A DNA stretch of 64,000 nucleotides, taken from positions 1 through 64,000 of the forward strand of contig BDIU01000283.1 of the NCBI GenBank assembly GCA_002118135.1, given 5' to 3'. Every line of letters begins with the position of its first letter. Position 1 is the first letter of the stretch. Under the pieces are notes generated by a model. That model ran no database searches. It was given only the letters and a program-made list of their open reading frames with translations, and was not told where the DNA came from. This DNA comes from Trebouxia sp. TZW2008 (lineage: Eukaryota; Chlorophyta; Trebouxiophyceae; Trebouxiales; Trebouxiaceae). Shown here one piece after another: positions 1 through 64,000 of the stretch. The position numbers were made by a program, and so were the translations under genes.

Positions 1-541
1 AGATTACTAGGATGCTGAGCACTGCAGACACGTGGTGCAAAACTTTCTGGGGGGACTGTATGTGTTTCAGCTATAGTCTGCACAGGTTGATGATGTGTCT
101 TGCATCATACCGGAATCAACTTTGCTGAGTCTCTGAGGCAAGCGCTGAGGATGTCCAGAGAGCAGACTGCACAGGAAGCATGCCTTCTACACAATCTCTG
201 CAAGCTACACGCACCTTGTGTATGATTGAATGCACATGTATGCATGATAGTATGTGGCTGTGATTTTGGAAGATACAGGGTGGGCCTGACGCCATCTGTA
301 CGTCGGTGACAAAGATCACGTATTCACTTCACGTGTGAAGATTTAGACAAGACCAGTCTGCCACGCTGTACATGTCATGAGCACTGCTGTAGCGTTTGAT
401 TCACAATGCGCTTTGCCAGCAAACAGTCATGCCAAGGCAATGCTGCAGCACAAAAGACAAAAGCGTGATGTCATATACCTGATGCAGAATGACAGCTGTA
501 TGAGCAAGTGATGTGAGCAAAAGATGTTTTGCTAAGTGCAG

Positions 542-616
542 GCGCTTCAGGCTCAGCGTGCTCAGGACTCAATGCAGCTGAAAGCTCTCACTGCCGAAAA
601 CAAACAGCTGAAGCTG
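542..616 (+). CDS. Leucine-zipper-like exon of a partial gene at the left edge
   Basis: This is a 75-nt exon (25 codons, phase 0 at both ends) between an AG acceptor at 540-541 and a GT donor at 617-618. It encodes a Gln/Leu-rich amphipathic helix (ALQAQRAQDS, then MQLKALTAENKQLKL). The ENKQLKL part resembles the zipper of bZIP proteins. No basic region is visible in the 541 bases to its left, so the rest of the gene would lie outside the window or in exons I could not find. It is on the opposite strand to the complete bZIP gene at 1429-5814 and does not belong to it. It could equally be a coiled-coil exon of another protein family, or a chance open segment. Confidence 0.35.
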
Positions 617-1428
617 GTCAGATGATAGATTCTCACTCCATTGTGCCATATTGGGAATTGTTCAGCAATGGAGGATCCGTGTGCATCAGCACGGTCAAGC
701 ACACATGCCTTAGTGAGGATGTTTCGACTACTCTTGAGTCAATGCCATGGTCGGCATACGTATCAGTCATGACTAAATAACCATTTGCTCTTACAGTTTG
801 TGGTTTTGCTTTCGGACTTGGCTCCTTCTGAAACCTGCTATGCAGTGCACGACAAAATACATTCAGGAAGCGACAAGGTGTACTCAGGAAGCAGTCCTGC
901 CGACTAGTTGCAGCGTACTTCCTGGTGTGCGCGTGTTGACTGTAAAATTCAGTGGCACTCAACTGGCTGCCAGAAAACTGATGTTGCAATCTTTCACTAT
1001 GTTGGTGCACCCGACCTTGTCTGACATGCCAAAACAGTTAAGAGTTCAAGGGATCAAAAGGAATGTCTAACGTCAGGACGGTCATGAGCATCAGGCACCT
1101 TCGTGTCGACAATCCTGACAGGGCTCGAAAGTGAGTGGATTCCAAAGCATGTGATTTGCTGGACTACAAGGCATAGACTTGGAGCAAATTCAGGAAACAT
1201 TTGCGCTACAGCCAGTGCCCTTATGCCAAGCTAAATAAATAAATGGAAGAGAACTGCACCAAAGGTACAGTCACAATAAACGCAGGCAGTTTGTTGATCA
1301 GTAGTCCTGATAGTACAAAACAAGCAACAAAAAGGCTTTGTCAAATACAACCCCGGCAAATACACGCACCAGGAATCAGCGCTCAGGAGTACAAACTCCT
1401 GGTGCGTGCACATGACACCACAAGATAA
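617..1428. other. Unassigned sequence, 617-1428
   Basis: No convincing exon was found. Open frames here are short and have no recognisable domain. The stretch probably contains introns or the 3' end of the left-edge plus-strand gene, plus the 3' flank of the minus-strand bZIP gene, which ends at 1429. Confidence 0.3.
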
Positions 1429-4400
1429 TCAATAACTAGAGACAGCGTCTGCAGTGCTTGAGATAGCTACATAAGATGTTCTGACAGGCGCACAAGGGCT
1501 GACGCTCTCTGTATAATTCCAAGCACGGTTCCATTCTGTATGTGTGATACCAAAGGGCGCAAATGTGAGCAGTTGCTGCTGAGTGGGATAGCCATGCTGC
1601 TCTGCAAGGTAGTTCCAGATGGCTTCCTTGTACTCAAAGCGTGCATCAACATTGACCAGCATCTGAGCAGCCTGCTTGATGCTGAACACCTGCACGGAAA
1701 AATGCGACATGTATCAAGTAAGTCTACCACTGTCATCAGTGTTTGACTAGGGCATCATTTTTGATGAAGCCCATTGCAGGCTTGTATGCTTGGACAGGGG
1801 CTTGTCATAATGATGTGTACATTTGCAATGCTCTCCTTGTGTGAAAATTACAGAATTTGTTAATGCTGTATGAGGACAATCACTGTATGCGTGCTGTGGC
1901 CTTGCAGTTCTGCAAAGCTTGTGGCTCATCAAAGTACGCGTGAACACATTCCTGCTGCAAGCTTTCTGAGGTGTGAGGTGTGAGTTGTAAGCTGCATAGC
2001 ATAATCACAACGTTACCACCGCAGATGCATTGGTACTGTTGTAAACACACACTGTTGAGCGCTCTTCTATCCGAGTTTGCCGTGCATACAGTCACTTCCC
2101 TTTGTAGGGACACTCAATGCTGGGAAATACTTGATGTAAGGATAAGCAACTGGTACTCAATCACTGCATTCTGACTGCAGTGGCACCTCTGAACACAGAC
2201 AGATTGACATAAGGACAATTTACATGGCACCAAAGCAGTTGCCGCAAAGAGAAGTCATTGCATAGGCATTGAAGGGAATGTCTCACCCCCAAGTACATAG
2301 CCCAGCCAAATCTGATCCTGAAGTGAATGTCCTCAAGAGTGTTGTCTTGCAGTCGCATGGCTGCACCAATCATCCTCATCACACCATACATTGCTTTTCC
2401 ATCATGCTGTTGCGCGTTCTTCAAATCTGGAGTGCGCTTTGCCTCTAGCTCATGTCTCCTAAGGAAGTAGACTCGCCGCAGAAACATCAAGTCCTGCACT
2501 TGCTCTTTTGATAGGTTCAATACCTCCTGCATAGAAAGCAAGGCCAGTTTATCTGCTTGTTGAATGCTGCTGAATGATCTGGACATTTACACAATGTGCA
2601 CATTGGTCTTTGTTGATTGCGTTGACATCTGTGCCCGCGCAAATGCCAGGTAACAGGTATGCCTCACCCTGTTCCTGTAGGCCATGTAGCAGGCTTGTTT
2701 TATCACCCAAAGGTGGGCAGACAATGAGGCCAGCACCGTGACTGCTCGGACAAACCCGTACCTACTTGACCTGGCCTCAGCCCAAAGACCGTTGATCTTG
2801 ATGTTGTTTCATGCATGCTGGGCAACTGCTATCACCCCGTCTCACATGTATAAAGTACGCAAGCAGCCCTATATTGTGCCATTCTGGATCACATGCATGA
2901 TCATTCACAGCTGGTGAATGAATGCTGTAGATGGTCAGCAGAGGCTCTAAATTGCAGCAGGGGGTTACTTTGAGCTGATCACTAGCACAATACATTTGCA
3001 GAGTCATTTGCCCTCTTTAGCAGGCATACAGACATACAGATGTTGATCAAAAAGCAGTCTTGGCACAGCTTGCAGCTGCTTACCACAATGTACTGAACTT
3101 GTCTGTGTAGGTCTTGAGGCAAAGGCGGTGGGACTGTGCTAGCCTTGGCGCTATTGCCACTAAATGTAAAGCCCAGGCTGAATGCTCTGAAGCGCAGTGC
3201 TTCAAGCGTCAATTGGCACAGCCTGCTGTCTGCTGCGCAATCCTCCTCCTCTACAGTGCTTGCTAGCAATCTCTTCAGCTCTTGTTGATAGTCCTGAGCA
3301 CATGATCACTGCCACTGTGCAAAGGTATGAAGGTTGTAAGGTTAAAGATCTGCAGTAACTGATGTCGCGTAGCGTCACCATGTTTTTTGGGAAAGGTATG
3401 ACAAAGCAAAGTGTGAGAGGAAGTTTGGAAACGTACATTTCTCTGCTGTGAGGGCAAAAACAGTGACAATTCAGTGTGTAGTTGTGCGCCTTACCTGCCA
3501 TAGTGATACAAATTGCTGGGAAGGCATGCTTTGCACGTTCTGGAAACTGATTTCCTGTTCTTGACCAGGTAAGGTGATGGTCAAGGGGCCCTCAGCAAAG
3601 GGGTCATTGCGTGCATCTGCTCGTGCCTGTAAGCATGAAACTTGGTATGATCATCAATTTGCTAATCAAATGGATATAATGAGTGACGCAGACTGCTGGA
3701 AAGGCATGCTTTGTGCATCCTTGAAGCTGATTTCTTGGTCTTGACCGGGTAGGGTGATGGTCAAGGGCCCCTTAGCAAAGGAGTCATTCTGTGCATGTGC
3801 TCCTGCCTGTAAGCCTGGAACACAGTATGATCATACATCAACGGACCATATGTATATTTTGAGTGACACAAACTGCTGGGAAGGTATGCTTTGTGCTTTC
3901 TAAAGGCGACTTGTGCTTGACCGGGTAGGGTGATGGTCAAGGGGCCTTAGCAAAGGAGTCATTCCGTGCATCTGGTCTTGCCTGTACGCATGAAGTATAG
4001 CATGATCATAATGATAGTAATGACTGATCACACTTTACAGCACATGTGCCAGGTGTGTGTGGCCAAAGTCATATCTCGCCAGGCTGGTTATAGCATGATA
4101 GCAATGACATTTGTGTCATATACATGTATGACGATTTTACCACTGCGAGCATGTGAACATGTATGTCTGTCAGCAGGCATGACCCTCAGCTGACTGCACA
4201 AAGCATGATGCACCAGTAGGATGTTTGTGTGGGATTTGAAACAGCCTTTTCTAGGAAAGTAGTTTCAGTTCATCAGCTTTGGGAGAGCGTATTCACAAGC
4301 ATTTGACTGACTCAGGTCTTTATGCTGAAGAGACCAAACATGGTGTTAAAAATGGTCAGCTCAGGCTACTGGAGCTGCTGGTGCCACACCTGTTGAAGTC

Positions 4401-5814
4401 TGCCTCAAAGGCCAAACAAGTTGCTGCATTGGAGACATAGTGCTTTGCTTGATGCAACATGGACGCACTTGCTTCAAAGCTCTTGAGCTTCAAACCACAG
4501 TGACCAACCTTGGCTGAAGCCTAGGTATCATAGCTTCGGCTTGTCCCAGCATACACCTAGTCAGTTCACTTGGTGCATCATGTGCATGATTGCTGCATGA
4601 CAGAAAATGGGCATGCTTGATTCTGCGAGCTGTGAATGGCATTTGCAAACCTTGGCTGAAGCCTGGATAGTAGCTTCGGCTTGCTGAAGCTTCATTTGCA
4701 GCTCCTGTCTTTGCAGCTTCAGCTGCTCCAGCTCGGTTGTTGTACTGGCTAGCATGTTTTGGGTTGCCTGTGCCTTTGCCTGCAAATGCAGACAAGACAA
4801 TGTTCTGTCTTTGGAAGCAGGCATTGACATCCTTGGCTGAAGCCTGGATGATCGCTTCAGCTTGCTGAAGCTTCATTTGCAGCTCCTGTCCTTGCACTTT
4901 CAACTGCTCCAGTTCAGTGGTCGTATTGGCTAGCATGTCTTGAGTTGCCTGCGCCTTTGCCTGCGAATGCAGAGATCACAGTTGACTTGGCAAACATGAT
5001 GTCAATACAGATATGACAGTTGTACTGGCTAACGTATTTTGTATTGCTTGTGCTTTGGCCTGTAAGTGCACACAATGATCTTGTACTGGCCGATATGTTC
5101 TGCACCTGTCTGCGAATGCAGACGTGACGGTGGTCTTGATTGTTGGCAAGCACATTGTGTGTTGCCAGTGCCTTAAGACAAGGAATCTTGTTGGCTAACA
5201 TGTTCTGCACAATTTGTGCCCCTGCCTGCAAATGCAAACACGACACTTGTCGCAATGTTGGCATGTTTTGCACTGCCTGTGTCTTTGCCTGAACATGCAT
5301 ACATGATAGAAGTCTCAATGCTGACTAGCAGGCTCTGTGTCGCTTGAGCCTTCCCTAAGGATGTACGGGGTTTAGTTTTCTGAAGGCAGTGTTCTTGTCA
5401 AGAGCCAGTACAAGCATTGAATGAAAGCGCGTTATGCTGGTATACGCATCAAGATGATAGTTTTCAAACCTTCTGACGCTCACGAAACTTGCGTTGGTAT
5501 TCCCGACTGTTGTACCGCTTCTCTTGAACAGGTTGCAAACTGTAAGCTCTTGACTGCACTGCTGAGGAGTTGGCAGGACCAGCTGTAGCTGTGGCTTGAC
5601 CTTGGGCAGCAGCTGGAGACTCTGCGCTTCCACTACTCGGCCCTCCTGCCACGTCATGCTGTGGAGACTCTGGTGGGAGCTGTGCAGGGAGCTGTGCATC
5701 AGCCCAGGTCTCGTTGTAGCGCGGATCTGTGCTTGCTGTTGCGTCGTGAAATAGCAAGCCAGACTGTTCAAGCTCTGGCAAAGAGAAGTTCAGTTCGGGT
5801 GGAGGTGCGTCCAT
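1429..5814 (-). CDS. bZIP transcription factor, seven exons, 474 aa
   Basis: Exons (5'->3'): 5814-5470, 4779-4651, 3626-3495, 3293-3084, 2775-2668, 2526-2287, 1689-1429; every junction is phase 0 and the total of 1425 nt ends in a stop. Exon 1 has an acidic, Pro/Ala/Gln-rich N-terminus, as in activation regions, and ends in the basic region (SREYQRKFRERQK, residues about 103-115). Exon 2 is the leucine zipper, with Leu/Ile at heptad spacing. The basic region resembles the fungal Yap/PAP1 and algal QRxFRERQK type, but the usually invariant Asn aligns with Ser. The C-terminal exons (LFLRRVYF-like and IKQAAQMLVNVDARFEYKEAI segments) have no named domain. A nuclear DNA-binding role is inferred from the bZIP. 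Acceptors of exons 5 and 6 are the least certain; exon 2 has a near-intact duplicate. Confidence 0.75.
3640..3995 (-). repeat. Two decayed tandem copies of bZIP exon 3 inside intron 2
   Basis: Near 3670-3808 an acceptor-flanked copy of exon 3 stays open for about 41 residues (GPLTITLPGQDQEISFKDA core) but has lost the donor. A second copy near 3850-3985 is frameshifted (SFAKAP then stop). Both carry the same intron flank as the real exon at 3495-3626, so exon plus flank was duplicated as one unit. Confidence 0.8.
4490..5355 (-). repeat. Tandem copies of the bZIP leucine-zipper exon boundary
   Basis: Seven or more copies of the boundary (TGCAG acceptor followed by GCAAAGGCACAGGCAAC-like exon start) can be read on the minus strand between 5355 and 4490. 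Copy 4779-4651 is intact. Copy 4960-4832 is open for all 43 codons, but its donor is shifted 3 nt (exon to 4829). A third near 4512-4560 keeps only the exon 3' end and donor. The others, upstream toward exon 1, keep only the acceptor and about 10 codons. Confidence 0.85.
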
Positions 5815-6978
5815 GCGAGCCTTTGCGATCGACGAATAGTCAGCAACATCAGCGAAGGGTGCAATGGACGGCAAGGCCGTGCAAGGCTTTGACAGCGTGC
5901 ATGCAAGCACCGCCGAATTTCAATCTCTTGCGCACGCAGATCGGGACGATGTACGGCAAAACGATAGGAGACCCTCTGCCGGTCGTCCAGGGATGTGGGT
6001 CGCACACATCCGCTTGCACGCGACACTCAACAACGAGAGACCTAGGTGCAAAATTCGAGTGACACATGGCTCACGTGATATGTCAGTTCCAAGACTGCAG
6101 CTCTGCACAGCAGGGCAAAAGGCTGTCACAGGCAGATACTTGACAGCAGGCAAGAAGAGAAATAGGAAAGGTGTATGCTGGTAACATACAACTGCATGAG
6201 ATTGAGCGCGAATTATACTGCGTGCTTGCAGTGAAAGCTTGCATTGTTTTGTGAGACTCAGCGCAGCATCATGACCCGAGTCATTCTGAATAGTAACATC
6301 ACTGTCTGCATGAGTTCATGTCGCAATCTAGTCACCTGCTCATCTGTTGCGCACAATGCCATGATGGCGCAGGCAATCTCGTGGGCGAGTAAGCTGGCTT
6401 CATGTTATTGATATCAGGCCAAGCTTAAGGCAAGCCAGTACTGCTGGCCATGCTCGCTCAATGCAAAAGCCTGGTTCTTTTTCGGTAATGAGTGCCTGTC
6501 ATGTGCAGCATCAAGGTATTCCAGAGTTGTCGCCCATAATTAAGTGAATATCAAGCATGGAACGCAATAAGTTGGCCTTGTACAAGCAAGCACAATCATC
6601 ATGCACCGACTTATTGGCAGCAAGCGACACAATCAGTACAACGTCGTCCTCGTGTCATGGAAGGGAGCTGTACAGTACCACCTACATGTGTGCCATGATG
6701 CACAGCCTACAGTGTGACACTCAAGAGGCAAGCGGATGTGGTCCATTCTGGTAAGACAGCCCCAATAAAACTACTGAGCTCCAACTGGGTAGCAATGTGA
6801 GTGTCTGTGTTGCCAACACATGTGTAAACAATGCACTGAGCATGAGCAATCTACACCGTAACACTCAAGGGGTAAGTGGATGTGGTCCATTCTGGCAAGA
6901 CAACTTCAGTGAAACTGATCAGTTGTTCGGGGATATTGGCATCTGCTGTGCTCACACATGTGAGTCATGGTGCACAGC
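5815..6978. other. Intergenic: bZIP upstream region and esterase 3' flank
   Basis: The part from 5815 to about 6060 is CG-richer, as at other gene starts in the window, and probably contains the bZIP promoter and 5' leader. From 6700 to 6975 there are degraded copies of the esterase last-exon 3' end. No gene was seen between them. Confidence 0.5.
6700..6975 (-). repeat. Copies of the esterase last-exon 3' end beyond the stop codon
   Basis: Two segments near 6715-6765 and 6855-6935 repeat the sequence around the end of the last exon (6985-7065), including the LPEWPTSTHPLSVTL-coding stretch, with substitutions. They lie downstream of the stop, in the 3' UTR or flank, so here the duplicated unit is a coding-end boundary rather than a splice boundary. 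Confidence 0.75.
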
Positions 6979-9900
6979 CTACAATGTGACACTCAAGGGG
7001 TGTGTTGATGTAGGCCATTCCGGCAAGACAGCTTCTATGAAACTGATCAGTTGTTCAGCAATATTGGCATCTGCTGCTGCACTAGGATGTGACGAACACC
7101 AATTAGTCAATGGCATATTGACAGCATTCAGCTGAAGGTAGTGTACATTAGTCATGCCTTCAGTTTGCGCCGCTGTGTACAAGCTGCTCATATACTGCAG
7201 ATATGTGGTTGACTGTGTCTGATTCAGAACACCTTCTAGCAGCTGCTCTAAGGGAAAGACCTGAATGACGATTTGAGGATTGTGAAAGTCTTCGTTGATC
7301 TGCAAATCCAGTCAAAAGCACTTCAGCATTGCAATTTCCAGCTGTATCTATGCGAGTCAGTCAGGTGCACTTCTGCATTGATAGTCTGCAGACATAAGCC
7401 AGAAGCTCTTCAACATTGCACAGTTGCAGCAGCCAAGAATTTCAGCCAAAGCAACCCTGTCTTCTGCTTTTTGTGCTGGCATGCACAGATACACCACAAT
7501 CACTAGTGATAGTCATGCTGTCATACGCAAACAGCAATGCACTCGATGTCATGCCGCAATGCTTTTGCAGTCTTTGTTGGTGTCACGATTAGCTGCAGCT
7601 ACAAACGCATGTGCTGCATGGCATCTGCAAATGCTATTGCAGCCGCACATCAGTGTGATGCATGCCATCTGGCGTGAGTCAGCGCCATGACGATAGTGGG
7701 GACAATCGCTTGCAAAGTTGCAGCAGTAGCTTACAGCGTTTATGAAATTGATGGTGTCAGACAGCCAGTCATCCAAGTCCGGAGGTGCAGTGTGGAAGTC
7801 ATTTGTCCCTCCAGCCAGAATAACGACCTGCGTCACAGCCGTAATGATACATGAGGTCAGCATAGCTGATTGTGTTCATGATCCTGATGCTGGCAGACAG
7901 CTGATCATCCAGGTCTGGAGTTGCAGTGTGGAATGCGTTTGTTCCTCCAGCCAGAGCCACAACCTGCAGCACAGCATTGTGGGCGTTCAAAGGATGATAA
8001 GCTGTAGTTGTTGACTTCCCTGAGCTACTGCACAATATGCTGGCCTTGAAAAACCTCAGGCCCTGCCCTGATATGCTTTTGGCTAAGACAGGTGCCATTC
8101 AGTATGGAATTTTTGCAAGTATCAAACATGTGTATGTATGAGTGCATGAACATGTATATCAACCTATGTGATGTGATCATGCACAATATGATTTGCACTA
8201 TCACAGAGTAGCCTGAGGAAAGCGATTGCTGTAATCAGAAGTGATAAAGCTGTTATCACCAGCCATGATCATCTACAAATGGGCACTGATCACATAGCAT
8301 TCACGCATGGACTCACCTCAGGAATCCAGCTGCTGTTATCAGAAGTGATAAAACTGTTGTCATCAGCCATGGTCATGGATGGATTCATGCACAACAGTGC
8401 CAGAATGAGCATTTATTTGCAAGTATGTACTCACATGGGATCCAAACACGAACTCACCTGAGGAATCCAGCTGCTGTTACCAGAAATGATGGAGCTGTTG
8501 TCACCAGCCACCTGCCTGTCAAAAAGCTGAATGTCTTGAGGATAGACCCCTTCTGCTATAGAAACTGGAACCGTTGGGGTTTCAGCAACCAGTGCTTCAG
8601 CATTGGAGTAAGTGGCAAGGCCAGCACCAGACCATGCAATTACCTGCAGCACGTTGACTTGTCAAACAAAAGCATCTTGTTTCTTTTGCACTCGTTTGAC
8701 CCAATACTGATTCAAATTGGAATATGTGCCTAGGCTAGCACCCAGGCGGTCACCTGCAATCATGTCAAGCAGCAAAAACCAAAACGTAAGGCCTACAATG
8801 GAAGTGGAATGGTTGACTGTTCAGCAACTAATGCGTCAGCATTGGAGTATGTGGCTAGGCCAGCGCCAGACCATGCAAACGCCTGCGGTGCAACAAATCC
8901 TACAGTACCAAGCTTTATGGCAGTCGGAGGGATCAGCCTATGCTGTCAGCTGTTATACCATCAAATTCTGTAAGCACAAGCAAACAAGCAGCCAGGGACA
9001 GAAATGGACACACACAATGTTGTACTGGAGCAGTCAACTGGTTAAAGACATTTGTTTGCTCCAGTATCAACATAATTGGGCCTGCTGAACCTGTCTAACA
9101 TGCATGTTTGAAGAAGTTTTTTCTTTTTGTGCATAAACATACACACACACCTATGTATGACTTGTGCTCAGCTGCTTGTCTTCACTTGACTGCTTGCCTG
9201 TGAGTTGTGATGACAGGAACTGCGGCCCACCAGCCCATCAGTCATTGACTTGTACTGCTTAAGCATGCTCAATGCAGCTCGGTATGGAGACACAAGCACT
9301 CTTGTGTTCCAGCCCACAGCACTCAGTTCTGGTGTGCTTAGTATCCACTCACCAGTCATCACGTTATTTTACTCTCAAACTGTCATCAGTTTAGGGTGCA
9401 GCCGCAGCATAAGATGTATCCATCAAAACCGTCATGACAAATTGACTCACCTGAAAGTCAGCTGTAAAATTGGCTGCTGTCAGTGGCCCCCAGGAAATTG
9501 CATTGTTCTGAGAGTCAAGCTCAGGGGTGCACACTTTGGTGACTGGGTTGCAAGCAGTCTTGTTGCACATTGTTGTGCCTCCAGTGTTTGCAAATCCGAC
9601 TGTGTAGGAGTCACCTGCATACAAGCAATCCCAGCTTTTATGCTGAAGTATTTGCAAGACCAATCCTGTATGCGGCGCCTGCCAAGAGATGATCCCATTG
9701 ACTCATGTTGGAGTGTAAGCAACGGTGCTGATCAATGTGGGGTGTGACAAGACAGCAAGTAAATTGTCATGTGCAGTGTATAAGTTGAAGCTTGTGGGTG
9801 CATTACAACTGAATCTTGCTGCTTTGCAATGGTTTTACATTGCAATGAGGCAAGCAAACACGTTGCATGCTTTGGGTGCAACACAAACAAACTTATGTTG

Positions 9901-11122
9901 GGAACTTAGTCGGGCAAAAGGCAGCAAGCCCCATATCTTCCGCCTTCTGATGTGTGCACACCTGATGCTTATGCACCTCACAATGACGACAGTCAGCTCA
10001 CAATTACACAGAAAGCTTGAGCTGTAATCACACAACCTTGCTGAAGAACTTCACGGCAAACAGAGTCAGCTCACAAACACAGTGAATGCTTGTGCTGTAA
10101 CCACTCAAGCTTGCTTCAGAATTTCATATGGAAACCACATTCAGCCCGCAAATACACAGGATGCTTGTGCTGTAAACATTCAACCTTGCTTGACAAATTG
10201 GCTCACCTATGAACATGATGCGTCGCCCTGTCAAAAATGCTGGTGGCAGGGCTGGTGCCACAAAGCTGCATACACCACCACAAGATTGTCATTTCACGTG
10301 AGGTTTACTTTTAGATGATACATAGATTGTGCCCTTAAGCTGAAGCACTGCAGCTGTTGCAGAAGAGTTATGGATGAATGGTAAAGCTTGATGCACAGCA
10401 GAAGAAGCATGAGCTTCCTGTGAAAGGGTTACCCAGGGGACCATTTGTGCTTGCGCCAATTGTTTTCATCAACAAGTTGCTGCATTTGTTGCAAGAAAAC
10501 GCTTTCTCGCTGAAGAACAGCAGATGCTCACCTGCCACTAGGCGCAACTTCCAGTGATTCTAGATACACCTGTCCATAGCTGGCTTCACTGATCTTGGTG
10601 ACTGCGAGGTTGTGCTGGCCTGAGCAGCAAAGAGGTATAAGGTGCGATTCATATATCTGGAAGCATTCAAGGGTTGTGCGTTACGATCCGGTTGACAGCT
10701 TGACCAAAAGTCGCTTCTGTTGACAATTTCAGACGCGTCGCAGGAATGCAGTGAACGAGCATTGCAGCAAATCGCGTGTCACCTGCGCTCAAGTTGCTCA
10801 CGCTCCAGTGTGCAACGGTCGCATCCGGAGTTGTTGTTGCAGTGCCCACTTGCGCTCCGTCGACATAGAATACGAATCGGCTATAAGCGTTGTACGTGGG
10901 ACTCGGAGGTAACGCGGACAAGGTCGCATTGATTTCTGAGCCATTGAAGGACGTGTAGACGCTGCTGGCTGGCCAGGAGAACAAAACGGGCGCGACGCCT
11001 AAGCCTGTCGCCTCGTTGACGACCCCTCCGAACCGCCCTTGCAGCAAAAGGTGGGCAGGCTGGGCCAGAACATACAACGCAAAGTGCGCAAGTCCGCAGA
11101 TTGCTATCAGGACAGCGCGCAT
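6979..11122 (-). CDS. Secreted SGNH esterase of carbohydrate-esterase family 2 type, seven exons, 416 aa
   Basis: Exons: 11122-10783, 10619-10532, 10265-10207, 9614-9451, 8643-8458, 7827-7735, 7299-6979; phases match and the total is 1251 nt. The N-terminus (MRAVLIAICGLAHFALYVLA) is a signal peptide. It is followed by the jelly-roll domain typical of CE2 (FSWPASSVYTSFNGS, LSAGQHNLAVTKISEAS), then an SGNH hydrolase domain: GDSYTVG (nucleophile Ser), VIAWSGAGL (block II), GGTNDF (block III Asn), and SHP with the catalytic His near the C-terminus. CE2 enzymes deacetylate polysaccharides outside the cell; the substrate here is unknown. The Asp that usually sits before the His motif is Ser, compatible with the Ser-His dyad described for some CE2 enzymes. 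It shares a 196-bp divergent upstream region with the methyltransferase. Confidence 0.88.
7871..7963 (-). pseudogene. Decayed duplicate of the esterase block III exon
   Basis: This 93-nt copy of exon 6 (7827-7735) lies just upstream in the transcript. The acceptor at 7965-7964 is intact and the frame is open, but the catalytic-block motif reads GGTNAF instead of GGTNDF, and the donor GT has become AT. It is best read as a dead exon copy, retained or skipped inside the intron. Confidence 0.75.
8205..8905 (-). repeat. Boundary copies around esterase exon 5
   Basis: Segments near 8211-8275 and 8300-8375 repeat the exon 5 3' end and donor (SSIISGNSSWIPQ-coding). Segments near 8710-8760 and 8810-8895 repeat the acceptor and exon 5' end (VIAWSGAGLATYSNA-coding). 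The copies sit on the intron side of each boundary. Confidence 0.75.
10015..10206 (-). repeat. Short tandem repeats adjoining the donor of esterase exon 3
   Basis: Three related blocks of roughly 60 bp (around 10030, 10090 and 10150, each with an aaccttgctt-like core and a tcagctcac-like or ggctcacc end) sit directly inside intron 3 beside the donor at 10206-10205. Confidence 0.55.
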
Positions 11123-11318
11123 CGTGAGGCCGGCTTGCACAGCCTCGGCGTAAGCGAGCGATGTCTTGTGTGCAAAACTCTCCTTGCAGCAAATTTGTCG
11201 TGGGAAGATAAATCTTGCGTGAGAAGATTTATCCGGTTAGTAATGGCATGTGATGCATCTGGCAGTGTCCTCTCTGCAGAGCGCACATAGTGTCGGCGAG
11301 TCGCCGAACCAACTGCCA
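11123..11318. promoter_or_regulatory. Divergent intergenic region between esterase and methyltransferase
   Basis: Only 196 bp separate the two start codons, which face away from each other, so both promoters must overlap here. The region is richer in CG than the introns. It contains a perfect 10-bp dyad, GATAAATCTT at 11207-11216 and its reverse complement at 11224-11233, separated by 7 nt. Each arm carries a GATA/TTATC core. A shared operator-like site is possible but not shown. Confidence 0.5.
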
Positions 11319-14024
11319 ATGCAGAAGGTGGTTGCACAGCAGTTCAGTTCTGCTGTTGAGGTCACAACAAAGCAGAGATCTGACTGGGACCGGACTACGA
11401 GCGCCTACGCTGAAGTCTGGATCGCCAGAGGCAATGGTGAGCCGGTCTCGCGTCGAATTGTGGATGCCGTGCGAGCGCACTGTCAGGCATATCAAGGTGT
11501 GCCACTTTGCGGCCTCTTACCTCACCCGGCTGAGCATTTGTCATTGCCACCAACTAGTTTGCAGATGGTGCTGGCACCGTGATTTCGGTGCAGGCGGCAA
11601 GAGCCGCATCGTAGACCTTGCAAGCAGCTCTGGCATTCCGGCTGTGCCATTGGCGGAGGCTCTGCCACACGCACAGATCGTCGCAACCGACTTGGCGCCC
11701 TCGGCGATCGACTTGATCAGAAAGCACGCAGAGGCAAAAGGGGTTTCAAACGTCACCGCACAGTCGGCAGATGCGCAGAACCTGCTCGAATTCGGCGACG
11801 ACGCCTTTGCGGCAGTCACATGCAGCTATGGCTTGATGTTCATGCCTGAGCATCAGAACGCTCTTACAGAAGCGTATAGAGTGTTACAGCCAGGCGGATT
11901 GTTTGTGGCAACTGTGTTTGCAGCACTCAACAGCTATCAGTTCGGCTGGGTAAGCTTACATGCTGCCCTGCCTGGGTGCTCAGCATTCTAGTACTACACA
12001 GAATGCAATGCTCTCGCTGGCATTGTATTTAAGAAGAAAATCAGTAACTGTGCCATAGTAGCACTTCACCTGTACGGACTGGTCCTGCCAGAAAACAGTG
12101 CTGAGCCTTGCTGTAGCAGGACTAAGGTCGGCTTTTGGAATCTACGGTGACTAGCCTGCAGTGTTGGACACTCCGAACCACTCTGCCATGACATACAACC
12201 TACAGTGACTAGCCTGCAGTGTTGGACATGTACACCCCAAACCACTCTGCCATGAAACTACAACCGCTTGCAGTCTGTACCACGCCTGTTGTGCTGCATA
12301 GAATGCATCTGAGGCCTACACAATGCAGGACTCTCAATTTGTCACACATTTATGCTGAGTATATATGATCGGTCAGATGGTGACCAGCACAATTCTTAGC
12401 CACCGCTCACCGTTGCAGAGGTTCAAGCAGCTGTTGACTGGAGCAAAGCTGAGTCAGCAGTTCCTGTTGAATGCAGATGTTCAGTCAGCTGGTGACCAGC
12501 AGAATTTTTAGCCACCACTGACTATTGAATGCAGATGTTCACTGTGCCCTTGACCAGCAGAATGTGTAGCCAGCACTCACTGTTGAATGCAGATGTTTAG
12601 TCACTTTGTGTAGTTAATTGCAGCCAACCGTGCATCACCTTCTCAGATCTGCAGCATGCAGAAATGCTGAGTCATCACTTGCTGTTAAATGCAGATGTTC
12701 AGTCAAGTAGTGAAAAGAGTTGCAGGCAATCAACTACCAATGCATCACCCTGCACTCCTTGACGCTTTGGCAAACACGGGCAGCTCACAGAAGGTCTGAA
12801 AGCAGCAGGATTCAGCAGCAGTTAGTGCACAGCATCAGGGTTAAGGGGTACTGAGAGATCACCTACTGTTGACTGCAGATGTTCAGTCAAGTAATCAAGA
12901 GGGTCGCAGGCAACCAAGCAGTGCCTGCATCACCCTGTACACCTTGGCGCTTTGGCAAATATGGACAGCTCATAGAAGATCTGGAAGCAGCAGGCTTCAG
13001 CCAAGTTCAGTGCACAACATACAACCACCCCATGACATGGCGGTTGCCTGACTTGTATGAATTCCAGATTGGTCCTCATGGGCAGTCCAGAGAATTCTTG
13101 GATAAGCTGAAAGCAGCTGGACGGGATGATGTCTACAAGGAGGCCGAACAGGTTTGCACCGTCTGTTTGATTGTGTCAACTTGCTGCATGCTATTCAGCA
13201 TTATTATGCATGTCCTTGTTTTCTTCTGTGATGAGATGTATCGTGCACCTGCGTGCAATCTGGCACATACATCACGGCAATATCATCAGGGCTCAGCAGT
13301 GCTTATGCTCTCAATGCTGAAAGTCCGCAATGTGCTGCGTCGCAAGAAGCTCAAGCTTTGTGCGATGTGTGTGTTGAGCTATACACAATTGTGTATACTT
13401 TGTAGCAAACTGCAACAGCATCATCGAGAACAAGCCAGCCAAACCAAGACCACAAGCAGCAAGTTGATCATCGACAATGCCATCATTGATATGATCAACA
13501 ATTTGAGCGTACGCACCTGCTGCATTTTGTGATTGTTAATATAAGCTGCAGTGCATGCAGCCCGCCACGACCCAGCACAGGTTATGCACCCATCTAGCCG
13601 CCACCTGCTGTCAGAAACATTGCTGCTGATACTGTGTACGCTGATTGGCGTGGCAGCATGAAGCTGTTGCAGACCAGCATGATTTTTTCATACATCCAAT
13701 GCGCAGTGAAGTTGCTCTCAGGAACAATGCTGCTGATGTTGTGCATGCTGATTGGCTTGGACCTATGGAGCTAATGCAGAACAGCATGAGTGCTACACAA
13801 ATTTGTTTGCTGCTTGCTCTCAGGGACACTGCTGCGTAGGTTGTGCATGCTGATTGGCTTGGAGCTTTGAAGCTGTTGCAGACAGAATGTAACTTCTCTT
13901 GCAGGTTCAACTTGACATCCTGAAGGAGAAGGGATGGCTACAAAGCGAGCTTGCTGTGTTTGAGCACAATACTGCATTCATGTACACTGCCATCAAGCCA
14001 CCAAGTTTTGAGATACAGCAGTAA
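11319..14024 (+). CDS. Class I SAM-dependent methyltransferase, four exons, 308 aa
   Basis: Exons: 11319-11496, 11594-11949, 12879-13151, 13905-14024; phases agree and the total is 927 nt. Exon 2 holds the Rossmann methyltransferase core: motif I (VDLASSSGIPAVPLA), post-I acidic residue (IVATDLAP), the AAVTCSYGLMFMP strand and the RVLQPGGLFVATVF segment, typical of the UbiE/Methyltransf_11 group. The glycine loop is Ser-rich (ASSSG) rather than GxGxG. The C-terminal part (exons 3-4) forms the variable substrate region. The acceptor substrate cannot be told from sequence. There is no clear signal or transit peptide. It is divergent from the esterase and convergent with the ankyrin gene. Exon 3 begins with ATG directly after its acceptor, which could mislead a gene caller. 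Confidence 0.87.
12130..12870 (+). repeat. Tandem boundary copies in methyltransferase intron 2
   Basis: A roughly 58-bp duplication lies at 12145-12260. From about 12345 to 12870 there are five or six copies of the exon 3 acceptor region (ttgaatgcagatgttcagtc-like). One of them, at 12690-12830, extends well into the exon and is decayed by frameshifts and a lost reading frame. Confidence 0.8.
13585..13904 (+). repeat. Tandem repeats before methyltransferase exon 4
   Basis: Three units of about 110-120 bp (starting near 13600, 13715 and 13820) share gctgattggc, a trailing gctgttgcag-like end and a ttgctctcagg start. They fill the 3' half of intron 3 up to the real acceptor at 13903-13904. Confidence 0.8.
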
Positions 14025-14546
14025 CATGACTTGAGCCAGAGCTGCTGATAGGTGTGAGCAGACAGCTTGAATAGCCCTTATATAATCTAATCGCAAGCAG
14101 AGGCTTTGCAGCAGATCTGCTCCCTAGAGAATGTGTTGCCTTGCAAAGTGCCGAAGGCAGTGATGTTGACGAAGTTTCTTCCTTCAGCATTTTGCAATGC
14201 AGCCTGCTTGCTCATGATTGACAAAAGACTTTGATTCATAAAGTGCAAGCTGCTGAGCTTTGCAGAGTCAAACAGATCTTCATTCCAAAGAGATGGAGGT
14301 GACTGTCGAACATTTTTGCAGTACAGTGAATATCGTAGGCATTTTGCATCCTCAGGGGGCTGAACAGAGATTGTCTACACCATTGGCAGTAGCAGCGTGG
14401 CAGGTCCATATATAAACAAAATTGGTTGGCACTCTTGCAGTAGATCAAACATAGTTTCAGGCGTGCTGCATCCTTAGAGGGCTCATCAAATATTGTCTAC
14501 ACTATTGGCGGTAGAAGTAGCAGAGTGCCATATGCCTGGATAGACG
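14025..14546. other. Convergent intergenic region
   Basis: This lies between the stop codons of the methyltransferase (+) and the ankyrin gene (-). It contains a partial duplication (ctacac-cattggc blocks near 14375 and 14500, with a tttgcatcctcagggggctgaac-like core near 14342 and 14468). No gene was recognised. Confidence 0.5.
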
Positions 14547-17500
14547 TCACAAAGCTCCTGCCTCTATCAGCATCTGCGCAACATCTTTGTGTTCAAACTG
14601 CTGGGCCATTTTCAGAGGCGTCTGTTGCTGCATCCCTGCATCAAGGCCCACAGGCACTTTGGCATGCGGCGCAGATTTGTGATGCCAACAAGCCAAAACA
14701 GTATGCTGAATATGGCTAATAAACCTTGTACTACACACAACAGACATGCAAAAGCATGTGACGACTCACTTCGCTCCAACAGATCATGTGGGTGTCAGCT
14801 TCACAAGCGAATGAAGCTCAGCGTCAGTTTCAAGTAAATGTAACACACGTGTGTATTGTGGTGCACAATACCAACTCAGCAATGTATTCAAGACAAAGCG
14901 TGGACGCAAGAGTCTGAGTTCTCATGTCTAGCTTTGTACACAATGTAACACAGTTAAATTAGCATACCTGGCGTGGCAGTATCTGCACCAGCTTGTAACA
15001 GCAGCTGCACTGACTCCTGGACACCTTCTATGACAGCCAGATGCAGTGCTGCATTGCCTTGATGGTCCTTCAAACTCAGCAAATGTTTCTGCCACAGGAA
15101 ATGGTCTGCAGCACAACAATATTGCTGCACAGCGTCAGTTTAGAAACCTGTTGCAGGCCTTGACAAGTGACAGTTTGAAGTCACCAGCACATAGTGACAG
15201 CAGCTCCACACACTCTTGGACACCTTCCATGAGAGCTAAATGCAATGCTGTATTGCCTTGATGGTCCTTCAAACTCAGCAAATGCTTTTGCCACTGGAAA
15301 TGGTCTGCAGCACAACAACATGGTTGCAGAAGCCCAATGTGAAAGACCCACTGCAGGTCTTGACAAGCGACAGCAGGGGAAGGTGACCAGCAAACAGTGA
15401 CAACAGCTCTACTCATTCTTGGACACCTTCCATGAGAGCTAAATGCAATGCTGTATTGCCTTGATGGTCCTTCAAACTCAGCAAATGCTTCTGCCACTGA
15501 AGTGATCTACAGCACCATAGGATCTTTGCATAATTGCGTCGCATTCCCGATCTGTGATGAATGATCAGCAACACTCGACTGGCTATGCAACAGCTTGCTC
15601 TGCATATGAAGGCATCACATGGTGGAAATGGTCTTGCTTGACACAAAGTTCAGCAAGGATGACGCTCAGAACTTGCTAGTCACAGACAATCCCAGTCCAC
15701 CTCTCAAATCATGACAAGACTGCAATGTGGAGACTGGATGAAGCGCTCGTTCAAAGTACAGTACTTTTGGTGAGTAGTGTAACTGGCACCTACATCTCAG
15801 TCCATATGGACAAAGGTTTGCCATGAAGTGCCGAGCTGGCAAGTAGGCATGCCATGCACATCCTGCAAATGGTTTTGCACAGGGCTGAAACCGCCCTGGC
15901 TGATTGACACCATACGCAGCAACAATTTGATACACAAAGCTGGCAGCAGCAGACAATGCCAGTCTACAGCTCACATCATGACAAGACTGTAACATTCATA
16001 TCAATATCACTACTCATCGGTCATATTGCCATACTGATGAGTAGTGGTACTGGTATCAGCGCTTCAGTCCATGTGGCTGAAGGCATGTCATAAAGTGGTA
16101 TGCTGGCAAGCTAAACACATCATGCACATCAGGCTGCAGAGCAGACAACATGGGCTGGAACTGCCCTTGCTGATTGACGCCTTATCCAGCAAAGAGTTGG
16201 TCCTTAACACATGCTAGCAACAGGCAATGCTAGTCTATAGCTCACATCATGACATGACTGCAATGTCGAAACCAAGAGCACTAGTCATCAATCTCATTGT
16301 CATATTGATGAGAGGTGCTACTGGTACCAGCATCTCAGTCCATGTGGCCCAAAGGTTGCAAGCCTCTGCCATGTCTTGCATTTGTCATGGCAATTGCCAT
16401 GAAGCGGCAAGCAGGCATGTAGACATGCCATGAACATTTGATTGCACAGCAGACATCACCTGGTGCAGTACCCATGTAATGTTGGTCTGCTGAACATCAA
16501 GCTTTGATGATGACTACAGATTGATGTCGCTTGTGCAGGCACGCATCACACCTCACATGTCGAGCTGATGTGCTAAGTACTTTGCAGTCACATTTCACTG
16601 ACGGCACTATGCATATTTTTGTCTCAATTCTTGCATGCATTGAGCTGACCTGCTCATCAACAAAGCATTATTGCTGGACGCACATCGGTGTCACCTGGTC
16701 AGCACTGTAGTTGAAAGTTCTCAAGCGAATCTGCTGGTGCTTGAAACTTCGGAGGTGTTTGCACACAGAAATCACTCGTTAAGCTTTAGTAGTACTTGTA
16801 GTCCTATGAGCCTTGTTGAGGAAAGTGGGTTTTGATGGTGCTTGCACACTAACGCGACTCACCAGACCTTCAGGCTCTGATCAATGACACACAATGGCTT
16901 GTAAAGACTTTCAATATGTTTCAACCTTGCCTCACCTGCTGGTGCTTGGAGCTTTGAAGGTGATTGCACACTGAAGTCACTTGTCAAGGCCTGCAGGCTT
17001 TGATGGTGATTGTGTACTGATGTACCTTGTCAAGCTCTTCAGGCCTTGGGGATCAACACAAACAAGCTTCACTTGCCAAGGGTTGTGTTGCATGCCAAAC
17101 TTGTCAACCTCACCTGCTGGTGCCTGGAGGTGATCACACACTGAAGTCACTTGTCAAGGCTTGCAGGCTTTGATGGTGACTGCGGACTGATGTGCCTTGT
17201 TAACCTCTTTAGGCTTTGATGGTCACCACAAATGGCTTCAATCGTCAGGGGCTACAATGCGTTCCAAAGTTGTCAAGCTCACCTGCTGATGCTGGAAGCT
17301 TTGGAGGTGATTGCACACAGATGTCACTTGTCAAGGCTTGCAGGCTTTGATGGTGATTGTGGACTGATGAGCCTTGTCAAGCTCTTCAAGCCTTGGTGGT
17401 CAACACAGAATGGCTTCACTTGTCAAAAGTCAGAATGCATTCCAAAGTTGGCTGCTGGTGCCTGAAGCTTTGGTGGTGATTGCACACTGAAGTCACTTGT

Positions 17501-20500
17501 CAAGCTTTGGTGGTGCTTGTAGTCTTGTGAGCAATTTTGAGACCTTTTGAGGCTTTTGATGGTGCTTGTACACTAATGCCACTCATCAGACCCTCAAGCT
17601 TTGTTCAATGACACACAAGGGCTTGAAACGATATGCAATGCGTTTCAAAGTTGTCTCACCTGCTGGTGTTTGGAGCTTTGGTGATCATAGCATACTGAAG
17701 TCAGTTGTCAAGGCTTGCAACGTCTCTGTAACTTATCAAGCCAACTGGTTGAGCCTCTTTCATCATAATTACGCAGTGACAACACTCATGCAGAGTCTGA
17801 GACACATTCTGCAGTTGTGTGCAGGTCACCTGCTGGTGCTTGAAGCTTTGGAGGTGATCGCAAACTGAAGTCACTTGTCAGCGCCAGCAGTGCGTCCATT
17901 GCCTCTGAGTCTGCTGCAGTGTAGTCAAGCTCATCACTGTCTTCCAGCTGTTGTCTCATGTCTGCTGCCATTTGCGCTTCAGCAGTGGGGTCTGGGCTGG
18001 GGTTGGGGCTGGGGTTGTTCTGTTGATGGTTTTGTTGCCCAGCAGAGTGTAGAGATTGCAAGCTGCTAGCAGCAAACCGTACATCATCTTCAGATATGCG
18101 CTTCCCTCCCTGGTTCTGAGGAGGTTCTTCAGCTGATGGGTGCAAACCAGCGTCATGACTGTAGCCATGTTGGGCAGGCAAGGCATTGTTCTCTGTGAGT
18201 TGACTGGCGCTGTCGTTGTGTTCTGCTGCTGTCATGTCTTGGTCTTGATCTGTGACCATACTACCGTGAACTGCAGCTGTTGCATGGCTATTGCTGGGCG
18301 AATCATGCATCTGGGTTTGTTGCATTGTGTCTGGGGTAGGGTTTGGCACCGTCTCATATGTTGGGGAATCAAGGCGTAGGGCCGGGTGCATGAGCAGTTG
18401 CCTGATGACTGCAGGATGACGGTGTAGCGCTGCAAAATGTAGTGCGGTGCGCTGGTCCCAGGACTGTAGCATGGGATCCGCCTGTGACAACACAGTCATG
18501 TGAGCTCTTATGTCTCGGTGCTGAAGTTCCTTTGCAGTTGATCAAAAATGAATAGCACGATGCACATTGACGGCCGTGAGGCTCTAGTGCAGTGAGTACA
18601 GACACCCCAAGACTGTAGCATGGGATCTGCCTGTAAAAAAGTAGTCTTGTGAGGTCCTGATATTGTGTGGTCCAGAAGATAGTGTAGTAGTCCCCAACTA
18701 TGCAGCATGGGTTTACGTGAGAGCTGCCTGCAACACAGCTTTGTCAGCTTACAACTTGCAATGCATTGGTGCCGACACTGGTGCATGGAGTCTGCCTGTG
18801 GTGAGGCAATGTTGTGAGCTAGTGTGAGTTTGTGCTGTAGAGTGCACTTTGCTGGTCCCAAGACTGCAGTATGGCTTTTGCCTGTGGTGTTACAGCTTGT
18901 GAGAAACTGTGTGAGACCCTTTTGCTGCAATCAGCCTGGGCAGCGGTGCATATTTTGTTGCATGTTGACAGGATGAGGTTGCTTGTAGTGCAAATTGCTT
19001 GCCCATCATGACCTGGATATGCATACAATGCATGCAAGAATAACGCCAAGCCATCTCAATCAATGCTATGCAAAACTGTTTTGTATTGCAGGGACTGTTT
19101 TGTATTAAAGGGCACCCACTGCCAAGATGAAACACGCATTGATACCATTTGAAGCTGAATTGCAAGCAGCCAAGCAGCAGTTTCAGCTACCTGATATCGC
19201 AGCAATGCTTGGACAGCATTTGCACTCCCTGCCCTAGCTGCCATGTGTAGTGGAGTCAGTCCCCACTCATCTGCACGGTTCACTGCAGCAGGAGCGGCTT
19301 GACACAGCAGCTGAATGGCTGCTGGGTGTTGGTGGTCTGCTGCTAGGTACAATGGCGTCTGGGCTTTTGCATTGGTGGCCGTTGGGTCTGCTCCCTGTCA
19401 CACAACGAACAAGTCAGCAACATTTTGATGGGTACAGCAGCATCTGGACTTTTGCATTGGTTGCTATCAGGTCTGGTCCCTGTCACAAGGAAAAGCAAGT
19501 CAACAATGTTTTGATAGGAACAGCGGCATCTTGGCTTATGCATTGGTTGCTATTGGGTCACATGGAAAAGGAAGGCAAAGGTGTTCTGCTGCTAGGTACA
19601 ATGACGTCTGGGCTTTTGCATTGGCCATTGGATTTGCTCCCTGTCACACAATGCTCAAGTCAACAATGCTTTGATGGGTACAGCAGCATCTGGGCATTTG
19701 CATTAGTTGCTATTGGGTCTGGTCCTGGTTAAATGGAAAAGCAAGGCAATATTGTCGCTGCTAGGGACATTGGCCATTGTGCTTGCTCCCTGTGACATCG
19801 AAAAGGTTTTGTCGATGGGCATCAAGAAAGCGCCGCCTGGAGTTTTATGTTGGTAGCCAATGAGTTGCTCTCTTTCGTGTGAAAATTTTGAAAAATGTGC
19901 ATCAAGAGTACAACAGAGCTTTTGCTTTTGTGGCCAGTGGGTCTGCTCCCTGTCACACAAAACAATTATTTTGATGGTTGTGTTTATGAAAGGGGCATTT
20001 GGCCTGTTGCATCAGTGGCAATGGTGCTGCTCACTGTCGCATGAGAAAAGTGATGTGGTGGTACAAGTGCAACAAAACGACAGCATTTTGGAGTCCAGGG
20101 TCTGTGCAGATGCTGATAGGGATGGTGCTGTGAAATTCTGGAGGTGTCAAATTCCTTGAGATTATGCAAGCACATGTATCAATATGGGTGTTGGAGCCCG
20201 AGCTGGATTGTAACATCAGCAGGTCGGATGGATTTGGTAATCTTCAACCCTATACAACGACCATATCAGTTGGGTCAAACACAGTGCGCAGGCATGCAAT
20301 GATGGCCCCCTGTCATACGCAGCTGCATGAAATTTGAGCATGCTATTGCATGCGAAATACCAAATCAGCTGTTCTCAGCAAGACAGGCAGACAGTCTTTT
20401 GTTGACTTACATGAGCCAGCAATGCTTGTATGGCTGCTGTGGACCCTTGTGCAGCAGCAGCGTGTAGTGCTGTGTTGCCATCAGAAGCAACAGCATGTAG

Positions 20501-20935
20501 ATTGGCCTTGCGCTGCAGTAACAGCTTGATGGCACCAGGTCTGTTCCCTGCAGCTGAAACATCTTAGGCATCTACCATACAGATGACTTTTTGGAGCGGC
20601 CTTGCATCAAACGCCGAGGCTGCGGTCAGTCCGCTAATCGCCTGAAAGTGTGCATGCCTACCTATCGCAGCACTGTGCAGCAGCGTGCGCCCCTGCTGGT
20701 CAGACGCATCGACCTGCTGGCCCTGATCGAGAAGATACTGCAACACAACAATGCTGCAAATTTTCGCATATTGTTTGTTCACGCCAGGTGCGACTGGCCC
20801 AACCTGAATACTGCTCTCATCTCCGTTCCAAGCAGCCTGGTGAAGGTCAGTGATCGAGCCTGGCTCTTGCTGGTGTACCTTCCATGCTTGCGTTGAAGGA
20901 TGTCCCTGCCATATATCGCGCGATGCTGGCAACAT
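14547..20935 (-). CDS. Ankyrin-repeat protein, seven exons, 475 aa
   Basis: Exons: 20935-20804, 20737-20662, 20547-20411, 19394-19191, 18481-17830, 15105-14968, 14635-14547; phases match and the total is 1428 nt. Repeats with the TPLHxAA-type core are clear: GRTLLHSAA, GNTALHAAA, GLTPLHMAA, RTALHFAA, GNAALHLAV and a final TPLKMAQ helix pair. A low-complexity acidic insert (residues about 220-390, Gln/Asn/Ser/Pro-rich, including NPSPNPSPDPT) separates the fifth repeat from the last two. There is no signal peptide or membrane segment. Such proteins are protein-protein scaffolds; the partner is unknown. An extra phase-compatible ankyrin exon at 15304-15185 could add 40 residues. Confidence 0.85.
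15185..15304 (-). CDS. Candidate alternative exon: extra ankyrin repeat
   Basis: This is a 120-nt duplicate of ankyrin exon 6, just upstream of it in the transcript. Acceptor (AG at 15306-15305) and donor (GT at 15184-15183) are intact, and both junctions are phase 1, so inclusion keeps the frame and adds about 40 residues (core KDHQGNTALHLALMEGVQE). A third copy near 15385-15500 has an in-frame TGA and is dead. Whether this copy is spliced in is not visible from DNA. Confidence 0.5.
15385..15500 (-). pseudogene. Dead third copy of ankyrin exon 6
   Basis: The sequence follows the copy at 15304-15185 closely but reads GTCCAAGAATGA, placing a stop codon inside the repeat helix. It is a decayed tandem exon copy within intron 5. 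Confidence 0.75.
15665..16490. repeat. Tandem repeat of about 270 bp in the ankyrin gene
   Basis: Three units begin with ctca(c/a)atcatgaca(a/t)gactg at about 15703, 15973 and 16241 and share the gatgag-ggtactggtaccag and catgccatg(c/a)aca blocks. They lie in the long intron between exons 5 and 6. No coding relationship to the neighbouring exons was seen. Confidence 0.75.
16720..17829 (-). repeat. Array of exon 5 3'-end/donor copies in the ankyrin gene
   Basis: At least six units of about 170-190 bp repeat the exon 5 end and donor (plus-strand core tcacctgctggtgcttg-aagctttg, then cactgaagtcacttgtcaagg). They run from the true boundary at 17830 into the intron. Units nearest the exon are the best preserved. 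Confidence 0.85.
18495..18905 (-). repeat. Copies of ankyrin exon 5 acceptor and 5' end
   Basis: Blocks near 18600-18635, 18690-18730, 18770-18800 and 18845-18890 repeat the start of exon 5 (ADPMLQSWDQ-coding) together with the preceding acceptor. All lie on the intron side of the acceptor at 18483-18482. Confidence 0.8.
19400..20060 (-). repeat. Copies of ankyrin exon 4 acceptor and 5' end
   Basis: Blocks near 19440-19490, 19535-19570, 19585-19650, 19680-19735 and weaker ones to about 20040 repeat the plus-strand pattern tctgggcttttgcattggt...ggtctgctccctgtcac. This is the exon 4 start (GADPTATNAKAQT-coding) with its acceptor. Confidence 0.8.
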
Positions 20936-21238
20936 GAGTTAGTAGCTTCGTCGCTGCTGATGACGGAATATGCAGGTAAGCTGCTGCGCGCAAAACCCAG
21001 CACTCGACAAAAAATTACAAAATGCGCTCTGAGACCACTCTTGTAGAACAAGTTGTTTGACTGAACTCAGAACTGGCGCAAGCATTCAGGACTGCCTGCT
21101 ATGCTTCAGTTGTCAACGAGTGATCTGTACATTTTCATGCATGATGCAAGATGGCTTCATTTGATCGAACGTCGGGCTCACAGCGTCTAGTCGCGGTTAA
21201 GATCAACAGCGGTGGAGCACTGCAATTTGGCCGGTCGC
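20936..21238. promoter_or_regulatory. Upstream region of the ankyrin gene
   Basis: This is CG-richer sequence upstream of the ATG at 20935. A tentative plus-strand gene start at 21239 would make it a second divergent promoter. No specific motif is claimed. Confidence 0.3.
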
Positions 21239-21463
21239 ATGCCCGCAGAAGCTGGTCTTAGACCCCAACCACACCTAGCCAAAGTTCCAGCCGTCATACA
21301 TGAGGTACAAAGGCAGCTTGAAGCGTGTTGCTGCCGAGCGCCAACCAGCACTGTCCAGCATCAGCAGCGGTGCAACAGGCGCAGCTCAGAACAAGTTAAA
21401 TTTTTCCTTGCGCAGGCTGCTACATGCGTAAAAGTGCTTTCACGCCTCTGCACCTGCGAAAGG
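21239..21463 (+). CDS. Tentative start of an unresolved plus-strand gene
   Basis: An ATG at 21239 opens a frame (MPAEAGLRPQPHLAKVPAVI start) in a CG-richer patch like other gene starts. A segment at 21418-21463 is flanked by a pyrimidine-rich acceptor (tttttccttgcgcag) and a strong donor (AAG|GTAAGC). I could not build a continuous coding model from these pieces, and no domain is recognised. The minus strand is also partly open here, so the strand is uncertain. Confidence 0.25.
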
Positions 21464-22180
21464 TAAGCCATGCGTGCAAAGAAAGCTGTCGCCTGTTCTT
21501 GTATGACACAGTAGCAGTTGTTTGCCAGCAGTTGCTGGCTGCCCCCTGTGTGACATCGTTGTACGCCTTGTTCTTCGCAAAGCTTGTGATACAATGCAGG
21601 CAAAACAGATCAAGGCCTTGGCATTTGGTAGATCCCAGTATGCACTCACTTATGATGAAAATGTGGAGCTGTGGCCAATGCTTTTTGTGACAGGAGTCGC
21701 TCACACCCACCTGGGTGTGAGCGTGATAAGCCAAGGTAAGATCTTAGAAAATCCACAGCTGCTGCAACTCAACACTGACATGTCAGCAACAAGCTGACAT
21801 TGAGCTGATCTGGCTTGTTCATCACCAAAAGCGCTGACACCACTACATGATCTGCACCTGACTGATCAGAGAGATGCTACCTTGCTAGCACATGGTATGA
21901 GACAACAATTGCTGCTAGCGTGATGGTACTCGCTGTTCATAAATGTTATGGTCATTTCTTGGTATCCAGGCAAGCCAAGCTTGGCGGAGTCATGTAATTC
22001 AACCCACAGAATTTGATCACATACTTTGACAAGCATCAATCTTGTTCATGTTCAAAGCTGCGGAGATAGACTTTACAGCCATATCATCAAGCCTGCACTG
22101 TCCTTGCTTTGGCACTATTGCCCAGCATGCTAAGGTAAGGAACGGTCTGATGAGTTGGGTAGATTTGGAGGAAGGCCAAT
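21464..22180. other. Unassigned sequence
   Basis: No exon could be supported. Short degenerate duplications related to the downstream 155-bp array begin near 22080. Confidence 0.3.
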
Positions 22181-24420
22181 TTAGGCTTTGTCCAGATCCA
22201 CTTGGCTCATCAGGCCAAGTGTCTTGTCTCAACTTGCTTTGCTTTGCCAGCCATTGCGGTAACCTAGGGCAAGACTAACAACAACAGGTACATGCCTGCA
22301 TTGTCTTGCTGAGGCATTTTGCTCAGCATACTCAGATAAGGACTGACCTAGCCAGTCAAGCAGATCCTGAGACGCCTGATTAGATTTTGCCCAGGTCCGC
22401 TTTGTTCATCAGGTCAAGTGTTTTGTCATGAGCTGCTTTGCTTCGCCAGCTGTGGCGTTACCCAGGGCAAGACCTTGCCACCACAGATCAGAAGCTTGGC
22501 GGTTGCTTACCCAATCTCAGGTGATGCTCATTGCATGTCTGATTTTGGCAAGTTGTCGTACAAGCAAGCGTTGTTCTATAGCATTTATAGGTCTGAGATG
22601 TGGGTGTCTTTGCATTGAAAGCAGCCTTGCTCAACAACCTGCAAAGTCCTCATATTCCACGCTTGATTAGTTATTTACATGCGTCTACCTGCGCAATACT
22701 GCAACAAGCAAGATGTGATTGACATGCCATTTGTTTTGATGCATTTTGGATCCCTCTAAGTCTACAGCAAACACAACAGACACAACCAACATCAAGTGCT
22801 GCAGCAGCAGCTTGCCGGCTAGTTTTTGCTTCAAGAAATATGTGATAGCCTTGATCACCTTGTAAGTTATCATTTGTTGCAGCAAGTTCCACAAACATAG
22901 AAGCAGGAGTTGAAACCAGCCTTGTCGCTTATGCTCAGGATGCTAAGGCAAGCTTTCGGCCTGGTAGGACATGGTGAACCTTGCAAGAGGATCCATTTGC
23001 CTTTGTCAAGGTTCGTTCAGCGTTCAGGTTGAATGCTGTCATAGTGACTTGTTGCCACAAGGGTAAGACTGCTTCAGCATGCGCTGTGTAATGAGCTGTA
23101 TGCAAAAAAGCCCAATGGAGCTAAGAGCGTTCCGCGATGGTCGTGTTTGGTCTGCCAAAGATCTTGAGCCTCATGTCAATGTACATATCACCAGTGCTGA
23201 CCAACTTTCCTTTGTCGGTACTGAGCACTGGAGATATGTCCATTGACATGAGGCTCAAGATCTTTGGCAAACCAAAGACACACAGCCATCGCGAAACGCT
23301 CTTAGCTCCATTTGGCTTGTTTGCATACAGCTCGTTATGTTGGCTCCGAAACCACTGTATTGGGCTTATTTGCATACAGCTCTGTACACGCTGTCAAGAC
23401 AAGGTGTTGCCCTAAAGTCACTGTGTCAGTCCGCAAGAGGCTCTGTGTCAAGGTGCATCCAGTTCATGAGGCTGTCTTAGTGGCCTGTTGCGGTACGGGT
23501 GATATTGCTTCAAAATGCGCTGTCTCACTTGCCAAGACAAGTCTTTGGCCTGATGACCCTAACAACCTTACAAGAGGCCCCATTTGGCTCTGTCAAGGTT
23601 CACTTTGCTCATCAGGCCAAAGGCTGTCTTCGTGACGTACTGCCGTAAGGGTAAGTTTGCTTCAGCTTGTGCTGCTTCCCTTGCCAGCACAAGCCCTTGA
23701 TCTCACATAGTGAGCCAACCTGCAAGAGGCCCAGTTTGGCTTTTTATCAAGGAGTGTTCAGCACATCAGGCCAAAGGCTGAGTTGTCACTGCAAGGGCCA
23801 GTCTGTAGTTGCATGCCTTGCCTAGACAAGAACCCACCTGTGGAGTTTGCCAAGACAGGCCTTTGGCCTGATCAGCTTTTTGGGCCTGGCAAGAGGCATC
23901 AATCGGCTCTGTCGAGGCTCATCCAGCTCATCAGGCCAAAGGCTGTCTTAGTGACTTCGCACCCGTGGGCTGACCTGCTTCAGCTTGCACTGCTTCACTT
24001 GCCAAGACAAGCCTGTGATCCGATGCCGTTAGACCTGTCTGTAACACGCAAGGTTGATCAAGCTCATAAGGCCAATGAGTATTGTTGTGACATGTCCTCA
24101 GAAGGGTCGGCTTGTACTGGGTTCAGCTCTTCTCCGACTGTCAAGGCAAGCCTTTTGCCTGATTAACTTGGTGGGCCTTGCAACGGCCTCCGTTTGTCTT
24201 TGTTAATGTATATCCAAAACATCAGGCCAAAGGCTGTCCTGGTGACATGTTGCGGCAAGGGTTCATTTGTGTCACTCAGTGCTGTTCAAATGCCAAGACA
24301 AGCCTTCGACCTCTTTTTTATGGTCTGCCTTGCAAGAGACTTGGTTAGGCGCTCTCAAGGTTGATCCAGCACATCAGGCCAAAGGCTGTCTTAATGACCA
24401 CATGGCAGCATCGCTGGCGA
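22180..24420. repeat. Degenerate tandem array with units of about 155 bp
   Basis: The core catcaggccaaaggctgtctt-gtgac recurs at about 23614, 23771, 23931, 24071, 24222 and 24376, with weaker copies at about 22205, 22397, 23010 and 23460. Each unit also has a cttgccaagacaag block. The cores ctttggcctgat and atcaggccaaag are reverse complements of each other inside the units, so units can fold back. No frame stays open across units. Confidence 0.8.
23091..23338. repeat. Large near-perfect inverted repeat (foldback)
   Basis: The left arm 23091-23200 and right arm 23221-23338 are reverse complements with only scattered mismatches and small indels, around a loop of about 20 nt (23201-23220). Both arms contain gccaaagatcttgagcctcatgtcaatg or its complement. 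The foldback interrupts the 155-bp array and resembles neither its units nor the flanking genes. Confidence 0.9.
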
Positions 24421-25260
24421 GACGCTCTGAAATCTTGTTCATTGAATCATGCAGCAACGTGGCCAAAATAGATCATGTCAAACTGTGGTGAATTGTACAT
24501 TTGTCAGCAAGCATACACAGTTATGCACGAGGTCACTGCCTCAAACTATTGACGAAAGAGTAGCGTGGGTAACTGTGATGGCTTTGCAAGGGATGTTTGC
24601 TGCGTGTTTGCCATGCTTGTTGACAGCTTGGTCAACCCGTAGTACACATCCCTTGCTATGCCTTTGCCACAAGCACCACCTGTCAGATGAGGGCAATGCC
24701 ATTCCATGACCGCACATACATGATTCAATTCAAACTTTACTGGCTAGTTGACAGGCACATGGCAACGGCAACAAAGATTGAGCTTGTTCCAAGCAGGCAA
24801 AGCATTCTAGCCTTTGCAGGTCAATCTGGATTTGCAGTTTGCCTTGAGACCATCGTTTTTGGCAGCCTGCCGTGGGACTTGAGAAACAGAGGTTGGTTCT
24901 GTCTGACATGCTGCACACAATACCAATTTCTGCTTTTGCAGAGGCCACAAAAGCAGCCAGAGTAGTGTGTCATGATGGAGGTGTCACAAGCACCAAGCTA
25001 TGATGACCCGAAGTCACCCCGTGCATCACTTTCTTGGCCTCAAGCAGCAGAGTAAAAGCAGTTTGGACAACCCAGAAGCACAAGGTCAGGGGTATTTCAA
25101 AGGCTATAAATAAATAATGAATAGTTACCAGCGCCAGCACATGCGCTGGGTGCGTGTCGCCCATGTCCTATCCTGCCAGGCCGGCTTGTTCTGGGCGTCA
25201 CGAACATACCCAAAGGTTGTGCGTGTGGTCAAGCCAAGTTGTCACTGCTGTGCTAGGCGG

Positions 25261-25410
25261 TGCTGCTGTTGCTGTTGGGAATATGCTCAAACATGCTGCC
25301 GCAACAATGGCAGGTGTCACATTTTGAGCTCTACCTGAGCTGCTCAAATGTGACACCTGCAGCTTGTTGAGAGAGCATGCTTGAGCATCTTTTCCGCAGC
25401 AGTAGCAGCA
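25261..25410. repeat. Imperfect inverted repeat with 69-nt arms
   Basis: 25261-25329 pairs with 25342-25410 (tgctgct-gttgctg against cagcagtagcagca; ggcaggtgtcacatttt against aaatgtgacacctgc), with a loop of about 12 nt. There are clear mismatches but strong overall complementarity. Confidence 0.8.
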
Positions 25411-25560
25411 TTGGACTGCAGATGTTGGTCCAAGATCCCTCTCTGGCATCCAGGAAGGCTGCACGCTTATCATATGCATGACTCTTCTGCAGAGATTCTC
25501 TAAATTCTGCACCTCGAGTTGCGTTTGTTGCATGCGACTGCCGTCAGCTGGACCCAAAAG
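25410..25560 (-). CDS. Exon-like segment, unknown protein
   Basis: On the minus strand an acceptor at 25562-25561 opens a frame with non-repetitive, protein-like content (GPADGSRMQQTQLEVQNLE, then LCRRVMHMISVQPSWMPERD), suggestive of a helical exon. It could belong to the same gene as the exon-like segment at 29380-29236. No domain is recognised and no full model was possible. Confidence 0.25.
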
Positions 25561-25625
25561 CTGGGCGTTATGTTTGAGTAGGAGATGCTGACTTGTGCAA
25601 TTTCAAACGCAAGGATGCAGGTGGC

Positions 25626-25655
25626 CTGCTATTGCATTTCGTCATGCAATAGCAG
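25626..25655. repeat. Perfect 12-bp hairpin
   Basis: CTGCTATTGCAT at 25626-25637 and its exact reverse complement at 25644-25655, separated by 6 nt. Confidence 0.8.
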
Positions 25656-26051
25656 AGATGACCTTGGCAGATGTTTGTATGAACGCTGTCTTTGGCCAGA
25701 TACCTGCCAGGCTTTACCCTGCATTCAGGCATCAAGGGCTATGGATGTAGGCTGCAGCCCATCATCTGCACTTCTCTTTCTCAAGCTTGGTCATTTGTGC
25801 TTGACGCATCTATATCAGCATTGCAGCTTTGCCGAAAGCAGCCACACGCATCAGTTGCTTGAACCTTGCATGCTCACCTTGTGCACGAACAGTGCTGGTA
25901 TCTCCAATCTTGCATCTCCAGGTGATGTTGCTGCAAACTTTCATTGTCAGCTGCAGTGTCAAACATTCATGACATCAATGCTGGTGTGTACCGTGTCAAA
26001 TCTAAGTGAAGATGCAGGCAGCCTGTGTGACACGTCACCCTGCAACTGCAG

Positions 26052-26185
26052 ACCTTGCTATGCCAAGAGTCTGTACAGCAATCCCCTGCAGTCAGGTTCG
26101 TGACCACAGCTTTCCTCTGTTGCAGAGGAAAGCATTGGCCATGATACAGACTGCAGGGAAATGCTGTCCAAACTCTTTGCAAGCT
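26052..26185. repeat. Nested imperfect inverted repeat
   Basis: Outer arms include acagcaatcccctgcagtc (26075-26093) against gactgcagggaaatgctgt (26149-26167). An inner stem, gctttcctctg against cagaggaaagc (about 26109-26132), sits in the middle. Confidence 0.75.
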
Positions 26186-26639
26186 AACCTCTGACGTCGT
26201 GGCATTTGTGTGAGAAGGCTCTACTCCAGCTGCTGCAAGTCTGGCGCGTTTGTTGATACATCAGTAATACGTGTCTGGAAGAAAGAGGCAAGAAGTCAAT
26301 GTCTAGGGAGGCAGCTGAGGGTAGGTCAGGGTGTGACTCCTGATGTGTTGCTAGTGCAGTGAGCCATCAATGAAGGCAAGCAATGTCTGCCTTGACATTT
26401 GGCCGAGGCTCATACCATCACACTTGCTCAATAAAGCGTGGATGGTCACATGCAAAAGTGGAGTTTGCCTGTGCTGACAATCCTGTAGTTTTTACGCTAG
26501 ATTTGCACTTTCTAGCACCTGTGCTGTGTGTGTGTGGATCCCCATCACATGCAAAAGTAGAGTTTGGCTGGGTCTGCAATTGTTTCATGTGTGTTTGGGG
26601 AGGGCCGCGCATCAAAAGCCATTGTCTTGTAGTTTGACA

Positions 26640-28900
26640 TATAAGCAGGTTCACAGCAAGCAAGCCCCTATCGTGGCGATCTTGCTTCTGTGAGCCTCTT
26701 ACGTGTCATATCATTTAGCAATGACTCTCGATGCCTTGCCATCCTGCCACAATAGCCTGATAACTATTCGCTGCTGCTGGCAATCTTTTCAGCAGATTCC
26801 GTAGCAAAAGCCATTGTTTTGCGGCTTGACATATAAGCAGGTTCACAGCAAGCAAGCCCCTATTGTGACAATCTTGCTTCCGTAAGCCTCTAATATGTCA
26901 TATCATTAGCAATGACTCTTGATGCCTTGTCATCCTACCACAATGGCCTGAAATAACAGCATTTTGTTGCTGCTGGCAATCTTCTCAGCAGATTCCGTAG
27001 CAAAAGCCATTGTTTTGCGGTTTGACATATAAGCAGGTGTACAGCAAGCAAGCCCCTATTGTGGCAATCTTGCGTGAGCCTCTTATATGCCATACCATTC
27101 AGCAATGACTCTTGATGCCTTGACATCCTGCCACAATGGCCTGACATAACAGCTTGTTGCCAATGCTGGCAATCTTCTCAGCAGATTCTGTAGCCAGCGC
27201 CGTTGATTTGTGGTTTGACCATACAAGCAGGCTTGCAGAAGGCAAATGCCTGTGCTGGCAGGCTTGCTTGTGTAAGCATCTTGTACATTTACACTGTTGA
27301 GCACTGACCACTGCTGCCTTGCCATTCCACCTCGGTCAGGTGCCTGAAATCATAGCTTGTTGCTGCTGGCAATCCCCTTGACAGATGTTGCAGCTCAATT
27401 CTGGCGGTTTTGTTGCAGCATGCAGACAGATGTAGTGCAACAAGGCAGCCAGTACTTTGCTGCAAAGTCTGCCAAGCAGACTGCCCTGGAAGTGCTTCAC
27501 TGCTTTTATGTTGTGCCGCTCCTCTTGCCAGGTATGTGCCGAGTTGACCAAAGTTGTTGTGGCAGCAACAGGTGTGGGAAGACATCAAGTGTCAGAGCCC
27601 TTTACCTGATCGTCTGACATGCAGTCAGGCAGGAAGCAAGACAACAAGCTCATGCTGGCAGTCTTGCTTCCTTTCCTGTTTGTTTGCCACTGTATTTGTC
27701 ACCTGGACTGAAGCTGTTCTGGTATCACCAGGTACGGGAAGACACTAAGCATCAGAGTCGTTTACCTGATGGTCTGACATACATCAGGCAGGAAGCAAGC
27801 TTATTGTGGCAGTCTCGCTGCTCTGCCTGGCTGGACATCACACTGATCAGCAATGACTCTTGAAGCCTTGTCACCCTGCCATGCTTGCCTCCATGGAATG
27901 CTCCTACCTGCTGCTAGCAACCTCCTCAGCAGGCTTTTGCAGCCTAGGTTTGGCGGTGTTGCTGCACCATGCAGTGCAACAAGACAGCTGAACCTGTGCT
28001 GCAAGTGCTGCTAAGCAGACTGCCATTGAGTCAGCTTTTGAGGACGACCAGAAGTTGCTTTGAGGCGTCAAGTTCATGCCAGGGCTCATGCCAGGTATTT
28101 AGCTATTGTACCTGAATTGAATCTGTTCTGGCAGCAACGTCACTCAGCCAGACACAGGGAGTGCCGGGCATCAGATTCCTTTCCCTGATGGTCTGACACA
28201 CAACCAGGCAGGAGGCAAGCACACACCAATGCTGGCAGTCTTGCTTCTCACTTGCTTGGTGTCTCACTATTCAGCAAAGACTCTTGAAGCCATGCCAACC
28301 TGCCTTCATGGCCTGCAGTAAAGGCTTTATGATGCTAGCAATGTCCTCAGAGACAGGTGCAGCATAGTTTGGGTGGTTGGTGCACCAGGCAGACAGATGC
28401 AGTGCAGCAAGACAGCTGAACTTTTGCTGCAGAGTTTGCTAAGCAGACTGCCCTTGAGTCAAGTTTTGACGACGACCACAAGTTGCTCTGAGGCGCCAAA
28501 ATTTTGCCAGGGCTCATGCCAGGGTTTTGGCTGTTGTATCTGAATCTGAAGCTGTTCTGGCAGCAACATCACTCAACCAAATGTGGGGAGTGCCAGGCAT
28601 CAGGGTCCTTCCCCTGATGGTCTGACATACAATCAGGCAGGAAGCAAGCACACACCTGTGCTAGCAGTCTTGCTGGTTCTGCCTTGTTGCATGTCGCAAT
28701 TTCAAGAGTGACTCTCAAAGTCTTGTTGTCATGTCAGGTTGCATTGCTGGTTGGCTGATGGTGCCGGCTGACTTTTTGACAGATTCTGCAGCTTGTGTTT
28801 GGCTGCTGTGTTGCATTCAGCAGTACACAGCTGACTTTTTGACAGATTTTGCAGCTTGTGTTTGGCTGCTCTGTTGCATCCAGCAGTACAGGAGCTCCAA
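26640..28900. repeat. Tandem array of an unidentified exon-containing unit
   Basis: Seven or eight units of about 190-310 bp share a leading ggcaggaagcaag/agcaagcccct block, a gactcttgatgcctt block and a gctgctggcaatcttctcagc block. On the minus strand the last block often codes LQNLLRRLPAA- or LQNLSK-like sequence after a Cys/Thr/Ala-rich stretch. This suggests an array of exon-boundary copies as in the recognised genes, but the parent gene was not identified. Confidence 0.65.
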
Positions 28901-29235
28901 ACAACTAGGTGGTTGCCCACCTCATGTGTGCCACTTTGTTGGAGGTGCAGGGCAACATGTGTGAGCTTCACTAGTGATGTACTGCTACTGAGGCATTTGC
29001 GTGGGCGGCCCAGTTTGGGTGGCTCCCCTGCCAGGGGAGAGGGGTGCCCTACGTCTGGACCGTGATGTAGCTGGCCATGGCATGCAACTGTCAAAAGCTT
29101 CATATGCATAAAATTGAAATCAAAGAAAAGTCTGTGTCTTGTGGCATCTGATGGGAGCCTGTGTCTGTAAAGGTAGCCCAGACTCAAAGCTCAAATCATA
29201 TGCAGGAATGGCTATAGCTAACTTGATGCATTCAC

Positions 29236-29380
29236 CTGCAGCTTGTCCCTGCAATGGTAAGGATTGAGGCAACTCTTGCCTGCATGACGCAGTGCGCAAA
29301 GCAGCATTTTGTTGTGTACAAAACTTTTTAGCCAGTCGACCAGCATTGCTAGCTGCTGCGTGAGAAACAACCACGCTGGC
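29236..29380 (-). CDS. Exon-like segment, unknown minus-strand gene
   Basis: A minus-strand acceptor (AG at 29382-29381) and donor (GT at 29235-29234) bound a 145-nt open segment with varied composition (HAAASNAGRLAKKFCTQQN). It may be an exon of the gene whose decayed copies fill 26,640-28,900. No family is recognised. Confidence 0.25.
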
Positions 29381-29383
29381 CTG

Positions 29384-30379
29384 TCAACACACAGCTGGTT
29401 GCAGCATCCCTACTCTATGATAACAAACTGTTCTGACTGCAGACATGGGGGACAAGGTTTGTTGAAGAAGATGGGCTATTGCGGAAGTGCTGAAGGTGGT
29501 CAGCTAGTTGGCAAACGCTGACTGGCCAACCATCAAGGACAAGCTGGACAGACTACATCATTCTTCATCACGTGTCAGCTACCAACATTTCTGTCATAGA
29601 GCAAATGCCATGAACCCGAGCTTTACCACAGATGCTACTGCATTGATTTGCTCAAGGCCCTGTCCATTTGATGCATGCTAAATAAACTTGTATGTCATCA
29701 ACTGTCAAGTGCTTATGCCCCAAAGCTTCGAGCAGCTTTCAGTTATATTGTGATACAATTCACTGTCGCCAACTTTGTTCTCTCTTCAGACAATGTCATG
29801 TGCAGCTTTTAGGTGCATAAACTATTTTTTCGTGTATTGAAATAGACTATCCCGTACATTTTGATTTCCCAGCCGTCATAATGAACGCAATGTATTGCAT
29901 TGGACAGTGTCAACAACACAGAATCTTTGCAGCACCAGCTCAAGCTTGCTTGTGATTCACTGTGCTACAGTCTGCATGGGCACAAAGACTCCATATTTTT
30001 TACGAATATATGTGTTTTGGAGCGTGCGTTCAGGGTGTCCAGCATCTGACCTTTGGTTGCAGGAGGAGGAGGAAATTTTACATGCTTCAGCCAGACAACA
30101 AGTCTGATCGCATGCGCCACAAGTTGGCAATTAAAGTAATGTCTGTTGAAAAGCGCCAGGACCCCATCCTGACAAAAAAGAGTAAAAGGCCAACTAGAGG
30201 TTTAAGTGCATAGGACGCTTGTAGGAGCTGCCTCAGCAGCTGTCGTTGTCATGGTGGAATGTGCCTTGCATGAACAAACTTGAGTTTACGTAACGGGAGT
30301 TACGCAAAGCAGATAATGCTAGTCTCTGCAGCACCGCCATAGTGTTCACGCTCGAGCTCGATCTGCGACAGCGCACAAG
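29384..30379. other. Intergenic region upstream of the SDR gene
   Basis: No exon was supported. The last about 70 bases before 30380 are CG-richer and probably carry the SDR promoter and 5' leader. Confidence 0.4.
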
Positions 30380-31722
30380 ATGGTGAAGGTCTTTGTCACC
30401 GGCAGCACAGGCTTCATAGGCTCTCGGTTGGTACAAGCGCTCGTCGACGCTGGACATGATGTCACGGTTCTGTCGCGCGGGACCGCGACTAGCCTAGACA
30501 AGCTAATTGTCAAGATAGTGAAGGGCAGCTTTCAGGACTTGAATGCCATTTCAGCAGCTGCAGCTCAGGCCGACGCTGTGTACCATCTCGGATTCGACCA
30601 TGACTTCTCCAAAGTTGGGGAGGCTTGCAAGCAGGATCTGGAAGTCGTGAGGGCATTGATAGGCGCGCTGTCAGGCAGTGGCAAACTGCTGGTCATCACA
30701 TCTGTGACAGTCGTAGCCGGCGACACAGGCGATGCCCTAGGCAAAGAGACGCAGCTTGAGCCTTCGCCAAGAACGGAGTCTGAAGTCATTACAGTCAAGG
30801 TAGAGCTGATCAGATGCTGCCTGCTGTGAGCTGCATCCAAATGACGACACGCTGCATGTATTGCGCATGCAGCTAAGCTGTCTGATACATGCAGGCCAAT
30901 GAAGATGGCATCCGGGGGGTAGTGGTACGCCTGCCACTGTTTGTCTATCCGAACCCATCCAGAGGGTTTTACTACACCATGTACAAAGCAGCACAACAGA
31001 AGGGCTCCTCTAGCTACATTGGGTCAGGTGAGACATTCTGCAATGCTGCTCACCTTTTCTGACAGCCAGCTAGCCCGGTGCAAAAGCAAAGTGACATGTT
31101 GCCTTGCATCGGACTGTCCTGCGCGCTGCATGCATTTGCCAGAGCCAGATCTCTGAAGTGCTGCGGGTCAGGACAGGACACGGAAATCAGTCACTGGGCT
31201 CATGCATGTCATTGCTAGTACTGGCGATTCATCGGTCTTCCTATTGTCAAGTGCCTCTTGCAGGCTGTTTGATGCAAAACCAAAATCCTTGCATTGAAAT
31301 ATGCACTAACTGCGCAGCTGCAGCATCAGATGAGAGCTATGAGATTCATGAATTTGGGATTTTGTGGATGGAACCATGCAGTGTGTGATGATGCAGGTGC
31401 CAACAAACTGTGTGTTGTTCATGTGGATGATGCTGTGCGTGGCTACACATCATTCTTGACGCACAAAGATGCTCGCGGGGTGTACAACATTGCTGGTCAA
31501 AATGGCGTTACCAGCAAGGCTATAGCTGAAACCATTGCTTCCAGATTGAACTGCAGCACTGCCAGTGTATCCATGGAAGAGGCACAGCATCTTTTTGGGC
31601 CATTCATTGCCACACTTGGAAGCATGAACAGTCAAGCAGACTGCAGCAAAGCTTTGCATGAGCTTGGGTGGCAGCCGCAACACCTGGACTTTCATGACAA
31701 GGTCACGCCTGACAGCTTTTGA
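30380..31722 (+). CDS. Extended/atypical short-chain dehydrogenase (NAD-dependent epimerase-like), three exons, 292 aa
   Basis: Exons: 30380-30799, 30895-31027, 31397-31722; phases 0 and 1 match and the total is 879 nt. The N-terminal Rossmann motif is textbook (FVTGSTGFIGSRLV, residues about 5-18), followed by DAVYHLGFDHD and LLVITSVTVVAGD, the usual sugar-epimerase/dihydroflavonol-reductase-like order. The HVDDAVRGY segment in exon 3 corresponds to the conserved V(H)VDDva region. Where the family has YxxxK, this protein reads VITVK, so the catalytic Tyr appears to be absent. It is probably cytosolic, as no targeting sequence is seen. The substrate is unknown. Near 31140-31170 intron 2 contains a copy of the exon 2 end (gggtcagg). 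Confidence 0.87.
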
Positions 31723-32315
31723 GACTTCGCACGCCTGGCAATGCCACCTCAGGCGTCTGCAGGCTCAGCTCAATGCAACAGTGTCAAGCGTATAGTATCA
31801 AGTGTCAAGCTATCAATCTGACAGAAGTAGGTTCTGTTATGACAACACCAGTGGTCAAGATGTTATGTTTGCATCGATGGCCATGGGAACTTTTCAGATA
31901 ACAGCGAGGTTCAGGGGGACTCTGTCATTCAACACCTACTGTTTCCTGCCCAGGCGCAGATGCCACTTACGCTATGCTACATTGACAGATGTATCAATAA
32001 ATTGGACCTGAAGGAGGCAACAGCTTATCTAAATTGCAAGTTCTCAAGTGTCCAATTCCCAATATGCTGCATGCACAATGCTGACATGAGGCAAGATAAA
32101 CAGCTGTAACGTTCCTGATGGCACATCCTGCAGGTTTTGCTAGACTACAGTCCTGTTGTACAATGACGGCATGCATCCTGCACTGTAACCCCACAATCAT
32201 ATTCATCTGAAACACAGACATTCACAACAGTAGCAAGCTCAAGCTCATCTCACAGACTTAGCAAACCTCCCCCAAATTCCAAATATCTACGCGCCCTGAT
32301 GGCTACAGACAGACC
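31723..32315. other. Convergent intergenic region; SDR 3' UTR
   Basis: It lies between the SDR stop (+) and the FMO stop (-). A TGTAA, the usual green-algal poly(A) signal, occurs at about 32105 on the plus strand, a plausible end for the SDR transcript. No gene was seen. Confidence 0.45.
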
Positions 32316-35300
32316 CTACAGCACTATATTGGTGACGCCATTTGTGTTGACATCCAGATCTTTGTACACGCCATTTGAGCCCTTTGAAATGGCACCAGGA
32401 ATTCTGTCAGCGCTGGCCTTTTGCTTGAAGATCTCAGCATAATCAGCACCAGTGTAAGGTGACCAGACTTCCTTGAGCAATCCCCAGCCCTGCAGTTGCA
32501 AGCACAACACTCCTGGGTACAGACACTCACAGCAAGCTTTTCTATCAGATGCAGTGCACAAATGTTGACTTCCACTGAAACCGTCGGTGGGTCCACATGA
32601 CAACACAATCCTGCAGTTGCACAAGCATGGCACTCCTGGATACAGACACTCACAGCAAGCTTGTCTGTCGAATGCAGTACACGACTGTTGACTTCCACTG
32701 AAACTATTGGTGTGGCCCATTGCTCGGTCCATATGACAACACAATCCTGCATTTGCACAAGCATGGCACTCCTGGGTACAGACACTCACAGCAAGCTTGT
32801 CTGTCAAATGCAGTACACAACTGTTGACTTCCACTGAAACTATTGATGTGGCCCGTTGCTGGGTCCATATGGTAAGTAAATCTGTATCAACTAACTGGTT
32901 GATCGAAGAAAGGTCTTTGCAGTGACTCCAGCACAAGTCATCAGCCTGACGAGGCTGGTGAAAAGTTGTCAAAAGTTTTGGTTGATTCCCAGATGATGAG
33001 GCGTAGCAACTGCACATTTGGCATATTGTCACTTGATGCATGCAAAGACGGCAACACTGTGTGTCTTAGGCATATACGGTGCGTATGAAATCTTCCAATG
33101 AACGCTCAGTTGTGCCAGTGGTAATGTACAGTTGATGGCCAGAACAGCTAATGTGCCAGAGGCAAGACTGCATCTGCAGATCTATAAAGACATGCTCATG
33201 CTCAATATTGCATGTTTGAGAAAGCATGTACCTTTCTGAACTTTGGGAAGCCAAGGTCAGACACAAGCTCATAGCACAACAGCTGACAGCAGGTTGCCAA
33301 ACGCCCCACTCTGCATTACAGCGGGGGGTCAATTTATCTCTCATTGCATCAGTATTGAGTCACTATTCAACACCTCTATCAACATGCTCAGAAACCAACA
33401 TTCAAAGCTGGACAAGCTCAATTGCCTATATACCAGAACAGAAATGCAAGGATAAAGTTTCAGGGACAATGAGTTGTGAGCAGTGTAGATGGCCATGCAA
33501 AGCACCAGCAAAACTTGCAAAAGCTGAGTGAAGCTGAGCTCTTGCATGCTTTGCCAAATGCCAATTGACTCTGCTATCCAAATGTTGCGGTATCATGAAG
33601 CTGTACCTGAAGTTGTGGGCTGGCATGAAGCTGTACCGCCAGGCCAGCTTCTTGGCAACATCCTCCTCCTGCTGTGCTTTGCTTGGAAGCTCAATCTCAC
33701 CCTGGATTTGGCAAGAAAACAAAGTCTGTGCCATTAGGCGTCATAAGTGGAGGCTCTGTCTGAAGAGGCATCCCTGACAGTTGGAAACACATGAGTGTGC
33801 TGGGTTCTGATCACAGCATCAAATGCACACCGTAATCAGTAGCATCTGGTCATTTGAGGCTATGGTTGCAGCAGAATAAGGAGCGTCGAGCATAGCAACA
33901 GCAGACGGACTATCTGCTGAGAACTGCCCCCAATTTTGAGGACAGAGCATTGCATTTCATTCATTCATTCATTCATTCACTCATCAGAATGTCTGCTAGG
34001 TAGGCTTTGAAACCCAGTCACTAGCTGCGTACAGACGCAAGTCTGTCAGAAGCTGTCTTGAGCCAACTTCACTTGTGCATTTGAGAACCTGATTCTGTAA
34101 CAGCAACACTTTCAGACAGTCCTAACCATTCAGAAAGATGCTTCAGTAGCCAGTTTACACATCAAGCAGAACCAAAATACACAGGATGTGCAGCTTTTTT
34201 GATTGGCAATGTATGAACGGCTCTGAAAGAACACAACATGACTGTGTCATCTGGAGACAGAACGCTACAGGGCATATTGACAAGGGCATTCTGCGTAGCA
34301 AGCAAGTCCACTGTGCATGCAGCAGCTGAGAGGATAAAGTACAGGACAGCAGGTTGGGGCTGGGGCTGGGGCTGGGGCTAGGGGCGCAGGTAAGGATTAG
34401 GAATGTCAGCAGCTGGAACCAGGACAGCATATGGTTTGAGTAGATTAGGGTTACGGGGTCGGGGACAGGGCGAAGGCTGAAGATGGCAGGGCTGCAAGCA
34501 AGTGGGGGTCTGGCAGCAACGCACGGGGACCTAGAGGGGTCAAGGTAGGGATAGGGGCATCAACAGCAACAGGCTAGCATTGTAGGTGGACATGGACAGC
34601 GGGGTGGACGAGGGGAGGGGGGGTTGGGGAAGGGTTGTTGCGAGGGGGGGAGGGGGCGAGTCAGGGACATAGGGGTTGGTGAAGGGGAGCAGGAGTGCAA
34701 GCAGGTGGGGTTGCGGGGCAGCAACGCAAGCGCACCTGTAAGAGGGCTGCTAACCACTCAGCCTGCAGGCCATAGGTAGTCATGGCATCAAAGGTGATCA
34801 GCTCACTGCCCACAAATGCCAGCCCCTGCACTCATCAGCATCACTTGTTTGGAAGGTGAATTTACAGCATGACTGGCAAAAGCACTCACATAACTTTTGT
34901 TTGACTATCATCATGGATAACGCTAGCCTTCGCAACGGTCAATTTTGCTGTTGTCGCAGTTGCTTATGCTCAGTCAGCCATGCCAATGATTGACTGATTC
35001 TCGACCTGACTCTATCCTGATAACATGCAAACGTTCATTCACCTGAACATCAGTTGGCAGTGTGTCTCTGTACAACGGAACGCCTTCCTCTGTCTGCTTC
35101 AAAGCGTTTTGCACATCTGCTGGCAGGTAGTCATACTTGCGGTCAAACCCTGCGGCATAGATGACCAGATCTGCATTCATGTTGTCTCCAGCAGCGGTTT
35201 GCAGTCCTTCAGGCTTGAATTTCTTGGCAACACCTATAGGACAGATCATTGTTCTCGTCTGCTCACAGGTCATGGTGCTTGCAGCTCAAAAGACGGTGGC

Positions 35301-38300
35301 ATAGATGACAAGATCTGCCAGGAGGGAGTGAGTGAGTGAGTGAGTGAGTGAGTGAGTGAGTGAGTGAGTGAGTGAGTGAGTGAGCGAGCAGGTATTGGGT
35401 GGGTGAGGGGCACACAAGTAAGTGAGTGAGTGAGTTGATGACTGCTGACTGCAATGACTACAAGATGGGAGTTTACCTCTGATGACTTTGATCTTGCCAG
35501 CCTTAAGATGCTCCAAGAAGATGTTGTCAGAATTCAGCAGGCCCAGCTCTGCAAACAGATCGGCCTCAATCCCTCTGTCTTCAGGAATCATTTCTCTGGG
35601 GAGCCTGCATGAATAGAGCTTCATGTTACACAATGTGTACTTACAGAGGATGAGAAAGTTGGTTGGCTGAAGCATAAAAGTCTCATTTTATGCTTCAGCC
35701 AACCAACAAGATTCAGTTCATACAGGAAGTATTGTGACTCGGGCTGATTGCTGAACAGGATGCTTCTTGAGGCTGTTATCAGCCTGACACAAATCACCGC
35801 ACACAAACCCTTTCCCACATTGTCTTTTGGGAAGCCTGACCCAAATTGCCATGGAAGCAGAGCGCCAACAGCCTTCCATATACGTCGCTTGACAGGTATG
35901 AAAGCCACACAAAACTGTCACCAAATTGCCACAGGAACCCTTTGCAAAGCTGTCACAGGCAACCTGATCTAGGTTGCCATGAGAAAACCTTTACCCAAAT
36001 TGCCATGGCAGCAGAGCGCCAACAGCCTTCTGTGTGACTTGCTTGAAAGGTGTGAAGGCTATGATACGATCCTGATCCATGCAAAACCCTGACCAAAATT
36101 GCAAAACCCTCACCCAAATTGCCATGGGAGCAGAGCGCCGACTGCCTTCCATATGAGCTGCTTGACAGGTGTGAAGGCGCTATGTAGGAAACTGGTAACT
36201 GCCGGGATGGCGGGGTGGCTACTGGGGTAGGGGTGGGTTGTCAGCCAGACCCCAAACCGGGTGTAGGCAATGTAGTTGTAGGGAATTAAACCCAGTATAG
36301 ACAGTGGAAACCAATAGTGAGCCTGCACAGCAGCTGAGTTTTAGAAGCAAGCGCATGTGGTGTGTGTGCAATTGTGAGATGGTGGGGTGGCTGCTAGGGT
36401 CGGGGTGGGTTGTGAGCCAGACCAGGTGTTGGCAATGTAGTTGTAGGGAATCAGTTCAAGCATGGACAGAAGAAACCGACAGGAAAGTGAGCCTGCACAA
36501 CAACAGCAGCAGTTGAGCTTGGCGAGCAATTAATACTGCCTTTGACCACCTAGTCTGTGAGATTACATAGAGTTTGTGGTATAGCAATCAGTGCGTTTTC
36601 GAAAAGCCATGAATATTCAAGCATTGTTGGCGTCACATGACATCATCTCTTGTATAAACCAGATCATGAAAATGTTGGCAGGCAAAAAGTTTTAGCTATG
36701 CACACCTTCCGGGCCAGCAGCGTCACAGACTCAGCAACTTCCGCTGCAGCTCCTGCCACATCAAGAGCTGTCTTGGCACTTCCAATCACCACCACCTTCT
36801 TGCCTGCTGCTACTGACAGGTTTTGTGTTGTCAGCTGCCTTGCAATAATTTCTTTGCCTCCAAAGCTGCTCCTGTCCTGCAAGAGCACAAGACACTACAG
36901 GCCCAACCCTTGCCTGCTGCTACATCAAGAGCTGGCTTGGCTCTTCCAGCCACCACCACCTTGTTGCCTCTTGCCAACTGCAGATTCTGTATTGTCAGCT
37001 GCCTGGCTACAATCTCCTTGCCTGTGAAGCTGTTTATATCCTGCAGCGACAGATCACAATATAGCAATCCAGGTGTTTTGCGTTGGACAATTGCCAAATT
37101 CTTGCCATCCGCTGATGACAAGCTTTGTATTGTCCGCTGCCTTGCCACAGTCTCCTTGCCTGACAAGCTGTTTCTATTCTGCAATGACACATCACTAGAT
37201 AGCAATCCGGGTGTTAAACGCTGAAGAATTGTCAATTCTTGCCTGCTGCCATTGGCAGGTTCTGTGTATTTAGCTGCCTTGCTCTAATCTCTTTGCCTGG
37301 GAAGCTGCCTCTACCCTGCAAGAGCAGAAGACTCTATAGATTCATCACTTGTATGCTGCCACATTAAGTGTTGTCTTGGCGCATCCAATCACCACCACCC
37401 TCTTGCCTTCTGCTGATGGCAGGTTTTGTGTTATCAGCTGCCTTGCTACGATCCCTTTGCCTGGGAGGCTGCCTCTGCCCTGCAGAGACATGAAGCAATT
37501 GACAGATAATCTCTGGGCACAGAGATATTTGTGCCTGCTGCATTTGCCTGCTGCATTTGCCAGCTTTTGCTTGAACAGCTGCCCTCGCTGCAATCTCCTT
37601 GCTTGTGAAGCTGCCCCTGCCCTGCAGAGAAATCAAACAGCATTGATGTGATATCCCTACATGTTCCTACTGACTGCTGCGCTGAAGCATGCCATTGATT
37701 TGAGTATCAAGATGCCACTACTTGCCAGCACCACAAAGTCGTACTCCTCTGATTGCTGAGCACTCGTACCATTCTTCTTCCGGTGTGCACTGGCAGCTTT
37801 TTGAGTACCCGTTTCCCTGGGACTCAGGTGAGTTTGAACTTTTTGTCTGGTGCAGCAAAGAACCAGCACCACAAGTTTAGATTCCTCTGTTTGCCGGGCA
37901 ATCACAAATTCTTGAGACTTACAATTTCATTACTGCACTAGAGGGGAGTGTTATTCACCTGTATCTCGGGGATGCGGGGTATCAAGAAACTGCCAGTTGA
38001 CAGCACCACAAAGTCATAATCCTCTGTCTGCTGTGCAATCTTGCCGTTCTTCACTCGAGTTGTCACAAGCCATCCAATGTCCTTGCCTGCAGGTAACGGC
38101 AAACATGAGCAGCATGCATCTGGCCTTGTCACATTGCTGATTGCCGATGTATATGCTGTAAAGAAATGTCAATAACTTAGACACACTGCAGCATCAAGCT
38201 ATTGGGATCTACTGAGCTGTGGTGCTAGTCTGGACTTGGGTCGTAATCAGCCATCCAAAGTCGTTACCTACAGGTATAATCAAACATAACACAGCTTGCA

Positions 38301-39760
38301 AGAGGGCCTGTCAAATCATTCATGTGCCGGTCTCTTACACAGATAGGCTGCTACTGCAACACACAGGATCAACAGAAGCAGCTGATCCCAAGGCAGCGTC
38401 CTTTTCAACCCTACTCGAATTGCATATCGACTAATTGCCCTAATATCAGCTGCGCTCAGCAACCGTAAAGCCCAACATTCCTTCAGAAAGATTTTCCTGA
38501 AAGTCATAAAAATTGCATGCAGTGAACAGCTGCGCGCTGGCAGGATTGCAACAGGCTTGTGTCCTTCAGCTTCATGTAATTGCTGCAGTTGATGTCCATG
38601 CATCGGTGTCATCATGCTGGTCATGAGAGCTTTTTTCTCCTAACACTGCAAGCTGCAATCACAGCTGCTTCTCAAGCAACAAGCAACCCTGTCCAGATGT
38701 CCAGCTTTGGGGCAATGCTGACAGATGCCGTTTGCGTTGACAATGCTGACAGATGTCGTCCAAACAAGGTACCAGCATATATGAGTGCTAAGGCTGTGAT
38801 GGCATTGTCGGCTGCAGTGCTGGCAGTGCAAAAGTTTGTATGCATTTATAATGTATCTCACCTTGGGTGCGCTTGATCTCAACAACCGGGGAGGACAGTC
38901 TGATGCTTTGCTCCAAATTGAATCTCCTGGCATATAGCTGCAAGCAAGATGTTTCAAATTATCATCAGACCGATTTGCTTGTTGTCAGAAGACACTTGTC
39001 CAGCTTGCCAACTACAAATTGGCTTTGTGAGTGGCCTGAAGCTTGGCACAAAGCCAAATTCAAAACACTCTAGCATTTCTATTGGTGGTATGTGTGTAGC
39101 TTCTGCCTGATGGCGAAACAGCAGATTTACCCATTGCAGCAAAAATCTACTGGCTTGAGTGCACAGGCATACATGCATGCTTTCTGCATGTTGCATTCTG
39201 TGTTGCATTCTGTGCATGCCATTGCCATCGCAAGCATCGCTGCAAAGATGTTGGCTCCCACCTCAATGTATTGCTGAACAGCAGGTGCAGGGGGTGTGAC
39301 AGCATCCTGGTTCTGCTGCTTCAGCTCTTCTGGCCATGGAAACTCAGCAAATTGGTAGTGTGGCCATGTGACTGCAAATACATACAAACTTGACTGCTGA
39401 TGTCGGGTGTTACAACTGTATGCCGTGGCCGGGTTGATCAGGTGATGCGTGCCTTGAGCCCCTTGCAAATGTGCCGTCGATGCCCAGACTCCTCCAATTG
39501 TCTTCTCAGCCTCGTATATTTGGAATTCGATGCCGCGTTTCTGCAGCGCCCTGCCCTGCTGCAGCCCGGCTACACCAGCCCCGATGATGGCTACGCGCGT
39601 CGGGTCTTGCTGGAATCCCCAAGACCCGCTTTGGCAGGTTCAATGCCGCAACTGACTTACAGCTCCCTGGCTTGTACTGCGGGAAGCGCACCAGATCTGC
39701 ACGAAAAGCGCCCCGCACGATCCCGCACGAGCATGCCAACACGTGCGTTGACTCTGGCAT
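32316..39760 (-). CDS. Flavin-containing monooxygenase-like protein, 13 exons, 525 aa
   Basis: Exons: 39760-39661, 39605-39417, 39371-39262, 38937-38862, 38086-37959, 36876-36706, 35887-35841, 35604-35477, 35233-35043, 34825-34736, 33701-33607, 33310-33232, 32489-32316; all phases join and the total is 1578 nt. The FAD Rossmann motif is VAIIGAGVAGLQQG. It is followed by INPATAYITWPHYQFAEFPWP, an FDFVVLSTGSF-like strand (YDFVVLSTGSFL) and the NADP-binding motif VVVIGSAKTALDVA, then LVIYAAGFDRKYDYLP and GLAFVGSELITFDAM. The order and spacing are those of class B flavin monooxygenases, which oxygenate N, S or C centres with NADPH. The substrate is unknown. Intron 1 would be only 55 nt, so the first exon is less certain. 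Exon 7 exists in three intact copies. Confidence 0.9.
32490..32875 (-). repeat. Tandem repeats of about 130 bp before the last FMO exon
   Basis: Three units (about 32490-32610, 32615-32745, 32745-32870) share gcactcctgg-tacagacactcacagcaagctt and gttgacttccactgaaac-att. Each ends at a tgca-tgcagg acceptor-like site matching the true acceptor at 32491-32490. Confidence 0.85.
33955..33984. repeat. (ATTC)n microsatellite
   Basis: About seven uninterrupted ATTC/TTCA tetranucleotides, in an FMO intron. Confidence 0.85.
34340..34725 (+). repeat. G-rich tract with quadruplex-forming runs
   Basis: The plus strand has repeated GGGGCT units (34350-34385) and several runs of four to eight G, including gaggggggagggggcg near 34650. 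It lies between FMO exons 10 and 11, so the transcribed RNA strand is C-rich. Confidence 0.7.
35282..35460 (-). repeat. FMO exon 9 fragment copy plus (GTGA)n microsatellite
   Basis: Near 35282-35312 the minus strand repeats the DLVIYA-coding core of exon 9. It is followed by a GTGA/GAGT tetranucleotide run at about 35326-35385 and a shorter one near 35420-35435. The long Ser-Leu-Thr-His reading frame here is an artefact of the microsatellite. Confidence 0.8.
35658..35707. repeat. Perfect 22-bp hairpin with 6-nt loop
   Basis: 35658-35679 (GTTGGTTGGCTGAAGCATAA start) and its exact reverse complement at 35686-35707. It lies in the FMO intron between exons 7 and 8. Confidence 0.9.
35995..36041 (-). 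CDS. Alternative FMO exon 7, copy 2
   Basis: This 47-nt copy of FMO exon 7 has acceptor AG at 36043-36042 and donor GT at 35994-35993 (GG|GTAAAGG). It would encode QVTQKAVGALLPWQFG. Length, phase 0 start and phase 2 end equal those of the copies at 35887-35841 and 36160-36114, so only one copy can be used per transcript. Confidence 0.5.
36114..36160 (-). CDS. Alternative FMO exon 7, copy 3
   Basis: This 47-nt copy has acceptor AG at 36162-36161 and donor GT at 36113-36112 (GG|GTGAGG, the best donor of the three). It would encode QLIWKAVGALLPWQFG. It keeps the Trp that the copy at 36041-35995 lost. I chose 35887-35841 for the model because RRIW follows the ARK end of exon 6 in the family-like manner, but this copy is equally spliceable. 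Confidence 0.5.
36190..36505. repeat. Two-unit direct repeat in the FMO intron
   Basis: 36205-36330 and 36375-36500 share ggggtggct, ggtgggttgt-agccagacc, ggcaatgtagttgtaggga and gtgagcctgcaca. No coding relationship was seen. Confidence 0.75.
36890..37630 (-). repeat. Tandem copies of FMO exon 6
   Basis: Five degenerate copies (about 36905-37045, 37050-37185, 37215-37320, 37350-37490 and 37540-37625) of the exon 6 start and its acceptor run upstream of the real exon at 36876-36706. Two remain open with recognisable SFTGKEIVARQLTIQNL or SLSGKETVARQ coding, but the NADP motif is damaged (VVVAGRAKPALDVA, LAIVQRKTPGLL). Confidence 0.9.
37660..38285 (-). repeat. Boundary copies around FMO exon 5
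   Basis: Blocks at about 37700-37765 and 37845-37905 repeat the EDYDFVVLSTGSFLIP-coding 3' part of exon 5, with decay (EEYDFVVLASSGILIL). A block at about 38220-38275 repeats the acceptor and the start (GWLVTT-coding) on the other side. Confidence 0.8.
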
Positions 39761-40416
39761 CAATTTTATCCAAAAAGCTTTTGATTCAGGTTGATGTTCG
39801 ACAAAAAACGCCAAAGGCTTTGGCCCAAAGCTTTTACTGCCAGACCTGCCACAGCGCATCGTGTCATTTGTCTCTTTGCGCTTTCTTAGAACTGAAGCCT
39901 TGTTCGCTGCTGTCTACAGCATTGTGCCAGTTTGGCTGGCGCTGTAAGGTGTTGTAGGTGTGACTCTGCCACTAGCCTCACAAGCGGCTTTGTAACAATT
40001 TCTGAACGTGGCCGGCCCAGCGTCGTGAGCTCACCCGATCAATCATCAACCAGAAAAGGCGAGCCAAAAGTGGGTTTTAGCTGCAAGGCCCGAAACAGGG
40101 CGTGATCAAAGGTGTGGCATGCAAGAAGTGTGAGCACAGCAAGACAGTCTTTCAAAGCTCCTTGCATCATAACATACCACAGGACAGCAAGCATACTTGA
40201 CGGACGTCTCAGCACAAATATTTCCATCAGAAGGCACAGAAGTTTGGCTGCTGTTGCACACTGCTCGTCTGCTGGGCATCACTGCAATCTTGTTCTCTGT
40301 GAGTTGTGTGAAGGCTTGGCAGATGCATCCCTGGGATTCAGTGATATTACCAAAGTGTGGCAACTTGTACAACAGCAAACAAGCATTGCAGAATGTTTGC
40401 CTACTGAGACTGTCGT
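39761..40416. other. Intergenic region between FMO and the F-box-like frame
   Basis: It includes the FMO upstream region and a CG-rich patch at about 39,960-40,090 that may be a shared promoter. 5' exons of the F-box-like gene may lie in 40,100-40,416, but no start codon could be joined to its frame. Confidence 0.4.
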
Positions 40417-41100
40417 GTGCGCAGATCCCTGCTGGACACTTTTCCAGTGAGCAGATGGTCCCAGCTGTCAGAAGAGCTATGGGCAAATGCCATTGCAAAG
40501 GCAAAGCCAGACAGGGACCCAAGCATGGCCTGGGACAGAGTCGCATACTACAGCCGCATTCAGCGGTTCTACTCGCTACGAACCGTCTGCAAGCTATTTA
40601 ATTCAGTTTTTAGGCAAAATGGTCATTTTGGATCTGTGCTGTGCCTGAGAGATGGCCTTCAGAGTGAAGATCTTTGCGGGATGCATGAATGGATACAGCA
40701 GCACGGCAAATTTGTGAACACCTTGGTTGCAACATCAGGCAGTCCGTTCTTGGAGGCTGCTTTGACTGCTCTGCATTTGTGTCAATGTCAGCTTGAGTCC
40801 CCTGTGCTGACTGCTATCTATGCAGGCCAGGGTCAAGAACTTGATGATCATCCACGTTTACTTTCTGACATAGCTCTGATATTACTTAGCCCATTTACAT
40901 CTCTGATGAGTTGCCAACTGGATGAAGGACCAGATGGACCAGGTTTCAGTTTGCACCCACTTCAAGATCTACCCTGTTTGACAAAGTTGACGTTAACAGG
41001 AGGCAACTTTGAGTCACTAGATGCAGCTTCATACCTCACTTATTTGTCCATTGACAACTCAAATGCAAAATGTGATCTGGATTGTGCATGTGTGACATAA
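40417..41100 (+). CDS. F-box-like protein, possibly truncated or missing its first exon
   Basis: This is an open frame of about 227 codons with no ATG until codon 37, so the true start is probably in an upstream exon joined near the acceptor-like AG at 40423-40424. The N-terminal part fits an F-box ([16 protein letters not shown], then LRTVCKLFNSVFRQN): helix, Trp/Leu positions and the CKLFN end. The C-terminal part has leucine-rich strands (LPCLTKLTLTGGNF, SYLTYLSIDNSN), as in F-box/LRR proteins. F-box proteins are substrate adaptors of SCF ubiquitin ligases. After the stop at 41098-41100 another leucine-rich fragment (LQMLSFCGP) ends at a GTAAGT donor, so the frame may be broken or spliced further. 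Confidence 0.5.
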   Translation: MRRSLLDTFPVSRWSQLSEELWANAIAKAKPDRDPSMAWDRVAYYSRIQRFYSLRTVCKLFNSVFRQNGHFGSVLCLRDGLQSEDLCGMHEWIQQHGKFVNTLVATSGSPFLEAALTALHLCQCQLESPVLTAIYAGQGQELDDHPRLLSDIALILLSPFTSLMSCQLDEGPDGPGFSLHPLQDLPCLTKLTLTGGNFESLDAASYLTYLSIDNSNAKCDLDCACVT

Positions 41101-41837
41101 AAGAGATCATCATAGATGATGCTACGCAGCTAGCAGATGGCGTGTGACCTAGATTGCAGATGCTGAGCTTCTGTGGTCCAGTAAGTAATCTTTCTTCATG
41201 GTATTCTGAATGGGGCAGCTTAGATCCCAGAATCTACGATTACAATAGTCGACTCAAGCTTTGCATGCCTTAAGATGCCGCTCTCTTCTAGTTGTCACCA
41301 ATTCTACTTTTGTCAATATGCAGTGTCACTGTGCTCAAGCACTGCCTCTAGATCTGTAGATCTACAGATCTGTGAGTACTCAAGTGCTGCATTACTATAC
41401 TTGTACACCAACTTCTCTTGATAAACACACTCATGCAAGGACAACCTCGATGTAAGGACAATACAATTGCTGATCAATCACTGCATTTTGACTGCACCTG
41501 AGTGAGCAAGAAAAATTACATAAGGTTTTTGCAAGCCAAAGCACTCGTTACAAATAACCACTGTCACATTTACAGTAGATGCACATGCAGGTAGCGAAAT
41601 TGCCCGGCATCAGCCTGACATCAGGCTCGCTTCCACAGCCATGTTCAGACACATAATCAGCTCACCAGCCATTTTCGCTGATGCTGCCATTGGCAGAACT
41701 GTCTAGAAGTCTTGCATTTTTCAGGGTTGCCGCCAGACCGAAAACCTAATCTCAACTTTGGTTCCGTTGATCGCTGGGCATCTGGATTTGCGGGACCGAC
41801 AAAGTCGACGACCCAGCACCGGAGACGCTGACAATTG
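41101..41837. other. Intergenic region upstream of HSP90C
   Basis: It contains a possible last fragment of the F-box/LRR gene to 41180, a perfect 22-bp palindrome at 41350-41371, and from about 41,690 a CG-richer stretch leading to the HSP90C start. Nothing else was recognised. Confidence 0.45.
41350..41371. repeat. Perfect 22-bp palindrome
   Basis: The sequence from 41350 to 41371 is identical to its reverse complement; it is built from AGATCT, GTAGATCTAC and AGATCT. Confidence 0.9.
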
Positions 41838-44800
41838 ATGCGCAAGATGGCGATGTCTGTAATGCGCGTGTTGCCTACCCAGGTGCTTGCGACGTTACGT
41901 GAACCTGCGGATAACATGCGTTGCTTCTCAGCGAAGCATTTGACGCGGATTGCGCTGCCTGCAGGTCTCTGCAGCTCACTCTTCTGTTCGCCACGTGCGA
42001 GCCCCAGCTTTGGCAGCGAGAGCCTGCGCTCCTGCATCCGCAAGTCGCACTCACCATGCTGGGCTGGCAAATTTCCGGAACGGCACTGCGTTCCGTACAA
42101 CTCAGAACTCGGCCAGATGGGCAGTCAGCCTTGGCCGCCAGCGCTTGTGCATCAGCAATGCGGCTGCCGCTGAAGTGCAGGAGGAGACCCATGAATACCA
42201 AGCTGAGGCAAGTTGCGCTGCATCCAGTCCTCGAGCATTGCACGCTCTGCAACTGGTCCCAGCTGTTGCCTTAGCCTGGTTGTTTGACTTGCCCTGAGCA
42301 GCTGAGCTTGCTGTGCAGGTGCACAGGATGATGGACATGATTGTCAACAGCCTGTACAGTAACAGGGAGGTCTTTTTGAGGGAGTTGGTCAGCAACGGTA
42401 GCGATGCATTGGACAAGATGCGCTTTGAGGGGCTGACTGACAGAGCTGCATTCTCAACTGGCGACGAGCTGGAGATGAGGATCAGAACTGACCCTGAAGC
42501 GCACACTATCACCATTGAGTGAGTTCCTGCTCTGACTTGGCGCAATACCTTTGCAGAAATTACTTGGCGCAAGCATTTGGCAGCAAGCATTTGGCAGCAA
42601 GCATTTGGCGCAAGAATTTTGCAGCAGTCAGTGACACACCATCACCATTGAGTGAGTTCCTGTTCTGATTTGCTGCAATGACTTTTCGTCAATCACTTGG
42701 CGCCATATCTTTGCAGCATTCAGTGACACACCATCACCATTGAGTGACTTCCTGTTCTGATTTGCTGCAAGACCTGTGCAGCGTCCATTGATTTGCACTC
42801 TGTAGACATGTACCGTTGCTGCATGAACCTGGGATACTTTGCTGTGTCCAGAAATTCCTTTGTGCACTGCTGCTACGTGCCTTGCTGTATGTTGGCCAAT
42901 TGCGTGGCTGCATGAACCTGGGGTAAAGCATTCTCAAACCCTGATTGATGCTAGAACAGGCTGACAACATACAATACTCACACAGGTGAACATTGCAGGC
43001 AGCAGACAGCGTTGTTTGCTCACTGCCACAGTGCTTAACCAGCAAACGTCTGAGCAGTTGATTAGATAGCTAGACATGCAGTTTCCACATGGCAGCACAA
43101 TGGCAGCGCAGGCGCAAAAGAGTGCATTGGCATGTGTGCAAGGCCGCTGTGGGATGGTGGGCTGTAAATCTGAATCTCACCGCAACTTCAGGTCTTGTCT
43201 GGTGTTCCTGAACTACTTTCAGAACAATTACCGGCTGCCCAATGCTCCTTTGGCTGAAGCATGCGATAGTTATGTTTCTGAAAGTACTGCAGGAACACTG
43301 GAAAAGACCTGTGTGGTGAGGCTCAATTTCACAGCCCACTACCCGCCAGCGGCCTTGCACATGTGCCACTGCACTCTTTTGCATGTGGGCAAAGAAGTCA
43401 GCCATCCACTGCCAATTGCCATTTACTGGAAAGCATTATTCATCGAGCTTGACCAACTGCATGATCTGGGACTGTAGGGATGCAGCTATAGGCACGACCA
43501 AGGGGGGCATCCTCAATTCTAGTACTATTGCCAGATCAAGCACTGCAAATCCCTGTTCACCAAAGTTCCACCTGATTACAGTCACAGGCATTGGCACAAC
43601 TAAGGAGGACGTGCGAGTCTGTGTACCGTTGCCAGATCAGGCATTTGCAGGTGACAGCAAGCATTACTCATTCAAGCTTCCCTGATTGAAAAGGGGGATT
43701 GGCGTGACTAAGGAGGACATGCTGTCCAGTCTGTCTGCCTTGCCAAATTTTCTGAGCAGGCGGATCATCACTGACTGCCTGATCAATCATAAATCATGTG
43801 CACTGTGACTACAGGGACACAGGCATTGGCACGCCCAAGGAACATGCTCTCCAGTCTGGGCACATCACCAGATCAGGCACTGTCAAGTCTGCTGAGAAGG
43901 CTGAACGTCACTAAGCACCTGTCGCATCGCCAATCATGTGGACTGTGACTACAGGGACACAGGCATCGGTATGACTGAGGAGAACATGCTCTTCAGTCTG
44001 GGCACAATCACCAGATCAGGCACTGCCAGTTTTGCTGAGAAGGCGAAACTTCACTAACCACCTATAGCATCACCAATCGTGTGACCCGTGACTACAGGGA
44101 CATCGGCATCGGTACGACTAAGGATGACATATCGTCCAGTCTGGGTACAATTGCCAGATCTGGCACTGCCAAGTTTGCTAAGAAGGTGAAGCATCATTGA
44201 ACACCTGATCCAGCACCAATCGTGCAAAATGTGACTACAGGGACACAGGCATTGGCATGACTAAGGAGGACATGCTGTCCAGTCTGGGTACTATTGCCAG
44301 ATCAGGCACTGCCAAGTTTGCGGAGAAAGTGAAGCAGACCAAGGGCGACGCGCAACTGATTGGACAGTTTGGTGTGGGCTTTTACTCATCTTTCTTGGTG
44401 GCTGACAAGGTCACTGTTCAGAGCAAGAGCAACCAGAGCAACCAGCAGTGGTTGTGGGAGTCTGCTGCTGGCAGTCATTCCTTCAAGGTAATGTTTCATG
44501 AGGCCCCTTGACCCTCTCTCCCCCGCCCCTGTTTCATGCAGGGCGGGCGTGATGTATGGAACTCTCCAACTTGCACCCAAAGCAACCAGAAATGGTTGTG
44601 GGAGTCTGCTGCTGGCAGTCATTTCTTCAAGGTGGGTCTGCCAACAATGGTGCCCCCTGTTTCTTTCATACTTTGATGCAGCAAACAATGCAAACAGTGG
44701 TTGTGGGAGACTTCTCCAGGCAGCCACTCCTTCAAGGTGATGTTTCATTGTACCCCCCTAATCCCCTCTCCCCTGCCCCTCTTTCATGCAAGGGTTAATA

Positions 44801-45039
44801 TGTTCAACCCTGTGTCACCTGCGTTGCACCAGCAGTGGTCGTGGGAGTCTTCTTTAGGCCGTCATTGTCTGTTTGTGAGCTTTGTTGCCAGATAGAGCAA
44901 TGACTGCATGGCTGTCGTTCTCTTGTGAAATAGGTTGTTTTGAATGCTCCTGCCATTCTGCATTAATGATCTTGACCCATTTCGCAGCTCTGGCAGCTTC
45001 TGAGGCAGCCACCCCTTCAGGTATGGTTGCTGTCTAACG

Positions 45040-45070
<31 letters not shown>

Positions 45071-48000
45071 CCNNTCTAACCCCCCCCCCCCCCCCCCCCC
45101 CCCGCTCCCCTTTGCCCTCCTCTTTCACCCCTCTCACAGAATCCCTGTATTCAAAGATACATGAACACCTTCCTGCAAATGGCTTGCTTAAGCAGTAGCT
45201 GCAGGAACGTTTTTGAGGCAGTCAATGCATTCAAGTTGAAAGTCACATTTGGTCCCAAACCCCATTCCCCCGGCCCCACCCTCCTGCATGCTAGGGTTGT
45301 TAAGCAATACCTTTCTGCACTGTGTCATGCAAGCAGTGGACGTGCCAGTCTTCTTCAGGCAGTATTCCCTTTTGAGGTTAGTGTTGCTTTGTCATTGAAG
45401 ACCAATACAATGCGACTTTACCTTGAAGGGATTACTGTCTGAAACAGACTCCAGTACCCTCTGCTTGTACAAACCACTGCAGACAGGAGTCTGGCAAACC
45501 TCACCCCAATCCCCATTTTGCTCTGCACCTCAGAGGAGACGCCATGTTTTGAGATCTTCTCTAGTGTACACACAGGAATAGTAGCCCATCTTGATCTGTT
45601 GATTGAACGCATTGTCTTGTCTTTCTTTGAGATCAGGGAAGTTGACATTGCTGTTTTACAAAAGCGGGATGCCTGTGCCACTGTACATCTCAATATACAT
45701 ATCTGTTGGCGTTCTGTCAAGAGTTGTGTCAAAAACTGTCAGTACCGGGCTGCGTTTGAGAGCATCAACGGTGTCATCAAGAATCATTGCTATTACCGCT
45801 GCAGACCAGAGAGGATATATTGGTGACTTGAGCAGTGCTAAAGCAAGGTACCTGTGTCACTCTGCATTTGCAGGAAGATGCACTCCTGCATTGTCTTTTC
45901 CAATGGGGCCAACAGTCAAGTAGTTGTGTGCTTGTGCCTACTGAAGACTGTCTCCTTGTGCAGATCAGGGACGATGTACCTGGTGATGTGTTACAGAGGC
46001 ATACTTGTGTCATTCTGCACCTGAAGAATGATGTCTGTTGTTTCTCTCAGCAGTTCCATGTAGCACACCATGCGCATCCTTGCTGCTGTTCTTGAGATAG
46101 ACCGCGCTGTTGTGTTGCAGATCAGGGAAGATGACACTGGTGATGTGCTCAAGCGCAGTACTCGTGTCACCCTGCACCTGAAGAAAGAATGCATGTCTGC
46201 TGAGATGCTGTCCAGTGCACACACAATAGCAGTAGTCAGTGCTGGTTGTGTCCGCTAAAAGCATAACTGGTAGCGCTGTTGCAGATCAGGGAAGATGACA
46301 CTGGTGACGTGCTAAAGCGGGCTACTTGTGTCACCCTGCACCTGAAGAAAGACTGCATGTCTGCTGAGATGCTGTCCAGTGCACACACAATAGCAGTAGT
46401 CAGTGCTGGTTTTGTCCGCTAAAAGCATAACTGGTAGCGTTGTTGCAGATCAGGGAAGATGACACTAGTGACGTGCTAAAGCGGGCTACTTGTGTCACCC
46501 TGCACCTGAAGAAAGAATGCATGTCTGCTGAGATGCTGTCCAGTGCACACACAATAGCAGTAGTCAGTGCTGGTTTTGTCCGCTAAAAGCATAACTGGTA
46601 GCGTTGTTGCAGATCAGGGAAGATGACACTGGTGACGTGCTCAAGCGCGGTACTCGTGTCACCCTGCACCTGAAGGAAGACGCATATGAGCTGGCAAGTG
46701 AGAAGAAGCTGGGAGACCTGATCAAGCAGTACAGCGAGTTTATTCAATTTCCCATCAGGTGTGTTTGATTTTGAGCACATGCCAAGTATCAGCTGTTGCG
46801 ATTGAGTGCTGCAATCAAGTCCTACAGCCCTTCAATGGCTGCATGTATGACCACGTGTATTTATGCTGATGGCTGTATTGCACGGTTGCATGCAGCGACC
46901 AATACAACAAGTTGTGATCTGGGCTCATGCTGGTACTTGTCACGGGTTACAGACCTCCAAAGCTGCTCATGTGACCAGGTACAGTCTTGATCATCAAGCA
47001 GTACAGCAAGTTCGTGCATTCCCCAATCAGGTGTAGTGCGGCGTGAGCACATGCTATACTAGGCGTCAGTCATACAGCTTCAAAGCTGCTTGTTTGGTTG
47101 CATACACTGATGATTGTAACAGCTTCTTATCTTTTGCAGGCTGTGGACAACCACTTCAGAGTCAGAGAAGGTGCCAGATGAGGAGGCAACCAAGCTCAAG
47201 CAAGAGACAGCCGATGCTAAGGTCTGTTCTGAATATGTCTCTTGACGTGATGCATCCCAAACAATGTTACTGTGTGCAATTGGTCTGTTAGTACACTCAT
47301 GCACTGCGCATCGCCAAGTGAGGCAGCCACCAAGCTGAAGTAGGAGACAGCCGATGCCAAGGTCTTTCAACTGCTGTTGTCTGTTGAGAACCCAGTACGC
47401 GATATGGCAGGATACTGCTGTCATGCAAGCAACACATATACAGGATTCTATTGCCGACCCTGTATGGGCTATGCCAACAGCACCAGCTTTTTACTGTCAT
47501 GCAAGCAACAGATGTGTAGTGATGCGGCTGTCACCTCTCTTTGGGCTATGCCAACAGCATCAGCCCTCTGCTGTCATGCAAGCTACAGATGTTCAGTGAT
47601 TCTGCAGTCACCCTGGTTGGGCTATGCCCACAGCATCAAGCCGCCGCTGTCACCTCATCACAGGCACTGCAATCACTAAAAAGCTGTACTTGAAAGCTCA
47701 GGCGCACATTTCACAAAGTCATCAAATTAGCAGATTGCTGCTGTCATCCAATTTATTCGCTGCGATGTCCTCTTAGTAGATTGCTGCTGTCATCCAGTTT
47801 ATTTGCTGTGATGTCCTCTTGGCAACATGTGTGCATGCTGCCATCATGCCACTGTCACGGGTGCATAACGCTGCTGCTGGAACAGGCCTCGCTGCAGTTT
47901 ACAGGCATGTATTCATGTTTTGTTTGGGCATGCTGGGTGTAAACTGGAGTTTCACACAGACTTCTTTCGGTTATTTCACTGACTCATGTCTTTGCATTTG

Positions 48001-51000
48001 GCATCGAAGAGGGCAACAACTGTTTGCGCAGGCTGACAATATGTTTTGGTGTGTACACAGGGCAAAAGAAGAGGGCAAGGAGGCAGAGCCGGTTGCACTG
48101 ATAATGCGTGCTGTCAACAAGGACAAGCAGGCTTGGCAGATCCAGAATGGCATCTGGGTTCTGTGCACAGACAGAAGCTGACAATAGCTCACAGACAAAT
48201 GTGTGTGTGTGTGCTTAGGCTAAAGAAGAGGGCAAGGAGGCTGAGCCGGTTGCACCAGTCATGCGCACGGTCAGCAAGGACAAGCAGGCGTGGCAAATTC
48301 AGAATGACAGCAAGCCATTGTGGACTCGCACACCCAGATCGGTCTGCTCAAAAGCCTTGGCTGTTTGTTTGATTATTGTCTTATTTTTTGTTTGAGTTTC
48401 AGTTTTATTTTCATTTCCATTTTCTGATTTTCATTTTTCCATTTTCATTTTCTGTTGTGCACATGGTGCTTCAGTTTTGACTGCTGCAGCATCTGATCCA
48501 CACAGCGTAAGGCATTTTGTTGTTGTGCATTTGAAATGGCACAGCCATGCATCGCTTTGTCTTGGATTGACATCCAATGTGAATGGTGTCTTTGGACTGT
48601 CAGAAACATGTCAAGTTGTGGATTGACATTCAATGTGAATGCTGCATTGAGACTGTCAGAAAACTGTGCCCTTCCCGAAACAGACAGATCCTGGATGCAC
48701 ATTCTGCATGATGACTGATGCATGCAATTGGAGCTGGAGAAGCTTGCCCACCTGCAAACAGAGTACTCAATCCAAAGCGGTACCGGATACCCCCCGAAGG
48801 GGTAGAGGGGTAGTATCTGGTGCCCCTATACCCTGGAGGGGTACCAGATACCCCCCGAAGGGGTATAGGGTTAGCCCTTCTTAAGCAGACACTGCTGCAT
48901 CTGTACTGTGCACAATGGCTCATGCCTAATCTTGTGAGTCACATCTGTCTGGTCGTGTAGGTGAAGCAGGAGGAGTATGATGCTTTCTTCAAGGCAACCT
49001 TCAAGGAGTTCCTGGAGCCTCTGGCCCACTCCCACTTCAATGTGGAGGGCACCATTGAGTTCACTGCCATGCTGTTTGTGCCTGGAATGGCACCTTTTGA
49101 GCAGCAGGTGAAATATGATGCATGCTGTGGCACCTTTGGCTATTGGCACATTCTTCTTTTGAGTCAAGTAGGGGCATGCTCTAGTGTAGTGCTACTGCAC
49201 AAAAGTACATGATTACCTGATCCAATAGCACGGCAAGTTCATGGAGTCATATGCAGCAAGGCTGGCCTGCAGCAACACGTCACTAGCTTGTGACGATGCT
49301 GCAAGCCATGCATGCCAACATATGCATGGTTGATGGCACAAATGGGTGCAGTGCTGTTGCTGACAAGTGCCGCGTCACTTGAGTTGTTACCGGACTGAGT
49401 ATCAGAAGTCAGCGGCTTGCTTTTCTTCTGTTGAGACAATCGGGTTTTAATCTGATGGTTAGCAAAGCTGGCCTACAGCAGGGTGTCAGCAGCTTTCTCA
49501 CAAGCTGCAAGCCATGCGCCCAACACATGACTAATCAAATGGCTGCACTGCTACTGCACAATCATGTTTGCTGTGACCCAACAGCGTGAGAATGGCATGT
49601 TTGCGGCTTGATGTCAAACTAGCCTAAAGCTGCATGTTGTTAGCTGGAGCTGCCAGCAGAGTTGCAACTGAGTGCCTTGCGCCATATGCATCTTTAGTCG
49701 TGGCTGCAGCTAGTGATCACATGCACTGTGGGTATGGCTGGGGCAAATCGCTGCCACAGCTGGGGCCCAATCGCATGTGCGTGTGTGCATGACTGGGTGC
49801 AAGCTCTGTTGAAGCATCATGGCTCACTTCATTGACATTTCACCTGTGATGATGCGTGCACTCCTCTTTACGCATGCACAGTCAGAATTCTGAGTCCTAT
49901 GATGATTTGATGGCTCAAATGAAGACAACTGCAATAGCTAAAGGATGATGTGCAATATCCGTTAACCAAAGGTGTTGACTTTGCGGATGAAACCGTATAA
50001 GACCCGCTGTTGCATAGCTGCAACATCAGCTTCTGGTAATGCACGCACTTGTTCAAAGCCTGATCATGCTTCTTTACTGCAGGAGCAGCTGTCATGCAGC
50101 TGCAGCATTGAGCTGTTTGTAAAGTTTACTGTTTACTGTTGATGCACATATCATTTCAAGCTACACATGCACTTGAGGTTTTGCACTGAGTTGATGCTGA
50201 TGTACTGCAGGACCAGCTATCGCGCAGCCGCAACATCAAGCTGTTTGTGAAGCGCGTCTTCATCAGCGATGAATTTGATGAGGATTTGATGCCACGCTAC
50301 TTGTCCTTCCTCAAGGGTGTTGTGGACAGCTCAGACCTGCCCCTCAATGTCTCGAGAGAAATCTTGCAGGTAAATTTAGAGTTGAGTGTCTACAGCAGTG
50401 CACAGCTGCTGAGAAGCTGTCATGCAGCTCAAAAGCGTGCCCTGTCACCGTCTTGTTGTTTTCTTGGCCTGCCTGACCGCCAGTGCTCCTCGAACGCTGC
50501 GCGCCATTGATAGCACGTCTTGCTTTACAAGTGCAACTAGTTCCTTACAGAATTTGACACAATCTTGGGCCTGCTCTTCAGGAGTCCAGGTTGTGCTTAT
50601 GTCAAAATATAACTGCCTTGCTGCCTTGTGCAAATGTTGAGCTGTGGTTTGTCTTCACTGCTGCAGGAGTCCAGAGTAGTGCGTGTCATCAAGCGCCAGC
50701 TGGTCAAGCGTTCCCTGGACATGTTGCAAGCAATCGCTGACAGAGAAACGGAAGGTGACAAGAAGTCAGACTACGGAACCTTCTGGGAATCTTTTGGCAG
50801 GAATCTGAAGCTCGGCTGCATTGAAGATACGGGTAACAAGAAAGCACTGGCTGAGTTGCTCAGATTCCCCTCAAGTCAGGCTGAAGAGGATGTCACAAGC
50901 TTCAAGGACTATGTGTCCAGGTAGGGGTAGTCAAGTCATGCTTGGTGACTCGGTCACACTCACTCCTTCGATATTGAGGCCCATAGAACCTCACTAGCAG

Positions 51001-54000
51001 GCATGTCATGGTTGAATGTGTGTGGCACAGTGTCAAATGCACACAGAAGATTTCCTGCGACAGTTTGAATCGATATTTGCATGTAAAAAGGCAAAACTGC
51101 AGAACCTGCAAAAAAAGCCACAAGATTCAGAAAAGAGGCATGGCTTGTTCTGCAGGATGAAGGATGGACAGAAGGACATTTTCTACATGGCGGCAGACTC
51201 CCTTGATGCAGCTTCATCAGCACCGTTTGTTGAGCGCCTTGTACAGAAAGGCTATGAGGTAAGCTTGTTACCCCTCCCCTATATTCAAGTTTCCTGTTTG
51301 GCTGCTCGGCTGATGCTACATGCCTGATGAGTGCGCTGTAGTATCGTGGCAGACCATGCAATGTGTGCTGGTCTCATGCAGTGCCATTGCAGTGAAACAT
51401 GCTGTGACTATGTTGCAAAACAGGTCTTGACTGTGTCGCTTTGAACATGATTGATGGAGCTTGTGTCTCAAGTGACTGTTTAAAGCTTGTGCACTTAATG
51501 CAGATTCTGTACATTTGCAAAGCTTTTGCAATTGCAAAACTCTTGTACCTGATCATGTAGCTTTTGTCCCTAACAGAGCCGATAGACAAGATTTTCATCC
51601 AGAATACAGCAACATCAATTTTTGTCAATGTGTCGAGTTTTGCAATGTTTGTGTAGGTCTTGTACCTGACAGAGCCTATAGATGAGGTGGCTGTTCAGAA
51701 TCTGGCTGATTACAATGACAAGAAGTTCGTTGATGTGTCCCGGGAAGGAATCGACCTAGGCACAGATGAGCAGGACAAGAAACAGGTGAGAAACCATACA
51801 CTGTTGAAGCAATTGCAATTGCAGATCTTTCCTTCTGTGTTGTTTGGAGCTGTGCATTAATGGGGGCAATGCAAGATGCTACCATCTGCATTCATTCACC
51901 ATGCCTGCAATCTGCCTGTCTGTTGCTGCATTGAATGCAGCCCTGATCATAGACTCCAACTGCTTTCATGCCACCAAAGCCAGACTTTTGGCAGCTTACT
52001 GAGGCATGTGTGCAGTCACAGACAGTGACACCATGGACCCAAGAAATGCGCAGTTTCTTGAAGTTGTGGTGTCCGAGTCTTCGATTACCTATATGAAACA
52101 CAAAGCTCTTCATGTCAGCATAATTCGTAATGCAAGTCAGCACGTGTGGTGCTGCTTGAATGCAGCCTTGGTTGGAGGCAATAACAGCTGTGACACCATG
52201 TCATGGGCAGCTTAGTCAGGCACGTTTGCAGTCACAGACACTGACATCATGGACTCAAGACACATACAATTCTCTTGGAGTTGTGATGTCCGAGTCTTTG
52301 ATGGCATACATGCAACACAAAGCTGCTCATGTCAGCATGCTCAGTCGTACATTTCAGCATGCATGGCGCTGCTCTGACTGCAGCCCTCTTGATAGACACT
52401 GACTGCACATCAATCAAGCCTGGCTATCAGCAGCTGAATAGTGCACGCGTGCAGTCAGAGACGCTGACATCATTGATCCAAGGGGAAGAGGTCAGAGGAC
52501 TTGACTTTTAAGGCTGAAAATTGGTCAAATTGTTAGCGTTGCTTGAATCACCAACAATTCTTTTTAGAGAAATGTTGATTGTGTATGCACAGGCAGAGGA
52601 GCAGGCGCAGAAACTAGCGCCACTGACAAAATAGATCATGAATAGAATGTCCAGTGATGTAGTGACTCATGACTTGCATGAAGAAGGTGCTGGGTGACAT
52701 TATGATTCATACACAACATGCAACTAATGTGTGCGCAGGCAGCGGAAGAGACACAGCATCTAGCATCATTGACAATGTTCATGAAGAACTTGTTGGGTGA
52801 AAAAGTGGAACGACAAATTTTTTCTTACATGTTGGTGATATGTGTTAATGATTACTGATTTATCACTATTGTATGTGCAGGCAGAGGAGCAGACGCAGCA
52901 GCTAGCGTCATTGACAGATTTCATGAAGAAGGTATTGGGTGACAAAGTGGAGAAGGTTGCCGTCAGTCAGCGATTAGCAGACTCACCATGCGCCTTAGTC
53001 ACTTCCAAGTTTGGCTACTCAGCAAACATGGAGCGAATCATGAAGACTCAGGTAAGCTATTAAGCTCATCATGCCTTTGTTAGCAACTCTCTTCCGCACA
53101 TTTTAATGTGTGCAAGGAGGTTTTCCCAGCTCGTAGGCTCCCTTGACAGCTCTTGGGAGCCTTGTGACAAGGAAATTGTTGTTGTCAAAGGACCCTGCTT
53201 GCTGAGCTGAAGGGAAACAACAGTGCACAGATGTTGCAGCCAAGCTTTGCTGTCCTGCGCCATCATTCCTTGATGCATGTTTTCATACAAACAAGAGCAG
53301 ATCAATGGGTGCTTGTTGTATCTGGCGGCCTATATACTGTCTCTTTGGCAGCAACCAGTGAGCACAAGGGCGCTTTCCCTTGAGCTTGGCAAGCAGGCTC
53401 AGTTGACAGCTTCAGGGAGCTATGTGATAAGGGATGCCTGGACTTGAGCAGTGAGCCTGCTTGCTGAGCCAAACGAAATTTATTAGTGCGCATCTGCTGA
53501 AATCAAGCTGCGTCGTCTGGTGTCCATCATTCTTTCATGCATGCTTGTAGTCAAACAGAGGTATGTCAGGACCTGTTGTGCTCGCACCATGCCAGCTGTC
53601 TCTTTGGCAACAGTGAGTGAACACAAGGACAGTTTCACTTTGTCAGCAAGCAGGCTTCTTTGACAGCCTCAGGTGTTCTTGTGACGAGGGAACCTCTCGT
53701 TGGTCAAGGAAGCCTGCTTACTGAGCTGAAGGAAAGTTTCCGCAACATGAAAGCTGCAGCCAAACTGCGGATCATGATGGGCTCAGATGCTTTGGTCTGC
53801 CAAGGAAAACATGCTCGCTGAGCCAAAAAGGACTGGCTGTGGGCAAATGCTATTGCAAAATATACAGCAGCAAAGTCTGCGACCTGTGCTATTGCAAGCT
53901 GCCCTGTTGTTCCACATGTTGCGCATTCAGAACTGCTTTTCAGGAGAAAGTGTACAAGGAGTTCTCCTTGCTGCGCAGCCCGCACAAGCATCACAGAAAT

Positions 54001-55034
54001 CGATATTATGCGCTGATTGTGAATGTGCCATTTCTGCTACAGGCGATGGGTGACAACAGAGCTATGGAGTACATGCGGGGCAAGCGAACCCTAGAGGTCA
54101 ACCCCGACCACCCAGTCATAGCCTCCCTGAAAGCCAGGTTTGACGAGAGCGGTGAAGATGACAAAAACGCAACTGCCATGACAGAGCTGTTGTATGAGAC
54201 GTCCCTGCTCACCAGTGGATTCAGTGTTGAGTCTCCCAAGGAATTTGCCAACAGGTATAGTGAATTGTCTTTGTTGTCAATGCTTGAACAAACCAGAAAA
54301 CTGTCCCCACATTGAACCACCTAATAATCATGACAAAGCTGCTTTGTGAAGCATCCCTGCTTACAAGTAAATTCAGCCTGGAGTCACCCCAGGAATGTGC
54401 GAACAGGTACAGTGATTTGTCTTGGTCACGAATGCTTGAGTCACACAGAAAATTGTCCTCACACTGAACCACTCAATTGCCCTGCCAGAGCTGTGGTAAA
54501 CGCCAATAGGTAAAAGCGTTTGCTGGCTTGAGATGTCTGCACAATGGCTTCAGATATCTCAAGGTTGCGCGCGGTTCTCAAGTCACCTGTTGTCATACAT
54601 TCACATTGGTGAGGCCTGTGTGAAATGTATGGCTAGATCTTTGTTGAGCTTTGTCAGAGTTGTGCAGGGTGAACAGTTTTGTGCCCTGCTATGTGTCAGT
54701 TTCAGCCATTGAGTTGTAGCCGTTGCTTGTTATAATATGCAGAATGCATGCATCGCTGCAGCAGCTTATATGCTCATTGAGATTTATACTGCAGCTGCCA
54801 TGGACTAAGCCAGGTGCATGATATGATGCAGTGTCTATGGCGTGATGTCTGATCTGAACTGTGCTTCTGATGTGCTGCAGGATTTACGGAATGATGTCTG
54901 ATGCTGGTCTAAGCAGCAATGGTGCCTCGTCAGCCGTGCCACCAAGAAGATCTTCTTCTTCAGTACCCAAGTCCACTCCTGCAGTAGACCCAGAAATCTT
55001 GGGCGCTGACCCACAGAACGACCCCTGGAAATGA
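41838..55034 (+). CDS. HSP90C: Chloroplast HSP90 chaperone (HSP90C), 15 exons, 804 aa
   Basis: Exons: 41838-41882, 41965-42207, 42319-42518, 44241-44487, 46613-46758, 47140-47221, 48219-48341, 48961-49107, 50211-50369, 50667-50920, 51156-51258, 51657-51785, 52881-53051, 54043-54254, 54881-55034; total 2415 nt, in frame. Residues 1 to about 80 are an Ala/Ser/Arg-rich transit peptide. The ATPase domain has [38 protein letters not shown] and [15 protein letters not shown]. The middle domain has [20 protein letters not shown] and the dimerisation domain [14 protein letters not shown]. The acidic linker is short and the tail ends DPQNDPWK without MEEVD, excluding a cytosolic HSP90. HSP90C folds and helps import proteins in the stroma. 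Intron 2 has a GC donor. A TGTAA lies at 55334-55338. Confidence 0.96.
42600..42775 (+). repeat. Copies of the HSP90C exon 3 donor boundary
   Basis: Two units of about 80 bp (42640-42665 and 42727-42760 cores) repeat ccatcaccattgagtgagttcctg, the exon 3 end with its GA|GTGAGT donor, directly inside intron 3. Confidence 0.85.
43455..44240 (+). repeat. Array of exon 4 acceptor and 5'-end copies in HSP90C intron 3
   Basis: About six copies of gactacag|GGACACAGG plus up to 30 codons of exon 4 ([20 protein letters not shown]). Acceptor AGs at 43814, 43954, 44097 and 44240 are spaced 140, 143 and 143 bp; two older, weaker copies start near 43475 and 43590. All are disrupted by stops or frameshifts except the last, which is the real exon. 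Confidence 0.92.
44560..45385 (+). repeat. Array of exon 4 3'-end/donor copies in HSP90C intron 4
   Basis: About six copies of the [21 protein letters not shown] end, each usually followed by AAG|GT: near 44575-44635, 44690-44740, 44830-44875, 44985-45025, 45190-45235 and 45330-45380. Preservation falls with distance from the exon. A long C-run with an NN gap lies within the array. Confidence 0.9.
45038..45104. repeat. Poly-C tract with assembly gap
   Basis: Two long C homopolymers are separated by NN at about 45073-45074. The true length is unknown, and the local sequence is not reliable. Confidence 0.95.
45840..46612 (+). repeat. Array of exon 5 acceptor and 5'-end copies, 164-bp period
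   Basis: Acceptor AGs end at 46120, 46284, 46448 and 46612 (the real one), exactly 164 bp apart; an older copy ends at 45963. Each is followed by ATCAGGGAAGATGACACT and about 20 codons of exon 5. The units at 46284 and 46448 differ at only a few positions, so they are recent. Copied units diverge from the real exon after LHLKK and run to a stop. Confidence 0.93.
47315..47370 (+). pseudogene. Decayed copy of the HSP90C exon 6 end
   Basis: It repeats gaggcagccaccaagctgaag...gagacagccgatgccaag|gt, but with an in-frame TAG. It lies in intron 6. Confidence 0.8.
48055..48180 (+). pseudogene. Decayed copy of HSP90C exon 7
   Basis: It repeats nearly all of exon 7 ([13 protein letters not shown], then [14 protein letters not shown]) about 160 bp upstream of the real exon at 48219. 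The acceptor is altered (cacagg) and the 3' part diverges before the donor. Confidence 0.85.
48781..48865. repeat. GC-rich palindromic element in HSP90C intron 7
   Basis: Two 24-nt direct repeats at 48781-48804 and 48842-48865 differ at one base (TACCGGATACC or TACCAGATACC, then CCCCGAAGGGGTA). Between them is a hairpin (GTATCTGGTGCCCCT against AGGGGTACCAGATAC). Its composition differs sharply from the surrounding AT-richer intron. Confidence 0.8.
49995..50130 (+). repeat. Copies of the HSP90C exon 9 acceptor boundary
   Basis: Blocks at about 50008-50035 and 50077-50125 repeat tactgcaggaccagctatcgcgcagccgc with decay, just upstream of exon 9 (50211). Confidence 0.75.
52000..52480 (+). repeat. 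Tandem duplication of about 200 bp in HSP90C intron 12
   Basis: Units near 52005-52195, 52215-52400 and a partial one near 52440 share gtgtgcagtcacagac-ctgacatcatgga and ttgtg-tgtccgagtcttcgat. There is no coding relation to the exons. Confidence 0.75.
52590..52880 (+). repeat. Copies of HSP90C exon 13 acceptor and 5' end
   Basis: Two copies, 52594-52640 and 52737-52805, repeat gcaggcagaggagcag...cagctagc with up to 20 codons of exon 13 ([16 protein letters not shown]). The real acceptor is at 52879-52880; the spacing is about 140 bp. Confidence 0.85.
54325..54520 (+). repeat. Copies of the HSP90C exon 14 3' end and donor
   Basis: The block 54329-54410 repeats [32 protein letters not shown] sequence in decayed form and keeps AACAG|GTACAG. 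A shorter remnant follows near 54480-54515. Confidence 0.85.
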
Positions 55035-56079
55035 TTGAAACCATTGAATGAATATTGATAGCCTGCAATACTCTGCTTGCAGTCAGATGTGGTTCTGTTG
55101 ATGATGCATGCCAACTCTGGTTTCAGTCTGGATCTGATTGTGATGACTGCTTGCCTGGTTCTGAAGACCCATTGTTTCAAGCAATGATAAGACAGGAATT
55201 CTTCACAGTACCCAACTCTTTGGCTAGGACTAACTTGCAGGTGTTTGATGGCAGGATGATTGTTGACGTTACCGATTCTTTTGTTTTCACTGACAGTGTA
55301 AATTGCAGGATGCTCCCCACTTCGTCAATGTGATGTAAATTGCCCAATGTCATACCTGTCTTAGTAAAATTGCAGACTCTTTGCATTTGCTGCAGCTCCT
55401 GATGAAGGTGCAAGCACGATTAGGATTTCGCAACCTCAGAGATGAGCTTTGTGTCGTCTGCATAATGATCAGGATGTCATTGAGCTACTGGTATGCATGA
55501 TGGCCATGCAACTTGGCAATGTTTCAAGGCACGTGCACATAGTCAAGAAAGAATTCAGCAAAGCAAATCAATCGCTTGTCATTGGAGGGTTGGGGAAGAT
55601 CTCAAAGGAAGTGCCCAGAAGGAGGGCTTGCCATTGCACCACTTCGGTCAGAAACTTTCTCGAAGTCAAGAGAGCAAGTTGCGGCCAAAGCACACGATGT
55701 CTGCAACGTGCTGGCAGATCCTTTTCAGCATCTTTATGTCATAGCACAGCACGCAACGGGCCCGCAGCCGATGACTACCCTACCAGGTGGCGGTGCATTG
55801 GGAGCCAGAGTCAGGAGAAGCTGTCAATGTAGCTGTTCAGGCAGCTTCATAGTGGCGGCCGCCAGGGAAAAGCTGTCGAAGCTGTGTGCAGCCAGCACGT
55901 GCTGAACTGGCTTGAAAAACCGTGATCACATTTCAGGAGTGTGCAGTGCGTTTGGCGCCAGGCTCCATCGTTGATTGCACGCACGTACCATCGCTGCTCT
56001 GTTTGAGAGTTCATTGCTACTAGCAAGCTTGATCGCGGACGACGAGAGCCGGAACAACACAGAGGGCTCCGCAATCAGC
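55035..56079. other. Intergenic: HSP90C 3' UTR, retroelement remnant and next promoter
   Basis: The HSP90C 3' UTR probably ends near the TGTAA at 55334. A reverse-transcriptase remnant follows on the minus strand, and then a CG-rich patch from about 55,770 to 56,080 upstream of the next gene. Confidence 0.5.
55350..55850 (-). mobile_element. Decayed non-LTR-type reverse transcriptase fragment
   Basis: On the minus strand the codons at 55464-55453 read Tyr-Ala-Asp-Asp within HYADDTKLISEVAKS, the catalytic motif C of reverse transcriptases. About 200 bp upstream in the same orientation, 55670-55645 reads LDFEKVSDR, matching motif A (DFxKAFDxV). The frame between and around them is broken by stops, and no ends, poly(A) tail or endonuclease domain are visible. 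It is an old fragment, not a functional element; assignment to non-LTR elements rests on the motif style. Confidence 0.6.
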
Positions 56080-57283
56080 ATGCAGTCCTTGCTTAGCCTA
56101 TTCGCGATAGGGTCACAGCGATACGAAGGTATGCATTGCAATCGTGGTGACTTCTGCATTGCTGTTGTTGACCACCTTCTGAAGTAACATTGCTTACAGG
56201 CACTTGCGAGGATTCAGCTTCCGAAAAGCTCTGCAAACCCACTCCGACCGTCGTCCGTCTGAACGTGGTCCGTGAAAACAGGCACAACAAATGCGTCAGC
56301 TCCACGGTGAGCAAAGATGACTGTACAGTGTACGACGTGCAGTTGCAGCTTTTCCTGGGCAAAGAAGCCTCTCTGATGCTGCACTATTGATTGACTGTAA
56401 CCCATCCCAACTCGAAGACCAGGATGCTGGCTTTGACCTTGGTCTGCTCAATACACGCTTGTGCAAATACAGGATGCAGGACTGAACTACAGCTTGCACA
56501 AAGCAAGCTTGCCATATAACCACAACCAGTATCAGTGGGAGATCACTGATGGCCAAGGAGACTATGCAAATGCAATTGTTCTCAAGCATGGAGAGCAAGG
56601 GCAGCTTGCCACAATAGAGCGTCAAGACGGCAGCCAAGTCTTGACTTTGCATCAGGGTGGCTTTTACACTCTGGTCAAGTTCAAGTGGGGCTCAAAGACA
56701 TACAGGTAAATATGTTTGCATGCTTTTGTATGTGCTGCCTGTTCCATCGTTGGCGTTCCATTTGCATGATGTTTTGCTGTGCTTGTGCTTACCGCTGGGT
56801 CCAGACTTGCTCCAGCTCAATGTAGCAAGGGCAAACTGCTTGTTTGCAGTGGATATACCCAAAGCTTACTTAATTTTGCGCTGAGGGTATTCTGCATGCT
56901 TGCAGTAATTGCTTAGTACGCTGACATGACTCAGTCCAGATTGCTCGCTCAGGCGACGTTTCATTGCACAGCATGTCTGCAAAGCTGACAATCCCAGTCC
57001 CAGTTTTTGCAGGTGGACAGTATCAGGCTGCTCAGACTCAAGAAAAAGGCTTCAGATCAAGTTGCTTGAGAATGGGTCTAAACAAGTGCTTGCACATGTG
57101 GAGGGTCCAGGAACCTCATGCAAAGGCTACTGGATCCAAAATCCAGAGCTGTCACAGGAGACCATCACAATCTTGGGCAGGACAGACTATCCCTCCTGGA
57201 TGCAGATTGTGGTTGCCAGTGGGTTGGTGGCTGCCAAAACAGTAAGGCGGATGGACAAAAGCTTGCAGGCTTGCCGACGATAA
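56080..57283 (+). CDS. Putative tubby/LURP-one-related-like protein, four exons, 219 aa
   Basis: Exons: 56080-56128, 56200-56306, 56473-56705, 57013-57283; phases match, the total is 660 nt and the stop is TAA. The N-terminus (MQSLLSLFAIGSQ) is short and hydrophobic. The body alternates strand-like segments (QYQWEITDGQGDYANAIVL, TIERQDGSQVLTL, VKFKWGSKTYRWTVSGC, AHVEGPG) and ends in a hydrophobic helix (WMQIVVASGLVAAKTVRRM). The ITDGQG strand, the following beta hairpins and the C-terminal central helix recall the tubby-like barrel of LURP-one-related and scramblase-type proteins, but similarity is weak and the name is an inference. Exon 2's donor (ACG|GTGAGC) was chosen over reading on to a nearby stop. 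A TGTAA lies at 57575-57579. Confidence 0.6.
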
Positions 57284-58147
57284 CATGCCTAAATGCGACA
57301 GCTTAGTCAGGCGAATCAAGGCCATTTGACTGCTTGACAGCACCAGCAGCATCTGTGCATTTGACATGACACCTGCGATAGATAGATGACAGACAGATCT
57401 TGTCTCAGCAATTGAGCAGTAGACAAGGTTGTGCATTATGGTAGCTAGCCCTTGAGCCCTTGACAATCTGATCTTGACTCAAATGAGTATGTGAGTGATA
57501 GCCTGCCCGCCCAGTGGGGTGATCAATGTTGACCCACAAAATAAGTGACATGTTATATTGCTTGCCATGCTTGCTGTAACAGCAACCCTCACAAGTCCTG
57601 CAATGTCTAGACGGTGTCTGATATGTGTCTCAGGCCCTTTGCTCATGACATACTTTGCAAAAGACATGGACAGTCAGGTCCAAAAAAGGATACTGACATG
57701 TATATAAGTTGCATGAATTGAGGTTGACACAGTCAGTTGATATTGTGATCTGATCACAGCTGCATGCTGACTGTTGCATGCATGTAAGCATCTTGGCCGA
57801 AAGAGGTGTTTGTTGCTGGCCTATGGGCCCTGTGAGCATTGATCGTCCAGCAATGCCTGCAAGTCAACGCTCGAGGCCCTCCATCATCTAGGTGTAGTCC
57901 ACTCCTGCCGCAGACACCAGGCCTGTATGAAGCTACCTCTTTCTCTCAGGCTAGGCTGCCCATGCAGATACATGAGCTTCAAAACGCTGCGTGAGTTTTA
58001 CGAGATACGAATTCACAACACACGACATGTTCAAGCTGCTCACGACGTTGCAATCTTGTCACAACAAGTTCGCGTGACTATAAGCGCAAGCAGGCGCGTC
58101 GCTGAGTGCAACACAGTCTGCTGTCAATAGGTTATGATCTTGCTCAG
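57284..58147. other. Intergenic region
   Basis: It contains the 3' UTR of the preceding gene up to a TGTAA near 57575 and a CG-richer patch from about 57,850 that probably drives the GT31 gene. No other gene was recognised. Confidence 0.45.
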
Positions 58148-59083
58148 ATGATCAAGCAAGTCCTGTTATTTTCTGCAAGCGCATGGATATTTATCCTCGC
58201 CTTGAGAAACAGCACTGCCATGCTGAAGCAAAGCGTTGACGATCATCCAACATATGTGACCTACAGCAAACTCGAACAAGACCATCGCGCAAGCATACGA
58301 TTTCGAGCTCAACTACGGAAGCCCTTCGTCAGCGTCGTGGTCGTGGCGCCTTCAGCAGCTGACTGGATCAATCGCAGAACATTGATTCGTCAGCAGTTTC
58401 CTCGCAATGTCAAGCTGATGACCAACGGAACTACAACCGTGCTCAAATTCTCCATAGGCACCAAGAACTTCTCAGACAATGCCACAGCAGCTCTTGAGGA
58501 TGAGCAGAAACAACACAAAGATCTTCTGCTGTTTGATTGCATTGACAAAGATGATGAGCTCAACTGGCAGCACAACTGGAAATTGGACGGCAACATCTCA
58601 GCAACCACAGCAAAAGTCATGTTGTCCATTGCCTGGGCTGTACAACACTACAAGTTTGACTACTTCTTCCGCTTGGGGGATGACAGTTACTTCAGGATAG
58701 ATAAGTTTGCAACTCTGCTGGAGACTCAACAGCTCCCAAAGGAAAAAGCTGTAATCGGCCAGATACTCAAGACTGAGATTCTAGGCATGAATCAAGACTA
58801 TCCTCAAGGCATGGGATACGGCTTGACATATGACCTGTGCACTTTCATTGCCACAGCAATGCCTTGGTTGCTTGATACAGCGCCAGAGGATGGAGTTGTC
58901 GCACGATGGCTGTTTGCAGCAGGGGCTCATTTCATCAATAATCCCAACTTTCGCTCGATTGTTGATGGTGACAAGTGTGATTCTGATATGATTTTAGCGC
59001 ATAAACTGCCTGCTGAGCTATGGGCCAACATCACAAGCAATGGTTCCATTGTGTGCAATGACAATGCGCCGCAGCAACAGTGA
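58148..59083 (+). CDS. GT31 galactosyltransferase-family protein, single exon, 311 aa
   Basis: The ATG at 58148 was chosen because it directly precedes a type II signal anchor (VLLFSASAWIFILAL, residues about 5-19). The luminal domain has family-31 landmarks: the INRRTLIRQQFP helix (family R-x-x-I-R-x-T-W), an RLGDDSYFRIDKF metal-binding segment where the family has DDD/DDV, and EDGVVARWLF (family EDV). These enzymes add beta-1,3-linked Gal or GlcNAc to glycans in the Golgi. The DDS and RQQFP variants mean donor and linkage cannot be predicted. It is the only intronless gene in the window, and so free of the exon-copy arrays. A TGTAA at about 59523 is a candidate poly(A) signal. Confidence 0.85.
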   Translation: MIKQVLLFSASAWIFILALRNSTAMLKQSVDDHPTYVTYSKLEQDHRASIRFRAQLRKPFVSVVVVAPSAADWINRRTLIRQQFPRNVKLMTNGTTTVLKFSIGTKNFSDNATAALEDEQKQHKDLLLFDCIDKDDELNWQHNWKLDGNISATTAKVMLSIAWAVQHYKFDYFFRLGDDSYFRIDKFATLLETQQLPKEKAVIGQILKTEILGMNQDYPQGMGYGLTYDLCTFIATAMPWLLDTAPEDGVVARWLFAAGAHFINNPNFRSIVDGDKCDSDMILAHKLPAELWANITSNGSIVCNDNAPQQQ

Positions 59084-60162
59084 CACGCAGACAGCTCCCA
59101 TTATTGACATGAGTTCAGTGCTCTGTTTCAGACAGCTTTGTTTTGTCATAGGCATTTGCCCAAACGCTGGTGCTGTGTGCACAGCTTTTAGCACACAGTC
59201 TTTTGACGAGTCTTAGAGTGGTCTTGTGTCCTTCTTCAGTGTCAAACCATCTGCCATAGTGTTTGTTTCCATCAGGACAAAAGAGTATGGTTTTGACATC
59301 AGGTTAAGCAGAATGAATGAATAACAGGCTTGTTGAAGATGTGCATGTGGTTATGCTCAGCTTCCCATGACCGTTTGCTCAGCCACAGCATTGGCTCATA
59401 GAACATGAAATCGTTTTGGCCTTTGCGTCCATGCTACATTAAACTCTTTAAGTTGGAACGCACACTGAGATGGCAGACTGAATGCCAATTTCATGTTAGA
59501 GCTTGCAGTCAATGATGACTGCTGTGTAATGCTCCGGTCAAGGCTGAACACTGTGTGGCCATAAATTGAAACCTTGAAGATGTGGAAGTGTAACTTGAGT
59601 GATGTACAGCATCATGTCATGTACCCGTCACGCTGCATTGTGCACATCACACAAATGATCAAGCGCTTGCAATGTATAATATTGCAGCCAAACCAGTCGA
59701 GCGTTGTGCTTAACAGCAACAGCATACAGACGTGCCGTTTCTGAGTTACCTCATCACTGCAAGACAGACTGAACAGAGGCCTAAATTGTCTGGAGGCGGC
59801 CACCTCTAGCATACATTCTAGCTAGCTGATAACATCTCAACCTAGCCTAAGGGTTGTTGCCTGTTGTGTGCACAGCAACACAGCTGACCCTCTGCAATGT
59901 CAGCGGGCAGCTGAACACGCTGAGCTGTTTATGGCCTCCACAACATTTTGACTGAGTCAATTGTGCATACACATGTTCTGAGTGACCAGGCTGACCTTGC
60001 AACTGCAATTATCCACAACTATACCTGCCTGCTAGCCCAAGACACATAGTTTGACCTGAAGAAATGTGTACTGAAGTCTAAGTGAAGCAATGTGCTTGAA
60101 ATGCTTGCTGCTCCTGCTGCTACCGCTCCTGGTGCTGCTGCTAATGACTAAGCGCCTGGCCT
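59084..60162. other. Convergent intergenic region
   Basis: It lies between the GT31 stop (+) and the stop of the coiled-coil gene (-). A (GCT)n-like run occurs at about 60105-60143. No gene was recognised. Confidence 0.45.
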
Positions 60163-60253
60163 TTACTCAGCCATTTCTGTATCTTGATTCTCATTGGCTG
60201 CGGCATCATCTGTTGCAACAGCCTCATTCATCACTTGAACATTGGCAAGTGTA

Positions 60254-60284
<31 letters not shown>

Positions 60285-62490
60285 GCTTTAGTAATGGTGA
60301 TGCAAGTGATGGTGCATGTGAGACTTCTCTATGATCAACTCCATCTGCTGTCATGACACCTGACATGTCCACAGGAGCTGTTGCTAGTGCTGAAGATGAT
60401 GGCAGTGATGGTTCAGCCAGGGTTTCTGCAGCTTCAGTAGGGTTTGCGGCAGGCACTGCACCCATGGCTGGCCTGCTCTCAGTCGTATGCTCATCTGAAA
60501 TCTGGTTCATAGCTTCTGCTTGTGTGCTGGGTCTGGTTTTGGCCGGCCTCCTAGATTCTGCCCGCTTAGCAGCTTTTGCCTGCTTTATAGCTTCTGCTTG
60601 CTTGGCAGCTTCAGCCTGCTTAGAAGCTTCAGCAGATGCCGCAGCAGCTTCCTTGTCTGCAATGATCTTCAGGGCATCTTCAGCTGCCCTCCTCTTGGCA
60701 AGGGCCTTATTGGTTGCCCCCACACACCTGTCACGTATAGGAAGTTGTCAGAGGACAAACAAACTAAGTTGGCAAGGGCCTTATTTGTGGCACCCAAACA
60801 CCTGACACGGACAAAAAGCTCTCAGCAAACAGACAAACCAAAATGCTGGCAAGGGCCTTATTGATTGCGCTCACGCACTAAATACACACAAAAAGTTACT
60901 GCCAAAGACAAGCCAGACTGTTCGACCTGACGCAGGTTGACAAGACCTTTGCAGAGGCTATTTTGGACGCTATCTTGTGACCACATGATTGATTTTGTGT
61001 AAAGCTGATTGGGATATGACAGAGACAGCTGATGATGGTTGCTGAATCTGCACCGGTCACTGTCGCACCGTTGCATGGCGCTAGCTATAATGTGAGCAGC
61101 AGCATCTGTGACCAAAAGTGATCACTGCAACATGGCTCCATTCAGCCTAACATGCATGTTTACTTCCTTGTGATAATCATTCTTGACAGTTTCTGAATGG
61201 AGCACTGATAAGATGTTTTCACAACATGGCGCCATGCAGCAGTCAATCAACATGCAGAGTGCAACAGGCTGTCATGTTTTTACTGTGACTCACCGTCCAA
61301 TGATGATGTCCTCCACAACAGCAACAGCATCATACAGGGTTCCCTCCCTTTCATGCCTTTCCCGCCACCGTTGCTGCCACTGCTTCTGCTTCTCCAGCAC
61401 CTGAAATGACATAATCTGATCAAACTTTGAAAGACAGTGTGTGCCCATGCAATGCTTACAGGAATGCAAGTCTCCAACATGTGGCATGCTTTAGTGTACC
61501 CGGGCGGGGGGCCGGGGGGGGGGTGGAGGAGGGGGGGGGTTGTGACTACCCAAATTCTTCAGGGATGCATTTGGATGTGCCATGTTACTGATGTTCTAGC
61601 AGGTGTCTGATTCGAAGCTGATGGCTTACATGAGCAGCATGCACAACAGTTCCAAAATGCAGGTATGCAAACCCTGCAGGGTAATGTCATGGATATCAGA
61701 GCTGTGACTTTCATCTGGCACCGGCACGACAAGATGCATATTTATGCTGCAGACCCTTCGAGCTGAAACCTCTTAGGGTCAACTCTCTACTGATTACTGC
61801 TCTCAAAGCAGCCATTGCAGGCTGCCTCATAAACAGAGGCTGCCGTCATGACGCCTGCGGCGAAGACTTTTCTTCTTCCTTCTTCTATGCAGATGCATGG
61901 CAAGCCCACAAAGGTCTCAAATGCGGGCTCCATGCGGCAATAAGCGCAGCTAAACGGAGCATGGGAGCATGTATGAACGCTGAACATACCTGCTGTGCAT
62001 ATGCAGCAACCTGTTCTTCGGCTTTGTTGCAGCTTATGCACTCAGAAAACAGGTCCAACTTTTGACAGCATACGCAGCACAGATGCCAAACAATGGTGAT
62101 TCCAACAGTCTTCACACTTTCTAGCATGCCAAATAATCACTCTCCAGCATGCCATCATGCAATCATGCATTTGACTTACTAGAAATTGTAATTATTTGGC
62201 AAGCTGTAAAACACAAAAATTTGGCATCTTAGCAAGTGTGAAGAATGTTGTCATCATGCCAAATGCATGCTAGGTCTGGTCACCAGGGTTTACCTGCTGA
62301 GCATCTGCAGCAGCCTGCTCTACAGTCAAGCCTTCTGGGACTTTTCCGCTCCTCTTCTTCTCCTCGGCCTCCTCCATAGGGCTCATGCCCTCAGCCCTAG
62401 GGTTGGAGACTGAGCACACGAATCTAAGCAGCTTGCCGTCCTGCTGAGCCCGCTCGTGAAGGTGACGAATAGGGTGCTTTGGTACAGTTG
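60163..62490 (-). CDS. 3' part of an unrecognised Ala/Lys/Glu-rich coiled-coil protein
   Basis: Exons 62490-62294, 61400-61294 and 60727-60163 join in frame (phases 1, 0 and 2) and end at a stop; earlier exons were not found and may run past the window edge. The first visible exon has a compact segment (RHLHERAQQDGKLLRFVCSV) and an acidic EEAEEKKRSG stretch. The second is a charged helix (EKQKQWQQRWRERHEREG). The last begins with ATNKALAKRRAAEDALKII, continues as a KQAEAAKQAEAIKQAKAAK-type heptad array and ends in a disordered Ala/Pro/Ser/Thr-rich tail. No family is recognised. The (GCT)n-like repeat at about 60255-60285 encodes its poly-Ala part. Confidence 0.6.
60735..60895 (-). repeat. Copies of the last-exon acceptor boundary
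   Basis: Two copies (about 60765-60815 and 60845-60890) repeat the plus-strand pattern ttggcaagggccttatt-gt-gc(c/g)cacc-ac-cctg of the exon start (GATNKALAK-coding), upstream in the transcript of the real acceptor at 60729-60728. Confidence 0.8.
61498..61545 (+). repeat. G-rich tract
   Basis: Runs of 6 to 10 G (cgggcggggggccggggggg onward) could form a quadruplex. It lies in an intron of the minus-strand coiled-coil gene. Confidence 0.8.
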
Positions 62491-62544
62491 CTGGACAGAG
62501 CAAGGGTTCCATCAATGGCTTGAAAACCTACAGCACGTACAAAA

Positions 62545-62645
62545 AGAGGACATCCTTCTTGTCTTTCCTCTTCTTCTTCTGTGATGAGTGGGGTGCTTTG
62601 GCACAGTTGCTGGACAGGGTTCCATACATGGCTTGCAAACCTACA
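62545..62645 (-). repeat. Decayed copy of the 62490-62294 exon start
   Basis: The plus-strand pattern ggggtgctttggcacagttgctggacaggg repeats the exon start and acceptor of 62490. It is followed by unrelated Glu/Lys-coding sequence. Confidence 0.75.
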
Positions 62646-62859
62646 GTGCATGTGATTGCATGAAGTCAAGCAAACACTGAACAGAGCAAGAACTGCAAGT
62701 AAGGCTTTGAAATCTGCAACAAATGGCAACAGGTCGCTCTGCTGCTTGTCATGTGGACGTGGTGCTCCAGCACTAAGCTGAACAGAGCACAACTGCATGA
62801 AAGGCTTGAAAAGCTGCAGCACTCATAACAGCACCATATCAGCAAATGTAGTATCAGGC

Positions 62860-63770
62860 TTTGCCTGTAGACCTGGTGAGTGTCAGCAGACATCTGACTG
62901 CATGCTATGACCTGTGCCTTGCTGGGTATGTCATGGCTTGCCGGGCTCACGCGATCATCTAGACCTAGCTGACCTTGAGGATTGCATGCAACAGGCCAGC
63001 CAATACGTAACTCCAACAGGCAACAGCAGCAAGCAAGGCACACTTTGCTGCAGCTTTCAATTCTGATTGATCTAGATTGATCTGCTGTGTAGCAGTAGAG
63101 ACCTGACTGCATGCTGTGACCTGTGCCTTGCTGGTCATGTCATGGCTTACTGGACTCACGCAATCATCTAGACCTAGCTGATCTCGATGACTACACAAAA
63201 CCAGTGAAGGCATGCATAAGTCCAGCAGGCAACAGCATCAAGCAGGACAGACCCTTCCTGCAGCTCTCAGTTGTACCGCAGCTCGCTGTGAGCATAAGGC
63301 ATGTGCTGAATGTCAGCAGAGAGCGGACTGCATGCTGTGACCTGTGCCTTGCTGTTTATGGCAAGGCGTGCCGGACTCACGCAGGGATCAACACTGAGTT
63401 GAGCTTGATGACTCCGCCAGCCCAGTGAGCCAATGCATGAGTCCACAGGCAATGGCAGCAAGCAACGCAGACTCTGCTGCAGCCTTCGAACTTGCCTGCA
63501 CATCTGCTGAATGTCAGCAGAGACTGAATGCTGTGACCTGGAGTTTGAATACATTGGCTACTAAATCTCAAACAATCAACACTGAGCTGGCCTTGACGAG
63601 GCTGGTGAGCCAATGCGTCAGTCCAACATGCAACAGCATTAAGCAGGACAAGCTTTGCTGCAGCTCTCAGCACTGCACATGAGCTTGCTGCAAACACGAC
63701 CAGCGCATCTGAACGGCAACTGTTGTGGTACAAGGCTGCTAGCAATGTGTGAAATTGTGAAGGTCACAAC
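62860..63770 (-). repeat. Four-unit tandem array at the right edge
   Basis: Units of about 190-240 bp begin near 62865, 63085, 63300 and 63505. They share gctgaatgtcagcagaga-tgactgcatgctgtgacctg and an aacagca-caagca-gcagctct block. On the minus strand each codes a related segment (GLDDRVSPASHDIPSKAQV; SVDPCVSPARLAINSKAQV). It is probably another exon-boundary array of the coiled-coil gene; the parent exon was not found. Confidence 0.75.
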
Positions 63771-64000
63771 TGCAGTGTCAGGAAGCCCGAGTGCTTCTGC
63801 AGTCTTATGACTCCACTTAATTCTATGCAATATGAATCAGCTGGTGAGAGACGGCTATTGTCCACGATAACGGCCGCCTTGCCTAGATTCAAGTTATGCG
63901 CATGCCTCACCTGCCAAAGCTAGCAAGTGCAAACGCATGCAGTACGGTCACTTGTCTAGTTGATCATAACGACGTTGAATTGTACTGATTATGCTAATGA

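What the first reader, a model, noticed from the sequence alone, without database searches (positions are those of the whole stretch)
1429..62490. Introns built from tandem, decaying copies of their own splice boundaries
Seen directly in bZIP, esterase, methyltransferase, ankyrin, FMO, HSP90C and the right-edge gene: the 5' side of an intron holds copies of the upstream exon's 3' end plus donor, and the 3' side holds copies of the downstream exon's acceptor plus 5' end. Copies are regular in spacing within an array and usually less preserved away from the exon. Only the outermost sites give an open protein. Inference: introns in this lineage lengthen by repeated local duplication of units that straddle exon-intron junctions, each event also creating spare splice sites. 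This would differ from transposon insertion or introner elements.
Basis: partly seen in the sequence, partly recalled or inferred. Interest (0 to 1): 0.87.

Follow-up and report, generated by a model that had tools for sequence, protein, structure and literature searches.

The report
Tandem duplications that lengthen algal introns
In this Trebouxia-like green alga, short stretches of DNA (often around 160 bases) have been copied side by side both inside introns and between genes; where a copied stretch crosses an exon edge the intron grows and carries a spare splice site, with no firm sign that the copying is aimed at exon edges.

Summary
The copies are real. In three genes modelled by spliced alignment (HSP90C, esterase, FMO; 31 introns), 17 of 62 junctions have a junction-spanning copy nearby; reversed-target probes gave 0 of 62. 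None of 30 testable decoy sites leaves an open frame. Repeat-covered introns are longer (Spearman 0.70). Two arrays gave no matches elsewhere in 68.5 Mb.

The junction-specific mechanism is not established. Local repeats cover 27% of intergenic and 28% of intron-interior points against 18.5% of junctions, and sliding the arrays along the genes gives as many junction hits. Counting each duplicated stretch once, junctions show a 1.7-fold excess over intergenic DNA (interval 0.99-2.84), 2.6-fold in the homology-modelled genes. Best reading: patchy tandem duplication of roughly 160-bp units, inside and outside genes, filtered by selection; units crossing one exon edge survive because splicing can use the outermost sites.

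Loose end: decoys in homology-modelled genes keep GT/AG in 30 of 31 copies (19.2 expected), but ab initio models do not repeat this (12 of 23).

The parts
41847..55031 (+). HSP90C (plastid HSP90), 15 exons, the reference gene model; outer exons less certain
   Evidence: spliced alignment; exons from 42302 to 53051 placed identically by P0001, P0002, P0006 and P0009, P0003 differing at some; 81% identical to Trebouxia sp. C0009
42502..42781 (+). donor-side copies of exon 42302-42518 (offsets 133 and 225)
43407..44336 (+). acceptor-side array, copies of acceptor plus 5' part of exon 44241-44487 (offsets 143, 286, 426, about 661, 763)
44428..45387 (+). array holding donor-side copies of the 3' end of exon 44241-44487 (offsets 144, 249)
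45523..46693 (+). acceptor-side array of exon 46613-46758, period about 164; the stretch 46113-46680 holds 3.5 copies about 95% alike
   Evidence: 46113-46680 gave no match elsewhere in the genome
46719..47054 (+). donor-side copy of exon 46613-46758 (offset 272)
48035..48309 (+). acceptor-side copy for exon 48219-48341 (offset 157-159)
50066..50252 (+). acceptor-side copy for exon 50211-50369 (offset 128)
52582..52951 (+). acceptor-side copies for exon 52881-53051 (offsets 142, 288)
54177..54493 (+). donor-side copy of exon 54043-54254 (offset 152)
47415..47638 (+). purely intronic tandem repeat in HSP90C (no exon part)
49255..49557 (+). purely intronic tandem repeat in HSP90C
51906..52482 (+). 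purely intronic tandem repeat in HSP90C
53088..53766 (+). purely intronic tandem repeat in HSP90C
6985..11131 (-). CE2-like GDSL esterase, 7 exons (outer ends approximate)
   Evidence: same internal boundaries from P0121, P0122, P0123; Pfam CE2_N and Lipase_GDSL
7721..8510 (-). array touching exons 7735-7827 and 8458-8643; donor copy at 141 and acceptor copy at 136
8563..8886 (-). acceptor-side copy for exon 8458-8643 (offset 239)
32396..39597 (-). FMO-like monooxygenase, 12 exons (a last 11-nt exon proposed by P0136 alone was left out)
   Evidence: spliced alignment with P0136 and P0137, P0138 differing in part; Pfam FMO-like
35832..37646 (-). FMO array over exons 36114-36322 and 36706-36876; acceptor copies at 164, 302, 439, 603; donor copies at 119, 273
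37704..38329 (-). FMO array at exon 37959-38086 (acceptor copy at 181)
4638..5352 (-). acceptor-side copies of bZIP exon 4651-4779 (offsets 181, 280, 446, 509), AG present in the four
   Evidence: ab initio model
14986..15533 (-). acceptor-side copies of ankyrin exon 14968-15048 (offsets 199, 402)
   Evidence: ab initio model with ankyrin Pfam hits
12439..13020 (+). array over methyltransferase exon edges (12419-12491, 12726-12793, 12879-)
   Evidence: ab initio model
60695..60863 (-). acceptor-side copy for right-edge gene exon 60163-60727 (offset 74)
   Evidence: ab initio model
62462..62646 (-). repeat in the intron, starting 22 nt upstream of right-edge gene exon 62294-62440; does not reach the exon in my model
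   Evidence: ab initio model
26598..28827 (.). long array (period about 192) outside any modelled exon
   Evidence: its part 26608-27231 gave no match elsewhere in the genome

Best explanation
The nuclear DNA of this Trebouxia-like alga undergoes frequent short tandem duplication (smallest offset per array: median 162 bp, middle half 140-200 bp among arrays the search can see), followed by expansion and contraction within the arrays and by slow decay. It is patchy along the genome and found between genes as well as in them. Inside genes, duplications lying wholly in an exon or doubling a whole exon would usually break the protein. Duplications in an intron, or crossing a single exon-intron edge, leave the normal mRNA obtainable by splicing from the first donor to the last acceptor, so they survive and lengthen the intron. 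The junction copies are mainly relics of a selection filter on duplications that need no junction-seeking process. Shown: the repeats, the local nature of two of them, their position inside introns, their coverage of non-genic DNA as high as that of introns, and that inner sites give stops. Inferred: the molecular step (slippage or unequal exchange), the filter, and that the spliceosome uses the outermost sites, which fits exon definition.
For: Intergenic points are covered by local direct repeats as often as intron points and more often than junctions (262 of 965, 300 of 1082, 40 of 216). Circular shifts reproduce the number of junctions inside repeats. Copies lie in the intron in 43 of 51 cases. 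Decoy use gives a stop in 30 of 30 tested. Repeat-covered introns are longer: Spearman 0.70 (31 introns) and 0.53 (77 introns). Two arrays gave no match elsewhere in 68.5 Mb (that search can miss common or diverged repeats). 0 direct pairs in resampled DNA against 430. A cytosolic HSP90 gene on contig C142 has one array, crossing one donor.
Against: Counting each duplicated stretch once, junctions exceed intergenic points 1.73-fold (0.99-2.84) pooled and 2.56-fold (1.31-4.46) in the homology-modelled genes; for copies of 80% identity or more 2.15-fold (1.00-4.19) and 3.21-fold (1.38-6.80). Longer survival of copies of constrained exon sequence may explain part, but less so for young copies. 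16 of 22 arrays in those genes touch an exon, against 0.32-0.39 simulated. Circular shifts show a mild excess of edge-straddling arrays: 15 against 12.6 (P 0.12); 33 against 28.4 (P 0.09); ab initio arrays of 80% identity or more 18 against 14.5 (P 0.06). GT/AG kept in 30 of 31 decoys is not predicted by neutral decay. The intergenic class rests on my own gene finder and may hide unmodelled genes.
Confidence: 0.6

Rival explanations
1. Junction-targeted duplication: something about transcription or splicing, such as R-loops or pausing at splice sites, makes DNA straddling exon-intron junctions duplicate preferentially.
For: Each duplicated stretch counted once: 2.56-fold (1.31-4.46) over intergenic in the homology-modelled genes, 1.73-fold (0.99-2.84) pooled, and 2.15-fold (1.00-4.19) pooled for copies of 80% identity or more; 16 of 22 arrays touch an exon against 0.32-0.39 simulated.
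Against: No excess by coverage or of junctions inside repeats by circular shift; ab initio junctions alone 1.41-fold (0.70-2.52); the same repeats fill intergenic DNA; introns of 200-300 bp at the start would give 0.81-0.61 exon-touching arrays by chance.
Confidence: 0.2
2. The copies are partly functional: decoy donors and acceptors are kept because they are used, in nested or stepwise removal of long introns or in regulated unproductive splicing.
For: GT/AG kept in 30 of 31 copies at 17 junctions in homology-modelled genes, 19.2 expected from other dinucleotides of the same alignments, P 0.0019 with one draw per junction; all junctions pooled 47 of 59, 35.4 expected, P 0.029. Pseudo-sites inside exons of the same genes keep theirs in 194 of 301, inside introns in 143 of 217. 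bZIP 5 of 5, C142 HSP90 1 of 1.
Against: Not seen at ab initio junctions: 12 of 23, 13.3 expected, and 8 of 15 against 8.1 at those with strong parental sites. Exon-only probes give 26 of 31 by strict position, 21.4 expected, and 16 of 24 at ab initio junctions, 16.5 expected. No RNA data.
Confidence: 0.12
3. Assembly artefact: local duplications created by misassembly.
For: Assembly quality is unknown; the window holds 2 N.
Against: 139 of 147 arrays have a best blastn pair between 65 and 90% identity and none above 95%; misassembly makes near-identical copies. Some stretches are alike to about 95%, so single arrays could be affected.
Confidence: 0.03
4. Introners or other dispersed mobile elements.
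For: Intron-located repeats of 100-200 bp resemble introners in size (recalled).
Against: The two arrays searched gave no match elsewhere in 68.5 Mb; junction units include host exon sequence.
Confidence: 0.02

Closest known systems
[quoted passage not shown] potato RdRp case (PMC4974935, passages read)
   Same: A tandem duplication crosses one intron-exon boundary and copies its splice site.
   Different: There a new intron arose within the duplicated region; here protein models use the outermost sites and the existing intron grows, in several genes and repeatedly.
Novel intron positions in Drosophila by tandem duplication or sliding (PMC2891723, passages read)
   Same: Local tandem duplication changes exon-intron structure.
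   Different: There exonic AG/GY proto-splice sites are duplicated; here existing junctions.
Variable internal tandem repeats in human segmentally duplicated genes (PMC2812944, passages read)
   Same: Tandem repeats at exon-intron boundaries change gene structure and lengthen exons and introns.
   Different: Units average 30 bp in recent paralogues; here mostly 140-200 bp, mostly 65-90% alike, and as common outside genes.
[quoted passage not shown] recalled, cited in PMC3443670, not held)
   Same: Frequent internal duplications of gene segments.
   Different: I could not read it; its emphasis, as recalled, is new introns.
Stwintrons (PMC8469720, passages read)
   Same: Introns with more than one set of splice sites.
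   Different: There two introns are nested and excised in turn; no nested splicing is shown here.
Introners (PMC9860276, search listing and start of abstract only)
   Same: Repeats in introns.
   Different: Introners insert into many genes across a genome; the copies tested here are local.

Membership tests
Tandem genomic duplication altering gene structure | head-to-tail copies of local sequence | tested here: met
Tandem genomic duplication altering gene structure | duplicated unit carries splice sites | tested here: met
   junction-spanning copies at 17 of 62 junctions; sites intact in 30 of 31 copies
[quoted passage not shown]
   protein alignments use the outermost sites; inner sites give stops in 30 of 30 tested
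Introners / mobile elements | similar copies at unrelated loci of the genome | tested here: not met
   (two arrays tested, of 147 found)
   no excess by coverage or circular shift; 1.7- to 2.6-fold when each stretch counts once; per-array excess ambiguous
Stwintrons / nested splicing | internal intron excised before the external one | not testable with these tools
   no RNA data

The most novel reading that the evidence does not exclude
Duplicated splice sites inside these introns are under selection and used: junction-crossing tandem duplication turns short introns into long ones that are removed in nested steps, or makes regulated unproductive isoforms, so the alga's introns carry selected ladders of real splice sites.
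Probability: 0.1. Interest if true: 0.8.

Novelty: new variant of a known kind. Interest (0 to 1): 0.45.

Why it matters
If general, this genome is a ready-made experiment on how a spliceosome ignores near-perfect spare splice sites a few hundred bases from the real ones, and a record of how introns grow without transposons. It also warns gene annotators: an ab initio gene finder takes the copies for extra exons, as mine did in HSP90C.

Tried and rejected
First gene-finder settings over-predicted introns and were replaced. Before the ab initio counts, 11 exons that were copies of other exons and 28 weak exons were dropped (159 exons, 120 kept). The retention of GT/AG looked striking in the homology-modelled set but failed in the ab initio set; 10 of 11 losses there come from two doubtful models (C269_81504 and C269_130404), which I noticed only afterwards, so I do not count it as replicated. 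A nucleosome-length reading of the 160-bp mode was not pursued: TRF shows many shorter periods too, and two-copy arrays of short period escape the blastn search. Naming the species by 18S failed (not completed). No DNA of related species was available.
Full report
What the window is. The window is the first 64 kb of a 246,749-base contig (C269) of a 68.5-Mb, 527-contig genome. Its plastid HSP90 is 81% identical to that of Trebouxia sp. C0009 and its esterase 48% identical to one of Trebouxia sp. C0004, so it is a Trebouxia-like green alga; the species is not identified.

Gene models. I fetched the rest of C269 to 244,000, 50 kb of C1 and 10 kb each of six other contigs (354 kb in all with the window) and later 5.8 kb of C142. 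I wrote an ab initio gene finder trained on this DNA and a spliced protein-to-DNA aligner. Three genes have homology-based models: HSP90C, 15 exons, boundaries from 42302 to 53051 the same with four of five homologues tried; a CE2-like esterase, 7 exons, with three homologues; an FMO, 12 exons, two of three homologues agreeing. Together they have 31 introns and 62 junctions. Another 22 ab initio genes gave 77 introns after 11 exons that were copies of other exons, and 28 weak exons, were dropped. Gene-based tests used 314 kb (C269, C1, C2, C300).

The repeats. Self-comparison of 354 kb finds 430 direct pairs within 2 kb and none in one first-order Markov resampling made in 1-kb blocks; the same search finds 82 inverted pairs, nearly all on C269 by coverage. 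Direct pairs cover 33% of the window and 34% of the rest of C269, 11% of C1, and 1.5 to 29% of the six other samples; the C142 HSP90 stretch has a single pair. The process is therefore patchy. There are 147 arrays; the smallest offset per array has median 162 bp, middle half 140-200; the best blastn pair lies between 65 and 90% identity in 139 of 147 and above 95% in none. Blastn pairs run on into older parts: TRF finds stretches alike to about 95% (46113-46680, 28767-28890), and 19 of 2263 probe points have a copy at 95% or more. Two arrays searched in the whole genome gave no match away from their own place; that search can miss common or diverged repeats.

Copies of splice junctions. Probes of 40 exon plus 40 intron bases find significant copies at 11 of 31 donors and 13 of 31 acceptors, 9 and 10 of them spanning the junction, none in the reversed null. 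At a stricter threshold with centre-spanning copies, 17 of 62 homology-modelled and 23 of 154 ab initio junctions are hit. Direction is strong: donor copies into the intron in 20 of 23, acceptor copies in 23 of 28. Using a decoy instead of the real site gives a stop in 30 of 30 tested copies; one of 31 could not be tested. Over 11 junctions with several copies the nearer copy is the more identical in 31 comparisons and the less in 14; three arrays give 21 against 4, the other eight 10 against 10.

Are junctions special? The answer depends on how one counts. By coverage, no: 40 of 216 junctions (0.185), 300 of 1082 intron-interior points (0.277), 262 of 965 intergenic points (0.272). Circular shifts of the arrays within genes give 22.9 junctions inside repeats for 18 observed, and 42.6 for 40; edge-straddling arrays number 15 of 21 against 12.6 expected (P 0.12) and 33 of 51 against 28.4 (P 0.09); for arrays of 80% identity or more 6 of 8 against 4.7 (P 0.22) and 18 of 24 against 14.5 (P 0.06). 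Because a junction is unique while an array point is counted in every copy, I also weighted points by one over copy number: intergenic 0.106 [0.071-0.149], intron 0.122 [0.083-0.169], against junctions 0.185 [0.119-0.259] unweighted. The ratio to intergenic is 1.73 [0.99-2.84] pooled, 2.56 [1.31-4.46] in the homology-modelled genes, 1.41 [0.70-2.52] in ab initio ones; with copies of 80% identity or more 2.15 [1.00-4.19], 3.21 [1.38-6.80] and 1.65 [0.61-3.56]. Within the same three genes intron points stand at 0.169 [0.123-0.207] and junctions at 0.274 [0.133-0.397]. Longer survival of recognisable copies of constrained exon sequence could give part of this (inference), less so for the younger copies. 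Per array, 16 of 22 in the three genes touch an exon by 10 nt or more; random duplications of the observed unit sizes would give 0.32 on present introns, 0.39 on de-duplicated ones, 0.61 if introns were 300 bp and 0.81 if 200 bp. Introns without repeats in these genes have a median of 250 bp, with repeats 775 bp, so short ancestral introns are plausible but unproven.

Mechanism. I take the arrays to be tandem duplications filtered by selection. A duplication crossing one junction leaves two donors or two acceptors; joining the first donor to the last acceptor restores the normal message and puts all extra DNA in the intron. Wholly exonic duplications break the frame or protein. That the outermost sites are used follows from the protein models, not from RNA; it fits exon definition, in which the shortest exon wins (general knowledge). 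How the DNA duplicates is not shown; constant periods within arrays suggest unequal exchange or slippage. A modest preference for junctions on top of this is not excluded.

A loose end. In homology-modelled genes decoys keep GT or AG in 30 of 31 copies at 17 junctions; other dinucleotides of the same alignments predict 19.2, P 0.0019 if each junction counts once; pseudo-sites inside exons of these genes keep theirs in 194 of 301 and inside introns in 143 of 217. bZIP adds 5 of 5, the C142 HSP90 1 of 1. But at ab initio junctions it is 12 of 23 with 13.3 expected, and with strong parental sites 8 of 15 with 8.1 expected; pooled with bZIP 47 of 59 with 35.4 expected, P 0.029. Probes made of exon alone give 26 of 31 by strict position against 21.4 expected, and 16 of 24 against 16.5 at ab initio junctions; three of the five misses in the first group look like small indels beside an intact site (read by eye). 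It could be selection on used decoys, or chance in three genes.

Against what is known. Junction-crossing tandem duplication has been described: in a potato RdRp gene a duplication across an intron-exon boundary created a new intron (PMC4974935, passages). Tandem duplication is a recognised route of intron gain (PMC3443670 and PMC2891723, passages), and repeats at exon-intron boundaries lengthen human genes (PMC2812944, passages). My ten literature searches listed no paper, among the titles and abstract starts I saw, on tandem duplication as a main source of intron length in algae; most subscription papers are not held, so this is not proof of absence.

Verdict. What remains is a dense local-duplication landscape that lengthens introns and leaves decoy splice sites.

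Noticed in passing
window:60163-64000 and C269 to about 140,000, minus strand: Right-edge gene shows weak (below cut-off) RNase III and dsRNA-binding matches, and a piece at 130-140 kb on the same strand a below-cut-off helicase (ResIII) match; a piece from the model at 81-94 kb matched nothing. Possibly parts of one Dicer-like gene, in the stretch with the densest tandem repeats (49-56% from 60 to 140 kb).
   Followed up: partly
window:45040-45103: A run of about 64 C (87% matches) inside HSP90C intron 44488-46612.
   Followed up: no
314 kb used for gene-based tests: Near-identical copies are rare: 19 of 2263 probe points have a local copy at 95% identity or more; the process may have slowed or the assembly may collapse identical copies.
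   Followed up: no
window:58148-59083: Intronless galactosyltransferase-like gene between intron-rich genes.
   Followed up: no
window:29445-31722: Epimerase-family gene not named in the finding.
   Followed up: no
L024-L025 (C1:26692-32346): Open pieces resembling a retroelement polyprotein; not followed.
   Followed up: no
sampled contigs: Repeat density differs widely between contigs, from 1.5% (C450) to 34% (C269).
   Followed up: partly
C269: 82 local inverted pairs also exist in the 354 kb, covering 5% of C269 and almost none of C1, C300, C100, C200 and C400, 5% of C450.
   Followed up: no
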